Assembly: GCF_024362805.1 (NCBI RefSeq)
Contig: NZ_CP093299.1
Coordinates: 372,001 to 436,000 of the forward strand
Length of the DNA stretch: 64,000 bases
Direction: 5' to 3'
DNA from: Salipaludibacillus sp. LMS25
GTDB taxonomy: Bacteria > Bacillota > Bacilli > Bacillales > Salisediminibacteriaceae
Position numbers and translations under genes: made by a program. Of this stretch, positions 1 through 64,000 are shown one piece after another. Under the pieces are notes generated by a model. The model saw only the letters and a list, made by a program, of their open reading frames with translations, did not search any database and was not told where the DNA came from. The stretch's first letter is position 1, and every line of letters starts with the position of its first letter.

Positions 1-165
1 TTAAGCTATTCCTCTAAAATGGTCGTCTTTTTTGTTGAAGGTCATAACTTGTCCAAGATTATAACGCCTTTCATTCGTCTCTTTATCAAGTGGTTTTTTT
101 AGGTAACTTCTCTCAATTCATTATTTAATACCTCTGGGAACCAATTTCATCATACCAATTGCATC
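1..165 (-). pseudogene. 3' remnant of an unidentified gene, cut by repeat C
   Basis: Reading the minus strand towards base 1 gives about 41 open codons ending in a TAA stop at 3-1. Two adjacent stops (TAA TGA) lie near position 128-123, and more plausible coding sequence lies beyond them up to about 165. There repeat C1 begins. No start codon with a Shine-Dalgarno is present. I do not recognise the protein. The in-frame stops and the abrupt junction with the repeat suggest a decayed gene end rather than a live gene. Confidence 0.25.
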
Positions 166-375
166 AGTAAAAAACGGTCATTGATCTTCCCCACAAACGG
201 ACGCTTTCCCAAAGGCTCGCCTTCAGCTACTCTCACACCATTGAATTTTTAGACGTCACTGATCCTCCGGGAGTCACCGCCTTTCACTCCAGGCTTTTTA
301 AAACGCCCAAATGATAGTGACTATTTAACATTATTGGCGCTTGATCGTGTTGAAAATGAAATGGTGACATTTCCT
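166..375. repeat. Interspersed repeat C, copy C1
   Basis: This matches the copies near 6604, 18502 and 58055. Shared segments in order are GTAAAAAACG, ACGGACGCTTTCCC, CTTCAGCTA, GACGTCACTGATCC, TTTCACT, TTTTTAAAACG and a tail GTTGAAAATG. It fills the space left of the HD gene together with a short repeat B remnant. Confidence 0.6.
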
Positions 376-574
376 GCTGATGGTGTACTACTATCATAAC
401 ATTACCCAAAATAACGGGTTATTAAGCTTTGTATTTATTAGGACATATAGAAAAAGCCCTTTGACAAAGTTATTTCTACCCTTTATAATATTGAACAATA
501 TACTTTTTTAGATTGTTCGTTCATCATTACGAAAGACAGGACCTATTTTTCAGAAAGACAATGGTAAACGAGTA

Positions 575-626
575 ATAAAACGACCCTGCAATCTGAGAGT
601 GTTACAGACGATTATCTGTGATAAAA
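575..626 (+). repeat. Internally deleted repeat B remnant
   Basis: It begins ATAAAACGACC and ends GACGATTATCTGTGATAAAA, the two ends of repeat B, with most of the middle missing. Its right end abuts the Shine-Dalgarno of the HD gene at 644, so the repeat forms that gene's immediate upstream region. Confidence 0.55.
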
Positions 627-643
627 AAAGGAGAGGATGATTT

Positions 644-1198
644 ATGAAACGAGTGACATTAAAAGACATTTATTCACACCCAATCGCTCAAAAATATGTG
701 ACACGATCCGGCCTTGCCCATGCTATCTCCACTGCTCAGTATGCTTTTAACTTTGCAATAGAGCAGAATGTCAACCCTGACTTAGCCGTTAAAGCAGCTT
801 TTTTACATGACATCGGCCACTACACATGGTATCGCAATGGCCAATGGGATTATTCGTTATACAAAGAAAATGATATTCATGCCATTAAAGGAGCAGAAAG
901 AGCACATAAATTACTTATTAGATTAGATGAAAACCCAGTCTCTGCTAAAAAAATTGCTTTAGCCATATTACTACACACTGATTCTTATTTACCTGATGTT
1001 GGTATTAGACGCGAGCCATTGCAGGAAGTCGTCGCTCTCGCTGACGAAGCTGATGAAGAGCCAGGTGGTACCCATCATTACCGCACGATCAGTAGTGAAG
1101 ATGCCGAGCATGCCATTAATGAGCTTGATGATGCCATTTTCAATTATTTAAAAACGCAGAAAAAAAACCAACCTGCTTCCTTGCAGTTACTAATTTAA
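644..1198 (+). CDS. HD-domain phosphohydrolase
   Basis: This 184-residue protein is a predicted metal-dependent phosphohydrolase of the HD superfamily. The metal-site residues are visible in order: an early His in GLAHAIST (about 26), the HD doublet in FLHDIGHY (about 54-55), a His in LLHTDSY (about 111) and an Asp in ALADEADE (about 133). The start is fixed by AAAGGAGAGG about 8 bases upstream. It seems to be a single-gene unit. The substrate cannot be told from sequence; relatives act on nucleotides or phosphorylated metabolites. The family assignment is firm, the function general. Confidence 0.75.
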   Translation: MKRVTLKDIYSHPIAQKYVTRSGLAHAISTAQYAFNFAIEQNVNPDLAVKAAFLHDIGHYTWYRNGQWDYSLYKENDIHAIKGAERAHKLLIRLDENPVSAKKIALAILLHTDSYLPDVGIRREPLQEVVALADEADEEPGGTHHYRTISSEDAEHAINELDDAIFNYLKTQKKNQPASLQLLI

Positions 1199-1287
1199 TT
1201 GTTGCTAATAGTGAGCCCACATGCTACATTAAATAGAGACATACTTTGTTTTACCTAACTAAAAATAAAGAAGTTCGCTTTTAAAAT

Positions 1288-1459
1288 AAAAAGGGGAGTA
1301 GCGACCAAGTTCATGAGTCGTCATGACAGCGGATTTTCATCCGCTCGGTTCATGAAGCTTTGGGAGAGTCCTAAAGTTTGCAAGACCTTTTTATGAGAGT
1401 GTGTCAACAGTGATGTTTATTGCCTGTTGCCACTTTCTCATAAAGAGGTCTGTTTTTTT
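1288..1459 (+). promoter_or_regulatory. yybP-ykoY (Mn2+) riboswitch with terminator platform
   Basis: The aptamer carries the two conserved parts of the yybP-ykoY class: AAAAGGGGAGTAGC at 1289-1302 and GTTTGCAAGACC at about 1376-1387, separated by a hairpin (GCGGATTTTCATCCGC). The 3' aptamer strand AGACC (1383-1387) also pairs with GGTCT (1447-1451) in a long hairpin followed by seven T (1453-1459), a transcription terminator. Aptamer folding and termination therefore compete. Known members sense Mn2+ and switch on export genes, which fits the cation exchanger that follows. Confidence 0.88.
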
Positions 1460-1524
1460 GTGTTCAACAGCTTGTCCAGACCTGATCTTATGATCCGACC
1501 TTCTAAATAAGGGGAAATGATTGA

Positions 1525-2523
1525 ATGATGTATTTAGTGTTTATCGCCGCCGCCATTGTTACCATTTTTACTGCTATAAAACTGTCTACTTATGCTGATA
1601 TAATCGGCGAAAGAACGCGATTAGGCGGTATGATGGCCGGTACGATTTTACTAGCCGGTGCCACGTCTCTTCCTGAAGTGACAACAAGTTTAACAGCTAT
1701 CACTGTCGGCAATCCAGATATGGCTGTCAGCAATATTTTCGGGAGCAATTTATTTAACTTACTTATTTTAGCTGTTGGAGATATTTATTTTAGAAAACAA
1801 AAAATATTTTCTTATATAGGTAAAGATCATTTACTGACAAGTTTTCTTAATGTTGGATTAACATCGATTATTTTTATCGCTATTCTTTTCCCAACTGGGT
1901 ATGCTATTTTCAATATCGGGGTAGAAATTTATTTACTTGTGTCATTTTATCTTCTTGGATTAAAGTATATGACTACACATCCTGAAGAAAACAGTGCCCT
2001 TGAAGTCGCTTCAACTAACGACAGTTATTATCATACTCAGGCCATCTCTTTAAGAAGAGCCCAAATCGGCTTTTTTATTGCTGCACTCATTATTTTGTTA
2101 GCAGGCTCAGCTTTAACTATTTCTGGGGATGCCATTGCGTTAGCCACTGGGCTTAGCTCCAGCTTTATGGGAACTTTTCTTATTGCGGGCGCAACATCAT
2201 TACCAGAGGTAGTAACCGTTATTGTCGCTTTACAACTGGCTAATTATCATTTAGCTGTTGGAAACATACTCGGAAGCAATTTATTTAACTTAATGATTCT
2301 TGTTCTGTGTGATATTTTTTTCACAAGCGGACCAATAACGAGCGCAGTCTCACCTGTGGTACTAATCAGTGTGTCTGCTGGGATACTTTTACTACTCATT
2401 TTAATTGGTGGCATGCTTTTTTCACAAACACGCCTAGTAACGTCACCAACATATCCTATTCCATCTCTCCTACTCGTGTTAGTGTATATTATATGCAGTT
2501 ATTTAATTTTTACTTTAGGCTAA
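1525..2523 (+). CDS. CaCA-family cation/proton (Na+/Ca2+-type) exchanger
   Basis: This integral membrane antiporter of the YrbG/CaCA superfamily has about ten hydrophobic segments in 332 residues. Both inverted alpha-repeats are visible. The first has AGATSLPEV followed by NIFGSNLFNLL; the second has AGATSLPEV followed by NILGSNLFNLM. The acidic residue in each is the usual ion ligand. It lies directly behind a yybP-ykoY riboswitch, so the physiological substrate is likely Mn2+ (inference from the riboswitch class). Start codons ATGATG at 1525/1528 follow AAGGGG. A strong hairpin terminator follows at 2591. Confidence 0.85.
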   Translation: MMYLVFIAAAIVTIFTAIKLSTYADIIGERTRLGGMMAGTILLAGATSLPEVTTSLTAITVGNPDMAVSNIFGSNLFNLLILAVGDIYFRKQKIFSYIGKDHLLTSFLNVGLTSIIFIAILFPTGYAIFNIGVEIYLLVSFYLLGLKYMTTHPEENSALEVASTNDSYYHTQAISLRRAQIGFFIAALIILLAGSALTISGDAIALATGLSSSFMGTFLIAGATSLPEVVTVIVALQLANYHLAVGNILGSNLFNLMILVLCDIFFTSGPITSAVSPVVLISVSAGILLLLILIGGMLFSQTRLVTSPTYPIPSLLLVLVYIICSYLIFTLG

Positions 2524-2590
2524 GACATGAATAGAGATAGGTGCGAACATCATTTTATTTGAAAAGAATTGACGTCATAGTGTGCTTAAA

Positions 2591-2633
2591 GACGAAATGA
2601 CTAATTATCATTAGTTATTTCGTCATTTTTTTG
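2591..2633 (+). terminator. Terminator of the cation exchanger gene
   Basis: GACGAAATGACTAAT pairs with ATTAGTTATTTCGTC around a short loop and is followed by ATTTTTTTG. The arm overlaps the stop codon of the convergent thioredoxin-like gene (stop at 2617-2615), so the hairpin probably serves both genes. Confidence 0.8.
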
Positions 2634-3163
2634 ACTATCTCCTCTGCCATAATAAGCCCATCTTGTCGGTGAATAATGGTGCCTTCTTCTCCTATTATAA
2701 AACTTGTAGGGATACCCTTTACATCAAATTCGCGTTGAGCTTCTCCTTCTTTATCCAATAAAATCATCATATTCTCCTTAGTGTATTGCGATAAATAGTT
2801 GCCCACATCATCTTCACGGAATTCCTCTTTAGTTAAATTAATCGCAATGAATTCTAGTGAGGAGTCTTGTTGAGTTGCCTTAGCTTCCAAAACTTGCTGC
2901 CATTGGTCTTCACAAACGTGGCACCATGACGTGAAAAAAAACAAAAATGTCCGCTTTCCTGCTAAACCTTCCAAAGAATACTCGCTTCCTTCTAAAGTAT
3001 CCAAACTCAATTTTTTATAAATGCCTTCACTGTTTTGAACCTCTGCCACTTCTTTTTGAGACATTGCTTTTTCAACTAAGACGCGATCATTAGTAGACTG
3101 TAGAAAAAAGACACCGCCAATAAATAATAAAAAACACAATATGATTAAGTGTAAGTGTTTCAT
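2615..3163 (-). CDS. TlpA/ResA-like membrane-anchored thioredoxin
   Basis: This thiol-disulfide oxidoreductase has an N-terminal membrane anchor (about residues 3-21) and an AhpC/TSA-thioredoxin fold facing outward. The redox motif WCHVC is at about residues 84-88, and the cis-Pro loop is in GIPTSFIIG. Relatives (ResA, TlpA, StoA) reduce exported proteins, often apocytochrome c. The start is placed at the ATG at 3163 because GGGAGGG lies 6 bases upstream; a longer open frame to 3259 lacks any ribosome site. It is convergent with the cation exchanger gene. The partner protein is not evident from the neighbourhood. Confidence 0.8.
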   Translation of the reverse strand: MKHLHLIILCFLLFIGGVFFLQSTNDRVLVEKAMSQKEVAEVQNSEGIYKKLSLDTLEGSEYSLEGLAGKRTFLFFFTSWCHVCEDQWQQVLEAKATQQDSSLEFIAINLTKEEFREDDVGNYLSQYTKENMMILLDKEGEAQREFDVKGIPTSFIIGEEGTIIHRQDGLIMAEEIVKKMTK

Positions 3164-3310
3164 GATTATCCCTCCCGTACAAGCATATGCAAAGGAGATA
3201 GGTAAAGTACCTAACAATTGACTAAAATCCACGTCAGTTTGTAATGTGTCTATGGCCATTTAGTGACAGGTCATTGGATCACATAATCTCTCGCAAAGAG
3301 TGTAGCTTAA

Positions 3311-3465
3311 TTTATCACAGATAAGCGTCCGTAAAACTCCCCGCTAATATAGAGAGGAGAGAAATCTATTTAGGCGGGAGGTTACGACCGCTAATGTCCA
3401 GATTGACTCAACTACCAATCAGTGAGATAAGAACGAAAACGCCCACTGATTGAAGGATTATGTTT
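3311..3465 (-). repeat. Interspersed repeat B, copy B1
   Basis: It starts TTTATCACAGATAAGCGTCC and contains ATCTATTTAGGCGGGAGG, ACGAAAACGCCCACTGATTG and a degenerate end, matching the copies at 39356 and 62701. It fills part of the gap upstream of the trpS leader. Confidence 0.75.
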
Positions 3466-3714
3466 GGGCTTGCGACTAATCACCTAACGTCCTCAGAGTC
3501 CCAAAGCTTTTGATGATTATGCGATGATACGAAGAATTAAGACACGGAAAACCATGTTGAATTAATGTCGATAGCGTCTTCTGTGATGACATCATCAGCC
3601 TGCAACGGATACTTGTATTGCCCCCTCTCTTACTTCAATACAATTAAAACGAGTGAGACAACCGTCCTTTATGTTTCAGTTGCAATCATTTTTTAAAAGA
3701 CGTATAATGTCACT

Positions 3715-3992
3715 AATTCAAAGATAACAGCAATGAGAAAGAAAAGTACTTTTCTTCCAGCATGTTCAGAGAGTCTGCGGTCGCTGTAAGCAGATCATGC
3801 AAAGAAAACGAATGGCCTTTCTAGCTGGCCCGCTGAACGACTAGTAGGCAGGTCCGTCTCCTCACACGTTATATTGAGGCCCCTTTCCGAACAGAAGGAG
3901 AGGGTATGAGCGATCACTGTCATGGTGATAAACAGGGTGGCAACGCGGTCCATTCGTCCCTATCTATTAGGCGATGAATGGGCTTTTTTTAT
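3715..3992 (+). promoter_or_regulatory. Tryptophan T-box leader of trpS
   Basis: The T-box AGGGTGGCAACGCGG is at 3934-3948. Stem I can be traced from about 3734. GCATG...CATGC closes its upper part, with AGAGAG in the distal loop, and the specifier loop AAAACGAATGGCC places the Trp codon TGG at 3813-3815. The terminator CCATTCGTC/GATGAATGG with its T-run ends near 3990 and competes with the antiterminator containing the T-box. Uncharged tRNA-Trp should therefore allow read-through into trpS, which starts 168 bases downstream. Confidence 0.9.
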
Positions 3993-4120
3993 GTTACACA
4001 AACACTTTGTCGGTGAGAAATATCAGGATAAGGAGATCTATTGTCATTGCTTATAGTCATAGTCCCTCTAAGTCGTGATAGAGATTGACCATCCCCCACA
4101 GTTGTAGAAAAGCCCGTTAA

Positions 4121-5140
<1,020 letters not shown>

Positions 5141-5230
5141 CTTCCTTTATTACTACTTCTCTTTCGTTCATAATTGGTCAGCTAACTAGCAGGTTGGCGG
5201 TTACGATCTGCTATTACTGACTAATCGCCA

Positions 5231-5268
5231 AAAATAACTTCAGAGAGACTCTCTGAAGTTATTTTTTA
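5231..5268. terminator. Bidirectional terminator between trpS and yjbA
   Basis: ATAACTTCAGAGAG pairs with CTCTGAAGTTAT with a 2-4 base loop. It has T-rich tracts on both strands (ATTTTTTAG on plus, TATTTTTGG on minus). The yjbA stop codon (5261-5259) lies in the right arm. Confidence 0.85.
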
Positions 5269-6017
5269 GTTTTCCGTTTCTCTTCTTCAAATTGCAATTC
5301 CCATAACTTTTCAAAGAAAGGTTGGCCCTTTATCATCGCATAACAATAGCTTTCATGTTTCTCTGACCATCCTTCTTTAATCTCATCATACAGGCCTTGC
5401 CACACTTCTTCAAAATCCATAAATTGAATAGCATGATATTTTTCCGGCGCCCATTCAGTATACCAATACCTCACCTCTGCTAACGCTGCCTCACTATAAA
5501 GTTGATCTAAAGCCATAAAAAGTAGCTGTTTTAGTTGTTTTTCTTTTCGGATTAACCCTAACATTAAACACGGTTCTGGAGATAAAATATGATACTCTTT
5601 TTCACACTCTAAATAATCCATGTAATACTCAGCTTCAGGCTGCCCCTCCACAAGTTGTAGGAGCTGCTCTTCTTGACGAGGTACCATTTTACTTTTTCTA
5701 ATCGGCGTATGATAACCGATGGTATCTACTACAATGGCCCTTAAACCATCTGTTCCAATAAAACAATAATCTAAAGGCGTCCGCTCACTTTTCTGTCGTG
5801 CGAAACTCTGACGATAGACATCTGCTAGTAGCTCTTCCGGTAATTCTTGCAACGTATTTTCAATGTAATCAAGCAATGTTGAATTAATTTTCACTACCGT
5901 TACTTGATCTAAAAGTTCAATTTTATCACTTTTTTTCCATTCAAAAAATTCGCAAACGTTATAACTATTCTCTTCTCCTTCAAACCAATTGACCCAAATA
6001 TCTTTCATATGGAGCAT
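5259..6017 (-). CDS. yjbA: YjbA family protein (DUF3603)
   Basis: This 252-residue cytosolic protein closely resembles Bacillus YjbA. The N-terminal [25 protein letters not shown] and [17 protein letters not shown] blocks are characteristic. No biochemical role is known to me. The start ATG at 6017 follows GAGGAGG at 7 bases. Its position next to trpS matches the neighbourhood in B. subtilis, where yjbA also lies near trpS. It is convergent with trpS and shares its terminator. Confidence 0.85.
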
Positions 6018-6088
6018 GGACTTACCTCCTCATACGTCATCATTGACAACAGTATTCGCAGATATCATCCATATTATTCCACCGATTA

Positions 6089-6316
6089 TTAATTCTTCAA
6101 ATTCTTTTTTCTTTTTTTCTTTGCAAGAGGTAAATATTCTATGACCCAAATAATGACAAGACCTGTTATGAACATATACGTTTCTACTCTTTGCATGACA
6201 AATAAAGTATAATCTTGGAGGGAGAAACCTACTGTTAACAAATTCAGATAAGCTACTAGACTGACTCCGCCAAAAACCGCCAAGCTAAAACCAATTATTA
6301 ACAGCAACAGTCGCAT
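6089..6316 (-). CDS. Small two-helix membrane protein of unknown function
   Basis: This 75-residue protein has two hydrophobic segments (about residues 2-24 and 45-63) and a strongly basic C-terminus (AKKKRKKN), so the tail should face the cytoplasm. The start ATG at 6316 follows a purine-rich AAAAGGGGGGAG tract. It lies about 70 bases upstream of yjbA in the same direction and may be co-transcribed. I do not recognise a family. Confidence 0.6.
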   Translation of the reverse strand: MRLLLLIIGFSLAVFGGVSLVAYLNLLTVGFSLQDYTLFVMQRVETYMFITGLVIIWVIEYLPLAKKKRKKNLKN

Positions 6317-6408
6317 ACTCTCCCCCCTTTTTTAATTGTCTTACTAAAAAGATCTACTATAGCGTATGATTGCATGTCTTTGAATAAGACTGCTTATGAC
6401 TATTTTTT

Positions 6409-6566
6409 ATAAAGCTAAGCTTCAATCAGTGGGAGTTTTCCTTCATCCCCCACTGATTGTTCGTTTAACTTATGGGACCTTTAGGGGCAGTTTATCCCCC
6501 CCTAAACGTTTCGACCTTCTTAAGTTTTGAGGTGGGGGTTTTACTGACCCTTAAGAGTGGGATAAA
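6409..6566 (+). repeat. Interspersed repeat A, copy A1
   Basis: This full-length copy starts ATAAAGCTAAGC and ends GAGTGGGATAAA. It has a left hairpin AATCAGTGGG...CCCACTGATT and a long right hairpin GGGGCAGT...CCCCACCT with its complement. Members A1-A8 share this order and the flanking ATAAA. Confidence 0.9.
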
Positions 6567-6603
6567 GGAGACAGTTGACCCCATCTCATCATACAAACGA
6601 CAT

Positions 6604-6800
6604 CTGTAAAAAACAACTAATTTAGTGATCGTCCGCTACAGACGGACGCTTTCTCGAAGGCTCGTCTTCAGCTAAACGATGCGATAAACCCTTTCGCATC
6701 ATTTGGGTTTTCAGATTTAACTGATCCTCTGGCGTCATCGTTTTTCACTGGAGTCCTTTCTTTAAAACGAGCTGATATCGACTATTGATCATTGTTCCCT
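6604..6800. repeat. Interspersed repeat C, copy C2
   Basis: It shares GTAAAAAAC, ACGGACGCTTTC, CTTCAGCTAAA, ACTGATCCTCTGG, TTTCACT and TTTAAAACGA with C1 and C4. Together with A1 it accounts for nearly all of the 6317-6810 gap. Confidence 0.65.
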
Positions 6801-6810
6801 TGCTACAAAA

Positions 6811-7626
6811 TCAATGGAGACCTTCATTCATTTTATATGGACCAGTTAAAAAAGTTTCAGGAGCTTTTTTTAATAAGGTTAATGAATCTAAAGTCGCTTC
6901 ATTATTAGACAAGTGTGTTTTTACAATATCGTAACCTAGTTTATAGCCAGTAAGAGGAGGGATATGCCGTTCTCCCCCGAATAACAATGACTTATACGTG
7001 TGCCTTCCTTGAAGTAAAATATATTGGTGGTATACTTTCTTCCACCATACAAGCAACATGTTGCGATCATAATTTTTAGCCCAAGGAGCCATATGATCTT
7101 CCCCCAAGTGATTCGCCACTTCCCATTCAGCCAACCCTTCCATAATCATCGACTCTAATAAACTTATTGATCGTTCATTTTCACCTCTATGAAATAGTCG
7201 GGAAGCGTGATGGTACTCATGAAGCAATAATGCTTTTTGGTCAATCTCAGGCAATGTTTCTTTCCAGAAGGCCAAAATAAATCCTGGGAATGCTATCCCG
7301 TTTTTCCCATCCAGTTCCTCCAAAATAATTCCGTGTTTCATATTCAATGGAAAGATAATTATGTCTGTATCTGGCCCTTGAAAAATGGTCTTCATTTTTT
7401 TAATAAACCGCTCTAACTCCTTTTTATTCACTCTTTTATGCCAGTCAAACCACGCTTTTTTAGTCTCCTTCTCTACAGGTAATAAGCCTTGTTCATATAG
7501 AAAACGAAACCATTCATCGAGAGATTTTTCAGGCCGTTTCTCCAATAGCGGGGCAAATGTCTTCTTAATAGACTGGTGCTTTATATAATGATTAAGAACC
7601 CAAGTAGATGAATCATGTACTTTCAC
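6811..7626 (-). CDS. yjaZ: YjaZ family (DUF2268) predicted zinc protease
   Basis: This is a predicted cytosolic or peripheral zinc-dependent protease of about 271 residues. The gluzincin motif HEYHH is seen in LLLHEYHHASRLFHR (about 139-153), and a downstream Glu in MIMEGLAEW is the likely third ligand. The start is taken as GTG at 7626, which follows GAGGTGG; an in-frame GTG at 7635 overlaps that ribosome site. B. subtilis yjaZ lies near fabF and trpS, matching this neighbourhood. The substrate is unknown. Confidence 0.75.
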   Translation of the reverse strand: MKVHDSSTWVLNHYIKHQSIKKTFAPLLEKRPEKSLDEWFRFLYEQGLLPVEKETKKAWFDWHKRVNKKELERFIKKMKTIFQGPDTDIIIFPLNMKHGIILEELDGKNGIAFPGFILAFWKETLPEIDQKALLLHEYHHASRLFHRGENERSISLLESMIMEGLAEWEVANHLGEDHMAPWAKNYDRNMLLVWWKKVYHQYILLQGRHTYKSLLFGGERHIPPLTGYKLGYDIVKTHLSNNEATLDSLTLLKKAPETFLTGPYKMNEGLH

Positions 7627-7725
7627 ATTTCCCACCTCATTGATTGCATTTTCCTCACTTATTTATGACCCCCATGTGATATGGTATTATTAACGTATGC
7701 TAACAAAGGTTAGGAGGAACCCTCG

Positions 7726-8448
7726 ATGACCAACCGATTATATAATTACCGAGCTAAAAGTCCTTTCTTCCATGAGTTATCAGTTGAAAATAAGCAACAT
7801 TTACTTCTCCACGGGGAAGAGTTAACATTCCCACAAGGTCACATTCTTTTCTACGAAGGAGAAGTCGTAAAGTATATTTACCTTATTTTAGAAGGTCAAG
7901 TGAGGATGAGCAAAATGACAATGGATAATAAAAAATTTATTATTCATTTAAAAGGGGACTACGATGTGGTTGGGGAATTCAGTCTCTTCAATGAAATGAA
8001 GGTGAGTATGACAGCTGAAGTTAAAACGCCCTCCCGTATTCTTCGACTAGAAAGAGAAATATTAGAAGGTGTGTTTGCCCAAAATGGGGCAATCGCCACA
8101 GCATTCATTAAGTTATTTGCCCGGAATACTCAGTCCACGCAGGCAAAATTTTCTGATCTATTACTCTATGGCAAACATGGTGCTTTTTATTCCGTTCTCA
8201 TTAGGCTTGCTCATTCTTATGGCATTGAACATGCAGACGGCATAAAAATTGATATTAAATTAACCAATCAGGAACTAGCTGATTTAATCGGTTCAACAAG
8301 AGAAACCGTCAATAGACTCTTTAATGGTTTAAAAAAAGCAAATAGTGTGTCTCTTGAGAAAGGTCATATGATTATTAAAGAAATAGAGGTACTAAAAAAG
8401 CACCTCCAATGTGACAAGTGCCCTTTAGAAATATGCACATTATCATAA
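7726..8448 (+). CDS. fnr: Fnr-type anaerobic regulator (C-terminal Fe-S)
   Basis: This Crp/Fnr transcription factor has an N-terminal cyclic-nucleotide-like sensor fold (about 10-125), a dimer helix and a C-terminal winged helix (recognition region TNQELADLIGSTRETVNRL). The last residues carry CDKCPLEIC (Cys 229, 232, 237). This spacing matches the C-x2-C-x4-C that binds the [4Fe-4S] cluster in B. subtilis Fnr. It is therefore predicted to act as an oxygen sensor that activates at TGTGA-N6-TCACA boxes, such as those near 20058 and 28078. The start follows AGGAGGAACCCTCG. The stop codon TAA (8446-8448) is supplied by repeat A2. Confidence 0.88.
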   Translation: MTNRLYNYRAKSPFFHELSVENKQHLLLHGEELTFPQGHILFYEGEVVKYIYLILEGQVRMSKMTMDNKKFIIHLKGDYDVVGEFSLFNEMKVSMTAEVKTPSRILRLEREILEGVFAQNGAIATAFIKLFARNTQSTQAKFSDLLLYGKHGAFYSVLIRLAHSYGIEHADGIKIDIKLTNQELADLIGSTRETVNRLFNGLKKANSVSLEKGHMIIKEIEVLKKHLQCDKCPLEICTLS

Positions 8449-8602
8449 AGCTAAACTTCAATCAGTGGGCGTTTTCCTTCATCCCCCACTGATTGTTCGT
8501 TTAACTTACGGGACCTTTAGGGGCAGTTTATCCCCCACCTAAACTTTTCGATCTTTTTAAGTTTTGTGTGAGGGTTTTACTGCCCCTTAAGAGTGGGATA
8601 AA
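8445..8602 (+). repeat. Interspersed repeat A, copy A2
   Basis: This full-length copy starts ATAAAGCTAAAC and ends GTGGGATAAA. Its first bases overlap and provide the stop codon of the fnr gene. It also separates that gene from the convergent response-regulator gene. Confidence 0.9.
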
Positions 8603-8639
8603 TAGGCCATGATAGCACGGCTATTAATGCATGTACACA

Positions 8640-9263
8640 TTAAACTAAGTGATGTTTATTTGCATAAATGGCTGCTTGTGTCCGATCTTCAAGCTCCAGC
8701 TTTGCGAGAATATGACTCACATGCGTTTTCACTGTTTTTATACCAATAAATAATTCTTCTCCGATCTCCTTGTTTGATTTCCCTTTTCCTATTAGACTAA
8801 GTACTTCCTTCTCTCTATTTGTTAAGTCATTATGTTTCGGTTTTTTATTCATATACTGAATCATCTTTTGAGTCACTTGGCCTTGAAAAGTTGGTTCATC
8901 ATTGACTGCTTTGCGAATAGCAGCAGCAATTTCCGCTGCATTAGATGTTTTTAACAGATAACTGAATGCTCCTGCTTCTATCACTGGAAATAACATCTCA
9001 TCATCAAGGTAGCTCGTCAAAACGATGACTTTAGCAGTCGTTTTAGACAATACCTTCGTCGCTTCTATCCCGTTCATATTAGACATCAGTAAATCCATTA
9101 AAATAACATCCGGAAGACACTCTTCTGCCTTTTGAATGGCTTCCTTACCATCCCCTGCTTCACCGACGACTTCCATGTCGTCTTCAACATTGAGGTATGT
9201 GACAAGCCCCATGCGTACCATTTCATGATCATCGACCACTAATACTTTAATTTTCTCCGTCAC
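8640..9263 (-). CDS. liaR: LiaR/VraR-like response regulator
   Basis: This 207-residue NarL/LuxR-type regulator has an N-terminal receiver domain with acidic pocket VVDDHEM (Asp 11, 12), phosphoacceptor Asp 57 (VILMDLLM), a Thr/Ser in VLTSY and Lys in LLKTS. The C-terminal LuxR helix-turn-helix reads LTNREKEVLSLIGKGKSNKE. It overlaps the kinase gene by 17 bases, so the pair is translationally linked. With the LiaF homologue upstream this is a LiaFSR/VraTSR-type cell-envelope stress system. Confidence 0.9.
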   Translation of the reverse strand: MTEKIKVLVVDDHEMVRMGLVTYLNVEDDMEVVGEAGDGKEAIQKAEECLPDVILMDLLMSNMNGIEATKVLSKTTAKVIVLTSYLDDEMLFPVIEAGAFSYLLKTSNAAEIAAAIRKAVNDEPTFQGQVTQKMIQYMNKKPKHNDLTNREKEVLSLIGKGKSNKEIGEELFIGIKTVKTHVSHILAKLELEDRTQAAIYANKHHLV

Positions 9264-10422
9264 TACTTATCCCCCCTTTAGCATCAATTTGTTTAGTTAA
9301 AGGCACACGGAATTCCAATTTCGTCCCTTTCCCCGGATAAGAGACAATTGTTAGGTGACCGCCAAGTTCTATTAATCGTTCTTTCATTGATAAAAGACCG
9401 TAATTACCTGTTTTTTCTTGGTGGATGGTCTCAGAATAAAAGCCATCACCATCGTCTTCCATAACGATCAATAAAATTTGATGACCTATTTTCGCATCTA
9501 TTGTTGCTGTTTTTGCATTAGCATGACGCATAACATTTGATAGTCCTTCTTGAAGTACTCTAAATAATTGCTCTTCAATCCCTTTTTCCATTTGTGGGAT
9601 TGCTTTTAAGTCACAATGAAAATGCATAGCTGGATGTTTTTTACATAATTCTTCCATAAGACTTTCCACTGCCTGAGTTAAGGACTTCCCTTCTAATGTT
9701 ACAGGTCGTAAGTGCATAATCAGTGCCCTTAATTCTTGTTGGGCATGGTGTACCATCTGCTCAATTTGTTTAAATAAAGCCACTGCATTATCTTTATTTT
9801 TGGCCAGGACTTTAGGCATGGCTCCTAATGACATGGATACAGCAAACAACTCCTGACTAACAGCATCGTGTAAATCCCTCGCTAGCTTGCGACGCTCCTC
9901 TAATCCTGCGCCTCTTTCTGCTTCTTCAATTAAGCTGGCATTTTCATTTACGAGCCGTCTCATTGATACAATTTGCCTTTCCAAATCATCTGTTAATTCA
10001 TTTACTTCATTTGCAAGCTTTTGTAACTCATCTCGCCGTTGGACAGTAATTTTTTTATTTAAAGAACCTCGTTGAAATTGTTTTAATTGATGAATGAAGT
10101 GAGCGATGGTTTTCTTCAACGATAATCCGTATGAGTACGCGTAAAACCAACCAGAAATAAGAAAAATAACGGTTAAAACACTCGTTATAACGAAGAGTAT
10201 TAACGGTTCTTCTCCAAGATTTAATAATGGTTGAAAAATGCCCCCATGTACAGGTTCTTCTGAAGTAGCCGTAAATGTATAACCCATTATAATAAATACA
10301 TAGACTGCTGACCCAGCCGTTAACATGACTTTTAACTGCATACGTAGTAGGTCCCAAATCATCCCTTCAAGCCTCGAATCTTTTGAACGGATTTTTCTCC
10401 TGCCTCCTTTTTGCTTAGTCAA
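9247..10422 (-). CDS. liaS: LiaS/VraS-like sensor histidine kinase
   Basis: This membrane kinase of about 391 residues has two transmembrane segments (about 31-50 and 74-96) with a short external loop, the arrangement of intramembrane-sensing kinases. A HAMP-like linker follows (about 97-150), then the HisKA_3 H-box ARDLHDAVSQE with His 185 and an ATPase domain (N-box EGLSNVMRHA, G-boxes DDGDGF and GNYGLLSMKER). The start at 10422 is a TTG overlapping liaF by 8 bases. An ATG 20 codons downstream is an alternative that I cannot exclude. Confidence 0.88.
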   Translation of the reverse strand: MTKQKGGRRKIRSKDSRLEGMIWDLLRMQLKVMLTAGSAVYVFIIMGYTFTATSEEPVHGGIFQPLLNLGEEPLILFVITSVLTVIFLISGWFYAYSYGLSLKKTIAHFIHQLKQFQRGSLNKKITVQRRDELQKLANEVNELTDDLERQIVSMRRLVNENASLIEEAERGAGLEERRKLARDLHDAVSQELFAVSMSLGAMPKVLAKNKDNAVALFKQIEQMVHHAQQELRALIMHLRPVTLEGKSLTQAVESLMEELCKKHPAMHFHCDLKAIPQMEKGIEEQLFRVLQEGLSNVMRHANAKTATIDAKIGHQILLIVMEDDGDGFYSETIHQEKTGNYGLLSMKERLIELGGHLTIVSYPGKGTKLEFRVPLTKQIDAKGGISSDGEN

Positions 10423-11290
10423 CAGTCAGTACCTCCACATCTCCAATACTTAAATTAACATTAAGAATAAGTCTCTTTTCGGCTTCATAAAAGCCTGGAC
10501 TCGTATAGGTGGCCTGTCTCCCTGTCCCTGCATGACTATCATCAAATAACGTCACTTCCCCGAGCTTCACTTCTGCTGCAGCTTGAACAGCCATTTGTTT
10601 TGGAACGTAAACTTCTACAGACCCAATCCAATTTGTAACATCTATAACGTTATCGCCTTCTTTTAAGATCGCTTTCGTCAAATCGAGTTCAATACTTCCG
10701 ATCCCCATATTGACATCAACGCCATCTGGTTCCCACGGTTGACGGCCTAATGTCATTTCTCCTATAAAGATTCGATAGTTCTTTTTCGTCCGCTGCTTTC
10801 CATCTGTTTGGTTCCTATGAGTGGTTGTACATGAAGATGGAAAGCTATCTTCTTCCCTCATTTTTTTTCTTTTTTGTTTTTTCTGCCTTTTCACCTGTTC
10901 CATATCATCACTATCTAAAGACACTTCAACATACGTGTCTCTATCAAATAAAACTTTAAAGCCGATGTAAACGATGATTACCGGCCATAACCAACTCCAA
11001 AAATCTCTTACGCTATAATAAAACCAACCCGCCTGATTACCTAGCAGAACACCCCCACCAGACACTACTACAGCTCCCCATATAATTTTACCGATGTGCC
11101 AGCGGTCTCTTTTCAATCCATGAAAGAAATACATGATTCCTTCAAATAATAATTTCACACCTAGCACTATCACAATAACAGGCCAAAATGTAGTTAACAT
11201 ATTTGTAATACTAGCATCAATTGTACCGGTATTCACAAGTAAAAAAAGAATACCTATCATTAAAATGATGCTTCCTATAAATTTCTTCAT
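10415..11290 (-). CDS. liaF: LiaF-like membrane inhibitor of the LiaRS system
   Basis: This 291-residue protein has an N-terminal membrane domain with about four hydrophobic segments (residues 1-120), a charged linker (KRQKKQKRKKMREE) and a C-terminal beta-rich domain of the LiaF type (GSIELDLTKA...GSVEVYVPK...GDVEVLTVD). LiaF proteins hold the LiaS kinase inactive until cell-envelope damage occurs. Start ATG 11290 has GAGGTG upstream. The gene is first of three in liaF-liaS-liaR order. The effector genes liaIH, which precede liaF in B. subtilis, are not present here; an ABC transporter sits upstream instead. Confidence 0.85.
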   Translation of the reverse strand: MKKFIGSIILMIGILFLLVNTGTIDASITNMLTTFWPVIVIVLGVKLLFEGIMYFFHGLKRDRWHIGKIIWGAVVVSGGGVLLGNQAGWFYYSVRDFWSWLWPVIIVYIGFKVLFDRDTYVEVSLDSDDMEQVKRQKKQKRKKMREEDSFPSSCTTTHRNQTDGKQRTKKNYRIFIGEMTLGRQPWEPDGVDVNMGIGSIELDLTKAILKEGDNVIDVTNWIGSVEVYVPKQMAVQAAAEVKLGEVTLFDDSHAGTGRQATYTSPGFYEAEKRLILNVNLSIGDVEVLTVD

Positions 11291-11368
11291 ACGTTATTCA
11301 CCTCAATTAGCATGGAGTAAGCGACCGGATACGTAACAAGCCGACTCCCTTGTCTTATATTGTATCCT

Positions 11369-12160
11369 TTACGTTTCCATTCGCCAATTAATTTTTTTCA
11401 CAATTAATATATAAGACAGTATAGTGAAGAAGAGAAGTACAAGAGTATTAACTGTCACTGTCCATGTCCATCCAATTATTAATAATTCCCTTAAAGCAGC
11501 GGCAGCATAAGTAGTCGGAAATACGTAAGATATCCATTGCAAGATGGCAGGAAGCTGATTCATATCCACCATGACCGGTGTGAGAAAGCTGACAAACATC
11601 ATTAATGCTTGCACAAGCAAATTTGTTAGCTGAAGATTCGGTGACCAAAATCCAAGAAATACGCCTATCCCGACGACACTCATAATCGTTAAAAATGCTA
11701 CAGGAATAATTCCAAAACTTAGCTTGAACTGCACCTCATAGACGACTTGACCAATTAAGCCAAGAATAATAAAGGACGGAAAGCTCATTAACATGCCTCG
11801 AAACAAATTAGCTAAGACAAAGTTAAGTTTTGCGATAGGCAGTGACGCATAAAACGTAAAATGTCCTTGGTGCTTTTGCGAGGAAATATCTTGTGCCATC
11901 ACATTCATCCCCATTATGATCAGAGCAAATAACATATTACCTGTAATCATCCGCATAATTAGCTCGTCGCTAGGGTTTTCTGTAAAGAACTTCAAGAACA
12001 TTAACGTTGTAAAAGGAAACACAGAAGCTAAAATAAAGATAAGCGCCCAACTTTCCCGAATGATAGACAGTTGGATACGAAACAATATCCAACCTTCTAT
12101 AAAAAATTGTTTGATTCTTGACGTTTCAAACACGAGCTGATGACTCTCTAAATTACGCAT
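11369..12160 (-). CDS. ABC-2 type transporter permease
   Basis: This 263-residue membrane protein has about six transmembrane helices arranged as in ABC-2 exporters (DrrB/YhgE-like). Hydrophobic blocks lie near residues 38-55, 73-92, 115-140, 150-170, 178-200 and 235-255. Its start overlaps the end of the ATPase gene by 8 bases, so the two form one transporter. It is followed after 78 bases by liaF in the same direction. The likely role is export of a lipid, drug or envelope component, perhaps linked to the Lia system by operon structure (inference). Confidence 0.82.
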   Translation of the reverse strand: MRNLESHQLVFETSRIKQFFIEGWILFRIQLSIIRESWALIFILASVFPFTTLMFLKFFTENPSDELIMRMITGNMLFALIIMGMNVMAQDISSQKHQGHFTFYASLPIAKLNFVLANLFRGMLMSFPSFIILGLIGQVVYEVQFKLSFGIIPVAFLTIMSVVGIGVFLGFWSPNLQLTNLLVQALMMFVSFLTPVMVDMNQLPAILQWISYVFPTTYAAAALRELLIIGWTWTVTVNTLVLLFFTILSYILIVKKINWRMET

Positions 12161-13103
12161 AGGACGGCTCTCCCTTTTTTAAATCATTATCAATATGGAA
12201 ATAAACATCTTCGAGAGTTGGTGGGGTAATCGCGTACGAGTGAATATTTTCTCTTGATTGAATCAATTCAATGATGCTAGAAAGTTTATTTTTCTCAATC
12301 ATTATGCGTGTTTGTTGCTCTGTCCTAGGAATGAGTGTGCCAAAAGGCGATAAGTCATCCATCAGAATCCTCGTGTCACCATTTGATTTGAAGGTAATAT
12401 CCACACGTAACCGTTGATCTACGCGTTCCTTTAAGGAAGAGACGTTATCTAAAGCTAACAATTTACCGTGATTGATAACAGCTACCCTATCTACCACTTG
12501 TTCAGCTTCTAAAATGTTGTGCGTGACTAGGATAACCGTGACGCCTTCTCGATTTTTTTCCTGAATAATATCCCATACAAGTCGCCGTTTTTTCGGATCT
12601 AATTCATTCGTAGGTTCATCTAATATAAGCACGTGTGAAGCCCCAATTAATGTGGTGCCGATACCAGCAAGACGCTTTTGCCCACCAGATATTCGTTGTA
12701 ACATTTTATCCTTTACCGCTTCCAAACCTAATTTGGCGATCAGTTTAGCCGTTTCCATATCTGCACTTTTGCGCGTCAAGCCGCGTAGCCTTCCGCAAAA
12801 ATAAATCGCTTCTTTTACCTTCAAACTAGTTAATGATGCAGGCTCCTGACTATAATAGGCCACCTCGCGGCTGACTTTTTTTGCCTGATTATTAACATTT
12901 ATCCCTTTATACGTAATCACTCCCTCTGTCGAGTTAGTGTGCGCCACCATTTGTTTAATAAGAGTGGACTTCCCTGCACCATTCGGACCGAGTAATCCGA
13001 GAATTTCTCCCTTATGAACAGACATAGTAATGTGAGAATTAGCTGTGACGCTTCCCTTTTTATAACTTTTGGTCACATTTTTCACGTCATAAATCGTCTC
13101 CAT
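12153..13103 (-). CDS. ABC transporter ATP-binding protein
   Basis: This 316-residue ATPase has Walker A GPNGAGKST (about 40), Q-loop YSQEP, signature ISGGQKRLAG, Walker B HVLILDEPT and switch His in VTHN. A C-terminal extension of about 90 residues is typical of DrrA/CcmA-type exporters. The start follows AGGAGAGG. It is first gene of a probable five-gene unit (ATPase, permease, liaF, liaS, liaR). Substrate unknown. Confidence 0.88.
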   Translation of the reverse strand: METIYDVKNVTKSYKKGSVTANSHITMSVHKGEILGLLGPNGAGKSTLIKQMVAHTNSTEGVITYKGINVNNQAKKVSREVAYYSQEPASLTSLKVKEAIYFCGRLRGLTRKSADMETAKLIAKLGLEAVKDKMLQRISGGQKRLAGIGTTLIGASHVLILDEPTNELDPKKRRLVWDIIQEKNREGVTVILVTHNILEAEQVVDRVAVINHGKLLALDNVSSLKERVDQRLRVDITFKSNGDTRILMDDLSPFGTLIPRTEQQTRIMIEKNKLSSIIELIQSRENIHSYAITPPTLEDVYFHIDNDLKKGEPSYA

Positions 13104-13378
13104 GTTACGCCCTCTCCTCCTAAAAAATATCTATCAATAATCGAACTTATTTTCTTAAATCATGTTCAAGCAATCTGCCTTATGTCAATTGTAGTAAATA
13201 AGTTGATAAACTTGAACAATCTGAGGACTGTTTAATTCTCAGCCTAGAGACTGACTTAAACACTAAATGAAAACCTCTCATCAGTCACATCGAACAAACC
13301 TTAAATATTGGCAGAGTGATCACCTCTTAACATCGTGTATCAGTCGTCTTGCATCGCCTTTATCATACTCTTCTCACT

Positions 13379-13535
13379 ATAAAACGACCCTTCAATCAGT
13401 GGGAGATTTCCTTCATCCCCCACTGATTGTTCGTTTAACTTATGGGACCTTTAGGGGCAGTTTATCCCCCACCTAAACGTTTCGATCTTCTTAAGTTTTG
13501 AGGTGGGGTTTTACTGCCCCTTAGAGTGGGATAAA
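13379..13535 (+). repeat. Interspersed repeat A, copy A3 (A/B-type left end)
   Basis: The right part is a standard repeat A. The left end reads ATAAAACGACCCTTCAATCAG, which resembles the left end of repeat B rather than the ATAAAGCTAAGC of other A copies. This hybrid supports common ancestry or recombination of the two families. Confidence 0.85.
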
Positions 13536-13669
13536 ATAGGGCTTACTGAATAGCCTGAAAACCTTGATAGGATAACAATGATAGGCGGTTATTTCGAAAA
13601 CAGGTGCAATGAAACTCTACTCTATAGTCAAAAACCCTTGCACGTCATAATTGATGAAAAGTTTTAACT

Positions 13670-13895
13670 AAAGAAGTCGTGCTGGAATAGCGAGGCTGCT
13701 GTGGAAAAAGGAAGCAAGACGAGACCTCATAAGGCGAAGCTTAAGGAGGCTCTTGCAGCTTCTCCGCGGACTAGTAAGACACGACAATGCCATAGCGAGA
13801 CGATGATCGCAGTGATATCCTTGGGTAAAAGCGAAGCTATGCAAGCGGTACCTCTGGTTTCGATGGTGGGGGTATTCTGCAAACCCTAAATAAGC
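13670..13895. repeat. Unexplained GC-richer structured segment (repeat-like E)
   Basis: This stretch has a higher GC content than its flanks and contains local palindromes such as CCTCATAAGG with CTTAAGGAGG, and CTCCGCGGA. Short open frames exist on both strands but have no ribosome sites. It resembles the hairpin-rich intergenic repeats common in Bacillaceae, although no second copy is in this window. Confidence 0.4.
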
Positions 13896-13917
13896 AAAAG
13901 TTTTAGGAAACAACATA

Positions 13918-13949
13918 GAAAAAAGCTAGGATAGCTCCCTAGCTTTTTA
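13918..13949 (-). terminator. Terminator of the fabH-fabF unit
   Basis: AAAAAGCTAGG pairs with CCTAGCTTTTT. On the minus strand it lies 15 bases after the fabF stop codon and ends in a T-run. Confidence 0.85.
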
Positions 13950-13963
13950 TGATAAATCGTGTA

Positions 13964-15202
13964 TTACTCATATCGTTTAAATATTAAAGACACATTATGC
14001 CCACCGAAACCGAGTGAATTACTCATGGCAACTGAGACATCAGCTTGTCTCGCTTCATTTGGGACATAATCTAAATCACAATCTGGATCTGGTGTTTCAT
14101 AATTCATCGTAGGTAAAATAAGTCCTTCATTAATTGTTCTCAAGGAAATAATGGCTTCTAATGCGCCTGCTGCTCCTAATAGATGTCCGGTCATTGATTT
14201 CGTTGAACTAATCGGTAGCTTTTCAGCATAATGTCCGAAAACAGATTTAGCCGCCATCGTTTCGTATTTATCGTTGTATTCTGTGCTTGTTCCATGAGCG
14301 TTTAGGTAGCCAACCTCTTCCGGCTGCAAGCCAGCATCAGCTAAAGCCTGTTTCATTGCTCTAACGGCACCTTCACCTTCTGGCGCTGGCGCAGTCACAT
14401 GGTAAGCATCGCCTGTAGCCCCGTAGCCACTAATTTCGCCAATTATCGTCGCTCCCCGCTTTTTAGCAGAGTCTAACGATTCTAGTATTAGAATAGCCGC
14501 TCCTTCACCCATAACGAAACCATCCCTGTTTTTATCAAATGGACGACTTGCCGTCTTCGGATCACCATTGGTAGATAAAGCTCGCGCGGAAGAGAATCCA
14601 GCAAATGACATTTCGGTAAGAGGCGCTTCTGCCCCCCCTGTTATCATAATATCAGCGTCACCACGTTGAATAACTTTGAAAGCATCCCCAATTGAATTTG
14701 CGCCAGAGGCACAGGCTGTCACTGAGCAAGAATTAATCCCTTTAGCTCCCAAGCTTATAGATACTTGGCCTGATGCCATATCAGGAATAAGCATAGGCAC
14801 AAAAAATGGTGAAACTCTTCGATAACCCCGTTTCTCGTAAAGGCGAAACTGTTTTTCATAGGTTTCCATGCCACCGATACCTGAACCAATCCAAACTCCT
14901 ATACGATCTGCATTTGACTCATCGATCGTTAAATTGGCATCTTTCACAGCCATATGAGCACTAGCCACGGCAAACTGTGTGAACCGATCCATTTTTCGGG
15001 CCTCTTTAACGTCCATATATAATGCTGGGTCAAAATCATCGGCTTGTGCGGCTACTGTAGCAGGGAACATCCCCTCTTCAAATTTTGTAAGGTAACCAAT
15101 TCCTGATTCCCCTCTTACTAACTTTCCCCATGTATCTTCCATGTTATTTGCTAACGGTGTGACCGCACCTACACCAGTTACAACTACTCTATTTTTTGTC
15201 AC
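13964..15202 (-). CDS. fabF: 3-oxoacyl-[ACP] synthase II
   Basis: FabF condenses malonyl-ACP with acyl-ACP in fatty-acid elongation. The 412-residue protein has the thiolase-fold catalytic triad: the Cys in [10 protein letters not shown] (about 164), His in [11 protein letters not shown] (about 303) and His in [11 protein letters not shown] (about 339). The terminal [10 protein letters not shown] block is typical. It lies downstream of fabH in the same direction and is probably co-transcribed, as fabHA-fabF are in B. subtilis, under the FapR-controlled promoter at 16329. A terminator follows at once. Confidence 0.97.
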
Positions 15203-15359
15203 GATTGTTTACCCCTTTCTTTTCATTCATTTGCAAGAGACGCTTATAAGGCAGAGTAACGTTTATATAAAGCTGTCCATACATTTTAAAGCATCTTTTC
15301 ATGCAATCATTGGTTGGTAACAGAAATCAACATCTAAACATCTCACTTACAGTGCTAGC

Positions 15360-16292
15360 TTATCGGCCCCATCTTATAGTTGCCGCTCCCCACACAAGGC
15401 CCGCACCAAATCCTACAATGACAACAATATCGCCCTCTTTTATGTTTCCTTCTTCTAATTCATGTGCCAGTGATAACGGAATTGAAGCAGAAGACGTATT
15501 ACCATATTTATTCACTGTTTTAGACATCTTTTCTTCTGGCAGATCAAGTCGTTGTCTCGCAGCTTCCATAATTCGGATGTTTGCTTGATGTGGCACAAGA
15601 AAATCCACATCTTCTTTTTCCAAACCGGCTTTTTTAACGACGTTTAAAGATGACTCTCCCATCTGTCTTACAGCAAATTTAAATACTTCTCTTCCATTCA
15701 TAAATAAATAGTCGTCCATTCTAATATGATCGCCACCCGTTCCATCTGAACCCAACTCAAATGAAAGAATGCCTTTATCATCAGAAACAGGTCCCAACAC
15801 AGCAGCCCCGGAACCGTCTCCGAATAATACAGCTGTATTTCGATCTTCCCAATCCACCAGCTTGGACAGTTTTTCAGTCCCAATCACGAGGACATGTTTA
15901 TACGTATTTGTTTCAATAAACTGTTTAGCCACCACAAGACCATAAACAAACCCTGCACAAGCAGCACTCACGTCCATAGCTGCTGCTTTTGTAGCTCCAA
16001 GTTGTGCTTGTATCATTGATGATACAGAAGGGAAGCTACGATCAGGTGTGACAGTCGCTACGATAATCATATCTAATTCTTCCGCTTTCACACCGGCCTT
16101 ATCTAACGCTTCTTTAGCGGCAAAAAAGCTCATATGGGATGTATTTATTGAATCAGAGGCAATACGACGCTCCTCAATACCTGTACGTGTTCTAATCCAT
16201 TCATCAGATGTATCAATTCTTTTCTCAAGGTCTTTATTCGTGAGAACCTTTTCTGGTATATATGTTCCCATTCCCCAAATTCCAGCTTGCAT
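15360..16292 (-). CDS. fabH: 3-oxoacyl-[ACP] synthase III
   Basis: FabH starts fatty-acid synthesis by condensing acyl-CoA with malonyl-ACP; in bacilli it prefers branched primers. The 310-residue protein carries the Cys-His-Asn triad: [12 protein letters not shown] (Cys about 112), [10 protein letters not shown] and [12 protein letters not shown]. Start ATG 16292 has GAGGAGG upstream. A FapR operator overlaps its promoter, so malonyl-CoA should relieve repression. The 158-base gap to fabF contains no strong terminator. Confidence 0.97.
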
Positions 16293-16328
16293 CTTGCAGC
16301 CTCCTCAAAACTAAAATTTATACTTATG

Positions 16329-16357
16329 ATTATGACCTAGTACTAAAAGAAAAGCAA
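16329..16357 (-). promoter_or_regulatory. fabH promoter with FapR operator
   Basis: On the minus strand, -35 TTGCTT (16357-16352) and -10 CATAAT (16334-16329) are 17 bases apart. The near-palindrome TTAGTACTAGGTCATAA at 16346-16330 lies in the spacer and -10. Its left half matches the FapR consensus half-site TTAGTACC closely. FapR is the known repressor of the fab genes in Bacillus. Confidence 0.8.
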
Positions 16358-16462
16358 TCCTCTTTTATTGCCAAAATAGCTCATTCTTTTTTTCCAAGAA
16401 GCAAGAGAGGCATGATGACAAACATGAGAGATAGCTTTCATTATCATATTAGATGAAGAAAA

Positions 16463-16492
16463 ACAACTATCTATAGCCTATAGCTGTTAAAA
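16463..16492 (-). terminator. Terminator of the 16499-16843 gene
   Basis: On the minus strand AACAGCTAT pairs with ATAGTTGTT and is followed by a T-rich tract, immediately past the stop codon. Confidence 0.6.
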
Positions 16493-16498
16493 GCACGA

Positions 16499-16843
16499 CT
16501 ACTTATTCGGATGATCGCGATTGACGTTAATCGCACTCATAAGTTCCTCGAACATGTCATCTACCCGTTGAACTAAAGCCGTTTCTTTTTCTGTTACAGG
16601 CTTAAATGTTTTCAACTCTTCGTACGACTTTAAGAAAGCATCTATATCTTTTGAGCCAATCTGCGCGATACATGTATAACTAAGTAGTGTGATGTTAGGT
16701 TTCTCTTCATGATGGAACAATGGCAATAAAGGCTCTAACAGCTCTTTTGCCTCTTGATAGTTTTTTTCATGTACAGCTTGATAGCCTTTTACGATTCTAT
16801 CGGCCATTTTACGGATAGCTTTAGATTGTTTATGCTCAGACAT
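16499..16843 (-). CDS. Uncharacterised helical protein in the med position
   Basis: This 114-residue soluble protein is rich in charged helices and has a TPR-like pattern (KNYQEAKELLEPLLPLF). I do not recognise its family. It lies downstream of med in the same direction with its own ribosome site (AAAGGAG before ATG 16843). In B. subtilis the gene after med is comZ, but this sequence is nearly twice that length and does not look like ComZ. A hairpin terminator follows it. Confidence 0.55.
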   Translation of the reverse strand: MSEHKQSKAIRKMADRIVKGYQAVHEKNYQEAKELLEPLLPLFHHEEKPNITLLSYTCIAQIGSKDIDAFLKSYEELKTFKPVTEKETALVQRVDDMFEELMSAINVNRDHPNK

Positions 16844-17003
16844 TTTTCAGTCTCCTTTACGTTAATACTTACTTTGCCACTTCTTTTCTTCTCATCCCTT
16901 TCATTTATTTTAACAGTTTGAAGAACAGAGTAGAAAAAGATTTGCCTAAAGCATGGGAAGTGATCATTCTTCTAATGGCTTTCTAAGTGAATAGAGGGCA
17001 TGC

Positions 17004-17978
17004 TTAGTAAGTATCATTTGTATGTTCAGTTGGCAACTCGCTCGTTTCAATATAAGTGTCAATCACTTCTGTCAGCCATCGGACTGTCTCTTCAGGTACT
17101 TCCTGTCCAAACTCCCCCATAGAAATAACCCCTTCTTGGAAATCAAAATATTGATTTCCACTCATTAATTCGCCTTGTCTATATTGCTTTGCTATATGTT
17201 CATATAGGTCTTCTATTTCCTGCACGGTGCTCGTTAAGATCACTGATTCACCTAAATCAATTTGATCACCTACGTAGCCGATAGCATGAAGACCCTCTTT
17301 TTTCACTTCCTCGATGATGTCGATATGAAACCCATCACCTGCTGGATAAAAGATGTCACTTTCTTCTTCTTTCATTTCATGAAATATAGTAATCGCTTTA
17401 TCTTTGTTTACCCAGCTGTCCACATAGTCCACAAGCACCGTCACAGTAGGTTTATGAAATAATGCACCATCTTTAAATCCTTGAATTTCTGGTTGAAATT
17501 GAAAAGCGCCAATAACGCCAATGGTGTTTGTTTGAGAAAGTTCACTAGCTAGCATTCCAGCAAAATACCCCATTGCATACCCTTCAAAATGAACGCTTGT
17601 TATATTATCACCTTCAACATCTCCATTAAAACTAACAAAGTGGATATCAGGGTACTCATCTTTTAACACCATAAAGAAATCAGCATAAATGTGACTGTGG
17701 CCAATGATTAAAGAGACATCTTCTTTTACAAACTCTTGAACAGCTGTATTAACAGATTCAAACGTACTTGTATCCTCTCGCATTAAGACGTCAACATTTA
17801 AAGAAGCTTGGACTTTTAACATCCCTTGGTAACCTTTACTATTCCACCCCTGGTCATCAATGGTTTGTGGTAGAAGTAAACCTATTTTACTTGTATGCAC
17901 ATCTTGACTACTAGAACTAGAACAGCTAGTTAAAAAGAATAATAGAGTACAACTAATAAATAAGTTCATATATTTCAT
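17004..17978 (-). CDS. med: Med-like BMP-family lipoprotein
   Basis: This 324-residue protein of the BMP (PnrA/TmpC) periplasmic-binding fold begins with a lipoprotein signal (lipobox around LTSCSS, Cys about 19). Motifs include IGLLLPQTIDDQGWNSKGY and VIGAFQFQPEIQGFKDGA. Its position upstream of fabH and the family match Med of B. subtilis, a positive regulator acting on comK. Whether it regulates competence here is an inference from synteny. It ends in a Thr/Asn-rich acidic tail. Confidence 0.75.
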   Translation of the reverse strand: MKYMNLFISCTLLFFLTSCSSSSSQDVHTSKIGLLLPQTIDDQGWNSKGYQGMLKVQASLNVDVLMREDTSTFESVNTAVQEFVKEDVSLIIGHSHIYADFFMVLKDEYPDIHFVSFNGDVEGDNITSVHFEGYAMGYFAGMLASELSQTNTIGVIGAFQFQPEIQGFKDGALFHKPTVTVLVDYVDSWVNKDKAITIFHEMKEEESDIFYPAGDGFHIDIIEEVKKEGLHAIGYVGDQIDLGESVILTSTVQEIEDLYEHIAKQYRQGELMSGNQYFDFQEGVISMGEFGQEVPEETVRWLTEVIDTYIETSELPTEHTNDTY

Positions 17979-18116
17979 TTTAAGGACACTCCTTGCTGGC
18001 CTTTTTAATTAATGTATTCATGATATAGGAAACCATGTATCCTAGTTATCTTAAGAATCATCCATACTCATTTTAAAAAAAGACCATTTCTAATCTCAAT
18101 TGAGTTTGTTAACCTT

Positions 18117-18284
18117 TTAATGACGCTTTTTAATTTGACGATGAAAAAACCACTCAGTCCCTCCACCACATAGTAATGCCACTATAACAGCAACTTCAGT
18201 CGGTACATCAGAACTAGTCACTAACATGAAAAATACAAGTAAAGAGACGACAGAAAAAATAATAATACCAACTAATAAGCGCAT
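18117..18284 (-). CDS. Small one- or two-helix membrane protein
   Basis: This 55-residue protein has hydrophobic segments at about 3-22 and 27-42 and a basic tail (HRQIKKRH). The start at 18284 is chosen because AAAGGAG lies 5 bases upstream; a longer frame to 18323 lacks a ribosome site. It lies just upstream of med. Small membrane genes occur at this place in B. subtilis too, but I cannot assign an orthologue. Confidence 0.55.
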   Translation of the reverse strand: MRLLVGIIIFSVVSLLVFFMLVTSSDVPTEVAVIVALLCGGGTEWFFHRQIKKRH

Positions 18285-18501
18285 AACCTTCTCCTTTCTT
18301 CGGCTATTATAATAGAATCGCAAAAAACACTTGCAATTTCAATAGCTAATTGAAAAGTGTGCTCTCTTTCTTTTGAAATAGTTATCTTAAATTACCTTTA
18401 AACAGATGTTATTAAGACTAGTCACCATTAAAAGTCGTTACCTATGTAACGCATCACATTTTTAAAAAATGTTTCACTTAATCTCCAACACAAAATACCG
18501 C

Positions 18502-18786
18502 TGTAAAAATGACTAATGATCTTCAGCTAAATGATCCGTTAAATTATCTCATCATGGATCTTCAGTCGTCACTGATCTCCCGAGAGTCACCGTCTTTCAC
18601 TGCAGTCCTTCCCTATAAAAAACAAACCTTTAATCAGTAGGAGTTTTCGTTCTTCCCCGCTGATAGGTAGTTAAGTAAATCAGGACATTAGCGGCCTTAT
18701 CTGTGATAAAACGACATGTATAGAGACTCTTTGTCATTGTTCGTTTTTTAACGTTGGAAATGCAATTGTGACATTCATTCATATAA
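18502..18786. repeat. Repeat C, copy C3, split by a repeat B insertion
   Basis: The C segment 18502-18614 (CTTCAGCTAAATGAT, CAGTCGTCACTGATC, TTTCACTGCAGTCCTT) and the C tail 18717-18786 (AAAACGACATG, TTGTCATTG, GCAATTGTGACATTC) are contiguous in C1 and C4. Here a repeat B copy lies between them. This is direct evidence of insertion. Confidence 0.75.
18615..18720 (+). repeat. Repeat B copy B5, inserted in repeat C
   Basis: It begins ATAAAAAACAAACCTTTAATC, keeps the left hairpin in altered form (CAGTAGGAG...CCCCGCTGAT), then TCAGGACATTAGCG, and ends TTATCTGTGATAAA. The right hairpin is deleted. It is flanked by the two halves of repeat C3. Confidence 0.75.
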
Positions 18787-19033
18787 TAACCTTAAGTATG
18801 TTTCACCTTATAGCCTGCTTAAAAAGGCCCATTTGGTTTGTAACATCTACAAGGACAACTTCTTCATTCTTGTTGGGCATGCCTTAACTGATTACCTTTA
18901 TACAAAGCTTTGTATTTAATCAAATAGTCACACAAATAATTAAAATGACCCAAACTTAAACCAGTTTCCTCTAATGAAAAGAAACTGGTGTTAATAATAG
19001 TATATGTTCTTTTAAGAAGGTATGGCTTCTTCA

Positions 19034-19213
19034 TTATGGCTTTCGTTTATATGTCCATACACGATTATGATTTCTCGTCTCTGGAAACGTATCACCTGAT
19101 TCCAAATGAATTTGCTGGGGGTTTTGTACCATACTACCTGTTTCACCTATTTCCACATACTTGCCGTTGTTAGGGGCTTTATCACCTGGTTTAAATTGAT
19201 GGCGCTGGCTCAT
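19034..19213 (-). CDS. yjzC: YjzC family small protein
   Basis: This 59-residue protein closely matches Bacillus YjzC. It has the N-terminal HQFKPGDKAPNNGKYVEIG, GSMVQNPQQ and C-terminal RVWTYKRKP blocks. The start ATG 19213 follows GAGGTGATAGG. In B. subtilis yjzC also lies in the med-fabH neighbourhood, which supports the call. The protein is soluble and basic at its end. Its function is not known to me; I recall it as a small protein of sporulating bacilli. Confidence 0.85.
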   Translation of the reverse strand: MSQRHQFKPGDKAPNNGKYVEIGETGSMVQNPQQIHLESGDTFPETRNHNRVWTYKRKP

Positions 19214-19265
19214 CCTATCACCTCAAAGTTATTTTCCTTAGTATGAGAGTTTGACAAGCATTTAT

Positions 19266-19994
19266 TCAGGTAAAAATGTAATAACCGCTCACAAGTAGAC
19301 CATAAAAAACAACACTGTTAACGATCTCAACAATCCCGATATGCATAGGCTTCCTTAAGTATTTTTTCGGAATAAGTGTCGTTTTGACTAATGTTAATAA
19401 AAAAGCTCCCCCGACTGCTAGCCACCCTGTTAAAAAAGCTAAGACCGTTACAGTGACATGATAAACAAGTGAAACTAGTTTAAACGTTTTATTTTTCTTC
19501 TCTCGTATAAGAGCTTTTACATGAAAAACGCTAGCTACAAAAAAAATAATGATGAGTACCATGTATTGAAAAGCTTCTGCTCGTAGTTCACCTATTCCAA
19601 TCACATAAGCCGACAAGAGGAGAGCTGACAACGCCACAATAGCTGAAAGATCATTAATAAAAAGGCGCTCTTTTTTTAATTTTGCAAACAAACTATTTAC
19701 TAAAAATAATGGAAATATACTTAAAAAGATATAAACTAAATACATTTCTCTAACGATGTAAGGGCCTGTTATAACAAGACCAATCCCTGCATATATCAAG
19801 AAGGACGGCCACACATCTTGATGTTTAGGCTGTCTGATATATGTTAATAGTGGTGCTTGAGCAAAATAGAGTCCAGTTAACCCCGTAAAAAAAATAAGAT
19901 GATGCCAAGATAACCCAGAGATAGATGCCCCTGTCCAAAACGGGATAATGAACATCGCCCACGCGCCATGTTCCTTTGGGACGTACCATTTCAT
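19266..19994 (-). CDS. ywiC: YwiC-like membrane protein
   Basis: This 242-residue integral membrane protein has about eight transmembrane segments and starts with the family block MKWYVPKEHGAWAMFIIPF. B. subtilis ywiC lies between fnr/narK and narGHJI, and here too it lies beside an fnr gene and a nitrate reductase operon. Its role is unknown; a link to anaerobic nitrate metabolism is an inference from context. A Fnr box is centred 41.5 bases upstream of a predicted transcription start (20024). Confidence 0.8.
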   Translation of the reverse strand: MKWYVPKEHGAWAMFIIPFWTGASISGLSWHHLIFFTGLTGLYFAQAPLLTYIRQPKHQDVWPSFLIYAGIGLVITGPYIVREMYLVYIFLSIFPLFLVNSLFAKLKKERLFINDLSAIVALSALLLSAYVIGIGELRAEAFQYMVLIIIFFVASVFHVKALIREKKNKTFKLVSLVYHVTVTVLAFLTGWLAVGGAFLLTLVKTTLIPKKYLRKPMHIGIVEIVNSVVFYGLLVSGYYIFT

Positions 19995-20057
19995 GTAACC
20001 ACCTTCTTTCCCTCCACCTTCATTAAAATGAGTGTACTATACGTCAACACTTTTGTA

Positions 20058-20073
20058 TGTGATTGACATCACG
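20058..20073. promoter_or_regulatory. Fnr box between ywiC and the divergent gene
   Basis: TGTGATTGACATCACG matches TGTGA-N6-TCACW at 9 of 10 positions. On the minus strand a -10-like TACACT (20036-20031) puts the start at about 20024 and the box at -41.5, the class II activator position for ywiC. On the plus strand two TATAAT hexamers (20080-20085 and 20122-20127) are possible -10 elements for the divergent gene. Confidence 0.7.
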
Positions 20074-20161
20074 AGACAATATAATGTGATTTTCCCCACA
20101 GTCTCTTCTTCTGCGGCCTGCTATAATGATCATATCGTGTTACTTAAGGAGGTACAACGGC

Positions 20162-20689
20162 ATGCTCACAATCACATTTTCCTATTCAACCGCATTGGGT
20201 ATTTCGCCTATATTGTTTGACCATGGCTTCACATTCCATGACGATCATTATAGAAAGACATTAACGTCTGCTCCTGTAGACATCGTGTTTAAACATCATA
20301 ATGCCAAGCAGTTACTATTATTAACATGTGAAGAGAATGTTTCGTTTAGCTGCTGTAAGGAGCTCTATTACCTAATAGATGAACTTGCTCATGATTTAAG
20401 CGCAAAGATAGACGATAAAGAAGCTTTAATGGGGTACGATCAACGAGGTGAACCAGCCTATTTATATCATGGGTTTCCGAGATGGGCCACCTATATTGAT
20501 AAAGCGAGACAGCATTCTATGGAAGGAACACAAGTGGAAATATGGCAACATCATAACCGACTAGCACGCGGTGTTCTCGTTAACTGCCCAGGGGACGAGA
20601 ATACTTCATATACACTCATTACATCAGAAGGTGAGCAAACTTTTTATGGTGACTTACTAACGGTTTATCCCACTCTTAAGGGGCAGTAA
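20162..20689 (+). CDS. Uncharacterised protein, divergent from ywiC
   Basis: This soluble protein of about 175 residues has no clear signal or membrane segment and belongs to no family I recognise. Two central Cys (SFSCCKEL) and several His are present. The start at 20162 is set by AAGGAGGT 8 bases upstream. It shares a Fnr-box intergenic region with ywiC, so it may be part of the anaerobic regulon. Its last residues (about PTLKGQ) and stop codon are encoded by a 55-bp deleted copy of repeat A, so the native C-terminus has probably been replaced. Confidence 0.6.
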   Translation: MLTITFSYSTALGISPILFDHGFTFHDDHYRKTLTSAPVDIVFKHHNAKQLLLLTCEENVSFSCCKELYYLIDELAHDLSAKIDDKEALMGYDQRGEPAYLYHGFPRWATYIDKARQHSMEGTQVEIWQHHNRLARGVLVNCPGDENTSYTLITSEGEQTFYGDLLTVYPTLKGQ

Positions 20690-20718
20690 AACTCCCACTG
20701 ATTGAAGCTTAGCTTTAT
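20664..20718 (-). repeat. Deleted 55-bp repeat A (A9), opposite orientation
   Basis: On the minus strand it reads ATAAAGCTAAGCTTCAATC, AGTGGGAGTTTT, then ACTGCCCCTTAAGAGTGGGA and ATAAA. The interior of repeat A is missing between two GTTTT tracts, which points to deletion by short direct repeats. It overlaps the 3' end of the plus-strand gene. Confidence 0.85.
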
Positions 20719-20793
20719 CCTGTTGAAGAACGGTAATCTCTTCATGACCAATACTGAAAAGCTCTCACAACATCGTCCGTCGCGAGAACTTGG

Positions 20794-21504
20794 TTAGATC
20801 GTACATATTTCAACTGGGCAGTCACCACAGTGCAAGTAGTCTTTTAAAAACTGGAGCTTGTGAATCGTAATGTAACCATTTGTAATGGAAAGAACATCAG
20901 CTTTTTTTAAGTCATTTAAAAGCCGATTGACACTTTCTCTTGTGGTCCCAATATAATTTGCAATATCTTGATTTGTTAGTTGCACATTTATAAAAACACC
21001 ATCTGCTTTATCTATCCCGTAAGAATTACTAAAACGAATTAACGTGGAATAAATAGCCCCTGTTTTACCACACAAAATTAAATCTCTAAATTTAGCTTGC
21101 GTGGATTGCGTATGTCTTGCAAACCATTTCATGAATGCAACAGCAATTTCACCATTTTCTCGAAATAACGCTTCCAATGTATGCCGATCAAATCGTACAA
21201 GTGATGCATCTTCAATCACTTCAGCAGTGACACTAATGGACATTTCATTGAACAGCCCTACTTCTCCAACTAGTTCATCTTTTTGCTTTAAATGAATAGA
21301 AAACTCTTTACCTTCTGACGTCATTTTGCTGAGCCTAACTTTGCCCGATCTAACTAGATAGACATGCTCTGGGAAATCACCTTCATAAAATAAAAACGTT
21401 CCGCTTTTAACATTGATCTCTAAACCGTTTTTTAATAGCAACTCTTTATTATCCTCAGAAATCTCATTAAAAAAACGTTTCATTTTCAGCTTTTGTTTTT
21501 CCAT
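20794..21504 (-). CDS. fnr: Second Fnr-type regulator (C-terminal Fe-S)
   Basis: This 236-residue Crp/Fnr protein has the same architecture as the one at 7726. The N-terminal sensor fold contains LFYEGDFPEHVYLV, and the DNA-binding helix pair is TNQDIANYIGTTRESVNRL. CGDCPVEIC near the end has Cys 226, 229 and 234 in the B. subtilis Fnr cluster spacing. It lies just downstream of the nitrate reductase/narK operon, which has Fnr boxes in its promoter, so it is the likeliest direct activator. Having two such paralogues 13 kb apart is unusual. Confidence 0.88.
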   Translation of the reverse strand: MEKQKLKMKRFFNEISEDNKELLLKNGLEINVKSGTFLFYEGDFPEHVYLVRSGKVRLSKMTSEGKEFSIHLKQKDELVGEVGLFNEMSISVTAEVIEDASLVRFDRHTLEALFRENGEIAVAFMKWFARHTQSTQAKFRDLILCGKTGAIYSTLIRFSNSYGIDKADGVFINVQLTNQDIANYIGTTRESVNRLLNDLKKADVLSITNGYITIHKLQFLKDYLHCGDCPVEICTI

Positions 21505-21608
21505 TTCATTCCCGCCTTCGCCAAAAGAAGTCTCTCAGTCTATGTTAACACTATTTAAAAAGTTTTAAAGTAAAATAAGTTGACTATTTTATGACGTTTC
21601 TTTCTTCT

Positions 21609-21836
21609 AAAAATCACAGATAACCGTCCAAAATACAGAGGAAAGATAAAGCTAAGCTTTAATCAGTGGGCGTTTTCCTTCATCCCCCACTGATTGTTCG
21701 TTTAACTTATGGGGCCTTTAGGGGCAGTTTATCCCCCACCTAAACTTGTCGACCTTCTTAAGTTTTGAGGTGGGGTTTTACTGCCCCTAAGAGTGGGATA
21801 AATCTATTTAGGTGGGAGATACCGGACACTCATGAC
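21609..21836 (-). repeat. Repeat B interrupted by repeat A4
   Basis: Half of B (AAATCACAGATAACCGTCC...GAGGAAAG) lies at 21609-21645 and the other half (TCTATTTAGGTGGGAGATA CCGGACAC) at 21803-21836. In uninterrupted copies these are adjacent (GAGGAGAG..AAATCTATTTAGG). Repeat A fills the gap. Confidence 0.8.
21646..21802 (+). repeat. Interspersed repeat A, copy A4 (nested in B)
   Basis: This full-length copy runs from ATAAAGCTAAGC to GTGGGATAAA, bounded on both sides by repeat B sequence. ATAAA at each end is either a 5-bp target duplication or a fixed target next to the left end. Confidence 0.9.
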
Positions 21837-21849
21837 TATATTTCGCCAA

Positions 21850-21896
21850 ACAAAACACCCCTAAAGTTAGATTTTCATCTCTAACTTTAGGGGTGC
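21850..21896 (-). terminator. Terminator of the nitrate reductase/narK operon
   Basis: CACCCCTAAAGTTAGA pairs perfectly with TCTAACTTTAGGGGTG (loop TTTTCATC). On the minus strand it follows narK by about 60 bases and is succeeded by TTTTGTTTG. Confidence 0.85.
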
Positions 21897-21952
21897 AGTA
21901 CCGATTGAAGGGCGTTTTATCATTTTTTATCCGATCGAGCCCGTTGATCTTT

Positions 21953-23245
21953 TTAACACTTTACTTCTGCTCCTTTTCGAGCATAGTAGTACCAATGAAG
22001 GGCTAAGCTTACGATGTAATAGATAATAAAAATTAGCAGCGCTAGATTAGCCATTCCGGACACATCAATTGACCAGCCGAATAAACTCGGAATCAGAAAA
22101 GCACCATAAGCAGCTATCGCAGAAGTAAAACCAATGACAGCAGCAGCTTCTTTCTGTTCAAAAATAAAGGGAATCATCCGAAATGTTGACCCATTAGCAA
22201 TACCAGTTGCAATAAATACGATAATAAACATAATAAGGAACCCCGTAAAGTTACCACTGTTATAAAAATACATCACACCGAGAGTACTTCCAATTAATAA
22301 AATGATATCCCAAAATGTGACAAACGCTCCGCTGAGTTTATCTGATAACCAACCTCCTAAAGGGCGAATAAGGGCACCGAGGAGCGGTCCGATAAACGCA
22401 ATTTGAAGCACGTTAACTTCTGGAAATTCTGTACGCGTTAATAAGGGAAAAGCTGCTGCGTAGCCAATAAAGGAACCAAAACACATCGTATACAGCCACG
22501 TCATAATCCATGTATGCTTATTTTTAAAAATAACAGCCTGTTCTTTTATCGAGGTTTTCATCGTCGGTAAATTATCCATTCCAAAAAAAGCAGCTACGAC
22601 TGTAAGGACGATTGGCACGACCCAAATAAAAGCAGCATTTTGCATAAATACTTCTTGCCCATCACCAAGATACTGAGGAGCACCGCTTAATGGCCCAAAA
22701 AGGGCAAAGGCTATGACCAGTGGGGACAATAGTTGAACAGCGCTCACGCCGAGATTACCAATCCCTGCATTCAATCCAAGTGCCGTTCCTTTTGCTTTCT
22801 TAGGATAGAAAAAGCTTATATTTGACATACTTGAGGCGAAGTTTCCTCCGCCAAATCCGCATAAAGCAGCTAAAAGGGCCATTATCCAAAAGGGTGTTTC
22901 AGGATTTTGAACAGCAAACCCGATGCCCACTGCCGGCACGAGTAATGACGCTGTACTCATGACAGTCCAATTCCGCCCACCAAAAATAGGGACGAGAAAC
23001 GTGTAAATAATTCTTAACGTTGCTCCCGTGAGGCCTGGTAAAGCGGTTAATAAAAATAACTCACTCTCAGTATAATTAAACCCAATATCGTTCAGGTTAG
23101 TCGCCATCACAGACCAAATTTGCCAAACAGCAAATGCTAAAAATAACGCTGTAATAGAAATCCATAAGTTTCTTCGTGCATGGTACTTCCCTTCATTTTC
23201 CCAAAATGAAGGATCTTCCGGTACCCATTTTGTAATTCGTGCCAT
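21953..23245 (-). CDS. narK: NarK-type nitrate/nitrite transporter
   Basis: This 430-residue MFS protein of the nitrate/nitrite porter family has about 12 transmembrane segments. The NNP-type signature regions are visible as GGGNFASSMSNISFFYPK with NAGIGNLGVSAVQLL, and a second half NGSTFRMIPFIF. It would bring nitrate in or exchange it for nitrite at the cytoplasmic membrane. It is the last gene of the operon starting at 28014. A 156-base gap precedes it, so an extra promoter is possible. A strong terminator follows. Confidence 0.9.
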   Translation of the reverse strand: MARITKWVPEDPSFWENEGKYHARRNLWISITALFLAFAVWQIWSVMATNLNDIGFNYTESELFLLTALPGLTGATLRIIYTFLVPIFGGRNWTVMSTASLLVPAVGIGFAVQNPETPFWIMALLAALCGFGGGNFASSMSNISFFYPKKAKGTALGLNAGIGNLGVSAVQLLSPLVIAFALFGPLSGAPQYLGDGQEVFMQNAAFIWVVPIVLTVVAAFFGMDNLPTMKTSIKEQAVIFKNKHTWIMTWLYTMCFGSFIGYAAAFPLLTRTEFPEVNVLQIAFIGPLLGALIRPLGGWLSDKLSGAFVTFWDIILLIGSTLGVMYFYNSGNFTGFLIMFIIVFIATGIANGSTFRMIPFIFEQKEAAAVIGFTSAIAAYGAFLIPSLFGWSIDVSGMANLALLIFIIYYIVSLALHWYYYARKGAEVKC

Positions 23246-23401
23246 CGTTATCTCCCCCCACGGTTAAGTTTTGCTTAGGTTATTAGAAGCCTGTCTTCAT
23301 TTAAAATAACTGTTTGGTTATGTGTAAATCCCTGTTTATGAGTTCGTACATTGTCGCCCTCTTGTCTCCTCTGTCGTTTACTATAACCACGGCTGTCATT
23401 G

Positions 23402-23608
23402 TTAATCTTTACTTGACTGGGTATACTCACGCTTTCTCCAATTTAAATAAGCAAAAAAAGCGATAAAAGCTCCTACTACGCCAATTGCTGAAAAAATAAG
23501 CACTTTTTCATATTCTCGACCTAAATAAGATTCGACTGTCCATTGAACCATGACGACATTAAGGGCTATCGTTATAAATATAATGATCCAGCACTTTTTT
23601 TTACTCAT
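23402..23608 (-). CDS. Small two-helix membrane subunit of the redox operon
   Basis: This 68-residue protein has transmembrane segments at about 7-24 and 36-54 and a hydrophilic tail (NWRKREYTQSSKD). It overlaps the Rieske gene by 8 bases, so it is translated with it. I recognise no family. Position suggests an anchor or assembly subunit for the Rieske protein or the cytochrome b subunit (inference). Confidence 0.6.
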   Translation of the reverse strand: MSKKKCWIIIFITIALNVVMVQWTVESYLGREYEKVLIFSAIGVVGAFIAFFAYLNWRKREYTQSSKD

Positions 23609-24134
23609 GGCGATACGACCTACCTACAGCATAAATGGTATTAGCGTCTACCTCTAAATGAATCATAGGAAGTTCTCTTTGTGGGGGGCCTTCAAGCGGG
23701 TGGCCGTTATTAACATCAAAGTACCCTTTATGACATGGACAAAGGAGGGTATCCGTTTCTTTTTTATAAAACACAGGACACATGAGATGTGTACAAGCAG
23801 AGTTATAGGCTACCAGTTCACCAGACATGGTGTGAACGAGTAGGGCTGGGTCATTATCTGTAGGGTAATTAAATGTAAGTGATTCCCCTTTTGGCAGCTG
23901 GTCCATATGCGCTATTTCTACCCGCTCATTCTCATCTTCTGCCATCCCCATCATCGCCCGTACACTAAAAGGAACCGTTGATAACCCTAGCGCGATTGAA
24001 ACACCAGCGGCCGATTTTAAAAAAGCGCGGCGATTATATGTTAAGTCATCTTTCTGTTCCACATTTCCCATTAAATTAACCATATCTGATGGTGATTCTT
24101 TTCGGTTACGTCCTTTTTTATTGTTATTAGTCAT
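23601..24134 (-). CDS. Rieske 2Fe-2S protein with Tat signal
   Basis: This 177-residue ubiquinol oxidoreductase-type Rieske protein has an N-terminal twin-arginine signal (NRRAFLKSAAGVSIALGLS, Arg 35-36), so it should be exported folded and stay membrane-anchored outside. The cluster ligands are C114-T-H116 and C132-P-C134-H135. The start ATG 24134 follows AAAGGAG. It lies between the ferredoxin-like subunit and NarK. A Rieske protein next to a cytoplasmic Nas-type molybdoenzyme is uncommon. Its electron partner is not defined by sequence. Confidence 0.88.
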   Translation of the reverse strand: MTNNNKKGRNRKESPSDMVNLMGNVEQKDDLTYNRRAFLKSAAGVSIALGLSTVPFSVRAMMGMAEDENERVEIAHMDQLPKGESLTFNYPTDNDPALLVHTMSGELVAYNSACTHLMCPVFYKKETDTLLCPCHKGYFDVNNGHPLEGPPQRELPMIHLEVDANTIYAVGRSYRHE

Positions 24135-24174
24135 CCGTTAAACTCCTTTCTTAACTAGGCGATCCACCTAAGTT

Positions 24175-24717
24175 TTAATCTGAATACACACCGAAAAATT
24201 CAGGAACATATGCCCATTTGTCATGTTCAGAAGGTTTCTTGCCTTCTATTAAATTTAATTGTGTCCGTCGTCGTCTCAATGACATCATCTCATCGTGGTC
24301 AATAAATCGAATGGCTTCTGATGGACATACTGATGCGCACATAGGAGCAATATCGTATTTTGTACGGTCATAACACATATCACACTTATACATTTTGTTT
24401 TCTTCAAAATCGAATTTTGGAATACCAAACGGACAGCCAAATGTACAATTACGGCAGCCAATACATTTCTCTTCCATCGCTGATAGTACGACACCTTCTT
24501 CAGTAATTTGAATAGCGTTGGCAGGACAAACTTTTGCACACGCTGGGTCTTTACACTGCATACACAGCATAGGGTACGTTTGCCTATTTTCCAAAAAATC
24601 CACATACTCTACATAATTTCTTTCTTTGGCGTCATGGCCTCCACACTCTCTACAGGCAGCTTGACAGGCTCTGCAACCAATACAGCGTTCAAATTCTAAA
24701 TACATGACTTTTTTCAT
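24175..24717 (-). CDS. Four-cluster 4Fe-4S ferredoxin-like subunit
   Basis: This 180-residue electron-transfer subunit of the DmsB/NrfC/HycB type is cytoplasmic, with no Tat signal. Four cysteine groups are visible: CIGCRACQAAC, CMQCKDPACAKVC, CIGCRNCTFGC and CDMC..MCASVCP. They are enough for four [4Fe-4S] clusters. It should pass electrons between the membrane subunit and the molybdoenzyme encoded just upstream. The start is placed at 24717 because GGGGGAG precedes that ATG; the longer frame to 24738 contains the ribosome site. Confidence 0.88.
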   Translation of the reverse strand: MKKVMYLEFERCIGCRACQAACRECGGHDAKERNYVEYVDFLENRQTYPMLCMQCKDPACAKVCPANAIQITEEGVVLSAMEEKCIGCRNCTFGCPFGIPKFDFEENKMYKCDMCYDRTKYDIAPMCASVCPSEAIRFIDHDEMMSLRRRRTQLNLIEGKKPSEHDKWAYVPEFFGVYSD

Positions 24718-24744
24718 GAGAACTCCCCCTTCGTTCATCGTGAG

Positions 24745-26868
24745 TTATGCTTTTTGCATTCGGACCGCACACACTTTGAACTCCGGCATTCGTGATGTAG
24801 GGTCAAGTGCAGGATTTGTCAGTTTATTAATAGACAACTCTTTCCCCCAATGATATGGGACAAAAATATGGTCACGCCGAATTGCCTTCGTCAATTTTAT
24901 AGGAACTGTTATCTCTCCACGTTTTGTTATTAATACGACCCGATCGCCATTATTTAAATGATATTTAACAGCCATGTCAGGATGTATTTCTGCATATGGT
25001 TCAGGGCACTGTTCCATGAGGAATGGTGTTCTTCGTGTTTGTGTGCCTGATAAGTAATGAAAAACAACCCGACCTGTCGTCAATATGTGCGGGTAATCGG
25101 CCGACGGAATTTCATCAGGCTCTTCCCAACCGACAACAGCTAAATTGGCTTTACCATCTTCCGTTGCAAACGAGTCAGTAAACATCGTCGGTGATCCAGG
25201 ATGTGTGTCATCAGGACACGGCCAAAATACGCCATCTTCTTTTTCAATTCGATCATACGTAATCCCGTAGTAATCCGCCTTTCCACCTTTTGATGCCAAT
25301 CGAAATTCTTCATAAATATCACTGACAGATTTATAAGGGAAGTACGATTTTTTTCCCATCCGTTCAGCAATTAACTGCATAATCTCCCAATCTGTCTTCG
25401 CTTCACCAACAGGTTCTTTCACTTTTCTAATACGAATGACACGACCTTCAAGGTTTGTGGTCGTTCCTTCATCCTCTGCCCATGTTGTAGCAGGTAAGAC
25501 CACATCGGCAAATTCTGCTGTTTCAGATAAAAAGAAGTCAGAAACAACCATGAAGTCAAGTTTTTCAAACCCATCCCAAATGTAATGGTTATTCGGTGCC
25601 GAAACTGCTGGATTACTACAAATGACGTGCATTGCTTTAATTTTGCCTTGTTGAATGTGGTCAAACATTTCATAGGCTGATACGCCTGCTTGAGGCATCT
25701 CTTTTGGGTCAATCCCCCACACGTCGGAGACGTAAGCTACGTGTTCAGGATTATCAATTTTCCTGTATCCAGGGAGGGCATCTGCTTTTTGACCATGCTC
25801 TCTCCCCCCTTGCCCATTTCCTTGACCAGTGAAAGTCGCAACACCAGAAGCAAATTTTCCAATTTGCCCTCGTAATAGTGCCATAGAGGTATATAAACAG
25901 ACATTATCTACCCCTTTTCGTTGTTGCTCTATTCCTCTGGCAAACATGACGACTGAACGAGGAGAGCGTCCAAATATAGTGGCTGCTTTTAATATTTTTT
26001 CTTTATCCACCCCAGTAATTATGGCGGTTCTTTCAGGAGTAAACGCCCTAACTCCTTCTTTTAATTCCTCATAATTGTGGCAACGTGCCTGAACATATGC
26101 CTCATCCACATAGCCTTCTTTTATCAGGAGGTGCATTATCCCATTAGCAAGGGCGGAATCAGTCCCGGCTTTTAAATCCAAATGAACATCAGCAATTCTT
26201 GCAGTCGGTGTTTCTCGCGGATCAGCTACGATCATCTTTGCCCCTTTATCCCTCGCTTTCCATAACCATTGGATAGTTGTTGGATGACATTCTGCGGTAT
26301 TTGTACCTGCCATAAAAAAGCAATCTGTATGTTCCAGTTCAGGCCAAGGAAGAGTGGACCCTCTGTCAAGGCCTAGTGTTTTCATAAATCCTCCTGCTGC
26401 TGATGACATACAAAAGCGACCATTATAATCGACATAACGGGTACCGAGAGCTACACGGGCATATTTCCCTACCAAATAACATTTTTCATTTGTCATAGAG
26501 ACACCACCGAAAACAGATAGGGCATCCTTTCCATAATGACTTTGCAAGCGCTTATAATTTTTTTCTATCAGATCTAACGCTTCTTCCCACGTACTTTCAA
26601 CAAATTTGCCATTCTTTTTAATGAGTGGTGTTTTAATACGATCAGGATGGTCAATAGTTTGATAAGCAGTAACCCCTTTTGGACACATTTTTCCATTTGT
26701 CACTGGCCAATCATAACGCGGTTCAACGCCAACGACATCTCCTGATTTTTTATTCACTCGAATGTGCATACCGCACTGCATCCCACAATAACAACAATGG
26801 GTAGTAACAAGCTTTTCGTCATCATGCTGTAAGTTTTTAACCCCTGGTTTAACTACAAAGTTAGTCAT
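24745..26868 (-). CDS. Nas/Nap-type molybdopterin oxidoreductase, probable nitrate reductase
   Basis: This 707-residue bis-MGD enzyme has an N-terminal [4Fe-4S] motif (Cys 25, 28, 32 and Cys 62 in NGKMCPKG). NGRFCMSSAAGG places Cys 153 as the expected Mo ligand, as in periplasmic and assimilatory nitrate reductases. Further blocks are NTAECHPTTIQW, ARGIEQQRKGVDN, TGQGNGQGGREHGQKAD and a C-terminal MGD-binding domain (LTTGRVVFHYLSGTQTRR). No Tat signal is present, so it acts inside the cell. It has the length of NasC. NarK, moco genes and Fnr boxes favour nitrate, but other oxyanions or formate cannot be excluded. Confidence 0.85.
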   Translation of the reverse strand: MTNFVVKPGVKNLQHDDEKLVTTHCCYCGMQCGMHIRVNKKSGDVVGVEPRYDWPVTNGKMCPKGVTAYQTIDHPDRIKTPLIKKNGKFVESTWEEALDLIEKNYKRLQSHYGKDALSVFGGVSMTNEKCYLVGKYARVALGTRYVDYNGRFCMSSAAGGFMKTLGLDRGSTLPWPELEHTDCFFMAGTNTAECHPTTIQWLWKARDKGAKMIVADPRETPTARIADVHLDLKAGTDSALANGIMHLLIKEGYVDEAYVQARCHNYEELKEGVRAFTPERTAIITGVDKEKILKAATIFGRSPRSVVMFARGIEQQRKGVDNVCLYTSMALLRGQIGKFASGVATFTGQGNGQGGREHGQKADALPGYRKIDNPEHVAYVSDVWGIDPKEMPQAGVSAYEMFDHIQQGKIKAMHVICSNPAVSAPNNHYIWDGFEKLDFMVVSDFFLSETAEFADVVLPATTWAEDEGTTTNLEGRVIRIRKVKEPVGEAKTDWEIMQLIAERMGKKSYFPYKSVSDIYEEFRLASKGGKADYYGITYDRIEKEDGVFWPCPDDTHPGSPTMFTDSFATEDGKANLAVVGWEEPDEIPSADYPHILTTGRVVFHYLSGTQTRRTPFLMEQCPEPYAEIHPDMAVKYHLNNGDRVVLITKRGEITVPIKLTKAIRRDHIFVPYHWGKELSINKLTNPALDPTSRMPEFKVCAVRMQKA

Positions 26869-28014
26869 TTAAACATCCCCTTTATCGTCCATAGATGAGT
26901 AAAAATGCTCTGACCTTTTACTTCCGAACCCCGGAACATGAATACCATTATTCGTTTGCACTGGAACTGGGGCAACTTTTTCACCCGGGAGGTTCAATTG
27001 ACTCATGACCCGAATTTTCCTACGACATGCTGGACAGTAATCAGCTAGCCAGTCACCATTATCATTTTTAAGATCAAACGCTTGCTTATCTAAAATGGCT
27101 TTAACATCTGTAATTTGATCGTCATTAGAATACAGTTCAGCACAACCTGCGCACTCTTTCGTATCACCGCTTTTTGCTTCAGTGTAATTCATCGGTATGG
27201 CTGTCGCTAACGGCCTTACTGGTAAATGAAATAATTTCCCGAATGGAAAATAAATGAGAAAAATAACCACCGTAATCTGGTGTAATAATGCCAATTCCGG
27301 ATGCATCCAGCCAGCGAGCAGTTTATAAGAAACGGTTAAAAAGAGCCCACTTAACGTGACGGCAAGTAAGATATACAGTGGAAGTAAATCAAATTCTGCT
27401 CTAGAAGTTACTTTAAGATCTTTACTCTTGATCCGTTGAAACAAAGCCATGATGAGACCAATCATTAGCATTGACGCTGTAATGTTTAATCCTTCAAAAA
27501 ATAATTGTGCTAGATAACCATCCGCTGCTACTTTTAAAGTAGGAATACTAAATACTACTACTTGATAAGTCGCAGGATCAACGAGTTTAAAGTGCATCCA
27601 TCCAAACGTTAAACTAAATGTAATAGCTAATGATCCAATACACCCCCAAGCAATCAGCCAATGTTGAATGCCTCTATAAATTCCTCGTTTAAAAATAAAT
27701 TTTTGAAAAATAATGTTGTCTATCATCGTTTTAGCTATGGCTTTTACATTCCGCTTTTGTCTATTTCTTGACTTCATGTTTTCTATTGAACGTTTTACCA
27801 TTTCAGACGTAGCCGGTCTCATCATCCAAGACGTCAGCCTCACTGTCATTCCAATAAAAAAGATAAAAGATGAAATCATATAACCAAAAAGCATCCAATC
27901 CATATGTGAAAAACGCCCCGTCCCGATCCACATAAGCCCAAATAGCGTAAGCACAACGATAAATGAATACATGCTGGCTTTAGAATAAAAAGATTTCTCC
28001 AATGCTGTCATCAC
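26869..28014 (-). CDS. NarI/HdrE-like cytochrome b membrane subunit
   Basis: This 381-residue membrane protein has about six transmembrane segments (residues 15-32, 40-58, 120-145, 170-195, 215-238, 245-265). His residues in GIQHWL, ALLHQ and KLFHL could bind b-type haem as in NarI. The cytoplasmic C-terminal tail holds CAGC and CPAC (two C-x2-C pairs), able to bind a metal or cluster. It probably takes electrons from menaquinol and hands them to the ferredoxin-like subunit. It is the first gene of the Fnr-controlled operon. Its stop codon directly abuts the next start codon. Confidence 0.75.
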   Translation of the reverse strand: MMTALEKSFYSKASMYSFIVVLTLFGLMWIGTGRFSHMDWMLFGYMISSFIFFIGMTVRLTSWMMRPATSEMVKRSIENMKSRNRQKRNVKAIAKTMIDNIIFQKFIFKRGIYRGIQHWLIAWGCIGSLAITFSLTFGWMHFKLVDPATYQVVVFSIPTLKVAADGYLAQLFFEGLNITASMLMIGLIMALFQRIKSKDLKVTSRAEFDLLPLYILLAVTLSGLFLTVSYKLLAGWMHPELALLHQITVVIFLIYFPFGKLFHLPVRPLATAIPMNYTEAKSGDTKECAGCAELYSNDDQITDVKAILDKQAFDLKNDNGDWLADYCPACRRKIRVMSQLNLPGEKVAPVPVQTNNGIHVPGFGSKRSEHFYSSMDDKGDV

Positions 28015-28050
28015 AGTGCCTCCTTTTAAAACGTTATCTCAGTTACCCTC

Positions 28051-28116
28051 ATTGTAAGTGTCACACATACACATCACTGTGCATTTCATCACAGCAAATG
28101 TGTGATTTTTATCACT
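28051..28116 (-). promoter_or_regulatory. Fnr-activated promoter with tandem Fnr boxes
   Basis: On the minus strand the -10 TACAAT (28056-28051) predicts transcription from about 28044. Box 1 (28078-28093, TGTGCATTTCATCACA) is centred at -41.5 and box 2 (28101-28116, TGTGATTTTTATCACT) at -64.5, 23 bases apart. Box 2 matches TGTGA-N6-TCACW perfectly, box 1 at 9 of 10. The geometry is that of class II activation plus a second upstream dimer. Confidence 0.82.
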
Positions 28117-28169
28117 CGTAAGGGGTAAATATGGCAAATTTATTAACAAAATTATTGAATAAGTTGTTG

Positions 28170-28310
28170 AAAGGGCATTTTCAGCATCTCTATCCAATTT
28201 ATCAGCAACAAACACTTAATCTTCAGCATTAACTCTGATTTTTTCAGCAACTCCCTTTAACTTTTCAGCAACTCCACCTGATTTTTCAGCATCCCTTCTA
28301 GCAAACTGTT
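28170..28310. repeat. Six-unit array with exact 21-bp period
   Basis: TCAGCA starts at 28181, 28202, 28223, 28244, 28265 and 28286, each 21 bases apart. The shared core is about TTTTCAGCAACTC, with degenerate remaining bases. On the minus strand the units encode imperfect heptads such as GVAEKLK and GVAEKIR, but a stop interrupts the frame. It lies 55 bases upstream of the Fnr boxes. Confidence 0.85.
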
Positions 28311-28367
28311 ACGACTGCCTTCACAGCTCGGGCTACCCCCTATAAAAAAGGGCGGGATTTCACTAAC

Positions 28368-28414
28368 CAAAAAAGATTCCGTTCATCTAAGAATGATGAA
28401 CGGAATCTTTTTTT
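28368..28414. terminator. Perfect bidirectional terminator hairpin
   Basis: AAAAAAGATTCCGTTCATC pairs with GATGAACGGAATCTTTTTTT around a 5-7 base loop. It ends in seven T on both strands. No gene ends directly beside it in this window, so it may have lost its gene when the insertion sequence arrived 46 bases to the right. Confidence 0.75.
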
Positions 28415-28459
28415 CGATGATTATAGTCTGGATTAGTAATTATCCTTTTAGCTTACTTA

Positions 28460-30111
28460 GGCACTGCTGAATAACTTTAAAAGTAAGATTTCACAAGGAT
28501 TCTGGGCATTTATGTCGAAGTAAGGTGCAAGGAAAAACGTAGACTGTTATAAAAAAACCTTGCATGTGGAGGTCGAGAAAACATGTACAATCATTCAGAA
28601 CATCACATGTTGTTACCTGACGATTTTTTTCTGCCATTTGGCGGCAAGTTAAATAAACATAACCGGTGGGTAAAACTGGCGAACCTTATTCCATGGTGGA
28701 AAGTAGAAGACCAGTATAAACATCACTTGAAAGACCTCACTCAAGGTGCGCACGCTTACTCGGTTCGGCTGGCTCTTGGTGCCCTTATCATTAAAGAAAG
28801 GTTAGGGACGAGTGACCGTGAAACGGTGGAGCAGGTGACTGAGAATCCGTATCTTCAGTACTTTCTAGGCTTGCCAGACTATCAAGAAGACCCACCCTTT
28901 CATGCCTCCTCGATGACTCATTTTAGAAAGCGTATTACCCGTGACATCTTGAACCAAGTAAATGAATGGGTGGTAGAAGAAGCCCGTGGCTCTTCTAAAG
29001 AGGCTGATTCTGATGATGACGACTCTCATCATGGCTCAGGTGGTGCTTCAAAGTCCTCCGTATCTAAACCAGATCAGCCGGATAAGTCTGAGGAACCACG
29101 TTATCATCAAGGAAAGCTGCTCATTGATGCGACATGTGCCCCAGCTGATATCACCTATCCGACTGACGTGACTCTTTTGAACAAGAGCCGTGAAAAATTA
29201 GAAGGCATGATTGATACCCTTCATGACTCCCTTGGTGGTAGTCAAAAGAAACCAAGAACATACCGTCAAAAAGCCCGTAAAGAGTATGTGAGTTTGACTA
29301 AGCAGAAGAAGCCGTCCAAACGTAAGCTGAGAAAGGGAATTAGAAAGCAACTCAACTACGTCAAACGTGATCTAAAGCATGTGACAAACTTGGTAGATCA
29401 GGTTGGGCTTTCAGCTTTAAGTCGTCGTCAGTATCGTGATCTCTTAGTGATTCAAGCCGTTTACCGACAACAAAAGCAGATGTACACGTCAAAATCTCAT
29501 CGAATTGATGACAGAATCGTGAGTATCTCACAACCGCATGTACGACCGATTGTTCGAGGAAAAGCACACACAAACGTTGAATTTGGTGCGAAACTGTCAC
29601 TCGTTATGAGGGATGGCTGGGCATTCCTAGATAACGTAAGGTGGGATGCCTACCACGAAGGGACAGATTTGAAAAGAGCGATAGCGTCGTACAAAAACCG
29701 CTTTGGGTATTATCCAGAAGCTGTTTTAGCAGATCGGATTTATCTGACACGTGAAAATCGTGCTTATTGCAAGCGAGAAGGGATTCGCCTTAGCGGTCCA
29801 AAGCTAGGAAGACCCTCGAAAAAAGAAAATAAAGAACAAAAACGAGTCGCCTACCAGGATGCACGTGAGCGAAATGCCATTGAGGGCAAATTCGGAGAAG
29901 CCAAACGCACTTATGGTTTAGGGCTTATTCGAGCACGTCTAAAAGAGACAAGTGAATCTATTATCGCCCTGCAAGTGTTAAATCTTAACTTGTCGAAGGC
30001 CTTAAGGGCTCTTCATTTTTTCTTGCTTATGACAACGATCGGATCACTCACGTCAGATAAACGAGACTGTCAGATGAAAACTCATTAAAAGGGATGTTGT
30101 TAAGCAACCCC
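28460..30111 (+). mobile_element. Complete IS (IS5/IS1182-like), 1652 bp
   Basis: The ends read GGCACTGCTGAATAAC (left) and, inverted, GGGGTTGCTTAACAAC (right), 11 of 16 identical. The element is flanked by a perfect 6-bp duplication TACTTA at 28454-28459 and 30112-30117. One transposase gene fills it. The intact ends and duplication indicate a recent single insertion. It lies between the nitrate reductase promoter region and the 3' end of the CGTase gene. Confidence 0.88.
28583..30088 (+). CDS. DDE transposase of the IS
   Basis: This 501-residue transposase has an N-terminal DUF772-type region (LPFGGKLNKHNRWVKLANLI...GTSDRETVEQVTENPYLQYF) and a C-terminal DDE_Tnp_1 catalytic domain. Candidate catalytic residues are Asp in LLIDATCAPAD, Asp in VLADRIY and Glu in IEGKFGEAKRTYGLG. 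An acidic/Ser-rich linker (about 135-170) follows the N-terminal part. The start ATG follows GGAGGTCGAGAAAAC. The reading frame is intact, so the element may still be active. Exact family (IS5, IS1182 or a relative) cannot be settled by eye. Confidence 0.9.
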   Translation: MYNHSEHHMLLPDDFFLPFGGKLNKHNRWVKLANLIPWWKVEDQYKHHLKDLTQGAHAYSVRLALGALIIKERLGTSDRETVEQVTENPYLQYFLGLPDYQEDPPFHASSMTHFRKRITRDILNQVNEWVVEEARGSSKEADSDDDDSHHGSGGASKSSVSKPDQPDKSEEPRYHQGKLLIDATCAPADITYPTDVTLLNKSREKLEGMIDTLHDSLGGSQKKPRTYRQKARKEYVSLTKQKKPSKRKLRKGIRKQLNYVKRDLKHVTNLVDQVGLSALSRRQYRDLLVIQAVYRQQKQMYTSKSHRIDDRIVSISQPHVRPIVRGKAHTNVEFGAKLSLVMRDGWAFLDNVRWDAYHEGTDLKRAIASYKNRFGYYPEAVLADRIYLTRENRAYCKREGIRLSGPKLGRPSKKENKEQKRVAYQDARERNAIEGKFGEAKRTYGLGLIRARLKETSESIIALQVLNLNLSKALRALHFFLLMTTIGSLTSDKRDCQMKTH

Positions 30112-30127
30112 TACTTAAATGAAAAAT

Positions 30128-30170
30128 GAAGAGTGATACCTTAACCAATAAGTTAGTAGTCTCACTCTTC
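30128..30170. terminator. Hairpin between the IS and the CGTase gene
   Basis: GAAGAGTGA pairs with TCACTCTTC, with inner pairing CTTAAC/GTTAG. On the minus strand it lies about 95 bases after the CGTase stop and is followed by TTCATTTTTC, so it may end that transcript. Confidence 0.5.
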
Positions 30171-30265
30171 TAGTTTAATTTCTCGCATTTGAGCCGCTTT
30201 TTTTAATTGAATAGATCTATTCGTTTTAAGAATTTATTTGTCTTCTCATCTCTTTTTGAATGTAC

Positions 30266-32404
30266 TTACCAATCAACTCTAATAATACCAGTTCCACTTT
30301 CTGGCGAAGAATAGGTTTGATTAGCTCCACTCTGCCAAGTGACGTTATTATCTTGATCTATTTTAATAAACTTAAATTCTAAGTCTGTATTTGCAGGAAC
30401 ATTCACATCATAATACCATGTTGGATATTGATATACTATTTGATTGAAAAATTCCCCAACTGATTGCTCTGGGTCCCAATTACCTAATTCATGAACGTTA
30501 CCTACAAGGAAAATCTTTTCACCCATCTTCGTTTCTGCATTGTCTATGATAAAACGAACTGTGACTTGATCGGCCGTAAGAACTTCGAACTCATAGGCAT
30601 TACTTACTTGTTCATCTTCTGTTACTACCGTGATATCATGGTATCCTGCTTCATTGTTCGGCACAGTTAAGGTAATGACCGTGTCATTCCAAGAAACGAT
30701 TTCTGCTGCAGTTGAACCAAATTGAACAGTCCCCTGCGAAGAACCGAATCCTTCTCCGCTTATTGTAACAGTTCGTCCTGCCTCACCAATTATTGGGCCA
30801 ACTTGTCCAATTGAAGGCTTGTCAACATTTGTCGCTTCGAATTCCCATACACTTACCTCTCCCGGAGACATTTGGAATTCACTAACTCCCCCTTTGTTAT
30901 CCACAACAATCGATTGCCCATCCAATAAGCCATCTAATACATCGTCATATGAATTGGATGGCATCTCTGTTTGTAATCCTTGGATATTATATGAGGTATT
31001 TAAGTTTCTATTTATCGCAATTAAAGCATAATTATCACCAAAATTTCTTTCATAAATGAGGACATCATCATTTATCCAACGTTCTGTTGTTGTTCCGTAT
31101 CCATATGCAGGATTACTTTTTCTTAACGGCGCTAATTTTTGAATTAGCTTATAAGCATCTGTATTTTCATCAAAGGATTCCATCATTGCCCGGCTACCTG
31201 GATCTCCATCACCTTCCATGTATTGTTCTGTTCCATAGTAAATAGTAGGAACTCCACGAGATGTTAACATTAAGGCTAATCCAATATCTGTTGTCCGTGT
31301 TGATTCACCATCATTCGTAAATCGACTCATGTCATGATTATCAAGAAAAGTAACTTGATCCTGAGGACGATCATAGTCATTCTCTGTGTCTGTTAGCATC
31401 GTTTCAATATCATACATCGTTCCATTATTATTACCAATGACATTTCGTGTAGTTTGAGCAAAGCGGAAATCTAATACACTCATGCCACTATTATTTGCAA
31501 ATCTAGTGTAATCCTCGTTTCCATTCGGTCCAGTAAACCATTCTCCAAAAGTAAAAACTGCTCTGTGGTCATAGATAGTATCCATGTAAGCTTTTTGCCA
31601 ACCTGGAGGCATGTGAGCTACAGCATCGACTCGAATGCCATCTATACCTAAATCTAACCACTTTTTCACTGCATCTTCTAAGTAATTATTCAGCTCAGCA
31701 TTAATATGATTAAAACTAGCTAAGTCAAACAAATTTCTATAAATCTCATCTTCATAAGTAGAGAAGTCTGTTCCCCCGTTATATAAAAATAAATCGGAAT
31801 CATCTGAGTACGAGCCCACATAGTTACCATTATCATATAAGACACCATTTTCAGCATAATTGGGATTATCAAAATCTGCAGGTGATGTATGGTTTGGAGC
31901 TAAATCAATAACAATTTTAATATCGTGACTATGTGCAGTGTCTATTAATCTTTCAAAATCTTCTGTACTTCCGAAAAAAGGGTTCGTTTTCTTATAATCT
32001 CGTGCCCAATAACCGTGATAAGACGTTGTCCCAGACTCATCATCAATCGTTTCAAAAATATTTTCAACTGGGGGGGAGATCCATAGTGCCGTCACACCCA
32101 TGTTCGTTAGATAACCATCCTCTATTTTATCTATTATCCCTTGCCAATCTCCACCACAATATTTTCTTAGGTTTTTACAACCCTCCGAATAAAGTTCCCC
32201 TGATGGGTTGTTACTTTCATCACCATCGTAAAATCTATCTGTTACAATTTGGTAAATAACATCTGTTGAATAGTTCACACTATTTGAACGATCTGTTGCT
32301 TGCTGTGCACTTGCGCTTGTTATAGAAAAATCTAGTATACCTAATCCACTGAAAATAACTAACATTACTACCAAAGCTATCAATCTCTTTGTCTTTTTAC
32401 TCAT
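30266..32404 (-). CDS. Cyclodextrin glucanotransferase (secreted)
   Basis: This 712-residue GH13 enzyme makes cyclodextrins from starch outside the cell. A Sec signal peptide covers residues 1-33 (cut after SASA). Domains A/B/C follow, then a TIG/IPT domain D (about PSIGQVGPIIGEAG) and a C-terminal CBM20 starch-binding domain ending FKFIKIDQDNNVTWQSG. Catalytic residues are Asp 260 (GIRVDAVAH), Glu 288 (FGEWF) and Asp 358 (DNHDMSRF). Phe 226 occupies the central cyclisation site. The acceptor-site Lys normal after DAV is Ala 263. Start 32404 is set by AAGGAGG; a longer frame to 32467 has no signal-peptide logic. Confidence 0.92.
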   Translation of the reverse strand: MSKKTKRLIALVVMLVIFSGLGILDFSITSASAQQATDRSNSVNYSTDVIYQIVTDRFYDGDESNNPSGELYSEGCKNLRKYCGGDWQGIIDKIEDGYLTNMGVTALWISPPVENIFETIDDESGTTSYHGYWARDYKKTNPFFGSTEDFERLIDTAHSHDIKIVIDLAPNHTSPADFDNPNYAENGVLYDNGNYVGSYSDDSDLFLYNGGTDFSTYEDEIYRNLFDLASFNHINAELNNYLEDAVKKWLDLGIDGIRVDAVAHMPPGWQKAYMDTIYDHRAVFTFGEWFTGPNGNEDYTRFANNSGMSVLDFRFAQTTRNVIGNNNGTMYDIETMLTDTENDYDRPQDQVTFLDNHDMSRFTNDGESTRTTDIGLALMLTSRGVPTIYYGTEQYMEGDGDPGSRAMMESFDENTDAYKLIQKLAPLRKSNPAYGYGTTTERWINDDVLIYERNFGDNYALIAINRNLNTSYNIQGLQTEMPSNSYDDVLDGLLDGQSIVVDNKGGVSEFQMSPGEVSVWEFEATNVDKPSIGQVGPIIGEAGRTVTISGEGFGSSQGTVQFGSTAAEIVSWNDTVITLTVPNNEAGYHDITVVTEDEQVSNAYEFEVLTADQVTVRFIIDNAETKMGEKIFLVGNVHELGNWDPEQSVGEFFNQIVYQYPTWYYDVNVPANTDLEFKFIKIDQDNNVTWQSGANQTYSSPESGTGIIRVDW

Positions 32405-32467
32405 TTTATTTGCCCTCCTTGGATTGTAAAAAGCGTGTCTTCTCCTCTCCCTTCTCTTAAGATGCAA

Positions 32468-32492
32468 AAAAACACCTTACACAGTAAGGTGC
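32468..32492 (-). terminator. Leader terminator (candidate attenuator) of the CGTase gene
   Basis: On the minus strand CACCTTAC pairs with GTAAGGTG around a 3-base loop and is followed by seven T. It lies between the predicted start of transcription (about 32559) and the gene's ribosome site, so transcription must pass it to reach the CGTase gene. Confidence 0.7.
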
Positions 32493-32545
32493 GGGGATGC
32501 TTTGCGCCATTACGCACAAAAACAAAGACATTGCCCTTAAGTTTA

Positions 32546-32594
32546 TGAAAGCGCTTTCTTATTAAATCATAGCAAATGTTTTACAAAATGTAAA
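32546..32594 (-). promoter_or_regulatory. CGTase promoter with cre site
   Basis: On the minus strand -35 TTTACA (32594-32589), a 17-base spacer and -10 TATGAT (32571-32566) form a good sigma-A promoter. The palindrome AGAAAGCGCTTTCA at 32559-32546 begins at about +1 and matches the CcpA cre consensus closely. Carbon catabolite repression by a CcpA block at the start site is expected. Confidence 0.82.
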
Positions 32595-32624
32595 CCTATT
32601 AAAACCACTTTTTCTATATACTAA

Positions 32625-32670
32625 CTAAAAAAGATATGAGGAAAGGATCATGGCTCCTTCCCTCATATCA
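32625..32670 (-). terminator. Terminator of the malEFG-like operon
   Basis: GATATGAGGAAAGGA pairs with TCCTTCCCTCATATC (one mismatch) and is followed on the minus strand by TTTTTTAG. It separates the transporter operon from the CGTase promoter. Confidence 0.82.
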
Positions 32671-32724
32671 CAGGGTTCTTATTTCTAAGCGAACTCGTTT
32701 AAGCAAGCTGGAATATCGTTTAAT

Positions 32725-32810
32725 CAGATGCATCTCGACGCCATTAAACGCCCCCCACCTCCCCTATGCGTTGAGGTGGGACGGTAACCTTTAAACCATT
32801 TAAAGATTAA
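32725..32810. repeat. Interspersed repeat D, copy D1
   Basis: It shares CAGATG..TCTCGACGCC, GATTAAACG/CATTAAACG, CCCACCT..CTATGCG..GAGGTGGG and CCTTTAAA..CATTTAAAG with the segments at 39740 and 53480. A CCCACCT/AGGTGGG hairpin is central. Confidence 0.55.
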
Positions 32811-33673
32811 CCTTTGGTTGCACCAGATGCTAATCCAGAAATGAGGTAGCGTTGTAAGAACAGATAAACCAATGCTATTGGAACAGCAATTAAAATTGCT
32901 CCCGCTGAAAAACGAGTAAAGTTATTAGCAAATTGATCATTAACAAAGTTAAATAATCCTAGAGCCAATGTGAAGTTTTCAGGACTTCTCAACACAATTC
33001 TTGGAAGAATGAAATCCATGAATGGGGCCATAAAATTAAACAGGGCCACCACTGCCAAAATTGGTTTTGCGAGCGGAAGAAGAATTTGGAAAAATATTCT
33101 AAAATGACCTGCTCCATCGATCTTCGCCGATTCATCAAGCTCTCGTGGAAGGGTATCGAAATACCCTTTCACTAAGAACGCATTCATCGGAATTGCGCCA
33201 CCTACGTAAATGATAATCAATCCAATAAGACTATCAAGTAATCCTATTGTATTTAATAGGATATATAAAGCTACCATGGCCATTAAGACAGGAAACATTT
33301 GCAATAGTAAGAACGCATAAAGACCATTTTTTCTACCTTTAAAACGATATCTTGAAAAAGCATACGCGGTCAATGCCACTATAAATGTTGCTAAAAATGA
33401 CACAGTAAACGCCACAAATAGTGTGTTTCGATACCAGAGGAGGTAGTTACTTCTAGGGTCAAAGAAAAGCCATTCATAATGAACGAGCGACCAGTTTTCT
33501 GGAATAATTTGTGTAGAATAAAATCCTTGGCCAGAATTCAGGGATAATCCTAATGCCCAGAGTAAAGGATAGAGAATAATGACAAACATAATGACGACGA
33601 CCGTATATATTCCAAACAGTTCCCAAAAATTTCTTTGCTTCTTAGTCATCGTCTTTTTTGTTTTTATGCTCAT
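32807..33673 (-). CDS. malG: Maltodextrin/cyclodextrin ABC permease (MalG-like)
   Basis: This 288-residue inner-membrane permease of the MalG/MdxG type has six transmembrane segments and a cytoplasmic EAA loop (LPRELDESAKIDGAGHFRIF) for contact with the ATPase. It ends in the family-typical SGATKG. The start overlaps the last base of the malF gene. No MalK/MsmX ATPase gene is in the window, so a shared ATPase elsewhere must energise it. It imports the products of the adjacent CGTase. Confidence 0.92.
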   Translation of the reverse strand: MSIKTKKTMTKKQRNFWELFGIYTVVVIMFVIILYPLLWALGLSLNSGQGFYSTQIIPENWSLVHYEWLFFDPRSNYLLWYRNTLFVAFTVSFLATFIVALTAYAFSRYRFKGRKNGLYAFLLLQMFPVLMAMVALYILLNTIGLLDSLIGLIIIYVGGAIPMNAFLVKGYFDTLPRELDESAKIDGAGHFRIFFQILLPLAKPILAVVALFNFMAPFMDFILPRIVLRSPENFTLALGLFNFVNDQFANNFTRFSAGAILIAVPIALVYLFLQRYLISGLASGATKG

Positions 33674-34983
33674 TAGAAAGTCCCCTCCTCTTTAAACGAA
33701 CGTGAACGACGGAATTGGAAAAACGCAAAAGTCGCTACGAGTATTCCTAAAATAATGGATACGGCTGCTGCCATATTGTACTGTTGGTTCTCAAATGTCA
33801 GACCGAATACCCATGAAATTAATATATCTGATCCACCCGCAGTCTGACCACGAACAGCAGGTCCTCCCTGATTGAATAGATAGATAACATTAAAGTTATT
33901 GAAGTTAAATGAATACTGCATTATTAATAATGGAGCAGTAGCAAACATCAAATGAGGAAAGGTAATATTACGAAATTTTTGCCAACGACTTGCGCCATCG
34001 ATGTCCGCCGCTTCATACCAGTCACTGGATATTCCTTGAAGAACCCCGGTAAACAAAGCGTAAATAAATGGGAACCCAAGCCAAACTTGAATCATAATTA
34101 GGGCAATTTTTGTCCAAGTGGCATTTTGTAGCCACGGAATACCTTCACCAAATAATGGAATAATAATTTGCGTATTAATTGCCCCGAACGTATCGTGAAA
34201 AAGAGCTGAGAAAATAATAATTGTAACAAAAGCTGGTACTGCCCAAGGTAATATGAACACCGTTCGGATCAACTTCTTAAACTTTAATCTTGGATCGTTT
34301 GTGATAACAGCTAAAAACATAGCTAAAGCAATCTGCAACGTTGTGGCAACAAACGTCCAAATCAATGTCCACGATAAGACGTTAACAAACGTGTTGCGCC
34401 ATTCATTGATTGTAAATAAATTTATAAAGTTTTGGAAACCAATCCATTCAAGGATCTCTCTAGGTGGCGCATTATATAAATTGAAGTTAGTAAATGCGAT
34501 AAATATCATGTATAACAGTGGAAAGACGACGACAAACATGAGCAAAAATAAACCAGGCGCAATTAATAGATAAGGAAAGCTCGTGTCCCATGCATTTCTA
34601 AAACCTTCACGCATATTTGGTACTTTCCAACCTAATTGTATTCTCTTCGCATCTTTCAACGCATCTTGAATGTTCAAATAATAAAAACCTAAAAAGAAAA
34701 CGGTAAGTATCAATGAGATAATCCCATTACTTAAAAAGACTCTGGAATCGTCTTCTCGCGGAACTTCGCCTAACGTTATCAACCCTTGCAGACCGGTACT
34801 GATGAATTCAATCATTACAATCACAAAAGCAGCAAAGAGAATGAACAAGACAGCACCTTTAACATATCGCTTGTTATACATTTGTCCTAGCCCTGGAATA
34901 ACTGAAAGCAGCGCAGCTACAGTCGGATTATGCTTGGGATTGACTAAAGTATCTTGATCGTATTGACTGTTTATCCTAGCCAT
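33673..34983 (-). CDS. malF: Maltodextrin/cyclodextrin ABC permease (MalF-like)
   Basis: This 436-residue permease resembles MdxF. It has an N-terminal extension with extra hydrophobic segments (VIPGLGQMYNKRYVKG begins it), then the six-helix core with EAA loop DWYEAADIDGASRWQKFRNI. It forms the membrane channel with MalG. It sits between the binding protein and MalG in one operon running malE-malF-malG. The start is ATG 34983 with AGGAGGAAGCTAAT upstream. Confidence 0.92.
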   Translation of the reverse strand: MARINSQYDQDTLVNPKHNPTVAALLSVIPGLGQMYNKRYVKGAVLFILFAAFVIVMIEFISTGLQGLITLGEVPREDDSRVFLSNGIISLILTVFFLGFYYLNIQDALKDAKRIQLGWKVPNMREGFRNAWDTSFPYLLIAPGLFLLMFVVVFPLLYMIFIAFTNFNLYNAPPREILEWIGFQNFINLFTINEWRNTFVNVLSWTLIWTFVATTLQIALAMFLAVITNDPRLKFKKLIRTVFILPWAVPAFVTIIIFSALFHDTFGAINTQIIIPLFGEGIPWLQNATWTKIALIMIQVWLGFPFIYALFTGVLQGISSDWYEAADIDGASRWQKFRNITFPHLMFATAPLLIMQYSFNFNNFNVIYLFNQGGPAVRGQTAGGSDILISWVFGLTFENQQYNMAAAVSIILGILVATFAFFQFRRSRSFKEEGTF

Positions 34984-35050
34984 ATTAGCTTCCTCCTGTG
35001 AAAAATTAGGAGGGAGAGTAAGTATGCCTCCCCCTGATCTTCTACTATTA

Positions 35051-36346
35051 TTAATTCATAATTGAGATTTGTTCTTTGATCTGTTCAACTGCCTCATCAA
35101 GAACTTCTTGTGGATCATCGCCTTGTGAGATGAACTCAAGAGCATCGTTCATCGGCTCCCAAACTTTACTAGTTTCAGGGATGTTTGGCATTGGTACAGA
35201 AGATTGGATTTGATCAAAAAATGCCGTCATCAACTCATCTTCAATTTCAACTTCTGTATGAGCTGGAAGTTCACCAGCCATTTCGAAATAAGTGTGTGAG
35301 TTTTCAGCATTTGTTAAGAACAAGGCTAATTCAGTAGCCCAATATTGATGTTCTGTGTAATAGTTTACTAACCAACCTTTAGTTCCATTGAAAGTAGTTA
35401 ATAATTCGTCATCTACTTTTGGTAGCATTGAAATTTCCATGTTGTCCCCTAATGCTGACTGAAATTCTGGAATATCCCAAGCGCCAGATACAACCATACC
35501 AGCTTTGCCATCGCTGAATAGGCCCTTCACAATGTCCATATCAATCCCATCAGGTATTAAATCTTCGTCAAACCAAGATTGAACAACTTTAGCACCTTCA
35601 ACTGCCTCAGCAGTATTGAGACCAATATCGTTAGGATCATAGACGCCATTTTCATCTTGACCGAATACATAACCACCATTAGGCGTTAAGAACGGGTACG
35701 TGAAGTATAAGTCCGTTGCATTCATTAAAAATCCGTAAGTGTCTCCGTCAGTTACGTCATGTGCAATATCCATCAACTCTTCCATTGTTTCTGGCGCTTC
35801 TGGAACTAAGTCCGTATTGCGGAAAAGGGCGTATGTTTCCATTACTGCTGGAATACCATATTGTACTTCTTCATAGCTCAACGATGCTACAGCATCTTCA
35901 TTATAATGAGAGAAACGCTCTTGTTGATCATCTGTTAATTCTAATTCTGCTGCTAGGCCTTGAAGGTGAATGTCGCCCATACGGTCATGTGGCTGAAAGA
36001 AAAGGTCAGCCCCTTGACCTGATGGACCATCTAGAGACATACCTTCTGCTTGATCAACCATTGAAAATGGAATGATTTCAACGTCAATACCATATTCTTC
36101 AGTGAATTTTTCTGCAAGTGCTTCGTTTGCATCTAATTGAGCTTCTTCATCATTTACCCACATTGTAAGTTGTTCTGGCTTTTCAGGAACGTCTCCCTCT
36201 CCAGTAGTTGTCTCGTTATTCATATTGTCTGTTTCAGAATCGTTTGCAGGAGCGTTTACATCGTCATTATTTCCTCCGCCACATGCAACCAATCCTATGG
36301 AAGATACTACCATCAACGACATTAAGAAAGATTTACTTTTTAACAT
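35051..36346 (-). CDS. malE: Maltodextrin/cyclodextrin-binding lipoprotein (MalE-like)
   Basis: This 431-residue solute-binding protein has a lipoprotein signal (VGLVACGGG, Cys about 22), an acidic Asn/Asp-rich linker (about 25-55) and a MalE-type fold (PEQLTMWVNDEE...). The acidic mature protein fits an alkaliphile or halophile. It captures malto- or cyclodextrins outside the membrane for the MalFG channel. The start ATG 36346 follows AGGGGGAAACCA. Several LacI/CcpA-type operators lie upstream (36467-36825). Confidence 0.92.
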   Translation of the reverse strand: MLKSKSFLMSLMVVSSIGLVACGGGNNDDVNAPANDSETDNMNNETTTGEGDVPEKPEQLTMWVNDEEAQLDANEALAEKFTEEYGIDVEIIPFSMVDQAEGMSLDGPSGQGADLFFQPHDRMGDIHLQGLAAELELTDDQQERFSHYNEDAVASLSYEEVQYGIPAVMETYALFRNTDLVPEAPETMEELMDIAHDVTDGDTYGFLMNATDLYFTYPFLTPNGGYVFGQDENGVYDPNDIGLNTAEAVEGAKVVQSWFDEDLIPDGIDMDIVKGLFSDGKAGMVVSGAWDIPEFQSALGDNMEISMLPKVDDELLTTFNGTKGWLVNYYTEHQYWATELALFLTNAENSHTYFEMAGELPAHTEVEIEDELMTAFFDQIQSSVPMPNIPETSKVWEPMNDALEFISQGDDPQEVLDEAVEQIKEQISIMN

Positions 36347-36466
36347 TTGGTTTCCCCCTAAATTATTTTAAAGTTTTTTCATGCGCAATTCGTGTCTTAA
36401 TCTAACCTATTTTCAATTGCCTCAATCATAAAAAAAATATGAAAATATGAAAATCTCCTAACAGAA

Positions 36467-36480
36467 CGTAATCGCTTTCA
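36467..36480 (-). promoter_or_regulatory. cre/LacI-type operator candidate
   Basis: The minus strand reads TGAAAGCGATTACG, 12 of 14 to the cre consensus TGWAARCGYTWNCW. It lies 121 bases upstream of the malE start. Confidence 0.55.
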
Positions 36481-36645
36481 AACGATTTATTCGTGTTAAT
36501 TTTCATTTTCTCCCGAAGCAGCAAATAGGTTTTCATCTAAATAAAGACTGACCCAACTTCGTCATAGAAATGAAAGAGGTCTGGGATCACAAGACAACCG
36601 TTTGCGCAATAAAAAGTGACCATTAACGACTTCAATTAGATGTTG

Positions 36646-36659
36646 TGAAATCGTTTGCA
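36646..36659 (+). promoter_or_regulatory. cre/LacI-type operator candidate
   Basis: TGAAATCGTTTGCA matches the cre consensus at 13 of 14 positions. It lies 300 bases upstream of malE. Confidence 0.6.
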
Positions 36660-36719
36660 TCACTTTGTAAATTTATTATACATCTAGGCGAAACATTAAC
36701 ACAACCTTTTTTTACGAAT

Positions 36720-36733
36720 TAAAAGCGATTTCA
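36720..36733 (-). promoter_or_regulatory. cre/LacI-type operator candidate
   Basis: The minus strand reads TGAAATCGCTTTTA, 12 of 14 to the cre consensus. A further palindrome AAGCGCTT lies at 36818-36825. Confidence 0.45.
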
Positions 36734-37111
36734 CTTTTTATTCATTTTTTAAAACGTGTTAATCCGTTGTTATTTAAGAACTTCAGCCAAATTTTCTGAT
36801 GATATTATTCTTTTGATAAGCGCTTTTGACGATCAAGTTACTTTTCCAAAATAATTTTATTTTTCAATTTTTTTCTTGAATTACGTTTGCATCTCATGCT
36901 GATTCTGTCACTGAATTAACCTCATCCTCTCTGACATAGTTAGTTTGCATAATGTTCCCTTTCTCGATTGTGACATATCTCCATCTTGTCAATATGTAAA
37001 TCCCTTTCTCAACCACCCTAAAATTACAACTATCAAACTGAGTCAAAATGTGCGTGATCTATATGAAGCAGCATATTCAATCCTTTAAACAGATTAGCGT
37101 GGGACAACTGG

Positions 37112-37237
37112 ATAAAGCTAAGCTTCAATCAGTGGGAGTTTTCCTTCATCTCCCACTGATTGTTCGTTTAACTTATGGGACCTTAGGGACAGTTTATCGA
37201 GGTGGGGGGTTTACTGCCCCTTAAGAGTGGGATAAAT
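37112..37237 (+). repeat. Interspersed repeat A, copy A5 (shortened)
   Basis: Both ends are typical (ATAAAGCTAAGC; GTGGGATAAA). About 30 bases of the right-hairpin loop region are missing (CAGTTTATCGAGGTGGGG), which keeps the outer stem. Confidence 0.88.
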
Positions 37238-37292
37238 AGTACGTGCTCATAAGTCCCTACCCTGAATAATGAATCAAAAGGCATTTTAACAA

Positions 37293-37398
37293 TTGACATG
37301 TGATCGTAGTGATAGTAAACTAACCATTAACATAATAAATAGAACAAGGCAATGCTACCTAAAGGTACAACCTACATCATGGTTGTGCCTTTTTTTAT
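37293..37398 (+). promoter_or_regulatory. Promoter and leader hairpin of the cyclomaltodextrinase gene
   Basis: A -35 TTGACA (37293-37298), 17-base spacer and TAAACT (37316-37321) form the promoter. In the leader, AAGGTACAACC pairs with GGTTGTGCCTT (37362-37391) before a run of T, an intrinsic terminator ending about 35 bases before the start codon. An alternative hairpin TACCTAAAGGTA overlaps its left arm, so an attenuation switch is possible. Confidence 0.6.
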
Positions 37399-37427
37399 TT
37401 AACTAAATGAATAGGAGAGTGAAAAGA

Positions 37428-39191
37428 ATGTTTAAAGAAGCCATTTATCATCGACCTAAAAATGAATTTGCCTATGCAGTAGATGAAAGAACTCTTCATA
37501 TTAAACTGAAGACGAAAAAATATGATGTGGACAGAGCTCGTCTTATATATGGAGACCCGTATGACTATGACCCTGAAAAAGATTGTTGGATCTCACAGAC
37601 TAAGAATATGTCTTTTAACGGAAGGGATGATCTTTATGACTATTGGATTGTTGAGATACAACCACCTAATAGTCGCCTCAGATATGGGTTTCAATTAGAA
37701 AACTCCGAAGAAACGCTTTACTTCACGGAGAAAGGGTTCTACCAATCCAAACCAAGGGATGCCGTTTTCTATTTCTGTTTCCCTTATCTTAATGCTGTCG
37801 ATGTTTTTTCACCGCCTACTTGGGTGAACTCAACTGTATGGTACCAAATATTTCCAGAACGTTTTGCCAATGGTGATCCTTCTATTAACCCGAAGGAGAC
37901 TCTTCCATGGGGGAGCGCCGAACCAACACAACACAGCTTCTTTGGTGGGGATTTCCAAGGTGTGATGAATCAGTTAGACTATTTAGAGGAACTGGGAATT
38001 ACAGGTATTTATTTTACACCTATTTTCTTAGCCCATTCTAATCATAAATATGACACGATTGACTATATGGAAATTGACCCACAATTTGGGGATAAAGAAA
38101 CGTTCAAGGAACTTGTTAATCAATGTCATAAAAGAGGCATTCGGGTGATGCTGGATGCCGTGTTTAACCATAGTGGCTTTTACTTCAAACCCTTTCAAGA
38201 TGTTATTAAAAATCAAGAAAAGTCACAATATAAAGATTGGTTTCACTTACATGGCTTTCCCATAAACACAACCGATTCTCCAAATTATGATACGTTCGGT
38301 TATGTACCGTCTATGCCTAAATTAAACACAGAAAACGAAGAGGTTAAAGCGTATTTATTAAAAGTTGCCCGGTATTGGATTGAAGAATTTGATATTGATG
38401 GGTGGCGATTAGATGTTGCGAATGAAGTAGATCATACTTTTTGGAAAGAGTTTCGAAGAATCGTAAAACAAGCAAAACCGGATGCTTATATTCTAGGAGA
38501 GATTTGGCATGACTCTATGCCTTGGTTGCAAGGAGATCAGTTTGATGCAGTAATGAACTACCCATTAACAGCCGCTATTAATGATTTTTTCGCAAACGAT
38601 TTAATAAGTCAACAAGAGTTTGAACAGATGGTTACAAAAATAACCAATATGTACCCAGAAACTATTAATGACGTTCAATTTAATCTGTTAGGAAGTCACG
38701 ATACTTCTCGTATTCTTACTGTCAGCCAAAACAATAAAAAGAAAGTGAAACTTCAGATGCTCGTTCAATTTACAATGGCTGGCACCCCATGTATTTATTA
38801 TGGTGATGAGATATCTATGACAGGTGGTAAGGAACCAGAATCTAGAAAGTGTATGATTTGGAACAAAGAAGATCAAGATTTAGATATGTTTGCCTTTGTA
38901 CAAAAACTGATTTTATTACGAAAACAGTACAAACTTTTTAGAACAAATAAGAATTTTTCTTTTTTGGAAGCTTCAAAAGATGACAACATTCTTTCTTATC
39001 GTAAGAGTGATCATGATAGTGAGATTCTCATCGTAATTAATAAACATGATCAAGTGAAAGACGCAACACTTCCGATGGCATTTCAACATAAAATGATTAA
39101 TGACTTGTGGAATGACAAAGAAATTAAAACAAATATGAAGATTCAACTTGAACCTTACAGTTTTCACATTTTACAATTAACTAAAGACTAA
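37428..39191 (+). CDS. Cyclomaltodextrinase / neopullulanase (cytosolic)
   Basis: This GH13 enzyme of about 587 residues opens and hydrolyses cyclodextrins and maltodextrins inside the cell. It has no signal peptide. The N-terminal dimerisation domain is typical (MFKEAIYHRPKNEFAYA...), then the barrel with VWYQIFPERFANGDP, catalytic Asp in GWRLDVANEVDH, Glu in ILGEIWHD and Asp in LLGSHDTSR. The start is taken at 37428 because AGGAGAG lies 8 bases upstream and the family begins there. It is transcribed opposite to the transporter operon and has its own promoter, leader hairpin and terminator. Confidence 0.93.
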   Translation: MFKEAIYHRPKNEFAYAVDERTLHIKLKTKKYDVDRARLIYGDPYDYDPEKDCWISQTKNMSFNGRDDLYDYWIVEIQPPNSRLRYGFQLENSEETLYFTEKGFYQSKPRDAVFYFCFPYLNAVDVFSPPTWVNSTVWYQIFPERFANGDPSINPKETLPWGSAEPTQHSFFGGDFQGVMNQLDYLEELGITGIYFTPIFLAHSNHKYDTIDYMEIDPQFGDKETFKELVNQCHKRGIRVMLDAVFNHSGFYFKPFQDVIKNQEKSQYKDWFHLHGFPINTTDSPNYDTFGYVPSMPKLNTENEEVKAYLLKVARYWIEEFDIDGWRLDVANEVDHTFWKEFRRIVKQAKPDAYILGEIWHDSMPWLQGDQFDAVMNYPLTAAINDFFANDLISQQEFEQMVTKITNMYPETINDVQFNLLGSHDTSRILTVSQNNKKKVKLQMLVQFTMAGTPCIYYGDEISMTGGKEPESRKCMIWNKEDQDLDMFAFVQKLILLRKQYKLFRTNKNFSFLEASKDDNILSYRKSDHDSEILIVINKHDQVKDATLPMAFQHKMINDLWNDKEIKTNMKIQLEPYSFHILQLTKD

Positions 39192-39306
39192 GATACACTT
39201 CCCTAATAAACCTCACTTAATAGATGCCGAAACGTATTCCAGCAGGAAGTGATTTTTTCAATCATTAACGAGTTCTACCAGTTCAAATAAAAAACACCCT
39301 TAAATA

Positions 39307-39338
39307 GAGGTCGGAGGAACTAATCCTCCGACCTTTCA
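39307..39338 (+). terminator. Terminator of the cyclomaltodextrinase gene
   Basis: AGGTCGGAGGA pairs with TCCTCCGACCT (5-base loop) and is followed by TTC.. about 115 bases past the stop codon. Confidence 0.7.
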
Positions 39339-39355
39339 CTTATACGGCGGTTTCT

Positions 39356-39515
39356 TTTATCACAGATAATCGTCCGTAAAACGCCCGCCTCAAAATATAA
39401 GAGGCAAGCTAAATCTATTTAGGCGGGAGGTAACGGACGCTAATGTCCTGATTCACTCACCTAACAATCAGTGGGAGAAGAGCGAAAACTCCCACTGATT
39501 GAAGGTTCGTTTTAT
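39356..39515 (-). repeat. Interspersed repeat B, full-length copy
   Basis: This is the longest B copy and serves as reference. On the minus strand it runs ATAAAACGAACC, hairpin 1 (AATCAGTGGG...CCCACTGATT), TCAGGACATTAGC, hairpin 2 (GTCCGT..CCCGCCT...GAGGCGGG..ACGGAC) and ends TCTGTGATAAA. Confidence 0.88.
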
Positions 39516-39739
39516 GTCCAGCCCCTCGTCTCATATCTGCTTATAAGACAATAAGGGCAAATCGGAACCCTATCTTATGTTCGATAGGCCGTGATACTTC
39601 ATAACACGAATACCATCTCATAATATAGAATATAAATTGTACAACCATCCGAACAGCGATCTGCAACGCGCGTCTTTCCAGTTCATTATTCAATTTATCG
39701 AACACACTGTGAACTTGTTTCAACAAGCTAAAGCGAGAC

Positions 39740-39834
39740 ATCAGATAGCGTCTCGCCCGCCACCTGATTAAACGTTCCGCTCTATGCTACGCGTTAAGGT
39801 GGGCGTCTATAGCCCTTAAAAACAGAATTAAAGG
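39740..39834. repeat. Interspersed repeat D, copy D2
   Basis: It matches D1 and D3 through CAGATAGCGTCTCG, CCTGATTAAACG, CTATGCTACGCGTT and AAGGTGGGCG. The stretch 39541-39739 to its left has a short minus-strand open frame (66 codons) without a ribosome site. I see no convincing gene there. Confidence 0.55.
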
Positions 39835-39844
39835 TTTTGGCTAC

Positions 39845-40132
39845 TTATCCATGATTATATTTTATTTCTTGCTCACTTTTATCGTAAGTGACTTCAAAGT
39901 CTGATCCGTCAAAGTACCATTCATCTTTTTGCTCCACATAAAAGTGGATTCCTTCCTTGTCATCTGACACTGCTTCTTCGTCTGGAGCTTTGACAGCGAC
40001 ACCTAAAGAGAAACCAGATTGAAAGTTTCCACACCCACCATAACGGACAAAAAACTGTACATGATCTCCAGGCTCTACCTCTAACTCTTTTTTAAACCAT
40101 TCAACAGCATCATTCGTCACTGTCATGTTCAT
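39845..40132 (-). CDS. HesB/IscA-like YneR family protein
   Basis: This small soluble protein of about 95 residues has the HesB/YneR fold, with blocks VTNDAVEWFKKELEV, FVRYGGCGNFQSGFSLGV and HFYVEQKDEWYFDGSDF. Unlike IscA it keeps only one Cys (GGCGN), so Fe-S scaffolding as in IscA is doubtful. The start is set at 40132 because GGAGGG is 7 bases upstream. It stands alone, divergent from the Crp-type gene. Confidence 0.78.
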   Translation of the reverse strand: MNMTVTNDAVEWFKKELEVEPGDHVQFFVRYGGCGNFQSGFSLGVAVKAPDEEAVSDDKEGIHFYVEQKDEWYFDGSDFEVTYDKSEQEIKYNHG

Positions 40133-40318
40133 ACCTTTTCCCTCCAATAACTCGACCTAAGTACACTTATACACATAGGGATCAAAGTATCCTATCTGTT
40201 AAGAAACACATTATCGGAAATGACTCCTATTTTCAAGTAAGAGCAATTAATTATATTACCTAAATCTAATTTTTTTGTTAAACTTAAGTAAAAACATGAC
40301 ATAATTGAGAGGATGATG

Positions 40319-41014
40319 ATGACGATGGCTTCGGATACCTTTCTGCGTTCTATTCCTGTCTTTGCTCCACTGTCTCAGGATATGAAAGAACAATTACAAC
40401 TAATTGTACAGTATAAAACGATTACGAAAGGAGATATTTTATTTCGAGAAGCAGAGCAAGCACGAGCCCTCTATTATATCCATGAAGGAAAAGTAAAGCT
40501 TACAAAAAGCAGTAAAGACGGCAAAGAAATCGTCCTTTGTCTTCGTCAAGCAAAAGATCTGTTCGCAGAAGTAGCATTGTTTTGTAGCACAGATAAAACA
40601 TACCCAGCCACTGCTACTGTTATTGAGAGTGGTGCTGTCTCATTAATACAAAATGATGACTTAGAAAAACACCTCACTCATCATCCAGAGTTAGTCTTCC
40701 CTCTTTTCCAAATTATGTCTGAACGTTTACGAACCGCACAAACAACATTAAGGGATGTAGCATTGTATAGTAAGTTAAGCGCCTTATGTGCCACCCTTCT
40801 CCGCTTAGCTGAAGACTATGGCCTCGAACAACATAACGGCATTTACGTTGATGTAAAATTAACTCATGAGGAATTAGGAAATTTTTTTGGCGCTACAAGG
40901 GAGAGTGTGACACGGATGATGAATCAACTGAAAAACAAGGGCATCATTAGTCAAGAAAAAGGCTATTTAATCATTCACAATTTCAAATCGTTACGTTCTT
41001 ACGCCCAGCGTTAA
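40319..41014 (+). CDS. Crp/Fnr family regulator without Fe-S cysteines
   Basis: This regulator of about 231 residues has a cNMP-like sensor domain (GDILFREAEQARALYYIHEGKVKL), a dimer helix and the DNA-binding helix pair HEELGNFFGATRESVTRMMNQL. It lacks the C-terminal CxxCxxxxC of the two Fnr proteins, so it senses something else. Four in-frame ATGs lie within 13 bases; 40319 is chosen as 6 bases after GAGAGG, but 40313 or 40325 are possible. Target genes are not evident, although the moco cluster is adjacent and convergent. Confidence 0.82.
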   Translation: MTMASDTFLRSIPVFAPLSQDMKEQLQLIVQYKTITKGDILFREAEQARALYYIHEGKVKLTKSSKDGKEIVLCLRQAKDLFAEVALFCSTDKTYPATATVIESGAVSLIQNDDLEKHLTHHPELVFPLFQIMSERLRTAQTTLRDVALYSKLSALCATLLRLAEDYGLEQHNGIYVDVKLTHEELGNFFGATRESVTRMMNQLKNKGIISQEKGYLIIHNFKSLRSYAQR

Positions 41015-41188
41015 CATTCATGGAGTAGCCATTAAAAAACAACGAGGTGAAGGGCCGCCTTTAGTCTTCACTTGAAAACTCATTCGCATCACAACTTCAA
41101 CGTGCAAAATAGTCGTTTTAACGCGTCAAAAATAAAAAAAACGCCTGCTAGTGCAGACGCGGTTGTTCATAATGATTGGGGGTCATTA

Positions 41189-41377
41189 ATGAACAAAATT
41201 CCATGCATTCACATGTTTTGGGTTTGCCACGTTATTATCTGGCAGCATTATCGTCTTTGGGGTAAACGATATGCAAATAACGTTGGGTTTTCTACTAAAA
41301 AGGAAGTAAAGCTATGCATCGCCGACTATGATTTACCCGACGAATACCTTTTTAGTATAGCTAAAAGGCTCACGTGA
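41189..41377 (+). CDS. Possible small protein, unrecognised
   Basis: This 62-residue open frame has ATG 41189 preceded by GGGGG at 6 bases. The N-terminal half is hydrophobic-aromatic (IHMFWVCHVIIWQHYRLW) and the C-terminal half is hydrophilic (STKKEVKLCIADYDLPDE). The frame extends upstream to 41072 without a ribosome site. No family is recognised, and it may not be real. Confidence 0.3.
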   Translation: MNKIPCIHMFWVCHVIIWQHYRLWGKRYANNVGFSTKKEVKLCIADYDLPDEYLFSIAKRLT

Positions 41378-41380
41378 TTC

Positions 41381-41396
41381 TGTGAAAAGGATCACA
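41381..41396. promoter_or_regulatory. Perfect Fnr/Crp box without an obvious promoter
   Basis: TGTGAAAAGGATCACA matches TGTGA-N6-TCACA exactly. It lies between two convergent gene ends (41377 and 41421), so no target promoter is visible. Confidence 0.5.
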
Positions 41397-41420
41397 TCAA
41401 TCTGTGAACATTTGATGACA

Positions 41421-41657
41421 TCAGCCGCCACTTACTGGTGGAATAAAGGCTACTTGATCGCCATCTTTTGCAACTGTCGTTTCATCGGCATATTCTTCAT
41501 TAATAGCAATCATCGCTGATGAAAGTCCTGTCAGTTCTGGATACTCAGTCATCAGTTTCCTTCTTAATGCTGATAATGTGATCGAGGTCTCAGCAATATT
41601 TAATGTCCGTTTTCCCACTTTCTCTTCCAACTCAGCAAAAAGTAGAACGTTTATCAT
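41421..41657 (-). CDS. moaD: Molybdopterin synthase small subunit
   Basis: This 78-residue ubiquitin-like sulfur carrier ends in the required Gly-Gly (PPVSGG), which is thiocarboxylated and donates sulfur to form molybdopterin. It works with MoaE, encoded 3 bases upstream. It is the last gene of the moeA-mobB-moaE-moaD run. Confidence 0.92.
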   Translation of the reverse strand: MINVLLFAELEEKVGKRTLNIAETSITLSALRRKLMTEYPELTGLSSAMIAINEEYADETTVAKDGDQVAFIPPVSGG

Positions 41658-41660
41658 ACT

Positions 41661-42125
41661 TCATATCTCCTTTTCAGGTTTCCCATCGGGATAAGGGGTT
41701 TGTTCTAACTGATCACCAATCCACTTTTCTCCATCTTCCCAATGCTCTTTTTTCCATATTGGCACAATTTCTTTAATTCTTTCAATCGCGTACTTACTTC
41801 CTGTAAAGGCATCGTCTCTATGAGGAGTAGATACTGCGATAACGACTGCAATATCAGATATATTTAGTGAGCCAATCCTATGAGTGATAGCTACTTTCGC
41901 TTCTGGAACGTTTGCTTTAATTTCGTCACCAATTTGCGACAGTTTTTTTTCGGCCATGGGAATGTAAGCTTCATATTTTAATGAAATTGTTTTTTTACCT
42001 TTTGTCATTTCTCTTACTGTTCCAATAAATGTTGTTATTGCTCCTGCATTTCTATCTGTCACCTTCGCAATAACTTCGTCAATTTGTATCGGCTCTTGAC
42101 AAATATTAAAATAGTTTATCCTCAT
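41661..42125 (-). CDS. moaE: Molybdopterin synthase large subunit
   Basis: This 154-residue catalytic subunit has conserved blocks GAITTFIGTVRE, LKYEAYIPMAEKKL, HRIGSLNISDIAVVIAVSTPHR and PIWKKEHWEDGEKWI (with the active-site Lys residues). It inserts sulfur into precursor Z with MoaD. It overlaps mobB by 20 bases; GGAGAAGGGAGAGG precedes the start. Confidence 0.95.
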   Translation of the reverse strand: MRINYFNICQEPIQIDEVIAKVTDRNAGAITTFIGTVREMTKGKKTISLKYEAYIPMAEKKLSQIGDEIKANVPEAKVAITHRIGSLNISDIAVVIAVSTPHRDDAFTGSKYAIERIKEIVPIWKKEHWEDGEKWIGDQLEQTPYPDGKPEKEI

Positions 42126-42657
42126 CCTCTCCCTTCTCCATAATAGTTGACATAAACCATGATACGTAGTCGTCTAAATGATGATAATTAAATAGAGGAA
42201 CGTTCGTCTTTTGTATTAATACATTCAGTATTTTTTCTTCATTGTAGATGATAGCTTTTACGTCCACTACTTGTTTTAAAAGTGAGACATCTTCTTCATG
42301 GCGGACTAATAATGTTTTTGGCAAACTCTCATGTTTATAACCTTCAATTAAAAGAACGTCTAGTGTCTCGTTGTGACGGTATAGCTGAATGTAATCTTCC
42401 AATGTGAAATCGTGAGCTAATTGAGAATCCCAAATAAATTCTGTACTAGATGTCACCAGTGTAGAGACTGCGCCAGCACGTCGATGGTGCGACGTATCTT
42501 TATCCTCTGCTTCCCTCGTCAGCGCCGTCGGCTTACCATGATGTTTAATCGTCCCTACCTTATAACTAGAAGCTGATAAATGAGTAATAAGTGCTGTCAT
42601 TATAGTCGTTTTTCCTGAATTGCTGTAGCCTATCACCTGATGAATGATCATAGTCAT
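42106..42657 (-). CDS. mobB: Molybdopterin-guanine dinucleotide biosynthesis protein B
   Basis: This 183-residue P-loop GTPase has Walker A GYSNSGKTT (about 9-17), HHGKPT and LLIEGYKHESLPK. MobB assists in attaching GMP to molybdopterin to make the MGD form. That form is required by the Nas/Nap-type enzyme encoded at 24745. Its start ATGA overlaps the moeA stop. Confidence 0.93.
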   Translation of the reverse strand: MTMIIHQVIGYSNSGKTTIMTALITHLSASSYKVGTIKHHGKPTALTREAEDKDTSHHRRAGAVSTLVTSSTEFIWDSQLAHDFTLEDYIQLYRHNETLDVLLIEGYKHESLPKTLLVRHEEDVSLLKQVVDVKAIIYNEEKILNVLIQKTNVPLFNYHHLDDYVSWFMSTIMEKGEDEDKLF

Positions 42658-43940
42658 TTCCTCTGCTTTTCAGGATCTTTTAAGGGCATACTACTACCTT
42701 CTGTCATTAACATGAGTATATCCACATCATCTCCAGCCTTATAGCCACGAGTTCCTCCTGGGACAGCTACAAGAGCATCAGCATAAGCAAGAGACGTGAC
42801 AACTTGTGATTTATCCATACCGATTGGTTCTGCAATCACCCGTCCTTCTTCAAAGGCAACTTTACTACGAATAAAGCGGGTAAACGGGTTGGCCTTCGGA
42901 AAATCGACCGTTAACCTCCCCTTGACCGTTTGTAAAAATGGCTTTGGCGAACGGAGCCATTTTCTTATCCATGGTCTAGCATATAATTCAAATCCTACAA
43001 AGCAGGCTGAAGGGTTGCCAGACAATCCAAATAGTAATTTCCCTTGTTTTTCTGCAACTGTTGTGACACTTCCTGGACGCATCGCAATCTTGTTGAATAA
43101 CACGTGTGCGCCTAATTTTTTATAGATTTCAGGAAGGAAATCAAAATCACCTACAGAAACGCCACCTGTTGTAATTAAAGCGTCCACTTTGTCTAACGCC
43201 TCTTCCACTGCTTGATAGCAGAGATTAAAGTCATCTTTTAATTTGCCAAAGTAAACAGGCTCTCCCCCTGCTTGGCGAATTTGGGATATGATCATGTATG
43301 CATTGCTATTTCTTATTTTTCCAGGCTGTAATGGTTCACTTACATCAAGAAGTTCTGTGCCTGTTGCGTAAATACCAATGACTGGACGCTTTGATACCGG
43401 TACCTTATCATAACCAAACGTTGCCAACACCGCAATGACACCTGGTGAAATACACGCTCCTTTGTTTATGACAATATCTCCTTCTTTCGTTTCTTCCCCC
43501 TGTTTAGAAACATAGTCACCTGATTTAAACGGTCGTGTAATTTTAATCCACTCTAACTGGTTTTCTTTTAATTCTTGAGCTAATTCAAACATCACGACTG
43601 TGTCACAACTTTCAGGCATAATGGTTCCTGTCATAACTCTTACCGCTTCACCTGGACGTAATGTCTGGGTAGATACATGACCTGCCCCTACCGTTTCTAC
43701 TACTTTAAGGAAGACAGGGTTATCAGTAGATGCTAGTATTGTATCCTCACTTCTGACAGCAAAACCATCGAGCGGTGATCGATCAAATGGCGGAACAGGA
43801 TGATCGGCAGCCACATTTTTAGCAAGGTACCTTCCTTCTGCTTCTGCTAACTCGACCCACTCCTCTTCACCTTCTGTTGAAAAGTCCATAACTCTTTCAA
43901 TTGCTTCACTAATTTTTACCGGTTCCCTTAACGTATACAC
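42654..43940 (-). CDS. moeA: Molybdopterin molybdenumtransferase
   Basis: MoeA inserts molybdate into adenylated molybdopterin. The protein of about 428 residues has the MoeA blocks PPFDRSPLDGFAVRSEDT, RVMTGTIMPESCDTVV, KQGEETKEGDIV, GVIAVLATFGYDKVPV, ALITTGGVSVGDFDF and LLFGLSGNPSACFVGFELY. The start is placed at GTG 43940, 9 bases after GAGGAG; the longer frame from ATG 43976 contains that ribosome site. It is the first gene of a four-gene moco operon. moaA, moaC and moeB are not in the window. Confidence 0.93.
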   Translation of the reverse strand: MYTLREPVKISEAIERVMDFSTEGEEEWVELAEAEGRYLAKNVAADHPVPPFDRSPLDGFAVRSEDTILASTDNPVFLKVVETVGAGHVSTQTLRPGEAVRVMTGTIMPESCDTVVMFELAQELKENQLEWIKITRPFKSGDYVSKQGEETKEGDIVINKGACISPGVIAVLATFGYDKVPVSKRPVIGIYATGTELLDVSEPLQPGKIRNSNAYMIISQIRQAGGEPVYFGKLKDDFNLCYQAVEEALDKVDALITTGGVSVGDFDFLPEIYKKLGAHVLFNKIAMRPGSVTTVAEKQGKLLFGLSGNPSACFVGFELYARPWIRKWLRSPKPFLQTVKGRLTVDFPKANPFTRFIRSKVAFEEGRVIAEPIGMDKSQVVTSLAYADALVAVPGGTRGYKAGDDVDILMLMTEGSSMPLKDPEKQRK

Positions 43941-44353
43941 TGTTGTCCACTCCTCTTTGCACAGGCATGCATCCAAAATTAAACCAGGTCACTCACTAAA
44001 GTAACAATTTAATCTATTATCTTTAATAATAATAGTAACCCCGACATTTTTACAATCAAAAATCTATGAATAACGTAACTCGCAATATATGAGGCTTAGA
44101 AAAAAACACGTAAGTACTCGTTCATGGTCAATTGAGAACAGTTATTTAATTCCTCTAAATTTGTCTTATTCATAAGACAGTGTTGTTTTACAACGATATG
44201 TACTTATTTTCAATGATGAAAGATGCTCTTTTGAGAATGTTGATTCTTTTCAACTTTAGCGCCAAGTAAAAGGGGGTGATGTTATGACTTCACCATAAAC
44301 TTGAACTGTCACGTCATGCCACGTTAGTACTGCTTGATTCGTCACGCACCAAG

Positions 44354-44524
44354 ATGGGGAGATATAACAATGAGGACCCTGAAAAACAGCTAGTACAGTT
44401 TGATTTTCAATATCTTTCTACTGTGAATTCGGACGAGCAAAGTGTCCATATAAAGCTAAACTTCAATCAGTGGGAGTTTTCCTTCATCCCCACTGATTGT
44501 TCGTTTAACTTATGGGACCTTTAG
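44354..44524 (+). pseudogene. Possible gene remnant running into repeat A6
   Basis: A 56-codon open frame (beginning [20 protein letters not shown]) has no ribosome site. Its last third lies inside repeat A6. It may be the truncated start of a mobile-element or other gene. The rest of 43941-44353 holds no convincing gene; a lone AAAAGGGGGTGATGTT site at 44270 precedes a four-codon frame. Confidence 0.2.
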
Positions 44525-44605
44525 GGGCAGTTTATCCCCCACCTAAACGTTTCGACCTTCTTAAGTTTTGAGGGGAGTTTTACTGCCCCTTAAGAGTGGG
44601 ATAAA
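44450..44605 (+). repeat. Interspersed repeat A, copy A6
   Basis: This full-length copy runs ATAAAGCTAAAC to GTGGGATAAA. Its right ATAAA is shared with the left end of the following repeat B copy, so the two elements are abutting. Confidence 0.9.
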
Positions 44606-44707
44606 ACGAACCTTCAATCAGGAAATTAGCGTCCTTTATCTCCCACCTAAATAGAGTGCTCTCTTCTCTTTTTTGCCGAGGAAGGTTTACGGACGGTTAT
44701 CTGTGAT
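44601..44707 (+). repeat. Repeat B copy abutting A6
   Basis: It starts ATAAAACGAACCTTCAATC and then jumps to AGGAAATTAGCGTCC (hairpin 1 lost). It keeps TCTCCCACCTAAATAGAG and ends TTACGGACGGTTATCTGTGAT. Confidence 0.8.
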
Positions 44708-44737
44708 TAAAAAACAGCTGCCCGCTAGGACAACTGC

Positions 44738-45364
44738 TTATTGCTTAACGATTGATTTGATATCATCTACTGTTACATCAAGATCAAAACTGCTTTCTCC
44801 GCTATACATCCTAACGATCTGACCGTCTGGATTTACAAGATAGAATCTCGTTGGATGCATAATATCCTCTTGTTCCGGTAACTTTTGCACTTGTGCTTTC
44901 AAAGAATCTAATACAAGTGAGCTAATGTCTTCAAAGGTATAGCCTGTAATAAAATCCCATGATCCGAAATTTGCTCCATAGGCTTCTCCATAATCGTTCA
45001 AACGTTCTGGCGTATCGAATTCAGGATCAACAGTGAATGATACAATCCTCACATCAATCTCTTCTTTTTCAAGTGCTTGTTGCAGTTCAACCATATTTGG
45101 CGTCATCACCATGCAGACAGTGGGGCAGCGCGTAAAGATGGTTTTCGTTAACCACCACTCTCCCTGTAATGACTCATTTGTCACGTCTTCACCGTCCTGA
45201 TTTACTGCAGCAAAATCTGTGATCTCCCAAGGATCTTCAGCTTGGGTAACATCAATGATCACGTCACTTTGCGTAGAGTCTGACGTATCTTCATATAAAA
45301 AACTACAGCCGCTTATAAATAAGGTGACCGTTATAAGCCCTACAAAAAATAAATGATTCTTCAT
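44738..45364 (-). CDS. SCO1/SenC copper chaperone lipoprotein
   Basis: This 208-residue thioredoxin-fold protein has a lipoprotein signal (LFISGCS, Cys about 20) and the copper-binding motif CPTVC (in TRCPTVCMVMTPNM). A distal His (DIMHPTRF) completes the site. SCO proteins deliver copper to the CuA site of cytochrome c oxidase. It is co-directional with and 17 bases downstream of the CtaG gene, which fits a role in oxidase assembly. Confidence 0.92.
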   Translation of the reverse strand: MKNHLFFVGLITVTLFISGCSFLYEDTSDSTQSDVIIDVTQAEDPWEITDFAAVNQDGEDVTNESLQGEWWLTKTIFTRCPTVCMVMTPNMVELQQALEKEEIDVRIVSFTVDPEFDTPERLNDYGEAYGANFGSWDFITGYTFEDISSLVLDSLKAQVQKLPEQEDIMHPTRFYLVNPDGQIVRMYSGESSFDLDVTVDDIKSIVKQ

Positions 45365-45381
45365 GTGATCCCTCTTTCCAA

Positions 45382-46296
45382 TTAACCTTGGCTTTGGTAC
45401 ATGTCATATTCTTTTATCTCTATTTTAGGCGTCATTTCTCGATCCCGCTTCATCCATATTTTGAACGTATACCCAATCGCTACGCCATATGTCAATTCCT
45501 GAATAATTTTCATCATCGCTCCGCCAAATTGTTGATCGTGATAAGGACTTAATAATGTTAATGATTGTTCTCCTGAAAAAACTTCGAATGGAATCGTCGC
45601 TCCAGGAGGGAGACAATAACTCATAGCAATTGCCCAAGCTGATGCATCTGTATACGTCGCGTACAACGCTGTACCTGAAAAAATAATTAAGGCACATGCA
45701 GGTGTAAATAATACCCCGCTTGCAAACATATAACCAATCCGCTTTAGTTCCGATAAGTTATAGTTTGTTTCAATTCGTGGAATAATGTGCCACCACATGA
45801 GTATAGCTGTTAGCAACATACCATTCTGATACACATTATGCCATCCTTCGTTCGTCATCAAAAAATCGAATGTAAATGGCATATGGTAGAATGAAAAGAC
45901 GGCATTGAAAAGTATGAGACCTAGTATCGGATAACCGAAAACTTTAAAAAATCCACGCACCACGTTGAAACGGGTGAAATATTTAAAAAACCATGAAGGA
46001 ATACCGAGTAATAATAACGGTGGGGCAATGAGATAGACAATTGCCATGGACAACATATGCATACTAAGCATTATATGCCCTAGCACATATAATGGGCCAC
46101 CGAAACCTAAATAAATGGCTAATAATCCTAAATGAAAGTATAATTTTCTACGAGAAGACACCGGTTTCGCATGAGGAAAACGGTCTCTAAATTTAGTGAT
46201 AAGTAACCAATAAATCAAACTTATGCCCATTAAAACAACGATAAGTTCAGGTGTCCATATGGTTCGTGCAGAGAACGTTGAAAAGAATTGTTCCAT
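45382..46296 (-). CDS. ctaG: CtaG, cytochrome c oxidase assembly membrane protein
   Basis: This 304-residue membrane protein of the Caa3_CtaG family has about seven transmembrane segments. Family features include HMLSMAIVYLIAPPLLLLGIP, FYHMPFTFDFLM and CLPPGATIPFEVF. In B. subtilis CtaG is needed for the caa3 oxidase. The sco gene follows in the same unit. The ctaCDEF structural genes are not in the window. Confidence 0.9.
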   Translation of the reverse strand: MEQFFSTFSARTIWTPELIVVLMGISLIYWLLITKFRDRFPHAKPVSSRRKLYFHLGLLAIYLGFGGPLYVLGHIMLSMHMLSMAIVYLIAPPLLLLGIPSWFFKYFTRFNVVRGFFKVFGYPILGLILFNAVFSFYHMPFTFDFLMTNEGWHNVYQNGMLLTAILMWWHIIPRIETNYNLSELKRIGYMFASGVLFTPACALIIFSGTALYATYTDASAWAIAMSYCLPPGATIPFEVFSGEQSLTLLSPYHDQQFGGAMMKIIQELTYGVAIGYTFKIWMKRDREMTPKIEIKEYDMYQSQG

Positions 46297-46493
46297 TTTT
46301 TCTATCCCCTATCATTAGCCTTCTTAATTTTAAAAACTATTTTCATGCTCTCAAAAAAATCGCACACACATATTTTAACATACCTGAAGCATGTTATAGT
46401 ATATTTATAACATGATTATAATGGAAAACATATATTAACTTAAATAGAAACTAGAAGAAAACGATTTTCGCAATTCATGACAGGAGGCTCATA

Positions 46494-47312
46494 ATGGATT
46501 CTCACCTAATCGCCGTTGATCTTGATGGCACTTTACTTACCGATAATAAAACGATATCACAACGAAATCGATCCGTACTTTTTAAAGCAATAGAAGCTGG
46601 ACACAAAGTCGTTATTGCGACAGGGCGGCCATACAGAGCAAGTAAAACTTATTATCAACAGCTGGCGTTAGACAGTCCCATGGTCAATTTTAACGGCGCC
46701 TTTATCCACCACCCGACAGCTCCCGAAACATTCGAAACTATTCATACACCACTTGAAAAAGAAGTTGCTAAGGCTATTATAGAAACATGTGAAACTTTTC
46801 GTGTGAAAAATATGATAGTAGAAGTGATAAATGATTACTATTTAAGATACTTAAATAAGGGGTTTGCTGATGCTTTCACAGTAAGTCAATCACCTTCGAG
46901 CTATGGAAATCTTCAACGATTTTTAACTAAAGATCCTACTTCTTTATTAATACACCCTGAAGACCATCATCACACTCAATTAAGACACTTGTTGTCCGAT
47001 GCACATGCTGAAGTCATTGATCAACGTTCATGGGGTGCTCCTTGGAATGTCATAGAAATAGTAAAATCAGGACTTAATAAAGCGGTTGGACTACAAAAAA
47101 TTGCTGAACATTACCAAATTCCTCAAGAACACATCATTGCATTTGGGGATGAAGATAATGACTTAGAAATGCTTCAATATGCTGGATACGGGGTAGCAAT
47201 GGAAAATGCAATCGAGGAGTTAAAGGGTGTGGCTAACTACCAGACAGACACGAATGAGGAAGATGGAATAGCTGTTTTCCTTGAAGATTTCTTTAATTTT
47301 CAAACGAAATGA
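46494..47312 (+). CDS. Cof-type HAD hydrolase (YwpJ-like)
   Basis: This 272-residue HAD IIB phosphatase has motif I VDLDGTLLTDN, motif II VIATGRPY, a conserved Lys (KSGLNKAVGL) and motif IV AFGDEDNDLEML. Such enzymes dephosphorylate sugar phosphates or flavin-type substrates in the cytosol. It is near an SNF2 helicase as ywpJ is near ywqA in B. subtilis, though two other genes intervene here. The start follows CAGGAGG. Confidence 0.88.
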   Translation: MDSHLIAVDLDGTLLTDNKTISQRNRSVLFKAIEAGHKVVIATGRPYRASKTYYQQLALDSPMVNFNGAFIHHPTAPETFETIHTPLEKEVAKAIIETCETFRVKNMIVEVINDYYLRYLNKGFADAFTVSQSPSSYGNLQRFLTKDPTSLLIHPEDHHHTQLRHLLSDAHAEVIDQRSWGAPWNVIEIVKSGLNKAVGLQKIAEHYQIPQEHIIAFGDEDNDLEMLQYAGYGVAMENAIEELKGVANYQTDTNEEDGIAVFLEDFFNFQTK

Positions 47313-47387
47313 CGCTTTTTTAAGACATCATGACTCAAATGAAAGCTCCATTAACTTCAATCACTAGATTAAAGGAGGAGAACGAGC

Positions 47388-47852
47388 ATGAGAGTTTATA
47401 AAGTGACCAAACCTGCTAATGAAAATGTCATCAATGACATAACTACGTTAATGATGGAACAAATGGAGAGCCTCAGTGTCAACGTAGGAAAAGAAGCTTT
47501 AGCCAACACTATTGCCACCGCTTTAAAAGCACATTCGGGTGCAGAATTTTTTGTTGCTGAAAGTGATAACCTCTTTGTCGGTGCAGCTTTTTTGAATAGT
47601 GGGCTCGGGTTAGATAAAGGCGGTGCTTACATTTGGCTAAATGACCTCTATGTAAAGAAAGACTACAGAAGACAAGGCATTGCTAGAAAGTTATTACTAA
47701 ACGTACTGTATTGGGCAGAACAGCATAAATTCAACGGCATCGAGTTAGAAACAGGTATCAATAATGCCGCTACTAAAAAATTATACAATTCTTTAGGATT
47801 CTATGATATCGTTTCAAAAAGGTACGGACGTACATTAACACGACCTGAATAA
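47388..47852 (+). CDS. GNAT family N-acetyltransferase
   Basis: This 154-residue protein has the acetyl-CoA site RRQGIARKLLL (motif A), preceded by WLNDLYVKKDY, and a C-terminal NNAATKKLYNSLGFYD. It acetylates an unidentified amine in the cytosol. Strong AAAGGAGGAGAACG ribosome site; 75 bases downstream of the HAD gene, probably co-transcribed. Confidence 0.88.
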   Translation: MRVYKVTKPANENVINDITTLMMEQMESLSVNVGKEALANTIATALKAHSGAEFFVAESDNLFVGAAFLNSGLGLDKGGAYIWLNDLYVKKDYRRQGIARKLLLNVLYWAEQHKFNGIELETGINNAATKKLYNSLGFYDIVSKRYGRTLTRPE

Positions 47853-47895
47853 GTTCACCGTTTTATCACCTTCTTTTTATTAACTAAAAGCAAAA

Positions 47896-47922
47896 CAGCC
47901 GGTTTCCCTAAAGAACCGGCTG
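47896..47922 (-). terminator. Terminator of the NifU-like gene
   Basis: CAGCCGGTT pairs with AACCGGCTG; on the minus strand it is followed by TTTTGCTTTTAG. Repeat B lies between it and the gene end. Confidence 0.7.
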
Positions 47923-47933
47923 CGTAATCCCTC

Positions 47934-48039
47934 ATAAGGCGAACATCAATCAGGACATTAGTGTCCGTTATCTCCCGCGTAAATAATTTATCTCTGCTCT
48001 CTATTTTGACGGGAGTTTTACGGACGGTTATTTGTTATA
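47934..48039 (+). repeat. Repeat B copy at the end of the NifU-like gene
   Basis: It starts ATAAGGCGAACATCAATCAG, lacks hairpin 1, has GACATTAGTGTCCGTTATCTC and the hairpin-2 arms, and ends TTACGGACGGTTATTTG. The minus-strand gene's stop codon (48030-48028) lies in it. Confidence 0.8.
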
Positions 48040-48300
48040 AACGCTTGTAAAAACAGCTTCAATTTTAGGTAGCAAAGAATCCCAATCTGCATCCATCTCC
48101 TTGTTAACAGTTACAAAATCCTGAAAACCAAAGATATTGTCTACCCCTTCTAGAGCTAGTAGCTCTTTTGCTAACGCGTGCTCCGGCTCATCACCTTTTT
48201 TGAATGACGCACTGCCAGACCCTTCAAAAAGCACTTGGTTTGCTGTAAACTTCATTGCATTTGGATTAGGTGTCGGTTCACCTCTAACTTCAATTGCCAT
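48028..48300 (-). CDS. NifU N-terminal domain-like (Nfu_N) protein
   Basis: This 90-residue protein of the Nfu_N/virulence-factor family has the hallmark EPTPNPNAMKFTAN and GVDNIFGFQDFVTVNK. It lacks the C-terminal Nfu CxxC domain, so direct Fe-S carriage is not supported. The start at 48300 follows GAGGAGG; a longer frame to 48378 has no ribosome site. The final residues and stop are encoded by a repeat B end, so the natural terminus may have been replaced. Confidence 0.8.
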   Translation of the reverse strand: MAIEVRGEPTPNPNAMKFTANQVLFEGSGSASFKKGDEPEHALAKELLALEGVDNIFGFQDFVTVNKEMDADWDSLLPKIEAVFTSVYNK

Positions 48301-48460
48301 CGTGATACCTCCTCTATATGTAAGTGAATTTATTTTAACACGTTTACTAGCGACTTTAAAAGCGCCAGCCTTCTCCATGATTTATTTATCTTTTTTATAT
48401 TCATACACGTGCCTACTTTCTCTCAAAACAGCTGAAAAAAAACCAGCGGTCATGAGACAG

Positions 48461-49069
48461 CTAGTATAATGAGCTTTGAACTTTGTTTTTAATATTATTT
48501 TTGTTTTTCACAAGATCTGAGAGCAGATGTTTTAACGTATTCACACGCTGCCTGTCTCCTTTATCAATGGCTTCTTTTAATTCCATTAAGTAATAATCAA
48601 TTTCACCGTTTACTACAAATTGTTCAACAGAAGGATCAACACCTTTGTGTTTGTGTTTGGATTTTAGAGAGCCTGATGAACTCATGTCCACACCTCCCTC
48701 TGTTCTCAAAACTGATACAATTTTTCCGTGGTCGTAGTAACTTACACAATGCATACCAGCACCCGATGTTCTCACGATGCCACTTCCTTCACAATCCGTC
48801 ATTAAATCCTCCAAAGTTAAGGCTAATTCTTCAGTGGTCACTTCTAGTTCTTTCACATTCACAATCGTATTTTTTTCGTTTTCTAGCAGCATAGGAATAT
48901 GAATCTCCTCATCTGTGGTATGAATAACAAGCTCAATGCCATCCTCATCATGACGCCACGTTAGCCGATAGTTAGAGGCTAGTAATTTATGGATAAATGT
49001 TTTCAGTACTGGGCGTGGTAACGCCATTTCAATATCTTTAAAGTAAGCCCGGAACAATGATTGACTCAT
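48461..49069 (-). CDS. Uncharacterised protein with IDEAL-like C-terminus
   Basis: This soluble protein of about 202 residues is acidic in the middle. The C-terminal part (YYLMELKEAIDKGDRQRVNTL) resembles the IDEAL motif of Bacillus regulatory proteins; that is a pattern match by eye. The start is at 49069, where AAAGGAG precedes ATG; a longer frame to 49249 would run into the divergent gene's promoter. It is divergent from the SNF2 pair. Confidence 0.55.
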   Translation of the reverse strand: MSQSLFRAYFKDIEMALPRPVLKTFIHKLLASNYRLTWRHDEDGIELVIHTTDEEIHIPMLLENEKNTIVNVKELEVTTEELALTLEDLMTDCEGSGIVRTSGAGMHCVSYYDHGKIVSVLRTEGGVDMSSSGSLKSKHKHKGVDPSVEQFVVNGEIDYYLMELKEAIDKGDRQRVNTLKHLLSDLVKNKNNIKNKVQSSLY

Positions 49070-49174
49070 GTAATTGCTCCTTTCATTCTTCTTAGTTGTC
49101 ATTCCCTTTCCTGTTTGTGTAATACCTATTTTATGATCACACTTGAAAAAAAGACATCTATTTTTAAATAATAT

Positions 49175-49203
49175 TTGTTCCCCTATTCTTAACCTTGTAC
49201 AAT
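49175..49203 (+). promoter_or_regulatory. Promoter of the SNF2 helicase operon
   Basis: TTGTTC (49175-49180), a 17-base spacer and TACAAT (49198-49203) with an upstream TG form a sigma-A promoter. Its position shows that the gene must start downstream, at ATG 49237, rather than at the in-frame TTG at 49195. Confidence 0.75.
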
Positions 49204-49236
49204 AGAAGCACGGATCGAATGAAGAAGGTGATAAAC

Positions 49237-50199
49237 ATGACTGGCCCACATCTTACGTTTTTATCTTGCACAGAAGATGAAGCGATTAAAAACTATATAA
49301 CTGAATTTAGTGAGCGTTGGGTTGCTAACCCTCACATTCAATTCGAGTTTCATCAATGGATGAAGAATTTACTTAACCACTATTCTAAACGAGTCGCTTC
49401 TTCCACCTGGACAAGTGATGAACACTGCCTCTTAATTATCCTCTCGAGTTTTATAGGATTAAGAAGTTGTCTCGTTAAACAAGGGTTTTACTCGTTTAGA
49501 AAAAAAGAAACAGAAAACATGCTACGATCATTTTTGGAACAATTTAATCAAGACCTCTTAACTAACGATATAAAAGACAATCAATATGCAGATGTCCTTC
49601 AAGAATGCCAACGTTTTTTTTCTTCAGTTTTCATGCCTTATACAAAATTGAATGACCAGGCAGAGAACGTAGAAAGTATTGAAGCATGGGCGAGAATGTG
49701 GTTAACACGACCACACTTCACGAAATATAAAGCTTATTTTAATCAACTTTCGACCATTCAAACTAAACAATCCTTAAAACATATTGTTATGACGGAACTC
49801 GTTCAACAGCAACATCATCCTCCAACTCGACGGACGTTATTCCAAATTCTTGGCTTTCATAAAGAGTTCGAAACTGCTCTAACATTGTGGAAACAGACTC
49901 ACAATGAGCTTTTCCCCATGAGTTTTGAGGAGAAACAGCTGCTGGATACCATTGCTGAAGAAGAGACAGAACTCATCATCCCTTTTTATATACACGGGAT
50001 CGAACAGCTTATTGAAAAAAAATCTTCGTCTACTTATAAACTAGCCTTCAGTTTACTAAGCGAACTATATCATTATATGCTTAAACTCAAAAAGGAGGAG
50101 CAGTTTACGTTATTTATTACCTTATTATCTAAAAAATATAAACGCTACACTGCTTTCCACGAGGAGTTGACATCACTTGCAAATACCTTTACTTGTTAA
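49237..50199 (+). CDS. Uncharacterised partner protein of the SNF2 helicase
   Basis: This protein of about 320 residues is helical and rich in aromatic and charged residues. It overlaps the SNF2 gene by 23 bases, so both are translated together. B. subtilis has ywqB next to the SNF2 gene ywqA, with a SWIM zinc finger. Here I see no C-x-C...C-x-H SWIM motif, so orthology is doubtful or only the C-terminal part is related. Start from AAGGTG 6 bases before ATG. Confidence 0.6.
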   Translation: MTGPHLTFLSCTEDEAIKNYITEFSERWVANPHIQFEFHQWMKNLLNHYSKRVASSTWTSDEHCLLIILSSFIGLRSCLVKQGFYSFRKKETENMLRSFLEQFNQDLLTNDIKDNQYADVLQECQRFFSSVFMPYTKLNDQAENVESIEAWARMWLTRPHFTKYKAYFNQLSTIQTKQSLKHIVMTELVQQQHHPPTRRTLFQILGFHKEFETALTLWKQTHNELFPMSFEEKQLLDTIAEEETELIIPFYIHGIEQLIEKKSSSTYKLAFSLLSELYHYMLKLKKEEQFTLFITLLSKKYKRYTAFHEELTSLANTFTC

Positions 50200-53080
50200 A
50201 CAAAGTAGGCTTACATGTGTGCCCATCCATGAAACACAGCCTATTAATGGGCTTTTAATTTTATGTCTTCCCTCTCCTAACAAAATAGAAACGCGTGGTG
50301 GAAAACCTTCTATGCTTCGGCTAAAGCAACAATTGTTCTTTTCTCAACCCCCATCTTTTTACGGGGTCTCATTTAATCTTGTTCCTGTGCCTTCTTCCTA
50401 TTCTGCTCAATCAGCCTTGGATGAAGCTATTTGGATACCAACTGACTCTTTGCATAACATAGCAGAGATTGAAGAAGCTGAACTTCCCTTTCAATTAGAT
50501 GGCGTATTTTCCCATTTTATTTTACTAATGAAGGATATTGTGACCGCCATCTCTCCTTTAACTGTTTATCCATCTAGGGAAGGGACGTGGTGGTTTACTG
50601 AAGAACTAGATTTGAAGATTAACATGTTCTTATTACGCCATGCTGAATTTAACAAAACTAGCAGCACCGAGCTAAAATCCGTCCTATGTGACTGGCTACA
50701 AGTATATTTATCTTGTTCCTTTCATTTTAAAGAAGAATTAGCACTCTATCGTAAAACATTGACAATGCAACTTTCTAACAAGAACACTATTCAAAGTTGG
50801 CTGAACGCTCTTGGTGATCCTGCATTAGGGGCACCTATAGCTGAACAGTTATATCCTATGTGTATGAGATATTGGAACGGTACGACACCAGAACCTTTTC
50901 AGTTGCAACTTGCTTTAGAAGCACCTCATTCTTCTGAAGGAGATTGGAAACTCATTTGGTACATTAAAGAGTGGAAGTCAGGCCTTCACAGTAAGCTAAG
51001 TGATATCGTAGAAGGCACCCATTCTTTACGTCAAAATCCTGTTCCATGGCTAAAAAATGAACTAAAAAAAATAACTCAGGATATCTATCCTCTTTCTTTA
51101 AGTGATACGAGCACTCATGCCTTTTATATCCCCCATGAAAAGGTCAGTTTATTTTTGTTAGAGGACATTGACAAGTTAGAAGACAACGGTGTCACTATGT
51201 TAATACCTGACAAATTGATAAAGCACGCAATACCACACGCTACTGCTTACGTGTCCGTCGACATACACGAGGCAAAACACGAGCCTTATACTCCTTGGAT
51301 AAAAAATCACGTCTCATGGGAACTGATGATAGGAGATATTCCGTTAGAAGAAAAGACGTTTAGACAACTTGTTGCCGAACAGCGGCAGCTTCTATATATC
51401 AATCATCAATGGGTGATGTGGAGTGCAGATGTGGCAAATCAATTGCTAAACTATATCGATCACACACATGCGAGTACAGATTTTTCCTTCACAGATGCTA
51501 TAAGACGAGTTTTTAATGCTCCCTCGAGTGAAAAAGATGACGAACAGACTAACCCATTTGTTACTTGGAAACTAACAGAAAAAACGAAAAGTACACTAGC
51601 TAAACAACAGGGGAAGCTCCGACATTTTATATCAAAAGAATGGTTATCCCTATTAAAACCTTATCAGCAAACAGGGGTTGATTGGCTACTTAATATGAGA
51701 GAACTTCAGTTGGGGTGCTGTCTTGCGGATGACATGGGCTTAGGGAAAACAATCCAAGTTATTTCTTACTTAGATACGTTACTTTCACACACGTCTGACA
51801 CCAAGGTTACTTCTCCCTTTCTTATATTGTGTCCATCAAGTTTAATTTACCATTGGGAAAAAGAACTGCAGACGTTCGCAAGCCATTTAAACGTATATGT
51901 CCACAGCGGACCTTCAAGGGAGAGAGAAGACAAATTCGCCCGTTTTATCGCTTCTTCACACATTGTCATTTGCTCCTATGCTGTAGCTGTTAGAGATAGC
52001 ATGCTATTCACGGCACATACATGGGGGGCCTGTATTTGTGACGAGGCACAAATGATTAAAAATAGCCGTACAAAACAGAGGCGCACCGTTAAATCGCTCC
52101 TAGCACATCATCTCATTGCCTTAACGGGCACGCCTATTGAGAATCATCCAAGTGAAATATGGAGTTTAATGGATTTATTAGTACCTGGTTTACTTAAAGA
52201 TGAGACGACGTTTAATAAACAATTCATTCATTCTGCTAATAACCATGAGAGAGGAGAACGGTTAGAAAAACTCCGCATGCTTATTCGCCCATTTATCTTA
52301 AGGCGTACAAAGGAGGAATTTTCGTCCACATGGCAACTTCCTAAAAAAGTCGCCCACACTTATTCTGTTCAGCTAACATCAGAGCAGACAGTCCTTTACA
52401 AAGCTGTACTGGATGACTGGAAAGAAATCTCGTTAGATTTGCCAGACCATGCTCACCGTGCGATGATTTTCAAAACGATGACTAAGTTAAAGCAAATTTG
52501 TAATCATCCTGGCCAGCTTGTAAAAGACCGCCTTCAAACCATGTATGAAAAAAAGCGTTCTTACAAGTGGGATAAAGCGGTTGACTTGCTAGAACAGTGG
52601 ATCGGAACTGGCAAGCGAGGTCTAATATTTACACAATATCGTTTTATAGGGGAACTTTTTCAAGCATATGCTAAATCAACGTGGCAACTCGACATCCCTT
52701 TTTTCCATGGAGGGCTTTCTTCTACTAGTAGACGTCACATGATTGAAAAGTTCCAAACAAGACAATCAGCCCCCATCATGGTTATTTCATTAAGGGCAGG
52801 GGGATTTGGTTTAAATTTAACTGAAGCAACAGAAGTTTTGCATTATGACCGCTGGTGGAATCCGGCAGTTGAGGCACAAGCCACTGATAGAGTGCATAGA
52901 ATCGGACAACAACATACCGTTACTAGTCATACGATCATAATTAAAGGGACGATTGAAGAACGAATTGATACTCTCATTAATGAGAAAAAAAAGCTTCAAC
53001 AAGCCGTTTTAGATGGGAGGCCATTACCAATATGGCATTTGACTAACGAAGAATTAACAGAGCTATTTTCTTTAAATTAA
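50177..53080 (+). CDS. SNF2-family DEAD-like helicase (YwqA-like)
   Basis: This 967-residue Swi2/Snf2 ATPase has an N-terminal bacterial SNF2-associated domain (about 1-470), then the ATPase core. It has motif I ADDMGLGKTIQ, Ia LILCPSSLIYHWEKEL, motif II DEAQ in ICDEAQMIKNS, motif III LTGTPIENHPSE, and the second lobe GLIFTQYR, motif V SLRAGGFGLNLTEA and motif VI ATDRVHRIGQ. It should move on double-stranded DNA and remodel bound proteins, for example RNA polymerase. The start is TTG 50177, 10 bases after GAGGAG, overlapping the upstream gene. Confidence 0.92.
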   Translation: MQIPLLVKQSRLTCVPIHETQPINGLLILCLPSPNKIETRGGKPSMLRLKQQLFFSQPPSFYGVSFNLVPVPSSYSAQSALDEAIWIPTDSLHNIAEIEEAELPFQLDGVFSHFILLMKDIVTAISPLTVYPSREGTWWFTEELDLKINMFLLRHAEFNKTSSTELKSVLCDWLQVYLSCSFHFKEELALYRKTLTMQLSNKNTIQSWLNALGDPALGAPIAEQLYPMCMRYWNGTTPEPFQLQLALEAPHSSEGDWKLIWYIKEWKSGLHSKLSDIVEGTHSLRQNPVPWLKNELKKITQDIYPLSLSDTSTHAFYIPHEKVSLFLLEDIDKLEDNGVTMLIPDKLIKHAIPHATAYVSVDIHEAKHEPYTPWIKNHVSWELMIGDIPLEEKTFRQLVAEQRQLLYINHQWVMWSADVANQLLNYIDHTHASTDFSFTDAIRRVFNAPSSEKDDEQTNPFVTWKLTEKTKSTLAKQQGKLRHFISKEWLSLLKPYQQTGVDWLLNMRELQLGCCLADDMGLGKTIQVISYLDTLLSHTSDTKVTSPFLILCPSSLIYHWEKELQTFASHLNVYVHSGPSREREDKFARFIASSHIVICSYAVAVRDSMLFTAHTWGACICDEAQMIKNSRTKQRRTVKSLLAHHLIALTGTPIENHPSEIWSLMDLLVPGLLKDETTFNKQFIHSANNHERGERLEKLRMLIRPFILRRTKEEFSSTWQLPKKVAHTYSVQLTSEQTVLYKAVLDDWKEISLDLPDHAHRAMIFKTMTKLKQICNHPGQLVKDRLQTMYEKKRSYKWDKAVDLLEQWIGTGKRGLIFTQYRFIGELFQAYAKSTWQLDIPFFHGGLSSTSRRHMIEKFQTRQSAPIMVISLRAGGFGLNLTEATEVLHYDRWWNPAVEAQATDRVHRIGQQHTVTSHTIIIKGTIEERIDTLINEKKKLQQAVLDGRPLPIWHLTNEELTELFSLN

Positions 53081-53273
53081 TGATTATCAAGACGTTCCTC
53101 TACAACAGCGCCCTATCATATTGACATTTATTATGAACAGATCCATAGAAAGAATTATAGAAGTATTTCACACCCGTATGTTTCAAAAAAACACCTGCAC
53201 CTGATAACGTTGGTACGAATAATTATTGGAATGAATATCCCAATTGAATATCCAACGCGAAAAACGAACAATG

Positions 53274-53431
53274 ATAAAGCTAAGCTTCAATCAGTGGGAG
53301 TTTTCCTTCATCCCCCACTGATTGTTCGTTTAACTTATGGGACCTTTAGGGGCAGTTTACCCCCACCTAAACGTTTCGACCTTCTCAAGTTTTGAGGTGG
53401 GGGTTTTACAGCCCCTTAAAAGTGGGATAAA
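53274..53431 (+). repeat. Interspersed repeat A, copy A7
   Basis: This full-length copy runs ATAAAGCTAAGC to GTGGGATAAA. It sits in the 53081-53812 gap together with repeat D3; I see no gene in the remainder. Confidence 0.9.
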
Positions 53432-53479
53432 CAGTACCAGACTGTGTATTCGCTTTAGTTGGATGGAAAATATTGATGA

Positions 53480-53557
53480 TTAGATGTCGTCTCGACGACG
53501 CCTGATTAAAAGTCGCCACCTACGCTACTATAACCTTAAAACATTTAAGGATTAACT
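53480..53557. repeat. Interspersed repeat D, copy D3
   Basis: It shares GATGTCGTCTCGACG, GCCTGATTAAAAG, CGCCACCTACGCTACTATAA and CCTTAAAACATTTAAGGATT with D1/D2; the hairpin part is shortened. Confidence 0.5.
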
Positions 53558-53812
53558 GAGTGATTAGTGACGAGATAAAGCTCTCGTCCATATGCCAACA
53601 GATGATAAATGTATTTTGCTATTTACACTCTTGACTGCCATCACTAGTTCAAGGATTAAGCCTCATAGACGTTGCGATACCTTATTCCTTAGAAGAAAGA
53701 TAAGTATCTTCACACGCGTAAAAACCATTTGAGTGAGATGCATAAAAATAAGACGAGAGTCAAGTATCTCGTCTTAATGTATATAGTTTAGATATTATTT
53801 CTTTCTTCTCTT

Positions 53813-54334
53813 TTAGTCCTTATTAAGGATTAATTTAAATGGCGTGTTGTCCACTTCTTTATTGTCTATTTCACTAATATTAAGCTTAGTTTCAATAGTC
53901 AGTGAGGAATAATCAGCCCCCGACTTATCCCATTCCACTTTAAAAACAAGCTGCTCTCCAGGGCTTATTTTCTCTGTAATAAGTGCTTGTGTAAACATCA
54001 TGTCTTCAGCAAAATCATATAACGTGGAGCCAGTTTCGTCCTTAATAAGGACATCAAATTGATGCCCAGAAGGAAAAGTAACAGTTTTTTCTTCTTCAGT
54101 GATGTTTTTTAATTTTAATGTCACAATTACCTGATCATTAACTTCTTCCACCTCTGTTTTGTATGAAAGCCCTTGGTATTCGATCATATCATCGCCTCCT
54201 GATTCTATATTATCTTCAGATTGCTTTGATTCCCCTGAATGGGTTTCATTACTTTCCCCTTGTCCGCATGCTGCCACCACACTGGCAGATAATAACAGAA
54301 ACAAGGGAGTAAGTAACCATTGCTTTTTTATCAT
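53813..54334 (-). CDS. BsuPI-domain lipoprotein
   Basis: This 173-residue lipoprotein has signal peptide and lipobox VVAAC (Cys about 23), an acidic Ser/Glu linker (24-50) and a BsuPI-like beta domain (TLKLKNITEEEKTVTFPSGHQFDVLIKD split over two strands). BsuPI-type domains occur in proteinase inhibitors of bacilli; whether this one inhibits a protease is unproven. Start ATG 54334 has GAAGGAG upstream. Confidence 0.78.
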   Translation of the reverse strand: MIKKQWLLTPLFLLLSASVVAACGQGESNETHSGESKQSEDNIESGGDDMIEYQGLSYKTEVEEVNDQVIVTLKLKNITEEEKTVTFPSGHQFDVLIKDETGSTLYDFAEDMMFTQALITEKISPGEQLVFKVEWDKSGADYSSLTIETKLNISEIDNKEVDNTPFKLILNKD

Positions 54335-54398
54335 GGCTCCTTCCCCTCCTTCGCTACTAGATTAGACGGTATCATCAGGGAAAATGTTACAAACTTTG

Positions 54399-55244
54399 TT
54401 AGTCCTCCTCTTTACGAAACATTCCAAAAACACCTGTTGTTTGAACAATGTTCGTAAAAGCTTGAGGATCTGTTTGCTCAATAACTTGTCTAAGTAAATA
54501 TAACTCATATCTCGTTATAACGATCATCAACATCTCTTTTTCTTGCTTTGAGTAACCACCTTTAGCAGGAACTCGGGTGACGCCGCGTGTCACTTTTTTA
54601 TAAAAAGCTTCTTGTAGCGCATCTGGTTTACTCGTCACAACCATCGCCGTTAATTTAACATGTCGCGTATGAATGGAATCAATAATTCTGGACGTGACAT
54701 AAAGAGTAAGTAGGGTATACATCGCTTTCTCCATCCCAAATAATAAACCAGAAGCCATAACAATCAAAGCATTCATAAGGAAAAAGTAGACACCTAATGA
54801 GCGATCGCTTTTCTTAGCTGCTAGAAGAGCCAATATGTCAACCCCTCCAGATGAAGCCCCCCATTTTAGTACAATCCCTGCTCCTATACCTGTAAACACC
54901 CCCCCAAAAACGGAGTTTAAAATAATATCAGTTGAGAATCCATATACAGGAATTAACTCTAGAAATAGCGTTGTAAAAGCAACATTAACAAAACTGTATA
55001 ACGTGAATTTTTTCCCAACTTTAAGCCACCCCATTACGGCTACTGGAATGTTTAAAATAAATAGCACCAAACCAGGAGAGAGTGGAATTAACTCTGCAAT
55101 AATCTGAGAAAGGCCGGTAAACCCACTAGCAAAAACGTTAGCTGGGATTAAAAAAAGATTAAGGCCCATGGCTAAAAGTAAGCCGCCGATTCCTGCAATT
55201 ATAAGGATTTTCAACTCTTCTAATATGTTTATTCGCTGGGGCAC
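54399..55244 (-). CDS. YitT family membrane protein (DUF161/DUF2179)
   Basis: This 281-residue protein has about five to six transmembrane segments with FASGFTGLSQI and KWGASSGGVDILALL, then a cytosolic DUF2179 domain (YTLLTLYVTSRIIDSIHTRH...VTRGVTRVPAKGGYSK). The transport or sensory function is unknown. The start is GTG 55244, about 8 bases after AGGAGG. Confidence 0.88.
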   Translation of the reverse strand: MPQRINILEELKILIIAGIGGLLLAMGLNLFLIPANVFASGFTGLSQIIAELIPLSPGLVLFILNIPVAVMGWLKVGKKFTLYSFVNVAFTTLFLELIPVYGFSTDIILNSVFGGVFTGIGAGIVLKWGASSGGVDILALLAAKKSDRSLGVYFFLMNALIVMASGLLFGMEKAMYTLLTLYVTSRIIDSIHTRHVKLTAMVVTSKPDALQEAFYKKVTRGVTRVPAKGGYSKQEKEMLMIVITRYELYLLRQVIEQTDPQAFTNIVQTTGVFGMFRKEED

Positions 55245-55540
55245 TAGTCATGCCTCCTTTTTGCCTGCTTTACAGACTTTATTTGTTTATTATGACCAAT
55301 AGTAGCCATATAGATGAATTTTTGACCTTTCCCCAACATGGTATGATGCCATAATGGTTAGCATTTAATAAGTGACTCGCTTGAGAATGTCATTTATTCA
55401 GTTTCATCCTGGACTTTTAGACTATGCTTATTTATAGATGATGCATGTCATAGCCACACTTCTTATTACGAATTCACCTTTTGACGTCCTTTCGTTAAAA
55501 AAAGCCATTTGCGTACGTATAGAAAATGACGCAAAAGAGA

Positions 55541-55563
55541 AGCTCTGTAAAAGTTACAGAGCT
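55541..55563 (-). terminator. Terminator of the 55574-55843 gene
   Basis: AGCTCTGTAA pairs with TTACAGAGCT; the minus strand continues TCTCTTTTGCG. The rest of 55245-55540 shows no gene. Confidence 0.65.
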
Positions 55564-55573
55564 CCATTACTTA

Positions 55574-55843
55574 CTACTTTTTATACTTTTCATTGTAGTA
55601 GTTCACAGAGAAGACGGCACCTTCATCGACCATTGAATTATCTTCAATATCGTTTGGATCTGAGTGACCAACCTTTTCCACTAAATAAGGGTCGTGATCT
55701 TCTTTACTCTCCCCTTTTAGTTTTGCCTTTAATCGATTAAATTCATGCATAAGTTTTTCCCTGTTTTCCTCTTTTCCTAAATAGTAACTTCCTACTGCCA
55801 CTGCTGTGGCAAGTAAAGTCGAAGTCAGCCACTTATTCGCCAT
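55574..55843 (-). CDS. Small YtxH-like anchored protein
   Basis: This protein of about 89 residues has one short hydrophobic N-terminal segment (about 6-22) and a charged helical part (NREKLMHEFNRLKAKLKG), then an acidic tail. General shape is like YtxH-type stress proteins, but I cannot confirm the family. The start is placed at ATG 55843, 7 bases after GGGAGG. Confidence 0.55.
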   Translation of the reverse strand: MANKWLTSTLLATAVAVGSYYLGKEENREKLMHEFNRLKAKLKGESKEDHDPYLVEKVGHSDPNDIEDNSMVDEGAVFSVNYYNEKYKK

Positions 55844-55970
55844 AGACAATCCTCCCTTAATTTATTGACTTTCACATAGCGATCTACCATCATTGTCTTA
55901 TATGGATGGTGAAATTGTCTATCATTTTCTATTGCTTTTTCCCTTTTCTATCTTTACGTTCTTCTCTCAT

Positions 55971-56114
55971 TCAAGCACGTCTGCCTGTGATTAAATTTAT
56001 AATAGCTACCACTAGAGCAATGACGAGTAACAGATGAATGAGCCCTCCGCCAATTTCAAAGCTGAAACCTAATAACCACATAAGAATAATTATCCCAACA
56101 ATTGTCCAAATCAT
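55971..56114 (-). CDS. Lmo0937-type small membrane protein
   Basis: This 47-residue protein has two hydrophobic stretches around a Gly-rich turn: WTIVGIIILMWLLGFSFEIG and GLIHLLLVIALVVAIINLI, ending GRR. This is the pattern of the lmo0937 family of tiny Gram-positive membrane proteins, which are often under general-stress control. The ATG at 56114 is preceded by AAAGGAGG at 7 bases. Confidence 0.8.
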   Translation of the reverse strand: MIWTIVGIIILMWLLGFSFEIGGGLIHLLLVIALVVAIINLITGRRA

Positions 56115-56242
56115 ACTTATCCTCCTTTAGTGATCTGACACTATACCGCCAGTCAATATGAGTGTTTAGTCTGTTTAATAGCCTATATTGACAAAAATAA
56201 AACCTTCTACGACAAGCGCAGAAGGAAAATAGGTACATATAA

Positions 56243-56623
56243 CTATGCCTTAAAGTTTTTTAACTCTTCAAAAGTCTGAATGTGAGTACCCTCACCTTTA
56301 CTCGTATCACCGTCCCAAGCTAGCATCCCACCATCATAATTCGCAACATTATGAAACCCTTGTTCTTTCATAAATAGCGAGACGTTTTGCGAACGATTAC
56401 CACTTCTACAAACGAATACATACTCTTTATCCTTATCAAAACCATCAAGTAAATTAGGAATACTATGCATTGGTACAAGAGGCACACCAGGTATGTGACC
56501 AGAAACGTATTCTTCTAGCTCCCTTACATCTAACACGATTTGATTACGGTCTTTCTTCGACAAAAGATCTTTAAGCGAGTCTTTATCAATTTGTTTGATA
56601 CCATCTTTTTCATATGAACTCAT
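56243..56623 (-). CDS. Rhodanese-like sulfurtransferase
   Basis: This 126-residue single-domain rhodanese has the active loop CRSGNRS (Cys about 72) and opening block VLDVRELEEYVSGHIPG. It transfers sulfane sulfur in the cytosol; the acceptor is unknown. Its start follows GGGGTGATAG. Confidence 0.9.
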   Translation of the reverse strand: MSSYEKDGIKQIDKDSLKDLLSKKDRNQIVLDVRELEEYVSGHIPGVPLVPMHSIPNLLDGFDKDKEYVFVCRSGNRSQNVSLFMKEQGFHNVANYDGGMLAWDGDTSKGEGTHIQTFEELKNFKA

Positions 56624-56691
56624 TCTATCACCCCAACTAATAATTGACAGTTTAAATGTTCCGCTTATAGGTTTGTTTTATTACTATTTCC

Positions 56692-57792
56692 TTAACTTTT
56701 TAATCCATTATCATTCTTTCTTCTTAATTGAAACAATCGATAAACATGGGAGATGATCACTTTTGTAATAGCATACAACGGCACTGCAAGTATTAAACCA
56801 AAAAATCCTGCGAACCTACCACCTACTAAAATTAAAATGATAATCGTTAATGGGTGTACCGCTAGCTTTCTTCCCATCACCTGAGGAGAGATTAAATTAC
56901 TTTCAATTTGCTGTACAATGATAATTGCAGTAACCACCCAAAAAACCATGATTGGCGAGTCAATCAATGCAACTATAACCGCAGGAATAGTTCCAATCCA
57001 AGGCCCGATAAAAGGAACGATGTTAGTAAACATAGCGACAAGGGCAAGAATAAGTGAATAGTCTATTCCGATGATAAGAAAAGCAATATACATAAGTACC
57101 CCAACACAGAAACTGACAATAACTTGTCCCTGAATATAAGATGCTAATTTATCATCCATATCCCTTAATACTTTGAGACCTTCTTCCTGCTGCTTCTCAG
57201 GTAAAAAACGAAGCATTTGCTTAGGCGCTCTATTCCCATCTTTCAATAAATAGAACAATACAAACGGAATGATAATCAATACGAGGATAATATTTGTTAC
57301 GAGACCGATAAAACCAGCTACATTCGTTGCAACAAAATCGAAAGCCTCGTACAAATACTCCGTGAGATTAGTCCCGAGTTCTTCCAGAGAGAAGTTGTCT
57401 GTTTCCTGGAAACGAGCTAACCAATCATTGTCTTCAATTTGTATAAATAGCCGTCGTAACTCATCAAACAGCATCGGCGCATTGTTCACAAGATTCATCA
57501 CTTGGCGTTGCAAGACAGGTCCAACTAGAAAGACCAGTAATGTTATAAGACCAATCAATATTATATAAATTAATAAGATAGCGACAGCACGCGGTACCTT
57601 ATAACTATGTAACAAATTCACAATTGGCCTTAACAAATAAAATAACACACCCGCTATTAAAAAAGGGATAAAAAGCGTTTGAAAAAACACAACTAACGGG
57701 CTAAAGATAAACGTAATCTGGCTACCTACAAGAATAATTAAAAAAATTAACAAGATAGCTGCTAAAAATTTAAAAAAGCGTGACTGTAACAC
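56692..57792 (-). CDS. AI-2E family (PerM/YtvI-like) transporter
   Basis: This 366-residue membrane protein has about eight transmembrane segments and the family signature GPWIGTIPAVIVAL and SPQVMGRKLAVHPLTIIILILVGG. Members export small molecules or act as Na+/H+ antiporters; in alkaliphiles and halophiles some are Na+(Li+)/H+ antiporters. The substrate here is undetermined. The start is GTG 57792 after GGGAAGG. Confidence 0.85.
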   Translation of the reverse strand: MLQSRFFKFLAAILLIFLIILVGSQITFIFSPLVVFFQTLFIPFLIAGVLFYLLRPIVNLLHSYKVPRAVAILLIYIILIGLITLLVFLVGPVLQRQVMNLVNNAPMLFDELRRLFIQIEDNDWLARFQETDNFSLEELGTNLTEYLYEAFDFVATNVAGFIGLVTNIILVLIIIPFVLFYLLKDGNRAPKQMLRFLPEKQQEEGLKVLRDMDDKLASYIQGQVIVSFCVGVLMYIAFLIIGIDYSLILALVAMFTNIVPFIGPWIGTIPAVIVALIDSPIMVFWVVTAIIIVQQIESNLISPQVMGRKLAVHPLTIIILILVGGRFAGFFGLILAVPLYAITKVIISHVYRLFQLRRKNDNGLKS

Positions 57793-57890
57793 TAACCTTC
57801 CCTCATTTCTAAACGACAGATAAATTTCAGTTGAATGGTAATTACTCAGTGCTTCTTAATTGAAAAGTCGTATTGAACCAGTTTCATAAT

Positions 57891-58047
57891 ATAAAGCTAA
57901 GCATCAATCAGTGGGAGTTTTCCGTCATCCCCCACTGATTGTTCGTTTAACTTATAGGACCTTTAGGGGCAGTTTATCCCCACCTAAACTTTTCGACCTT
58001 CTTAAGTTTTGAGGGGAGGTTTTACTGCCCCTTAAGAGTGGGATAAA
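57891..58047 (+). repeat. Interspersed repeat A, copy A8
   Basis: This full-length copy runs ATAAAGCTAAGCATC to GTGGGATAAA. It lies next to repeat C4, so the 57793-58354 gap is almost wholly repeats. Confidence 0.9.
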
Positions 58048-58054
58048 ATACACA

Positions 58055-58275
58055 TGTAAAAAACGACTCATACAATCCACTGCAAACAGACGCTTTCCCG
58101 AGGACTCATATTCAACTAAATCCCCTTTCACATCATAGGATCTTCAGACGTCACTGGATCCTCTGGAAATAACCGTCTTATACACTACAGCCTTTTTAAA
58201 ACGACCATTTTATATAGGCTAGTTATCATTATCGCTTGTTCGTGTTGAGAATTCAATTGTGCCTTTCATTCATAC
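58055..58275. repeat. Interspersed repeat C, copy C4
   Basis: This is an uninterrupted copy with ACAGACGCTTTCCCGAGG, CAGACGTCACTGGATCC, CAGCCTTTTTAAAACGACC, TATCATTATCGCTTGTTCG and TTCAATTGTG. It shows that the two halves of C3 are normally joined. Confidence 0.7.
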
Positions 58276-58354
58276 ATTCATTCACTCAACCTAAAAAAAT
58301 TATACCATGTTGCTATGTTGATTGGCAGTTTAGATGACGTTTTATTTCCCACTA

Positions 58355-59395
58355 TTAATTAAGAGACCGGTCACTTATTTTTTGACACGTTTGTCTTTTA
58401 ATCAATTTATGAGGAATTATCACCTGTTTTGCTTTAATATCAGGATGATTAATTTGATCAATTAAGCACTTGGCAGCCTCAAATCCGAGACTATAAATAT
58501 TGATATCAACGGTCGTCATTGGCGGAGAAGACAGCTCTGATATCATCACATTATTAAAACTAATAATAGAGATGTCCTCAGGAACTTTAACATCCATTTC
58601 ACTTAACATCCTCATAACCCCAAACGTCATAATGTCATCCGCTACAATTAAAGCTGATGGGCGATCAGACAAGCTCATTAAATCAATGACTGCTTCTTGT
58701 CCCCCTTCTTGGAGTTCCTCATGAAAAACCACATAATCGTCTTCAACACCAATACCAGCATTCATTAACGCTTTTTTATAGCCTTCCATATGATCTAATG
58801 TGACGACTGTTTCTAAATTCCCTCCAATAAAGGCAATCCGTTCATGTCCGAGCAGTAACAAATACTCAGTAACCGTTTTGGCCGCTTTAAAATTGTCATT
58901 GTTAACATATGTAACATCGAGTTTTTCTTGATCATAAGGTCGTCCAATCACAGTGAAGGGAAACTTCTCATGATATAAATAGCTCATTATTTTATCATTT
59001 ACTTTTGAATACAGTAAAATAATGCCATCTACTCGTCTACCTTGTACCATATCTTGAACCTCTTCAAAGATCTCCTCATCAGATTGACCCGTAGACAAAT
59101 ACAAACCATATTCCAACTGATGCGCTTTTGTACTAATCCCACGGATAACCTCTGGGAAAAATGGATTCTGGAACGTTTTATTCACGGAATTTGGCATAAT
59201 AAGTCCGATTGTCTTCGTGGTCTTATTTGCAAGATTTCTAGCATTATAATTTGGGTGGTAGTCTAGCTCTTTCATTGCCTGGCGAACTTTTTCTTTCGTT
59301 CGTTCACTTATTCGTGGACTATTTGCTATTACTCTTGAAACAGTGGACGGGGCAACATTGGCAACTCTCGCCACATCTTTAATTGTTACAGACAT
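58355..59395 (-). CDS. malR: LacI-family repressor, MalR-like
   Basis: This 346-residue repressor has an N-terminal LacI helix-turn-helix and hinge (TIKDVARVANVAPSTVSRVI, about 3-22) and a periplasmic-binding-like core (GLIMPNSVNKTFQNPFFPEV). Close similarity in the PNS..FQNPFFPEVIRGI region to MalR of Gram-positive maltose systems suggests control by maltodextrins. Likely targets are the operators upstream of malE (36467-36733) and perhaps its own upstream AAGAAAGCGTTCTT (59436-59423). It is 20 kb away from the transporter genes. Confidence 0.85.
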   Translation of the reverse strand: MSVTIKDVARVANVAPSTVSRVIANSPRISERTKEKVRQAMKELDYHPNYNARNLANKTTKTIGLIMPNSVNKTFQNPFFPEVIRGISTKAHQLEYGLYLSTGQSDEEIFEEVQDMVQGRRVDGIILLYSKVNDKIMSYLYHEKFPFTVIGRPYDQEKLDVTYVNNDNFKAAKTVTEYLLLLGHERIAFIGGNLETVVTLDHMEGYKKALMNAGIGVEDDYVVFHEELQEGGQEAVIDLMSLSDRPSALIVADDIMTFGVMRMLSEMDVKVPEDISIISFNNVMISELSSPPMTTVDINIYSLGFEAAKCLIDQINHPDIKAKQVIIPHKLIKRQTCQKISDRSLN

Positions 59396-59666
59396 TTTTA
59401 ATCATCCCTTCATTCTCTAAGGAAGAACGCTTTCTTATTACTACTTCTCTGATGAAAGCCCTTTATTTAGAATATACAATTAAGAAAAAACGACGCAATA
59501 ATACTATTTTAGCGCTCTCAAATCAAAAGAACAATATTCGCCTCAATAATTTGGCCATGTATGCTGACTTTCTTTATAGATCAATTAAAACATAACATTA
59601 TGACTAATGTGTGTATCTCTCATGACGAAGTTTGTTACTTGAATATTATCGTCATTGGACGATAGG

Positions 59667-60054
59667 TTCATGAAGTGGCCGATTTAACGATTCAGGTGTT
59701 CCATATTAAAGAAGATCATATCCGTGAAGTCGAATTAGCCACTACCCATTTTGTTAACCTAGATGATGCATTTTAAGGAGAAGGCGAGGTTCAGGACGGG
59801 TTGGATCGCGAGTCAGCCAAACGACCATGTCATTGACGGATTCGGATGAATGAGACGAGACGTTAAAAAGGATTCAGGATATTAACTCCCTCCCCCTTCT
59901 TGAAGATGCCCCCGTCCAGCAGGTGATAAAATGGGGAAAGACTATGCGAACGAGACAGTGGACAAAGTCCGCAATTCGACCATGACCGAACAGCGTCACT
60001 GAGAACGGTATGGAAAAGGTACAAACGATGATCAGCTATGTAACCGAATTGTAA
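59667..60054 (+). pseudogene. Decayed LXG-domain (type VII secreted toxin) remnant
   Basis: Translated pieces in shifting frames spell an LXG domain. They are ELATTHFVNLDDAF followed by a stop and GEG, then a piece with MSLTDSDE, then DETLKRIQDINSLPLLEDAP, then YANETVDKV and MEKVQTMISYVTEL. Typical LXG domains have these blocks in this order. At least three in-frame stops, two frameshifts and a missing middle part show decay. LXG proteins are N-terminal export domains of polymorphic toxins. No toxin domain or immunity gene is recognisable; 60055-60272 shows none. Confidence 0.65.
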
Positions 60055-60272
60055 GACGGTAAATTAACAATGAGCGAGGGGTTATAAAAGAATTTAATGT
60101 AAAATGAGAGAACTCATTAACATGAACCTTAACTGGCCTAATGCCGAATACAACGACTATTATTTTTTGGATGTAGATAACCCTGTTTCGAGAGGTTAAA
60201 CCTAAGCTTAGTAGTATAAGGGTATCAAATTGGCCTACTAATACAAACGCTTACATCTAGTTGTTTATGAAC

Positions 60273-61145
60273 TCACCATTGCTGAGTATATGTTATACGT
60301 CGATATTGGCCAGGTGAAAGACCTTCTTTTCTTTTAAAAACCCGTGAGAAATACGCTGAATCCCCATACCCCAATTCAGAAGCAATGGTGTTTAAATCAT
60401 TATTTTCCTTCATTAATAGCTCTTTTGCTTTCGAGATGCGACATTGTGTCACGTATTGAATGGGCGTCAAACCAATTGTTTTTTTCAAGGATCTAGTTAA
60501 ATAATCAGGATGATATAGCAATGTTTGTGCCATTTTCTTAACATTAAAATCGGGATGTTTATAATGCTTTTGTATATAATTCATACATTGGTGCGCGACA
60601 TTTTCGGTGCTTGTAGGGACTTGTAAAGCATTCTTTTGTATAAATATAATAATGTTAAATAAGGCGGATTGTTGTTTCATTCGCTCTTCTGGAAGATTAA
60701 TTCCTTCCATTTTAATAAGATCAGAAAACATTTCGATAGCTTTATCACTATGATAAAAATGACCTACTCTTGGTAAATGAAGCTCATACAAATCCGATTC
60801 TGTGTACGTCCCTTTTCTTTTAATAATATGAGACCAATCTGTCTTAATTGAAGATGCCAGTTGATAAGGAGAGGAAAAATTAAAATGCACCCAAAAAAAT
60901 TCTGTTTTTTCCTTACATAATTCAGTACCTTCATGCTTATAATCTGGAGCTAAAATAACATAATCTCCCCGATTTAAAATCACATCTATTCCGTTTTCTT
61001 TCATATATAATGTTCCTCTAGTAATAAGTAATAAATCAAAAAGCTGAAAAGTTCTCGCGAAATGTTTTTCTCCTTCATGTAAAATCCCCTGACCGCTTTT
61101 AACAAAAATAGGCAACGGCGGCACTAAAGTAGATATAGCATCCAT
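60273..61145 (-). CDS. AraC-family regulator with cupin domain
   Basis: This regulator of about 290 residues has an N-terminal cupin-like sugar-sensing part (LLITRGTLYMKENG, GDYVILAPDYKHEG, FFWVHFNFS) and a C-terminal AraC pair of helix-turn-helices (MAQTLLYHPDYLTRSLKKTI; IASELGYGDSAYFSRVFKRK). The start at ATG 61145 follows GAAGGTG; an in-frame GTG at 61154 overlaps that site. It is divergent from the MATE gene and may regulate it (inference). No sugar-use genes adjoin. Confidence 0.85.
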   Translation of the reverse strand: MDAISTLVPPLPIFVKSGQGILHEGEKHFARTFQLFDLLLITRGTLYMKENGIDVILNRGDYVILAPDYKHEGTELCKEKTEFFWVHFNFSSPYQLASSIKTDWSHIIKRKGTYTESDLYELHLPRVGHFYHSDKAIEMFSDLIKMEGINLPEERMKQQSALFNIIIFIQKNALQVPTSTENVAHQCMNYIQKHYKHPDFNVKKMAQTLLYHPDYLTRSLKKTIGLTPIQYVTQCRISKAKELLMKENNDLNTIASELGYGDSAYFSRVFKRKEGLSPGQYRRITYTQQW

Positions 61146-61365
61146 TGTAAGCACCTTCTTTTAGTCGTTTTTGTACAATACAATTCGTTTTTTTAACTTC
61201 ATTTTCATTATAAACTCTTTTATGATTAAACTCATCCTATATAGTATCAGTCGTTTCAATCTAGGAACCCTATAGATGAGTGAAGTGACCTTAACGTTTT
61301 TATACGTCGGCTATTTTAGGAAAACACTCTTACCCATTGATTAAGTCAGAAGAAGGTGCACCCTT

Positions 61366-62754
61366 ATGTCTAATAAATCTACTCGCACGAAACTTACACT
61401 ATTTGCTTTAACATGGCCAATATTTATTGAAATCCTCTTGCATATGCTTATGGGAAATGCCGACACACTTATGTTAAGTCAATATGACGACAATTCCGTA
61501 GCGGCGGTTGGTGTCTCGAATCAAATTCTCAGTGTCATTATAGTGATGTTCGGTTTTGTAGCCACTGGAACAACGATTTTAATTGCCCAAAATCTCGGTG
61601 CTAATAACAATAAAGCCGCTTCCCAAATTGCAGTCGTCTCCATTTGGGTCAATATACTGTTCGGTTTACTATTAAGTATCGTGTTAATTATATTTGGCAG
61701 GCCAATCCTTGCTATCATGAATCTACCAGACGAGTTAATGGGTACAGCGCTCATATACTTGCACATCGTCGGAGGTTTTTCTTTCATTCAAGCACTCATC
61801 ATGACGCTTTCCGCCATCATTAAAAGCCATGGGTTTACGAAAGATGCCATGTACGTGACAATTGGAATGAATCTACTCAACGTAATAGGGAATTATTTGT
61901 TTATTTTCGGTGCTTTAGGCGCACCAGAATTAGGGGCTACAGGGGTGGCTATCAGCACAGCATTCAGCCGAACGTTAGGGACAATTATCCTATTCGTGAT
62001 GTTATTTAGGAGAGTAAGAGGTGAGTTACCTTGGTCGTTTATTTTCCGTAAATTCCCTAAAAAGGAATTGAAGGACCTTCTTAAGATTGGCATTCCGTCG
62101 GCCGGTGAACAACTCTCTTATAACACATCTCAAATGGTGATAACTTATTTTATTGCTTCGATGGGAACGAGTGCATTAACAACAAGAGTTTACACACTTA
62201 ATATCATGATGTTTGCCTTTCTTTTTTCCATTGCGATCGGACAAGGAACCCAAATACTAGTAGGTTATTTAATTGGCGAAAGAAAACATGAGGAAGCCTA
62301 TCGACGAGGGTTAAGAAGCTTATGGATAGGTATTAGTGTGTCTACTTTTGCAGCTATATTGTTTGCTGTTTTCAGCCATCCACTTCTGAACATTTTCACC
62401 GATAATCCCGATATCATCCAACTGGGAAGTTTGTTACTTATTATGACGATCTTTCTCGAGCCTGGAAGAGCTTTTAATTTGATTCTTATTAACTCTTTAA
62501 GAGCTGCTGGAGATGTGACATTCCCAGTTTTCATCGGTGTTCTCTCTATGTGGGGCATAGCTGTCACGATCTCTTACACAGCAGGTATATGGCTCGGCTT
62601 TGGTTTAATAGGTGTTTGGGTCGCTATGATTTGTGATGAATGGCTGAGAGGTCTACTCATGTTAAGACGCTGGAAGACACGTAAGTGGGAACAGATGTCG
62701 TTTATCACAGATAATAGTCGTAAACTCCCGGCTCAAAATAGAGAGGAGAGCTAA
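61366..62754 (+). CDS. MATE family efflux transporter
   Basis: This 462-residue multidrug and toxin extrusion protein has twelve transmembrane segments in two halves (MLMGNADTLMLSQYDDNSVA near the start; SIAIGQGTQILVGYLIGE in the second half). It exports cationic compounds using a Na+ or H+ gradient. Start ATG follows GAAGGTG. The last 17 or so codons (from FITDNSRKLPAQN to the stop) lie inside a repeat B copy that begins at 62701, so the C-terminus was changed by the insertion. Confidence 0.9.
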   Translation: MSNKSTRTKLTLFALTWPIFIEILLHMLMGNADTLMLSQYDDNSVAAVGVSNQILSVIIVMFGFVATGTTILIAQNLGANNNKAASQIAVVSIWVNILFGLLLSIVLIIFGRPILAIMNLPDELMGTALIYLHIVGGFSFIQALIMTLSAIIKSHGFTKDAMYVTIGMNLLNVIGNYLFIFGALGAPELGATGVAISTAFSRTLGTIILFVMLFRRVRGELPWSFIFRKFPKKELKDLLKIGIPSAGEQLSYNTSQMVITYFIASMGTSALTTRVYTLNIMMFAFLFSIAIGQGTQILVGYLIGERKHEEAYRRGLRSLWIGISVSTFAAILFAVFSHPLLNIFTDNPDIIQLGSLLLIMTIFLEPGRAFNLILINSLRAAGDVTFPVFIGVLSMWGIAVTISYTAGIWLGFGLIGVWVAMICDEWLRGLLMLRRWKTRKWEQMSFITDNSRKLPAQNREES

Positions 62755-62830
62755 CTCTATTTAGGCTGGAGATAACGGACGCTAATGTCTTGATTCACTC
62801 AACTCCCACTGATTGAAGGTTCGTTTTATA
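62701..62830 (-). repeat. Repeat B copy at the end of the MATE gene
   Basis: It begins TTTATCACAGATAATAGTCG and has CTCTATTTAGGCTGGAG and ACGGACGCTAATGTC. Hairpin 1 is shortened (CAACTCCCACTGATTG) and it ends GAAGGTTCGTTTTATA. The MATE stop codon (62752-62754) is inside. Confidence 0.85.
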
Positions 62831-63108
62831 TTCTATGCGCTCTTATTAAGCGCATTACATAATTATACAAACTAGTTTAATAATCATCACTATAAGTATT
62901 GCTATGGTCCCGCTATGCGATTTTTCTGAAAGCTTATAAACCTTTGACATGACTGGCATCAACGACATATTTCCTCCCGTACAGGAGATGGATTTAGATA
63001 CCTTTTGACATTCTTAAATAATTTTGGTTAAATAAAATAGAATATCAGCAACTTTTTATACGGTTTCTGGTATTTTTAGAAACTATATTTTTTAAGGGGG
63101 AATGTACG

Positions 63109-64000
63109 TTGAAGAAAAAGTTTACTTCAATGTTTGCGGTTTTACTAACAGGTACGCTCTTGCTAGCTGCTTGTGGAGATACAACCGGAAACAATGATAA
63201 CACTGCTGAAAATAATGCTAACGCTGGAACAGCTACTGATGTTGGAGGCCTTCAATTAGGAACAGGTAGTACTGGTGGTACTTACTATCCATTAGGCCAA
63301 GAAATGGCCACTGTCATTAATAACAATATTGATGTAGACGGCTTTGATTTAAGTGCTGTATCGTCCGGTGCCTCTGTTGATAATATCGTAAGGATTTTTC
63401 AAGGTGATATGGATTTAGGTATGACTGTTCACCTTCCTGCTCTAGATGCCTTAACTGGAGATGGAGAGTTTGAAGGGGTGGCAATTGATAATTTTGGTTT
63501 TATGGGCCATATTTATCCTGAAGTGATGCAAATTGCGACAACTGAAGGTTCTGGTATTGAATCAATTGCTGATCTTGAAGGAGCTTCTGTTGCTATTGGA
63601 CCGCCCGGAAGCGGAACCCAAGCAGCTGCTAAATTAATTTTAGAAGCTTACGGTTTAGAAGATGGGGATTACGAAGCTTATGAAGAAGGTTTTGGTGACG
63701 CAGCTGGTCGTATTCAAGATGGCACCCTCGATGCTTCTTTCGGCCTCTTAGGTTTACCTGATGGAAGTATTGAACAGATTGCTCTTCAACGTGATGTGAA
63801 ACTTATTCCACTCAGTGAAAAAGCTACTTCATACATTGAAGAAAATAGCGGTTATGAAGCATTCACCATTCCTGCTGATTCCTACGATTTCCTTGAAGAG
63901 GATATTCAAGCGATTACTGCTTATGCCATATTAGTTGGCTCTCTTGATTCAATCGATGACGATTTAGGCTATGAAATCACCAAAACTCTTTTTGAAAATA
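63109..64000 (+). CDS. TAXI-family TRAP transporter binding protein (partial)
   Basis: The first 297 residues of a secreted solute-binding lipoprotein run off the window. It has a signal peptide with lipobox LLAAC (Cys about 20), an Asn/Thr-rich linker and the TAXI core LQLGTGSTGGTYYPLGQEMA and IGPPGSGTQAAAKLIL. TAXI proteins feed C4-dicarboxylates or similar acids to a DctM-type TRAP permease, probably encoded downstream. The start is TTG 63109, about 8 bases after AAGGGGG. Confidence 0.9.
   Translation, partial: MKKKFTSMFAVLLTGTLLLAACGDTTGNNDNTAENNANAGTATDVGGLQLGTGSTGGTYYPLGQEMATVINNNIDVDGFDLSAVSSGASVDNIVRIFQGDMDLGMTVHLPALDALTGDGEFEGVAIDNFGFMGHIYPEVMQIATTEGSGIESIADLEGASVAIGPPGSGTQAAAKLILEAYGLEDGDYEAYEEGFGDAAGRIQDGTLDASFGLLGLPDGSIEQIALQRDVKLIPLSEKATSYIEENSGYEAFTIPADSYDFLEEDIQAITAYAILVGSLDSIDDDLGYEITKTLFEN

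Follow-up and report, generated by a model that had tools for sequence, protein, structure and literature searches.

Repeats A and B, which are scattered over the analysed 64-kb window of the Salipaludibacillus sp. LMS25 genome, represent two sister subfamilies within a bcr1-like superfamily of gene-less mobile elements that is widespread in Bacillales, and the direction in which their copies run follows replication and not transcription. This replication-locked orientation is new here. We consider it probable that both repeats are non-autonomous single-strand elements in the style of bcr1 and PATEs, which are moved in trans at the replication fork.

The earlier note on this DNA had described two repeat families in the window, and both were recovered, with a distribution wider than it had described (Table 1). 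The consensus sequences of A and B measure 159 bp each and carry ATAAA/TTTAT at both ends. For A, the count of eight copies plus one 55-bp form was correct, but seven of the eight are full (156-158 bp) and the one at 37112-37236 is internally deleted. The figure of about eight for B was slightly generous: nhmmer matched six copies (E<=1e-8), three of which lack a large part, and a seventh is split by the A copy at 21646. As had been noted, ATAAA stands on both sides of A: all eight copies start with ATAAA and finish with GGGATAAA. The 55-bp form runs opposite to them. With one mismatch allowed, the hairpin-1 pattern AATCAGTGGG was matched 27 times in the window compared to 3.7 times expected in shuffles; the exact pattern occurs at 316 places in the whole genome and the pattern read backwards at none. 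The absence of terminal inverted repeats and of an encoded protein was likewise confirmed. By eye, the ends ATAAAGCTAAGC... and ...GTGGGATAAA do not form inverted repeats, and the DDE-matching terminal inverted repeats of a MITE are lacking. Within the window, none of the eight copies of A is contained in a simple open reading frame call, although the one at 8445 overlaps the end of a frame by 4 bases, and 103 of 104 A copies and 101 of 102 B copies are intergenic. The median nearest-neighbour identity is 95.6% for A compared to 83.1% for B.

Table 1 Copies of repeats A and B in the 64-kb window, with the state of the syntenic site in the sibling genomes G001 and G005 where it was compared.
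Feature	Position	Strand	Syntenic site
Repeat A, full (ATAAA - hairpin 1 - hairpin 2 - GATAAA)	6409..6566	+	55-bp mini form in G005
Repeat A, full	8445..8602	+	shortened B-type element in G001 and G005
Repeat A, full, B-like left end (ATAAAACGACC)	13379..13535	+	
55-bp mini form of A, left end joined to right end	20664..20718	-	
Repeat B, one piece of copy interrupted by A	21613..21645	-	
Repeat A, full, inserted at ATAAA internal to B copy	21646..21802	+	
Repeat B, other piece of interrupted copy; ATAAA common with A	21798..21837	-	
Repeat A, internal deletion	37112..37236	+	
Repeat A, full, adjoins B remnant	44450..44605	+	
Repeat A, full	53274..53431	+	
Repeat A, full	57891..58047	+	
Repeat B, near full	3311..3460	-	
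Repeat B, left part only	18619..18701	+	
Repeat B, full	39356..39515	-	
Repeat B, right part, 8 bp past an A copy	44614..44710	+	
Repeat B, right part	47946..48041	+	empty site with one ATAAA in G005; ATATA in G001
Repeat B, shortened (129 bp)	62701..62829	-	

Both hairpins are under selection for pairing. The stem letters of hairpin 2 in A and B pair as first reported, and the compensatory stem changes proposed from the window were borne out by the alignment, in which 22 of 32 pairs showed a two-sided change, a level reached by none of 500 shuffles. Pairing was retained in 90.5% of the alignment cells compared to 39-50% in slid controls.

The repeats are mobile, and their target is a pentamer. 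The check for empty and occupied sites that had been suggested revealed empty sites with a single ATAAA at three B sites. Of 84 full A copies, 76 were flanked by ATAAA at either end, with little preference outside the pentamer. At two of 86 A sites the element is nested in a B copy; one of these lies in the window, where the two B pieces score 20.5 and 8.7 bits separately and 45.7 bits when rejoined. At L010:476 an A precedes a B, and G005 has the B alone at this site. Neighbouring copies also form chains: in 19 of 29 pairs less than 60 bp apart, 4-5 terminal bases are common to both copies, and in the hairpin-1-first reading A precedes B in 14 cases and follows it in two.

The strand beginning with TTTAT lies on the lagging-strand template in 85 of 88 full A copies and 50 of 61 full B copies, which we refer to as the usual orientation. 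It was also found for 20 of 21 full A and 13 of 13 full B copies in evenly spaced stretches (n=20), and for 128 of the best 150 model matches in the whole genome (Fisher p 5e-19). Transcription does not set this direction, as A copies between codirectional genes are mostly antisense (40 compared to 4 sense) and those between head-on genes are all sense (10 compared to 0); the same comparisons for B gave 43 to 5 and 10 to 2. Elsewhere, the usual orientation was seen in 27 of 28 copies from seven other genomes, scored in stretches of 12-20 kb, and in 30 of 37 full copies in G001 and G005, while both copies at L162, one of five named loci, run the opposite way. Agreement was weaker where only about 3 kb served for the skew measurement (17 of 28, counted by hand, and 36 of 43), and truncated A copies showed no bias (10 of 16). 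Orientation locked to replication is an independent argument for IS200/IS605-like single-strand mobility and narrows the search for the mover to enzymes that work on single-stranded DNA at the fork.

Beyond the window genome, the covariance model matched 129 of 397 Bacillales genomes and 25 of 49 named genomes. Members of the superfamily occur in Natronobacillus, Virgibacillus, Gracilibacillus, Ornithinibacillus, Pseudalkalibacillus and others. Bacillus sp. 03113 (G376) has 51 copies and Gracilibacillus sp. (G393) at least 60. Evenly spaced stretches of the window genome, 400 kb in total, contained 21 full A copies, and synteny-chosen stretches of the siblings contained one each, in 155 kb (G001) and 240 kb (G005). 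The A consensus matched one plasmid record, and the loci L162, L179 and L209 matched none, one and five, respectively; phages gave no match to L162 or L209. Among viral contigs, a second core pattern had no match, and the hairpin pattern had five, of which two, alike in sequence, are strong members of the family and two are weak. The superfamily offers a large natural data set on how a mobile element is sustained by structured DNA instead of protein-coding sequence.

In the mechanism that we favour, the active strand would read 5' TTTAT - hairpin 2 - hairpin 1 - TTTAT 3'. Once bared on the lagging-strand template at the fork, it would fold into its two hairpins, and an enzyme supplied in trans would cut at both terminal TTTAT motifs. 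The released single strand would probably be a circle, and it would then be joined 3' of a single-stranded TTTAT on the lagging-strand template elsewhere. We infer this cutting chemistry, as well as the single-strand intermediate and its circular form. Insertion into the lagging-strand template would make copies face the same way as seen from the fork, with one TTTAT on each side, and because the end of a copy would be a target for the next one, head-to-tail chains with a common pentamer would arise. The lopsided order of A and B in the chains argues against this explanation, since it would not be expected from a target of TTTAT alone.

The proposal that the repeats are non-autonomous and presumably moved in trans was supported, but a resident IS200/IS605 enzyme in this role was not. 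The window genome (G000) contains four identical IS200-type genes and two relics, and the ends of these six Y1 loci, compared by model and by eye in search of a transposase with matching ends, are unlike A and B. By model, the ends of 40 Y1/TnpB loci in relatives also bore no likeness to those of A and B. Y1 transposases (E<=0.001) were absent from four of 27 carriers (G001, G005, G393 and G376) and present as fragments only in two (G400 and G329), and the other 21 had some Y1 match. Among 60 genomes, Y1 was no rarer in non-carriers (39 of 50) than in carriers (eight of ten). The TnpB Zn-ribbon was absent in five of eight carriers tested, and no RAYT-like match was detected in G000 (IS200-type Y1 only), G001 or G005. 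The comparison of carriers with and without Y1 genes opens the question of the mover to an analysis of gene content. An autonomous copy was not found when models of the hairpin-1 end and the hairpin-2 end were paired on 266 sequences (3.6 Mb, overlaps included), which covered about one fifth of the window genome. Of the 25 loose end pairs more than 100 bp apart, most stem from mini forms or weak matches, judged by scores alone, and one inspected pair, 3.2 kb apart, enclosed ordinary frames.

It is somewhat unlikely that A and B are classical PATEs, i.e. shrunken IS200/IS605 remnants on which a Y1 TnpA, resident or visiting, acts in trans. They resemble PATEs in their subterminal palindromes, the lack of terminal inverted repeats and of a transposase, and the core-deleted short forms (55 bp here, 52 bp in the forms described in parts of PMC3119063), and the fixed pentamer and the active strand on the lagging-strand template also fit PATEs and IS200/IS605 elements. 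Furthermore, only the window genome, which is the richest in A, has Y1 genes among the three siblings, and four of its six Y1 loci have a copy or remnant of A no more than about 2 kb away. This reading is opposed by the carriers in which Y1 is absent or fragmentary, by the missing Zn-ribbons and by the lack of common ends; PATE palindromes resemble IS605-type transposons, whereas no such transposon was found for A and B. PATEs are also listed without target duplication, whereas here two pentamers flank a copy and the empty site has one. The haloarchaeal PATEs themselves are described, in the relevant part of PMC3119063, as having no intact tnpA, which is called difficult to reconcile with movement. 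The lagging-strand template is the target of IS608 and ISDra2, whose transposase recognises subterminal structures (as outlined in parts of PMC6006769). A and B share the subterminal hairpins, the short fixed target and this preference with them, but carry neither tnpA nor tnpB, and some carriers have no detected Y1 gene. Our favoured reading of a fork-moved single-strand element could be extended to a new single-strand DNA transposition system, in which a gene-less two-hairpin element present in about one third of Bacillales genomes is moved by an enzyme outside the Y1 group (IS200/IS605, RAYT); we regard this extension as somewhat unlikely.

Double-strand movement resembling site-specific recombination, as suggested for bcr elements in a part of PMC6542083, appears improbable. 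In this case, a recombinase would exchange the TTTAT of an excised circle with that of the target, which explains one pentamer in empty and two in occupied sites equally well, and the A-versus-B differences between siblings at 8445 (shortened B in G001 and G005) and L009:14769 (B in G005) could be such exchanges. However, it gives no reason for the replication-locked orientation. Replication-oriented motifs such as KOPS or Chi are known, and copies might land both ways with wrong-way ones being lost, but we judge this quite improbable. The near-total intergenic position of the copies indicates that selection on position acts; yet there is no rise in density toward the presumed terminus among the best 150 matches, and A, whose copies are closer to one another, is more strictly oriented than B, opposite to what slow purging would produce, a difference not seen in the evenly spaced stretches alone. 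A mobile structured RNA copied back by reverse transcriptase, raised as an alternative in the earlier note, or a regulatory RNA family is very improbable: the pairing is strong and group II introns also enter lagging-strand templates, but orientation ignores transcription, reverse transcriptase is lacking (G001, G005, G329 and G395) or broken (G000) in five of nine carriers, with some match in the other four, and at gathering score the sole Rfam match in the window is a T-box, with sub-threshold matches only at five loci with family members.

Reportedly, bcr1 carries TTTAT at each end according to a 2004 study, and A and B resemble it in size (159 bp compared to about 155 bp), TTTAT at both ends, lack of genes, intergenic position and folding, a likeness at the level of description. 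In the passages of PMC6542083, PMC3446304 and PMC2267715 that treat them, bcr1, bcr2 and bcr3 of the Bacillus cereus group are gene-less, intergenic, multicopy, folded and mobile repeats of about 150 bp with a TTTAT motif, for which no mover is known; these passages do not mention how bcr1 is oriented relative to replication. While bcr1 is confined to the B. cereus group according to its description, the superfamily of A and B occurs in many other genera. REP/REPIN palindromes are also intergenic, and their spread is believed to depend on a Y1 enzyme, TnpA-REP, acting in trans (in the corresponding part of PMC6006769), but A and B, inspected by eye in the alignment, have no GT[AG]G feet, and each unit, 159 nt long, contains two different hairpins. 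The papers searched for a bcr1 consensus sequence contained none, and a literature search with the sequence letters of the repeats returned unrelated papers only.

In the mini forms, left and right ends meet at a near-repeat of 11 bases that lies within A (GTGGG[A/G]GTTTT), through which a deletion could produce the mini form, and the full A at 6409 facing a mini form at the same site in G005 favours deletion in place. However, the mini forms run in the usual orientation in 12 of 16 cases, less often than full A (Fisher p 0.01), and the four running against it are at odds with an origin by plain deletion.

Repeats A and B share a consensus length of 159 bp and the order ATAAA - hairpin 1 - hairpin 2 - GATAAA. 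Eight copies of A are located in the window, together with one 55-bp mini form (the left end of A fused to its right end), six matches to B and a seventh B that is split by an A. Genome-wide, 316 places carry the hairpin-1 pattern; the chromosome bearing the window comprises 4.53 Mb, with the window at bases 372001-436000. In 864 kb of sampled DNA (the window and 40 stretches, 20 of which were picked where copies were listed), 206 matches remained at E <= 1e-8 after removal of overlaps, 104 of them to A (88 full) and 102 to B (61 full). The FabF protein of this genome has Salipaludibacillus spp. (79-82%) and Alteribacter natronophilus (79%) as its nearest named relatives.

Repeat elements and other features with their positions. 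L010 and L012 are sampled stretches, G001 and G005 sibling genomes.
Feature	Position	Observation
B, empty site in sibling	window 47946	one ATAAA in G005; ATATA in G001
B, empty site in sibling	L010:3243	empty in G005
B, empty site in sibling	L012:597	empty in G001 and G005
Mini form of A	window 20664-20718; 15 others elsewhere in the sampled DNA	55 bp
Third interspersed repeat family	window 194-371, 6576-6796, 18522-18613, 58124-58272	about 240 bp; no recognised ATAAA ends
1660-bp repeat	window 28458-30117	501-aa frame; probably an insertion sequence
T-box leader	window 3724-3964	Rfam RF00230, 128 bits

The third family is multi-copy in the sampled DNA as well and at times joined to copies of A and B. 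Repeats as long as the 1660-bp repeat occur in the stretches L014, L046 and L048. The gene after the T-box leader presumably encodes a tryptophanyl-tRNA synthetase, which it resembles judged from its start.

Movement of the elements was followed in G001 and G005, which are syntenic with the window genome and 83-89% identical in the main blocks. For 25 of 58 elements tested, both flanks were found in one or both siblings, and in 12 comparisons these lay -10 to 20 bases apart. Within this aligned set, three B sites were cleanly empty with a single ATAAA (see table), and at L010:476 only the neighbouring B is present in G005, preceded by a single ATAAA. The remaining aligned comparisons were untidy; at window 37112, for instance, the element is absent from G001 and the site there is not ATAAA. 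When the A at window 21646-21797 was excised in silico, the two B pieces (20.5 and 8.7 bits) joined to a match of 45.7 bits, and a B across the A junction was detected at two of 86 A sites tested (window 21646 and L009:18060). Furthermore, B-type elements occupy the same site with the same flanks in both siblings where the window has an A at 8445-8602, and in G005 opposite the A at L009:14769-14926. One target may have been used repeatedly here, or one element may have been replaced by, or exchanged for, the other. 98% identical copies of the mini form are present in both siblings; one of these, in G005, lies at window 6409, where the window genome has a full A.

The hairpin covariation proposed in the earlier note was borne out by an alignment of 32 sequences, taken from 12 genomes or records, with 32 pairs in four helices. 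Overall, 90.5% of the cells were paired, and two-sided changes affected 22 pairs (128 cells), a number reached in none of 500 shuffles (mean 11.5 pairs), which preserve column make-up and not the relatedness of the sequences. With slid partners 39-50% of the cells paired, a control that favours the proposed structure, since its pairs were assigned manually on this same alignment. RNAalifold alone recovered 17 pairs, 11 of them with two-sided changes.

GC skew of the sampled stretches divided the chromosome into two halves, with sign changes between 1.86-2.0 Mb and 4.1-4.24 Mb; origin and terminus were set from the skew, not gene-mapped, at 1.95 and 4.15 Mb. On this basis, 85 of 88 full copies of A and 50 of 61 full copies of B have their hairpin-1-first strand opposite to the fork. 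The corresponding figures are 20/21 and 13/13 when only evenly spaced stretches are counted, and 128/150 for the best 150 model matches. Truncated A were unbiased (10/16), truncated B biased (36/41), and four of 16 mini forms run against the orientation kept by full A. Between codirectional genes A was antisense in 40 cases and sense in 4, and between head-on genes sense in 10 and antisense in none. Therefore, replication and not transcription sets the direction of the copies. Seven other genomes were examined in stretches of 12-20 kb, and 27 of 28 copies there agreed with the local skew; for full copies in the siblings G001 and G005, the figure was 30 of 37. Agreement was complete in four named loci, and both copies disagreed in the fifth (L162); with about 3 kb for the skew measurement it was lower (17/28 by hand count, and 36/43).

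The lagging-strand template carries the TTTAT-first strand. Read in this direction, the main stem of hairpin 2 of A starts 11 nt past the left TTTAT, and about 9 nt separate the end of hairpin 1 from the right TTTAT, a layout like that of IS608. IS608 and ISDra2 are described as targeting the lagging-strand template, with transposases that recognise subterminal structures (PMC6006769). On balance, we lean towards movement as a single strand, bound to the fork and in trans, and consider a Y1 (IS200/IS605-type TnpA) enzyme a rather doubtful mover. In favour of some part for Y1, among the three siblings only the window genome, the richest in A, contains it, and copies or remnants of A lie in four of its six Y1 loci. 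Against it, the Y1 genes of the window genome, of which four are identical and of IS200 type and two are relics, have ends unlike those of A and B. Moreover, Y1 was not found in G001, G005, Gracilibacillus sp. (G393) or Bacillus sp. 03113 (G376), only fragments were detected in two further carriers (G400, G329), and among 60 genomes it is equally common in non-carriers (39/50) and carriers (8/10). Reverse transcription is an unlikely route.

As described in print (PMC6542083, PMC3446304, PMC2267715), bcr1-bcr3 resemble A and B in size, pentamer and location, and they too have no known mover. PATEs are alike in anatomy and core-deleted short forms, and their movement in Haloquadratum has likewise been described as hard to square with the broken state of tnpA genes (PMC3119063). 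In a literature search covering few subscription papers, no report of such elements in Salipaludibacillus was found, nor one of a replication-locked orientation for bcr repeats.

Copies also form chains that share a pentamer, such as L024:7932-8216 and L028:14285-14598. Of 29 neighbour pairs less than 60 bp apart, 19 share 4-5 terminal bases. In the hairpin-1-first reading these are lopsided, with A before B in 14 and B before A in two; the three B-B pairs constitute one four-fold chain in L020.

DNA and model searches detected the same two-hairpin architecture in other genera. Carriers amounted to 10 of 60 genomes in a plain DNA search (window genome included), 37 of 299 in the class and at least 129 of 397 in the order around Bacillus tequilensis, the latter a lower bound with seven candidates scored per genome; the three sets overlap. 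A search of 49 named genomes, drawn from 50 of 80 loci, identified 25 that carry the superfamily, with at least 60 copies each in Natronobacillus azotifigens, Virgibacillus proomii and Gracilibacillus sp. YIM 98692, 51 in Bacillus sp. 03113, 36 in Ornithinibacillus caprae and 21 in Lederbergia sp. It was not found in B. tequilensis, B. swezeyi and four named Salipaludibacillus genomes (L108, L109, L112, L113); three of eight genomes of the window's genus have a match to A. Since stems of both the A and the B type are present in other genera as well, the split between A and B is old. A shortened family member is also present in CP079755.1 (L238), labelled Klebsiella grimontii plasmid pNY3A; as the surrounding 10 kb have a GC content of 28-35%, this record may derive from a Bacillaceae plasmid through mislabelling or contamination.
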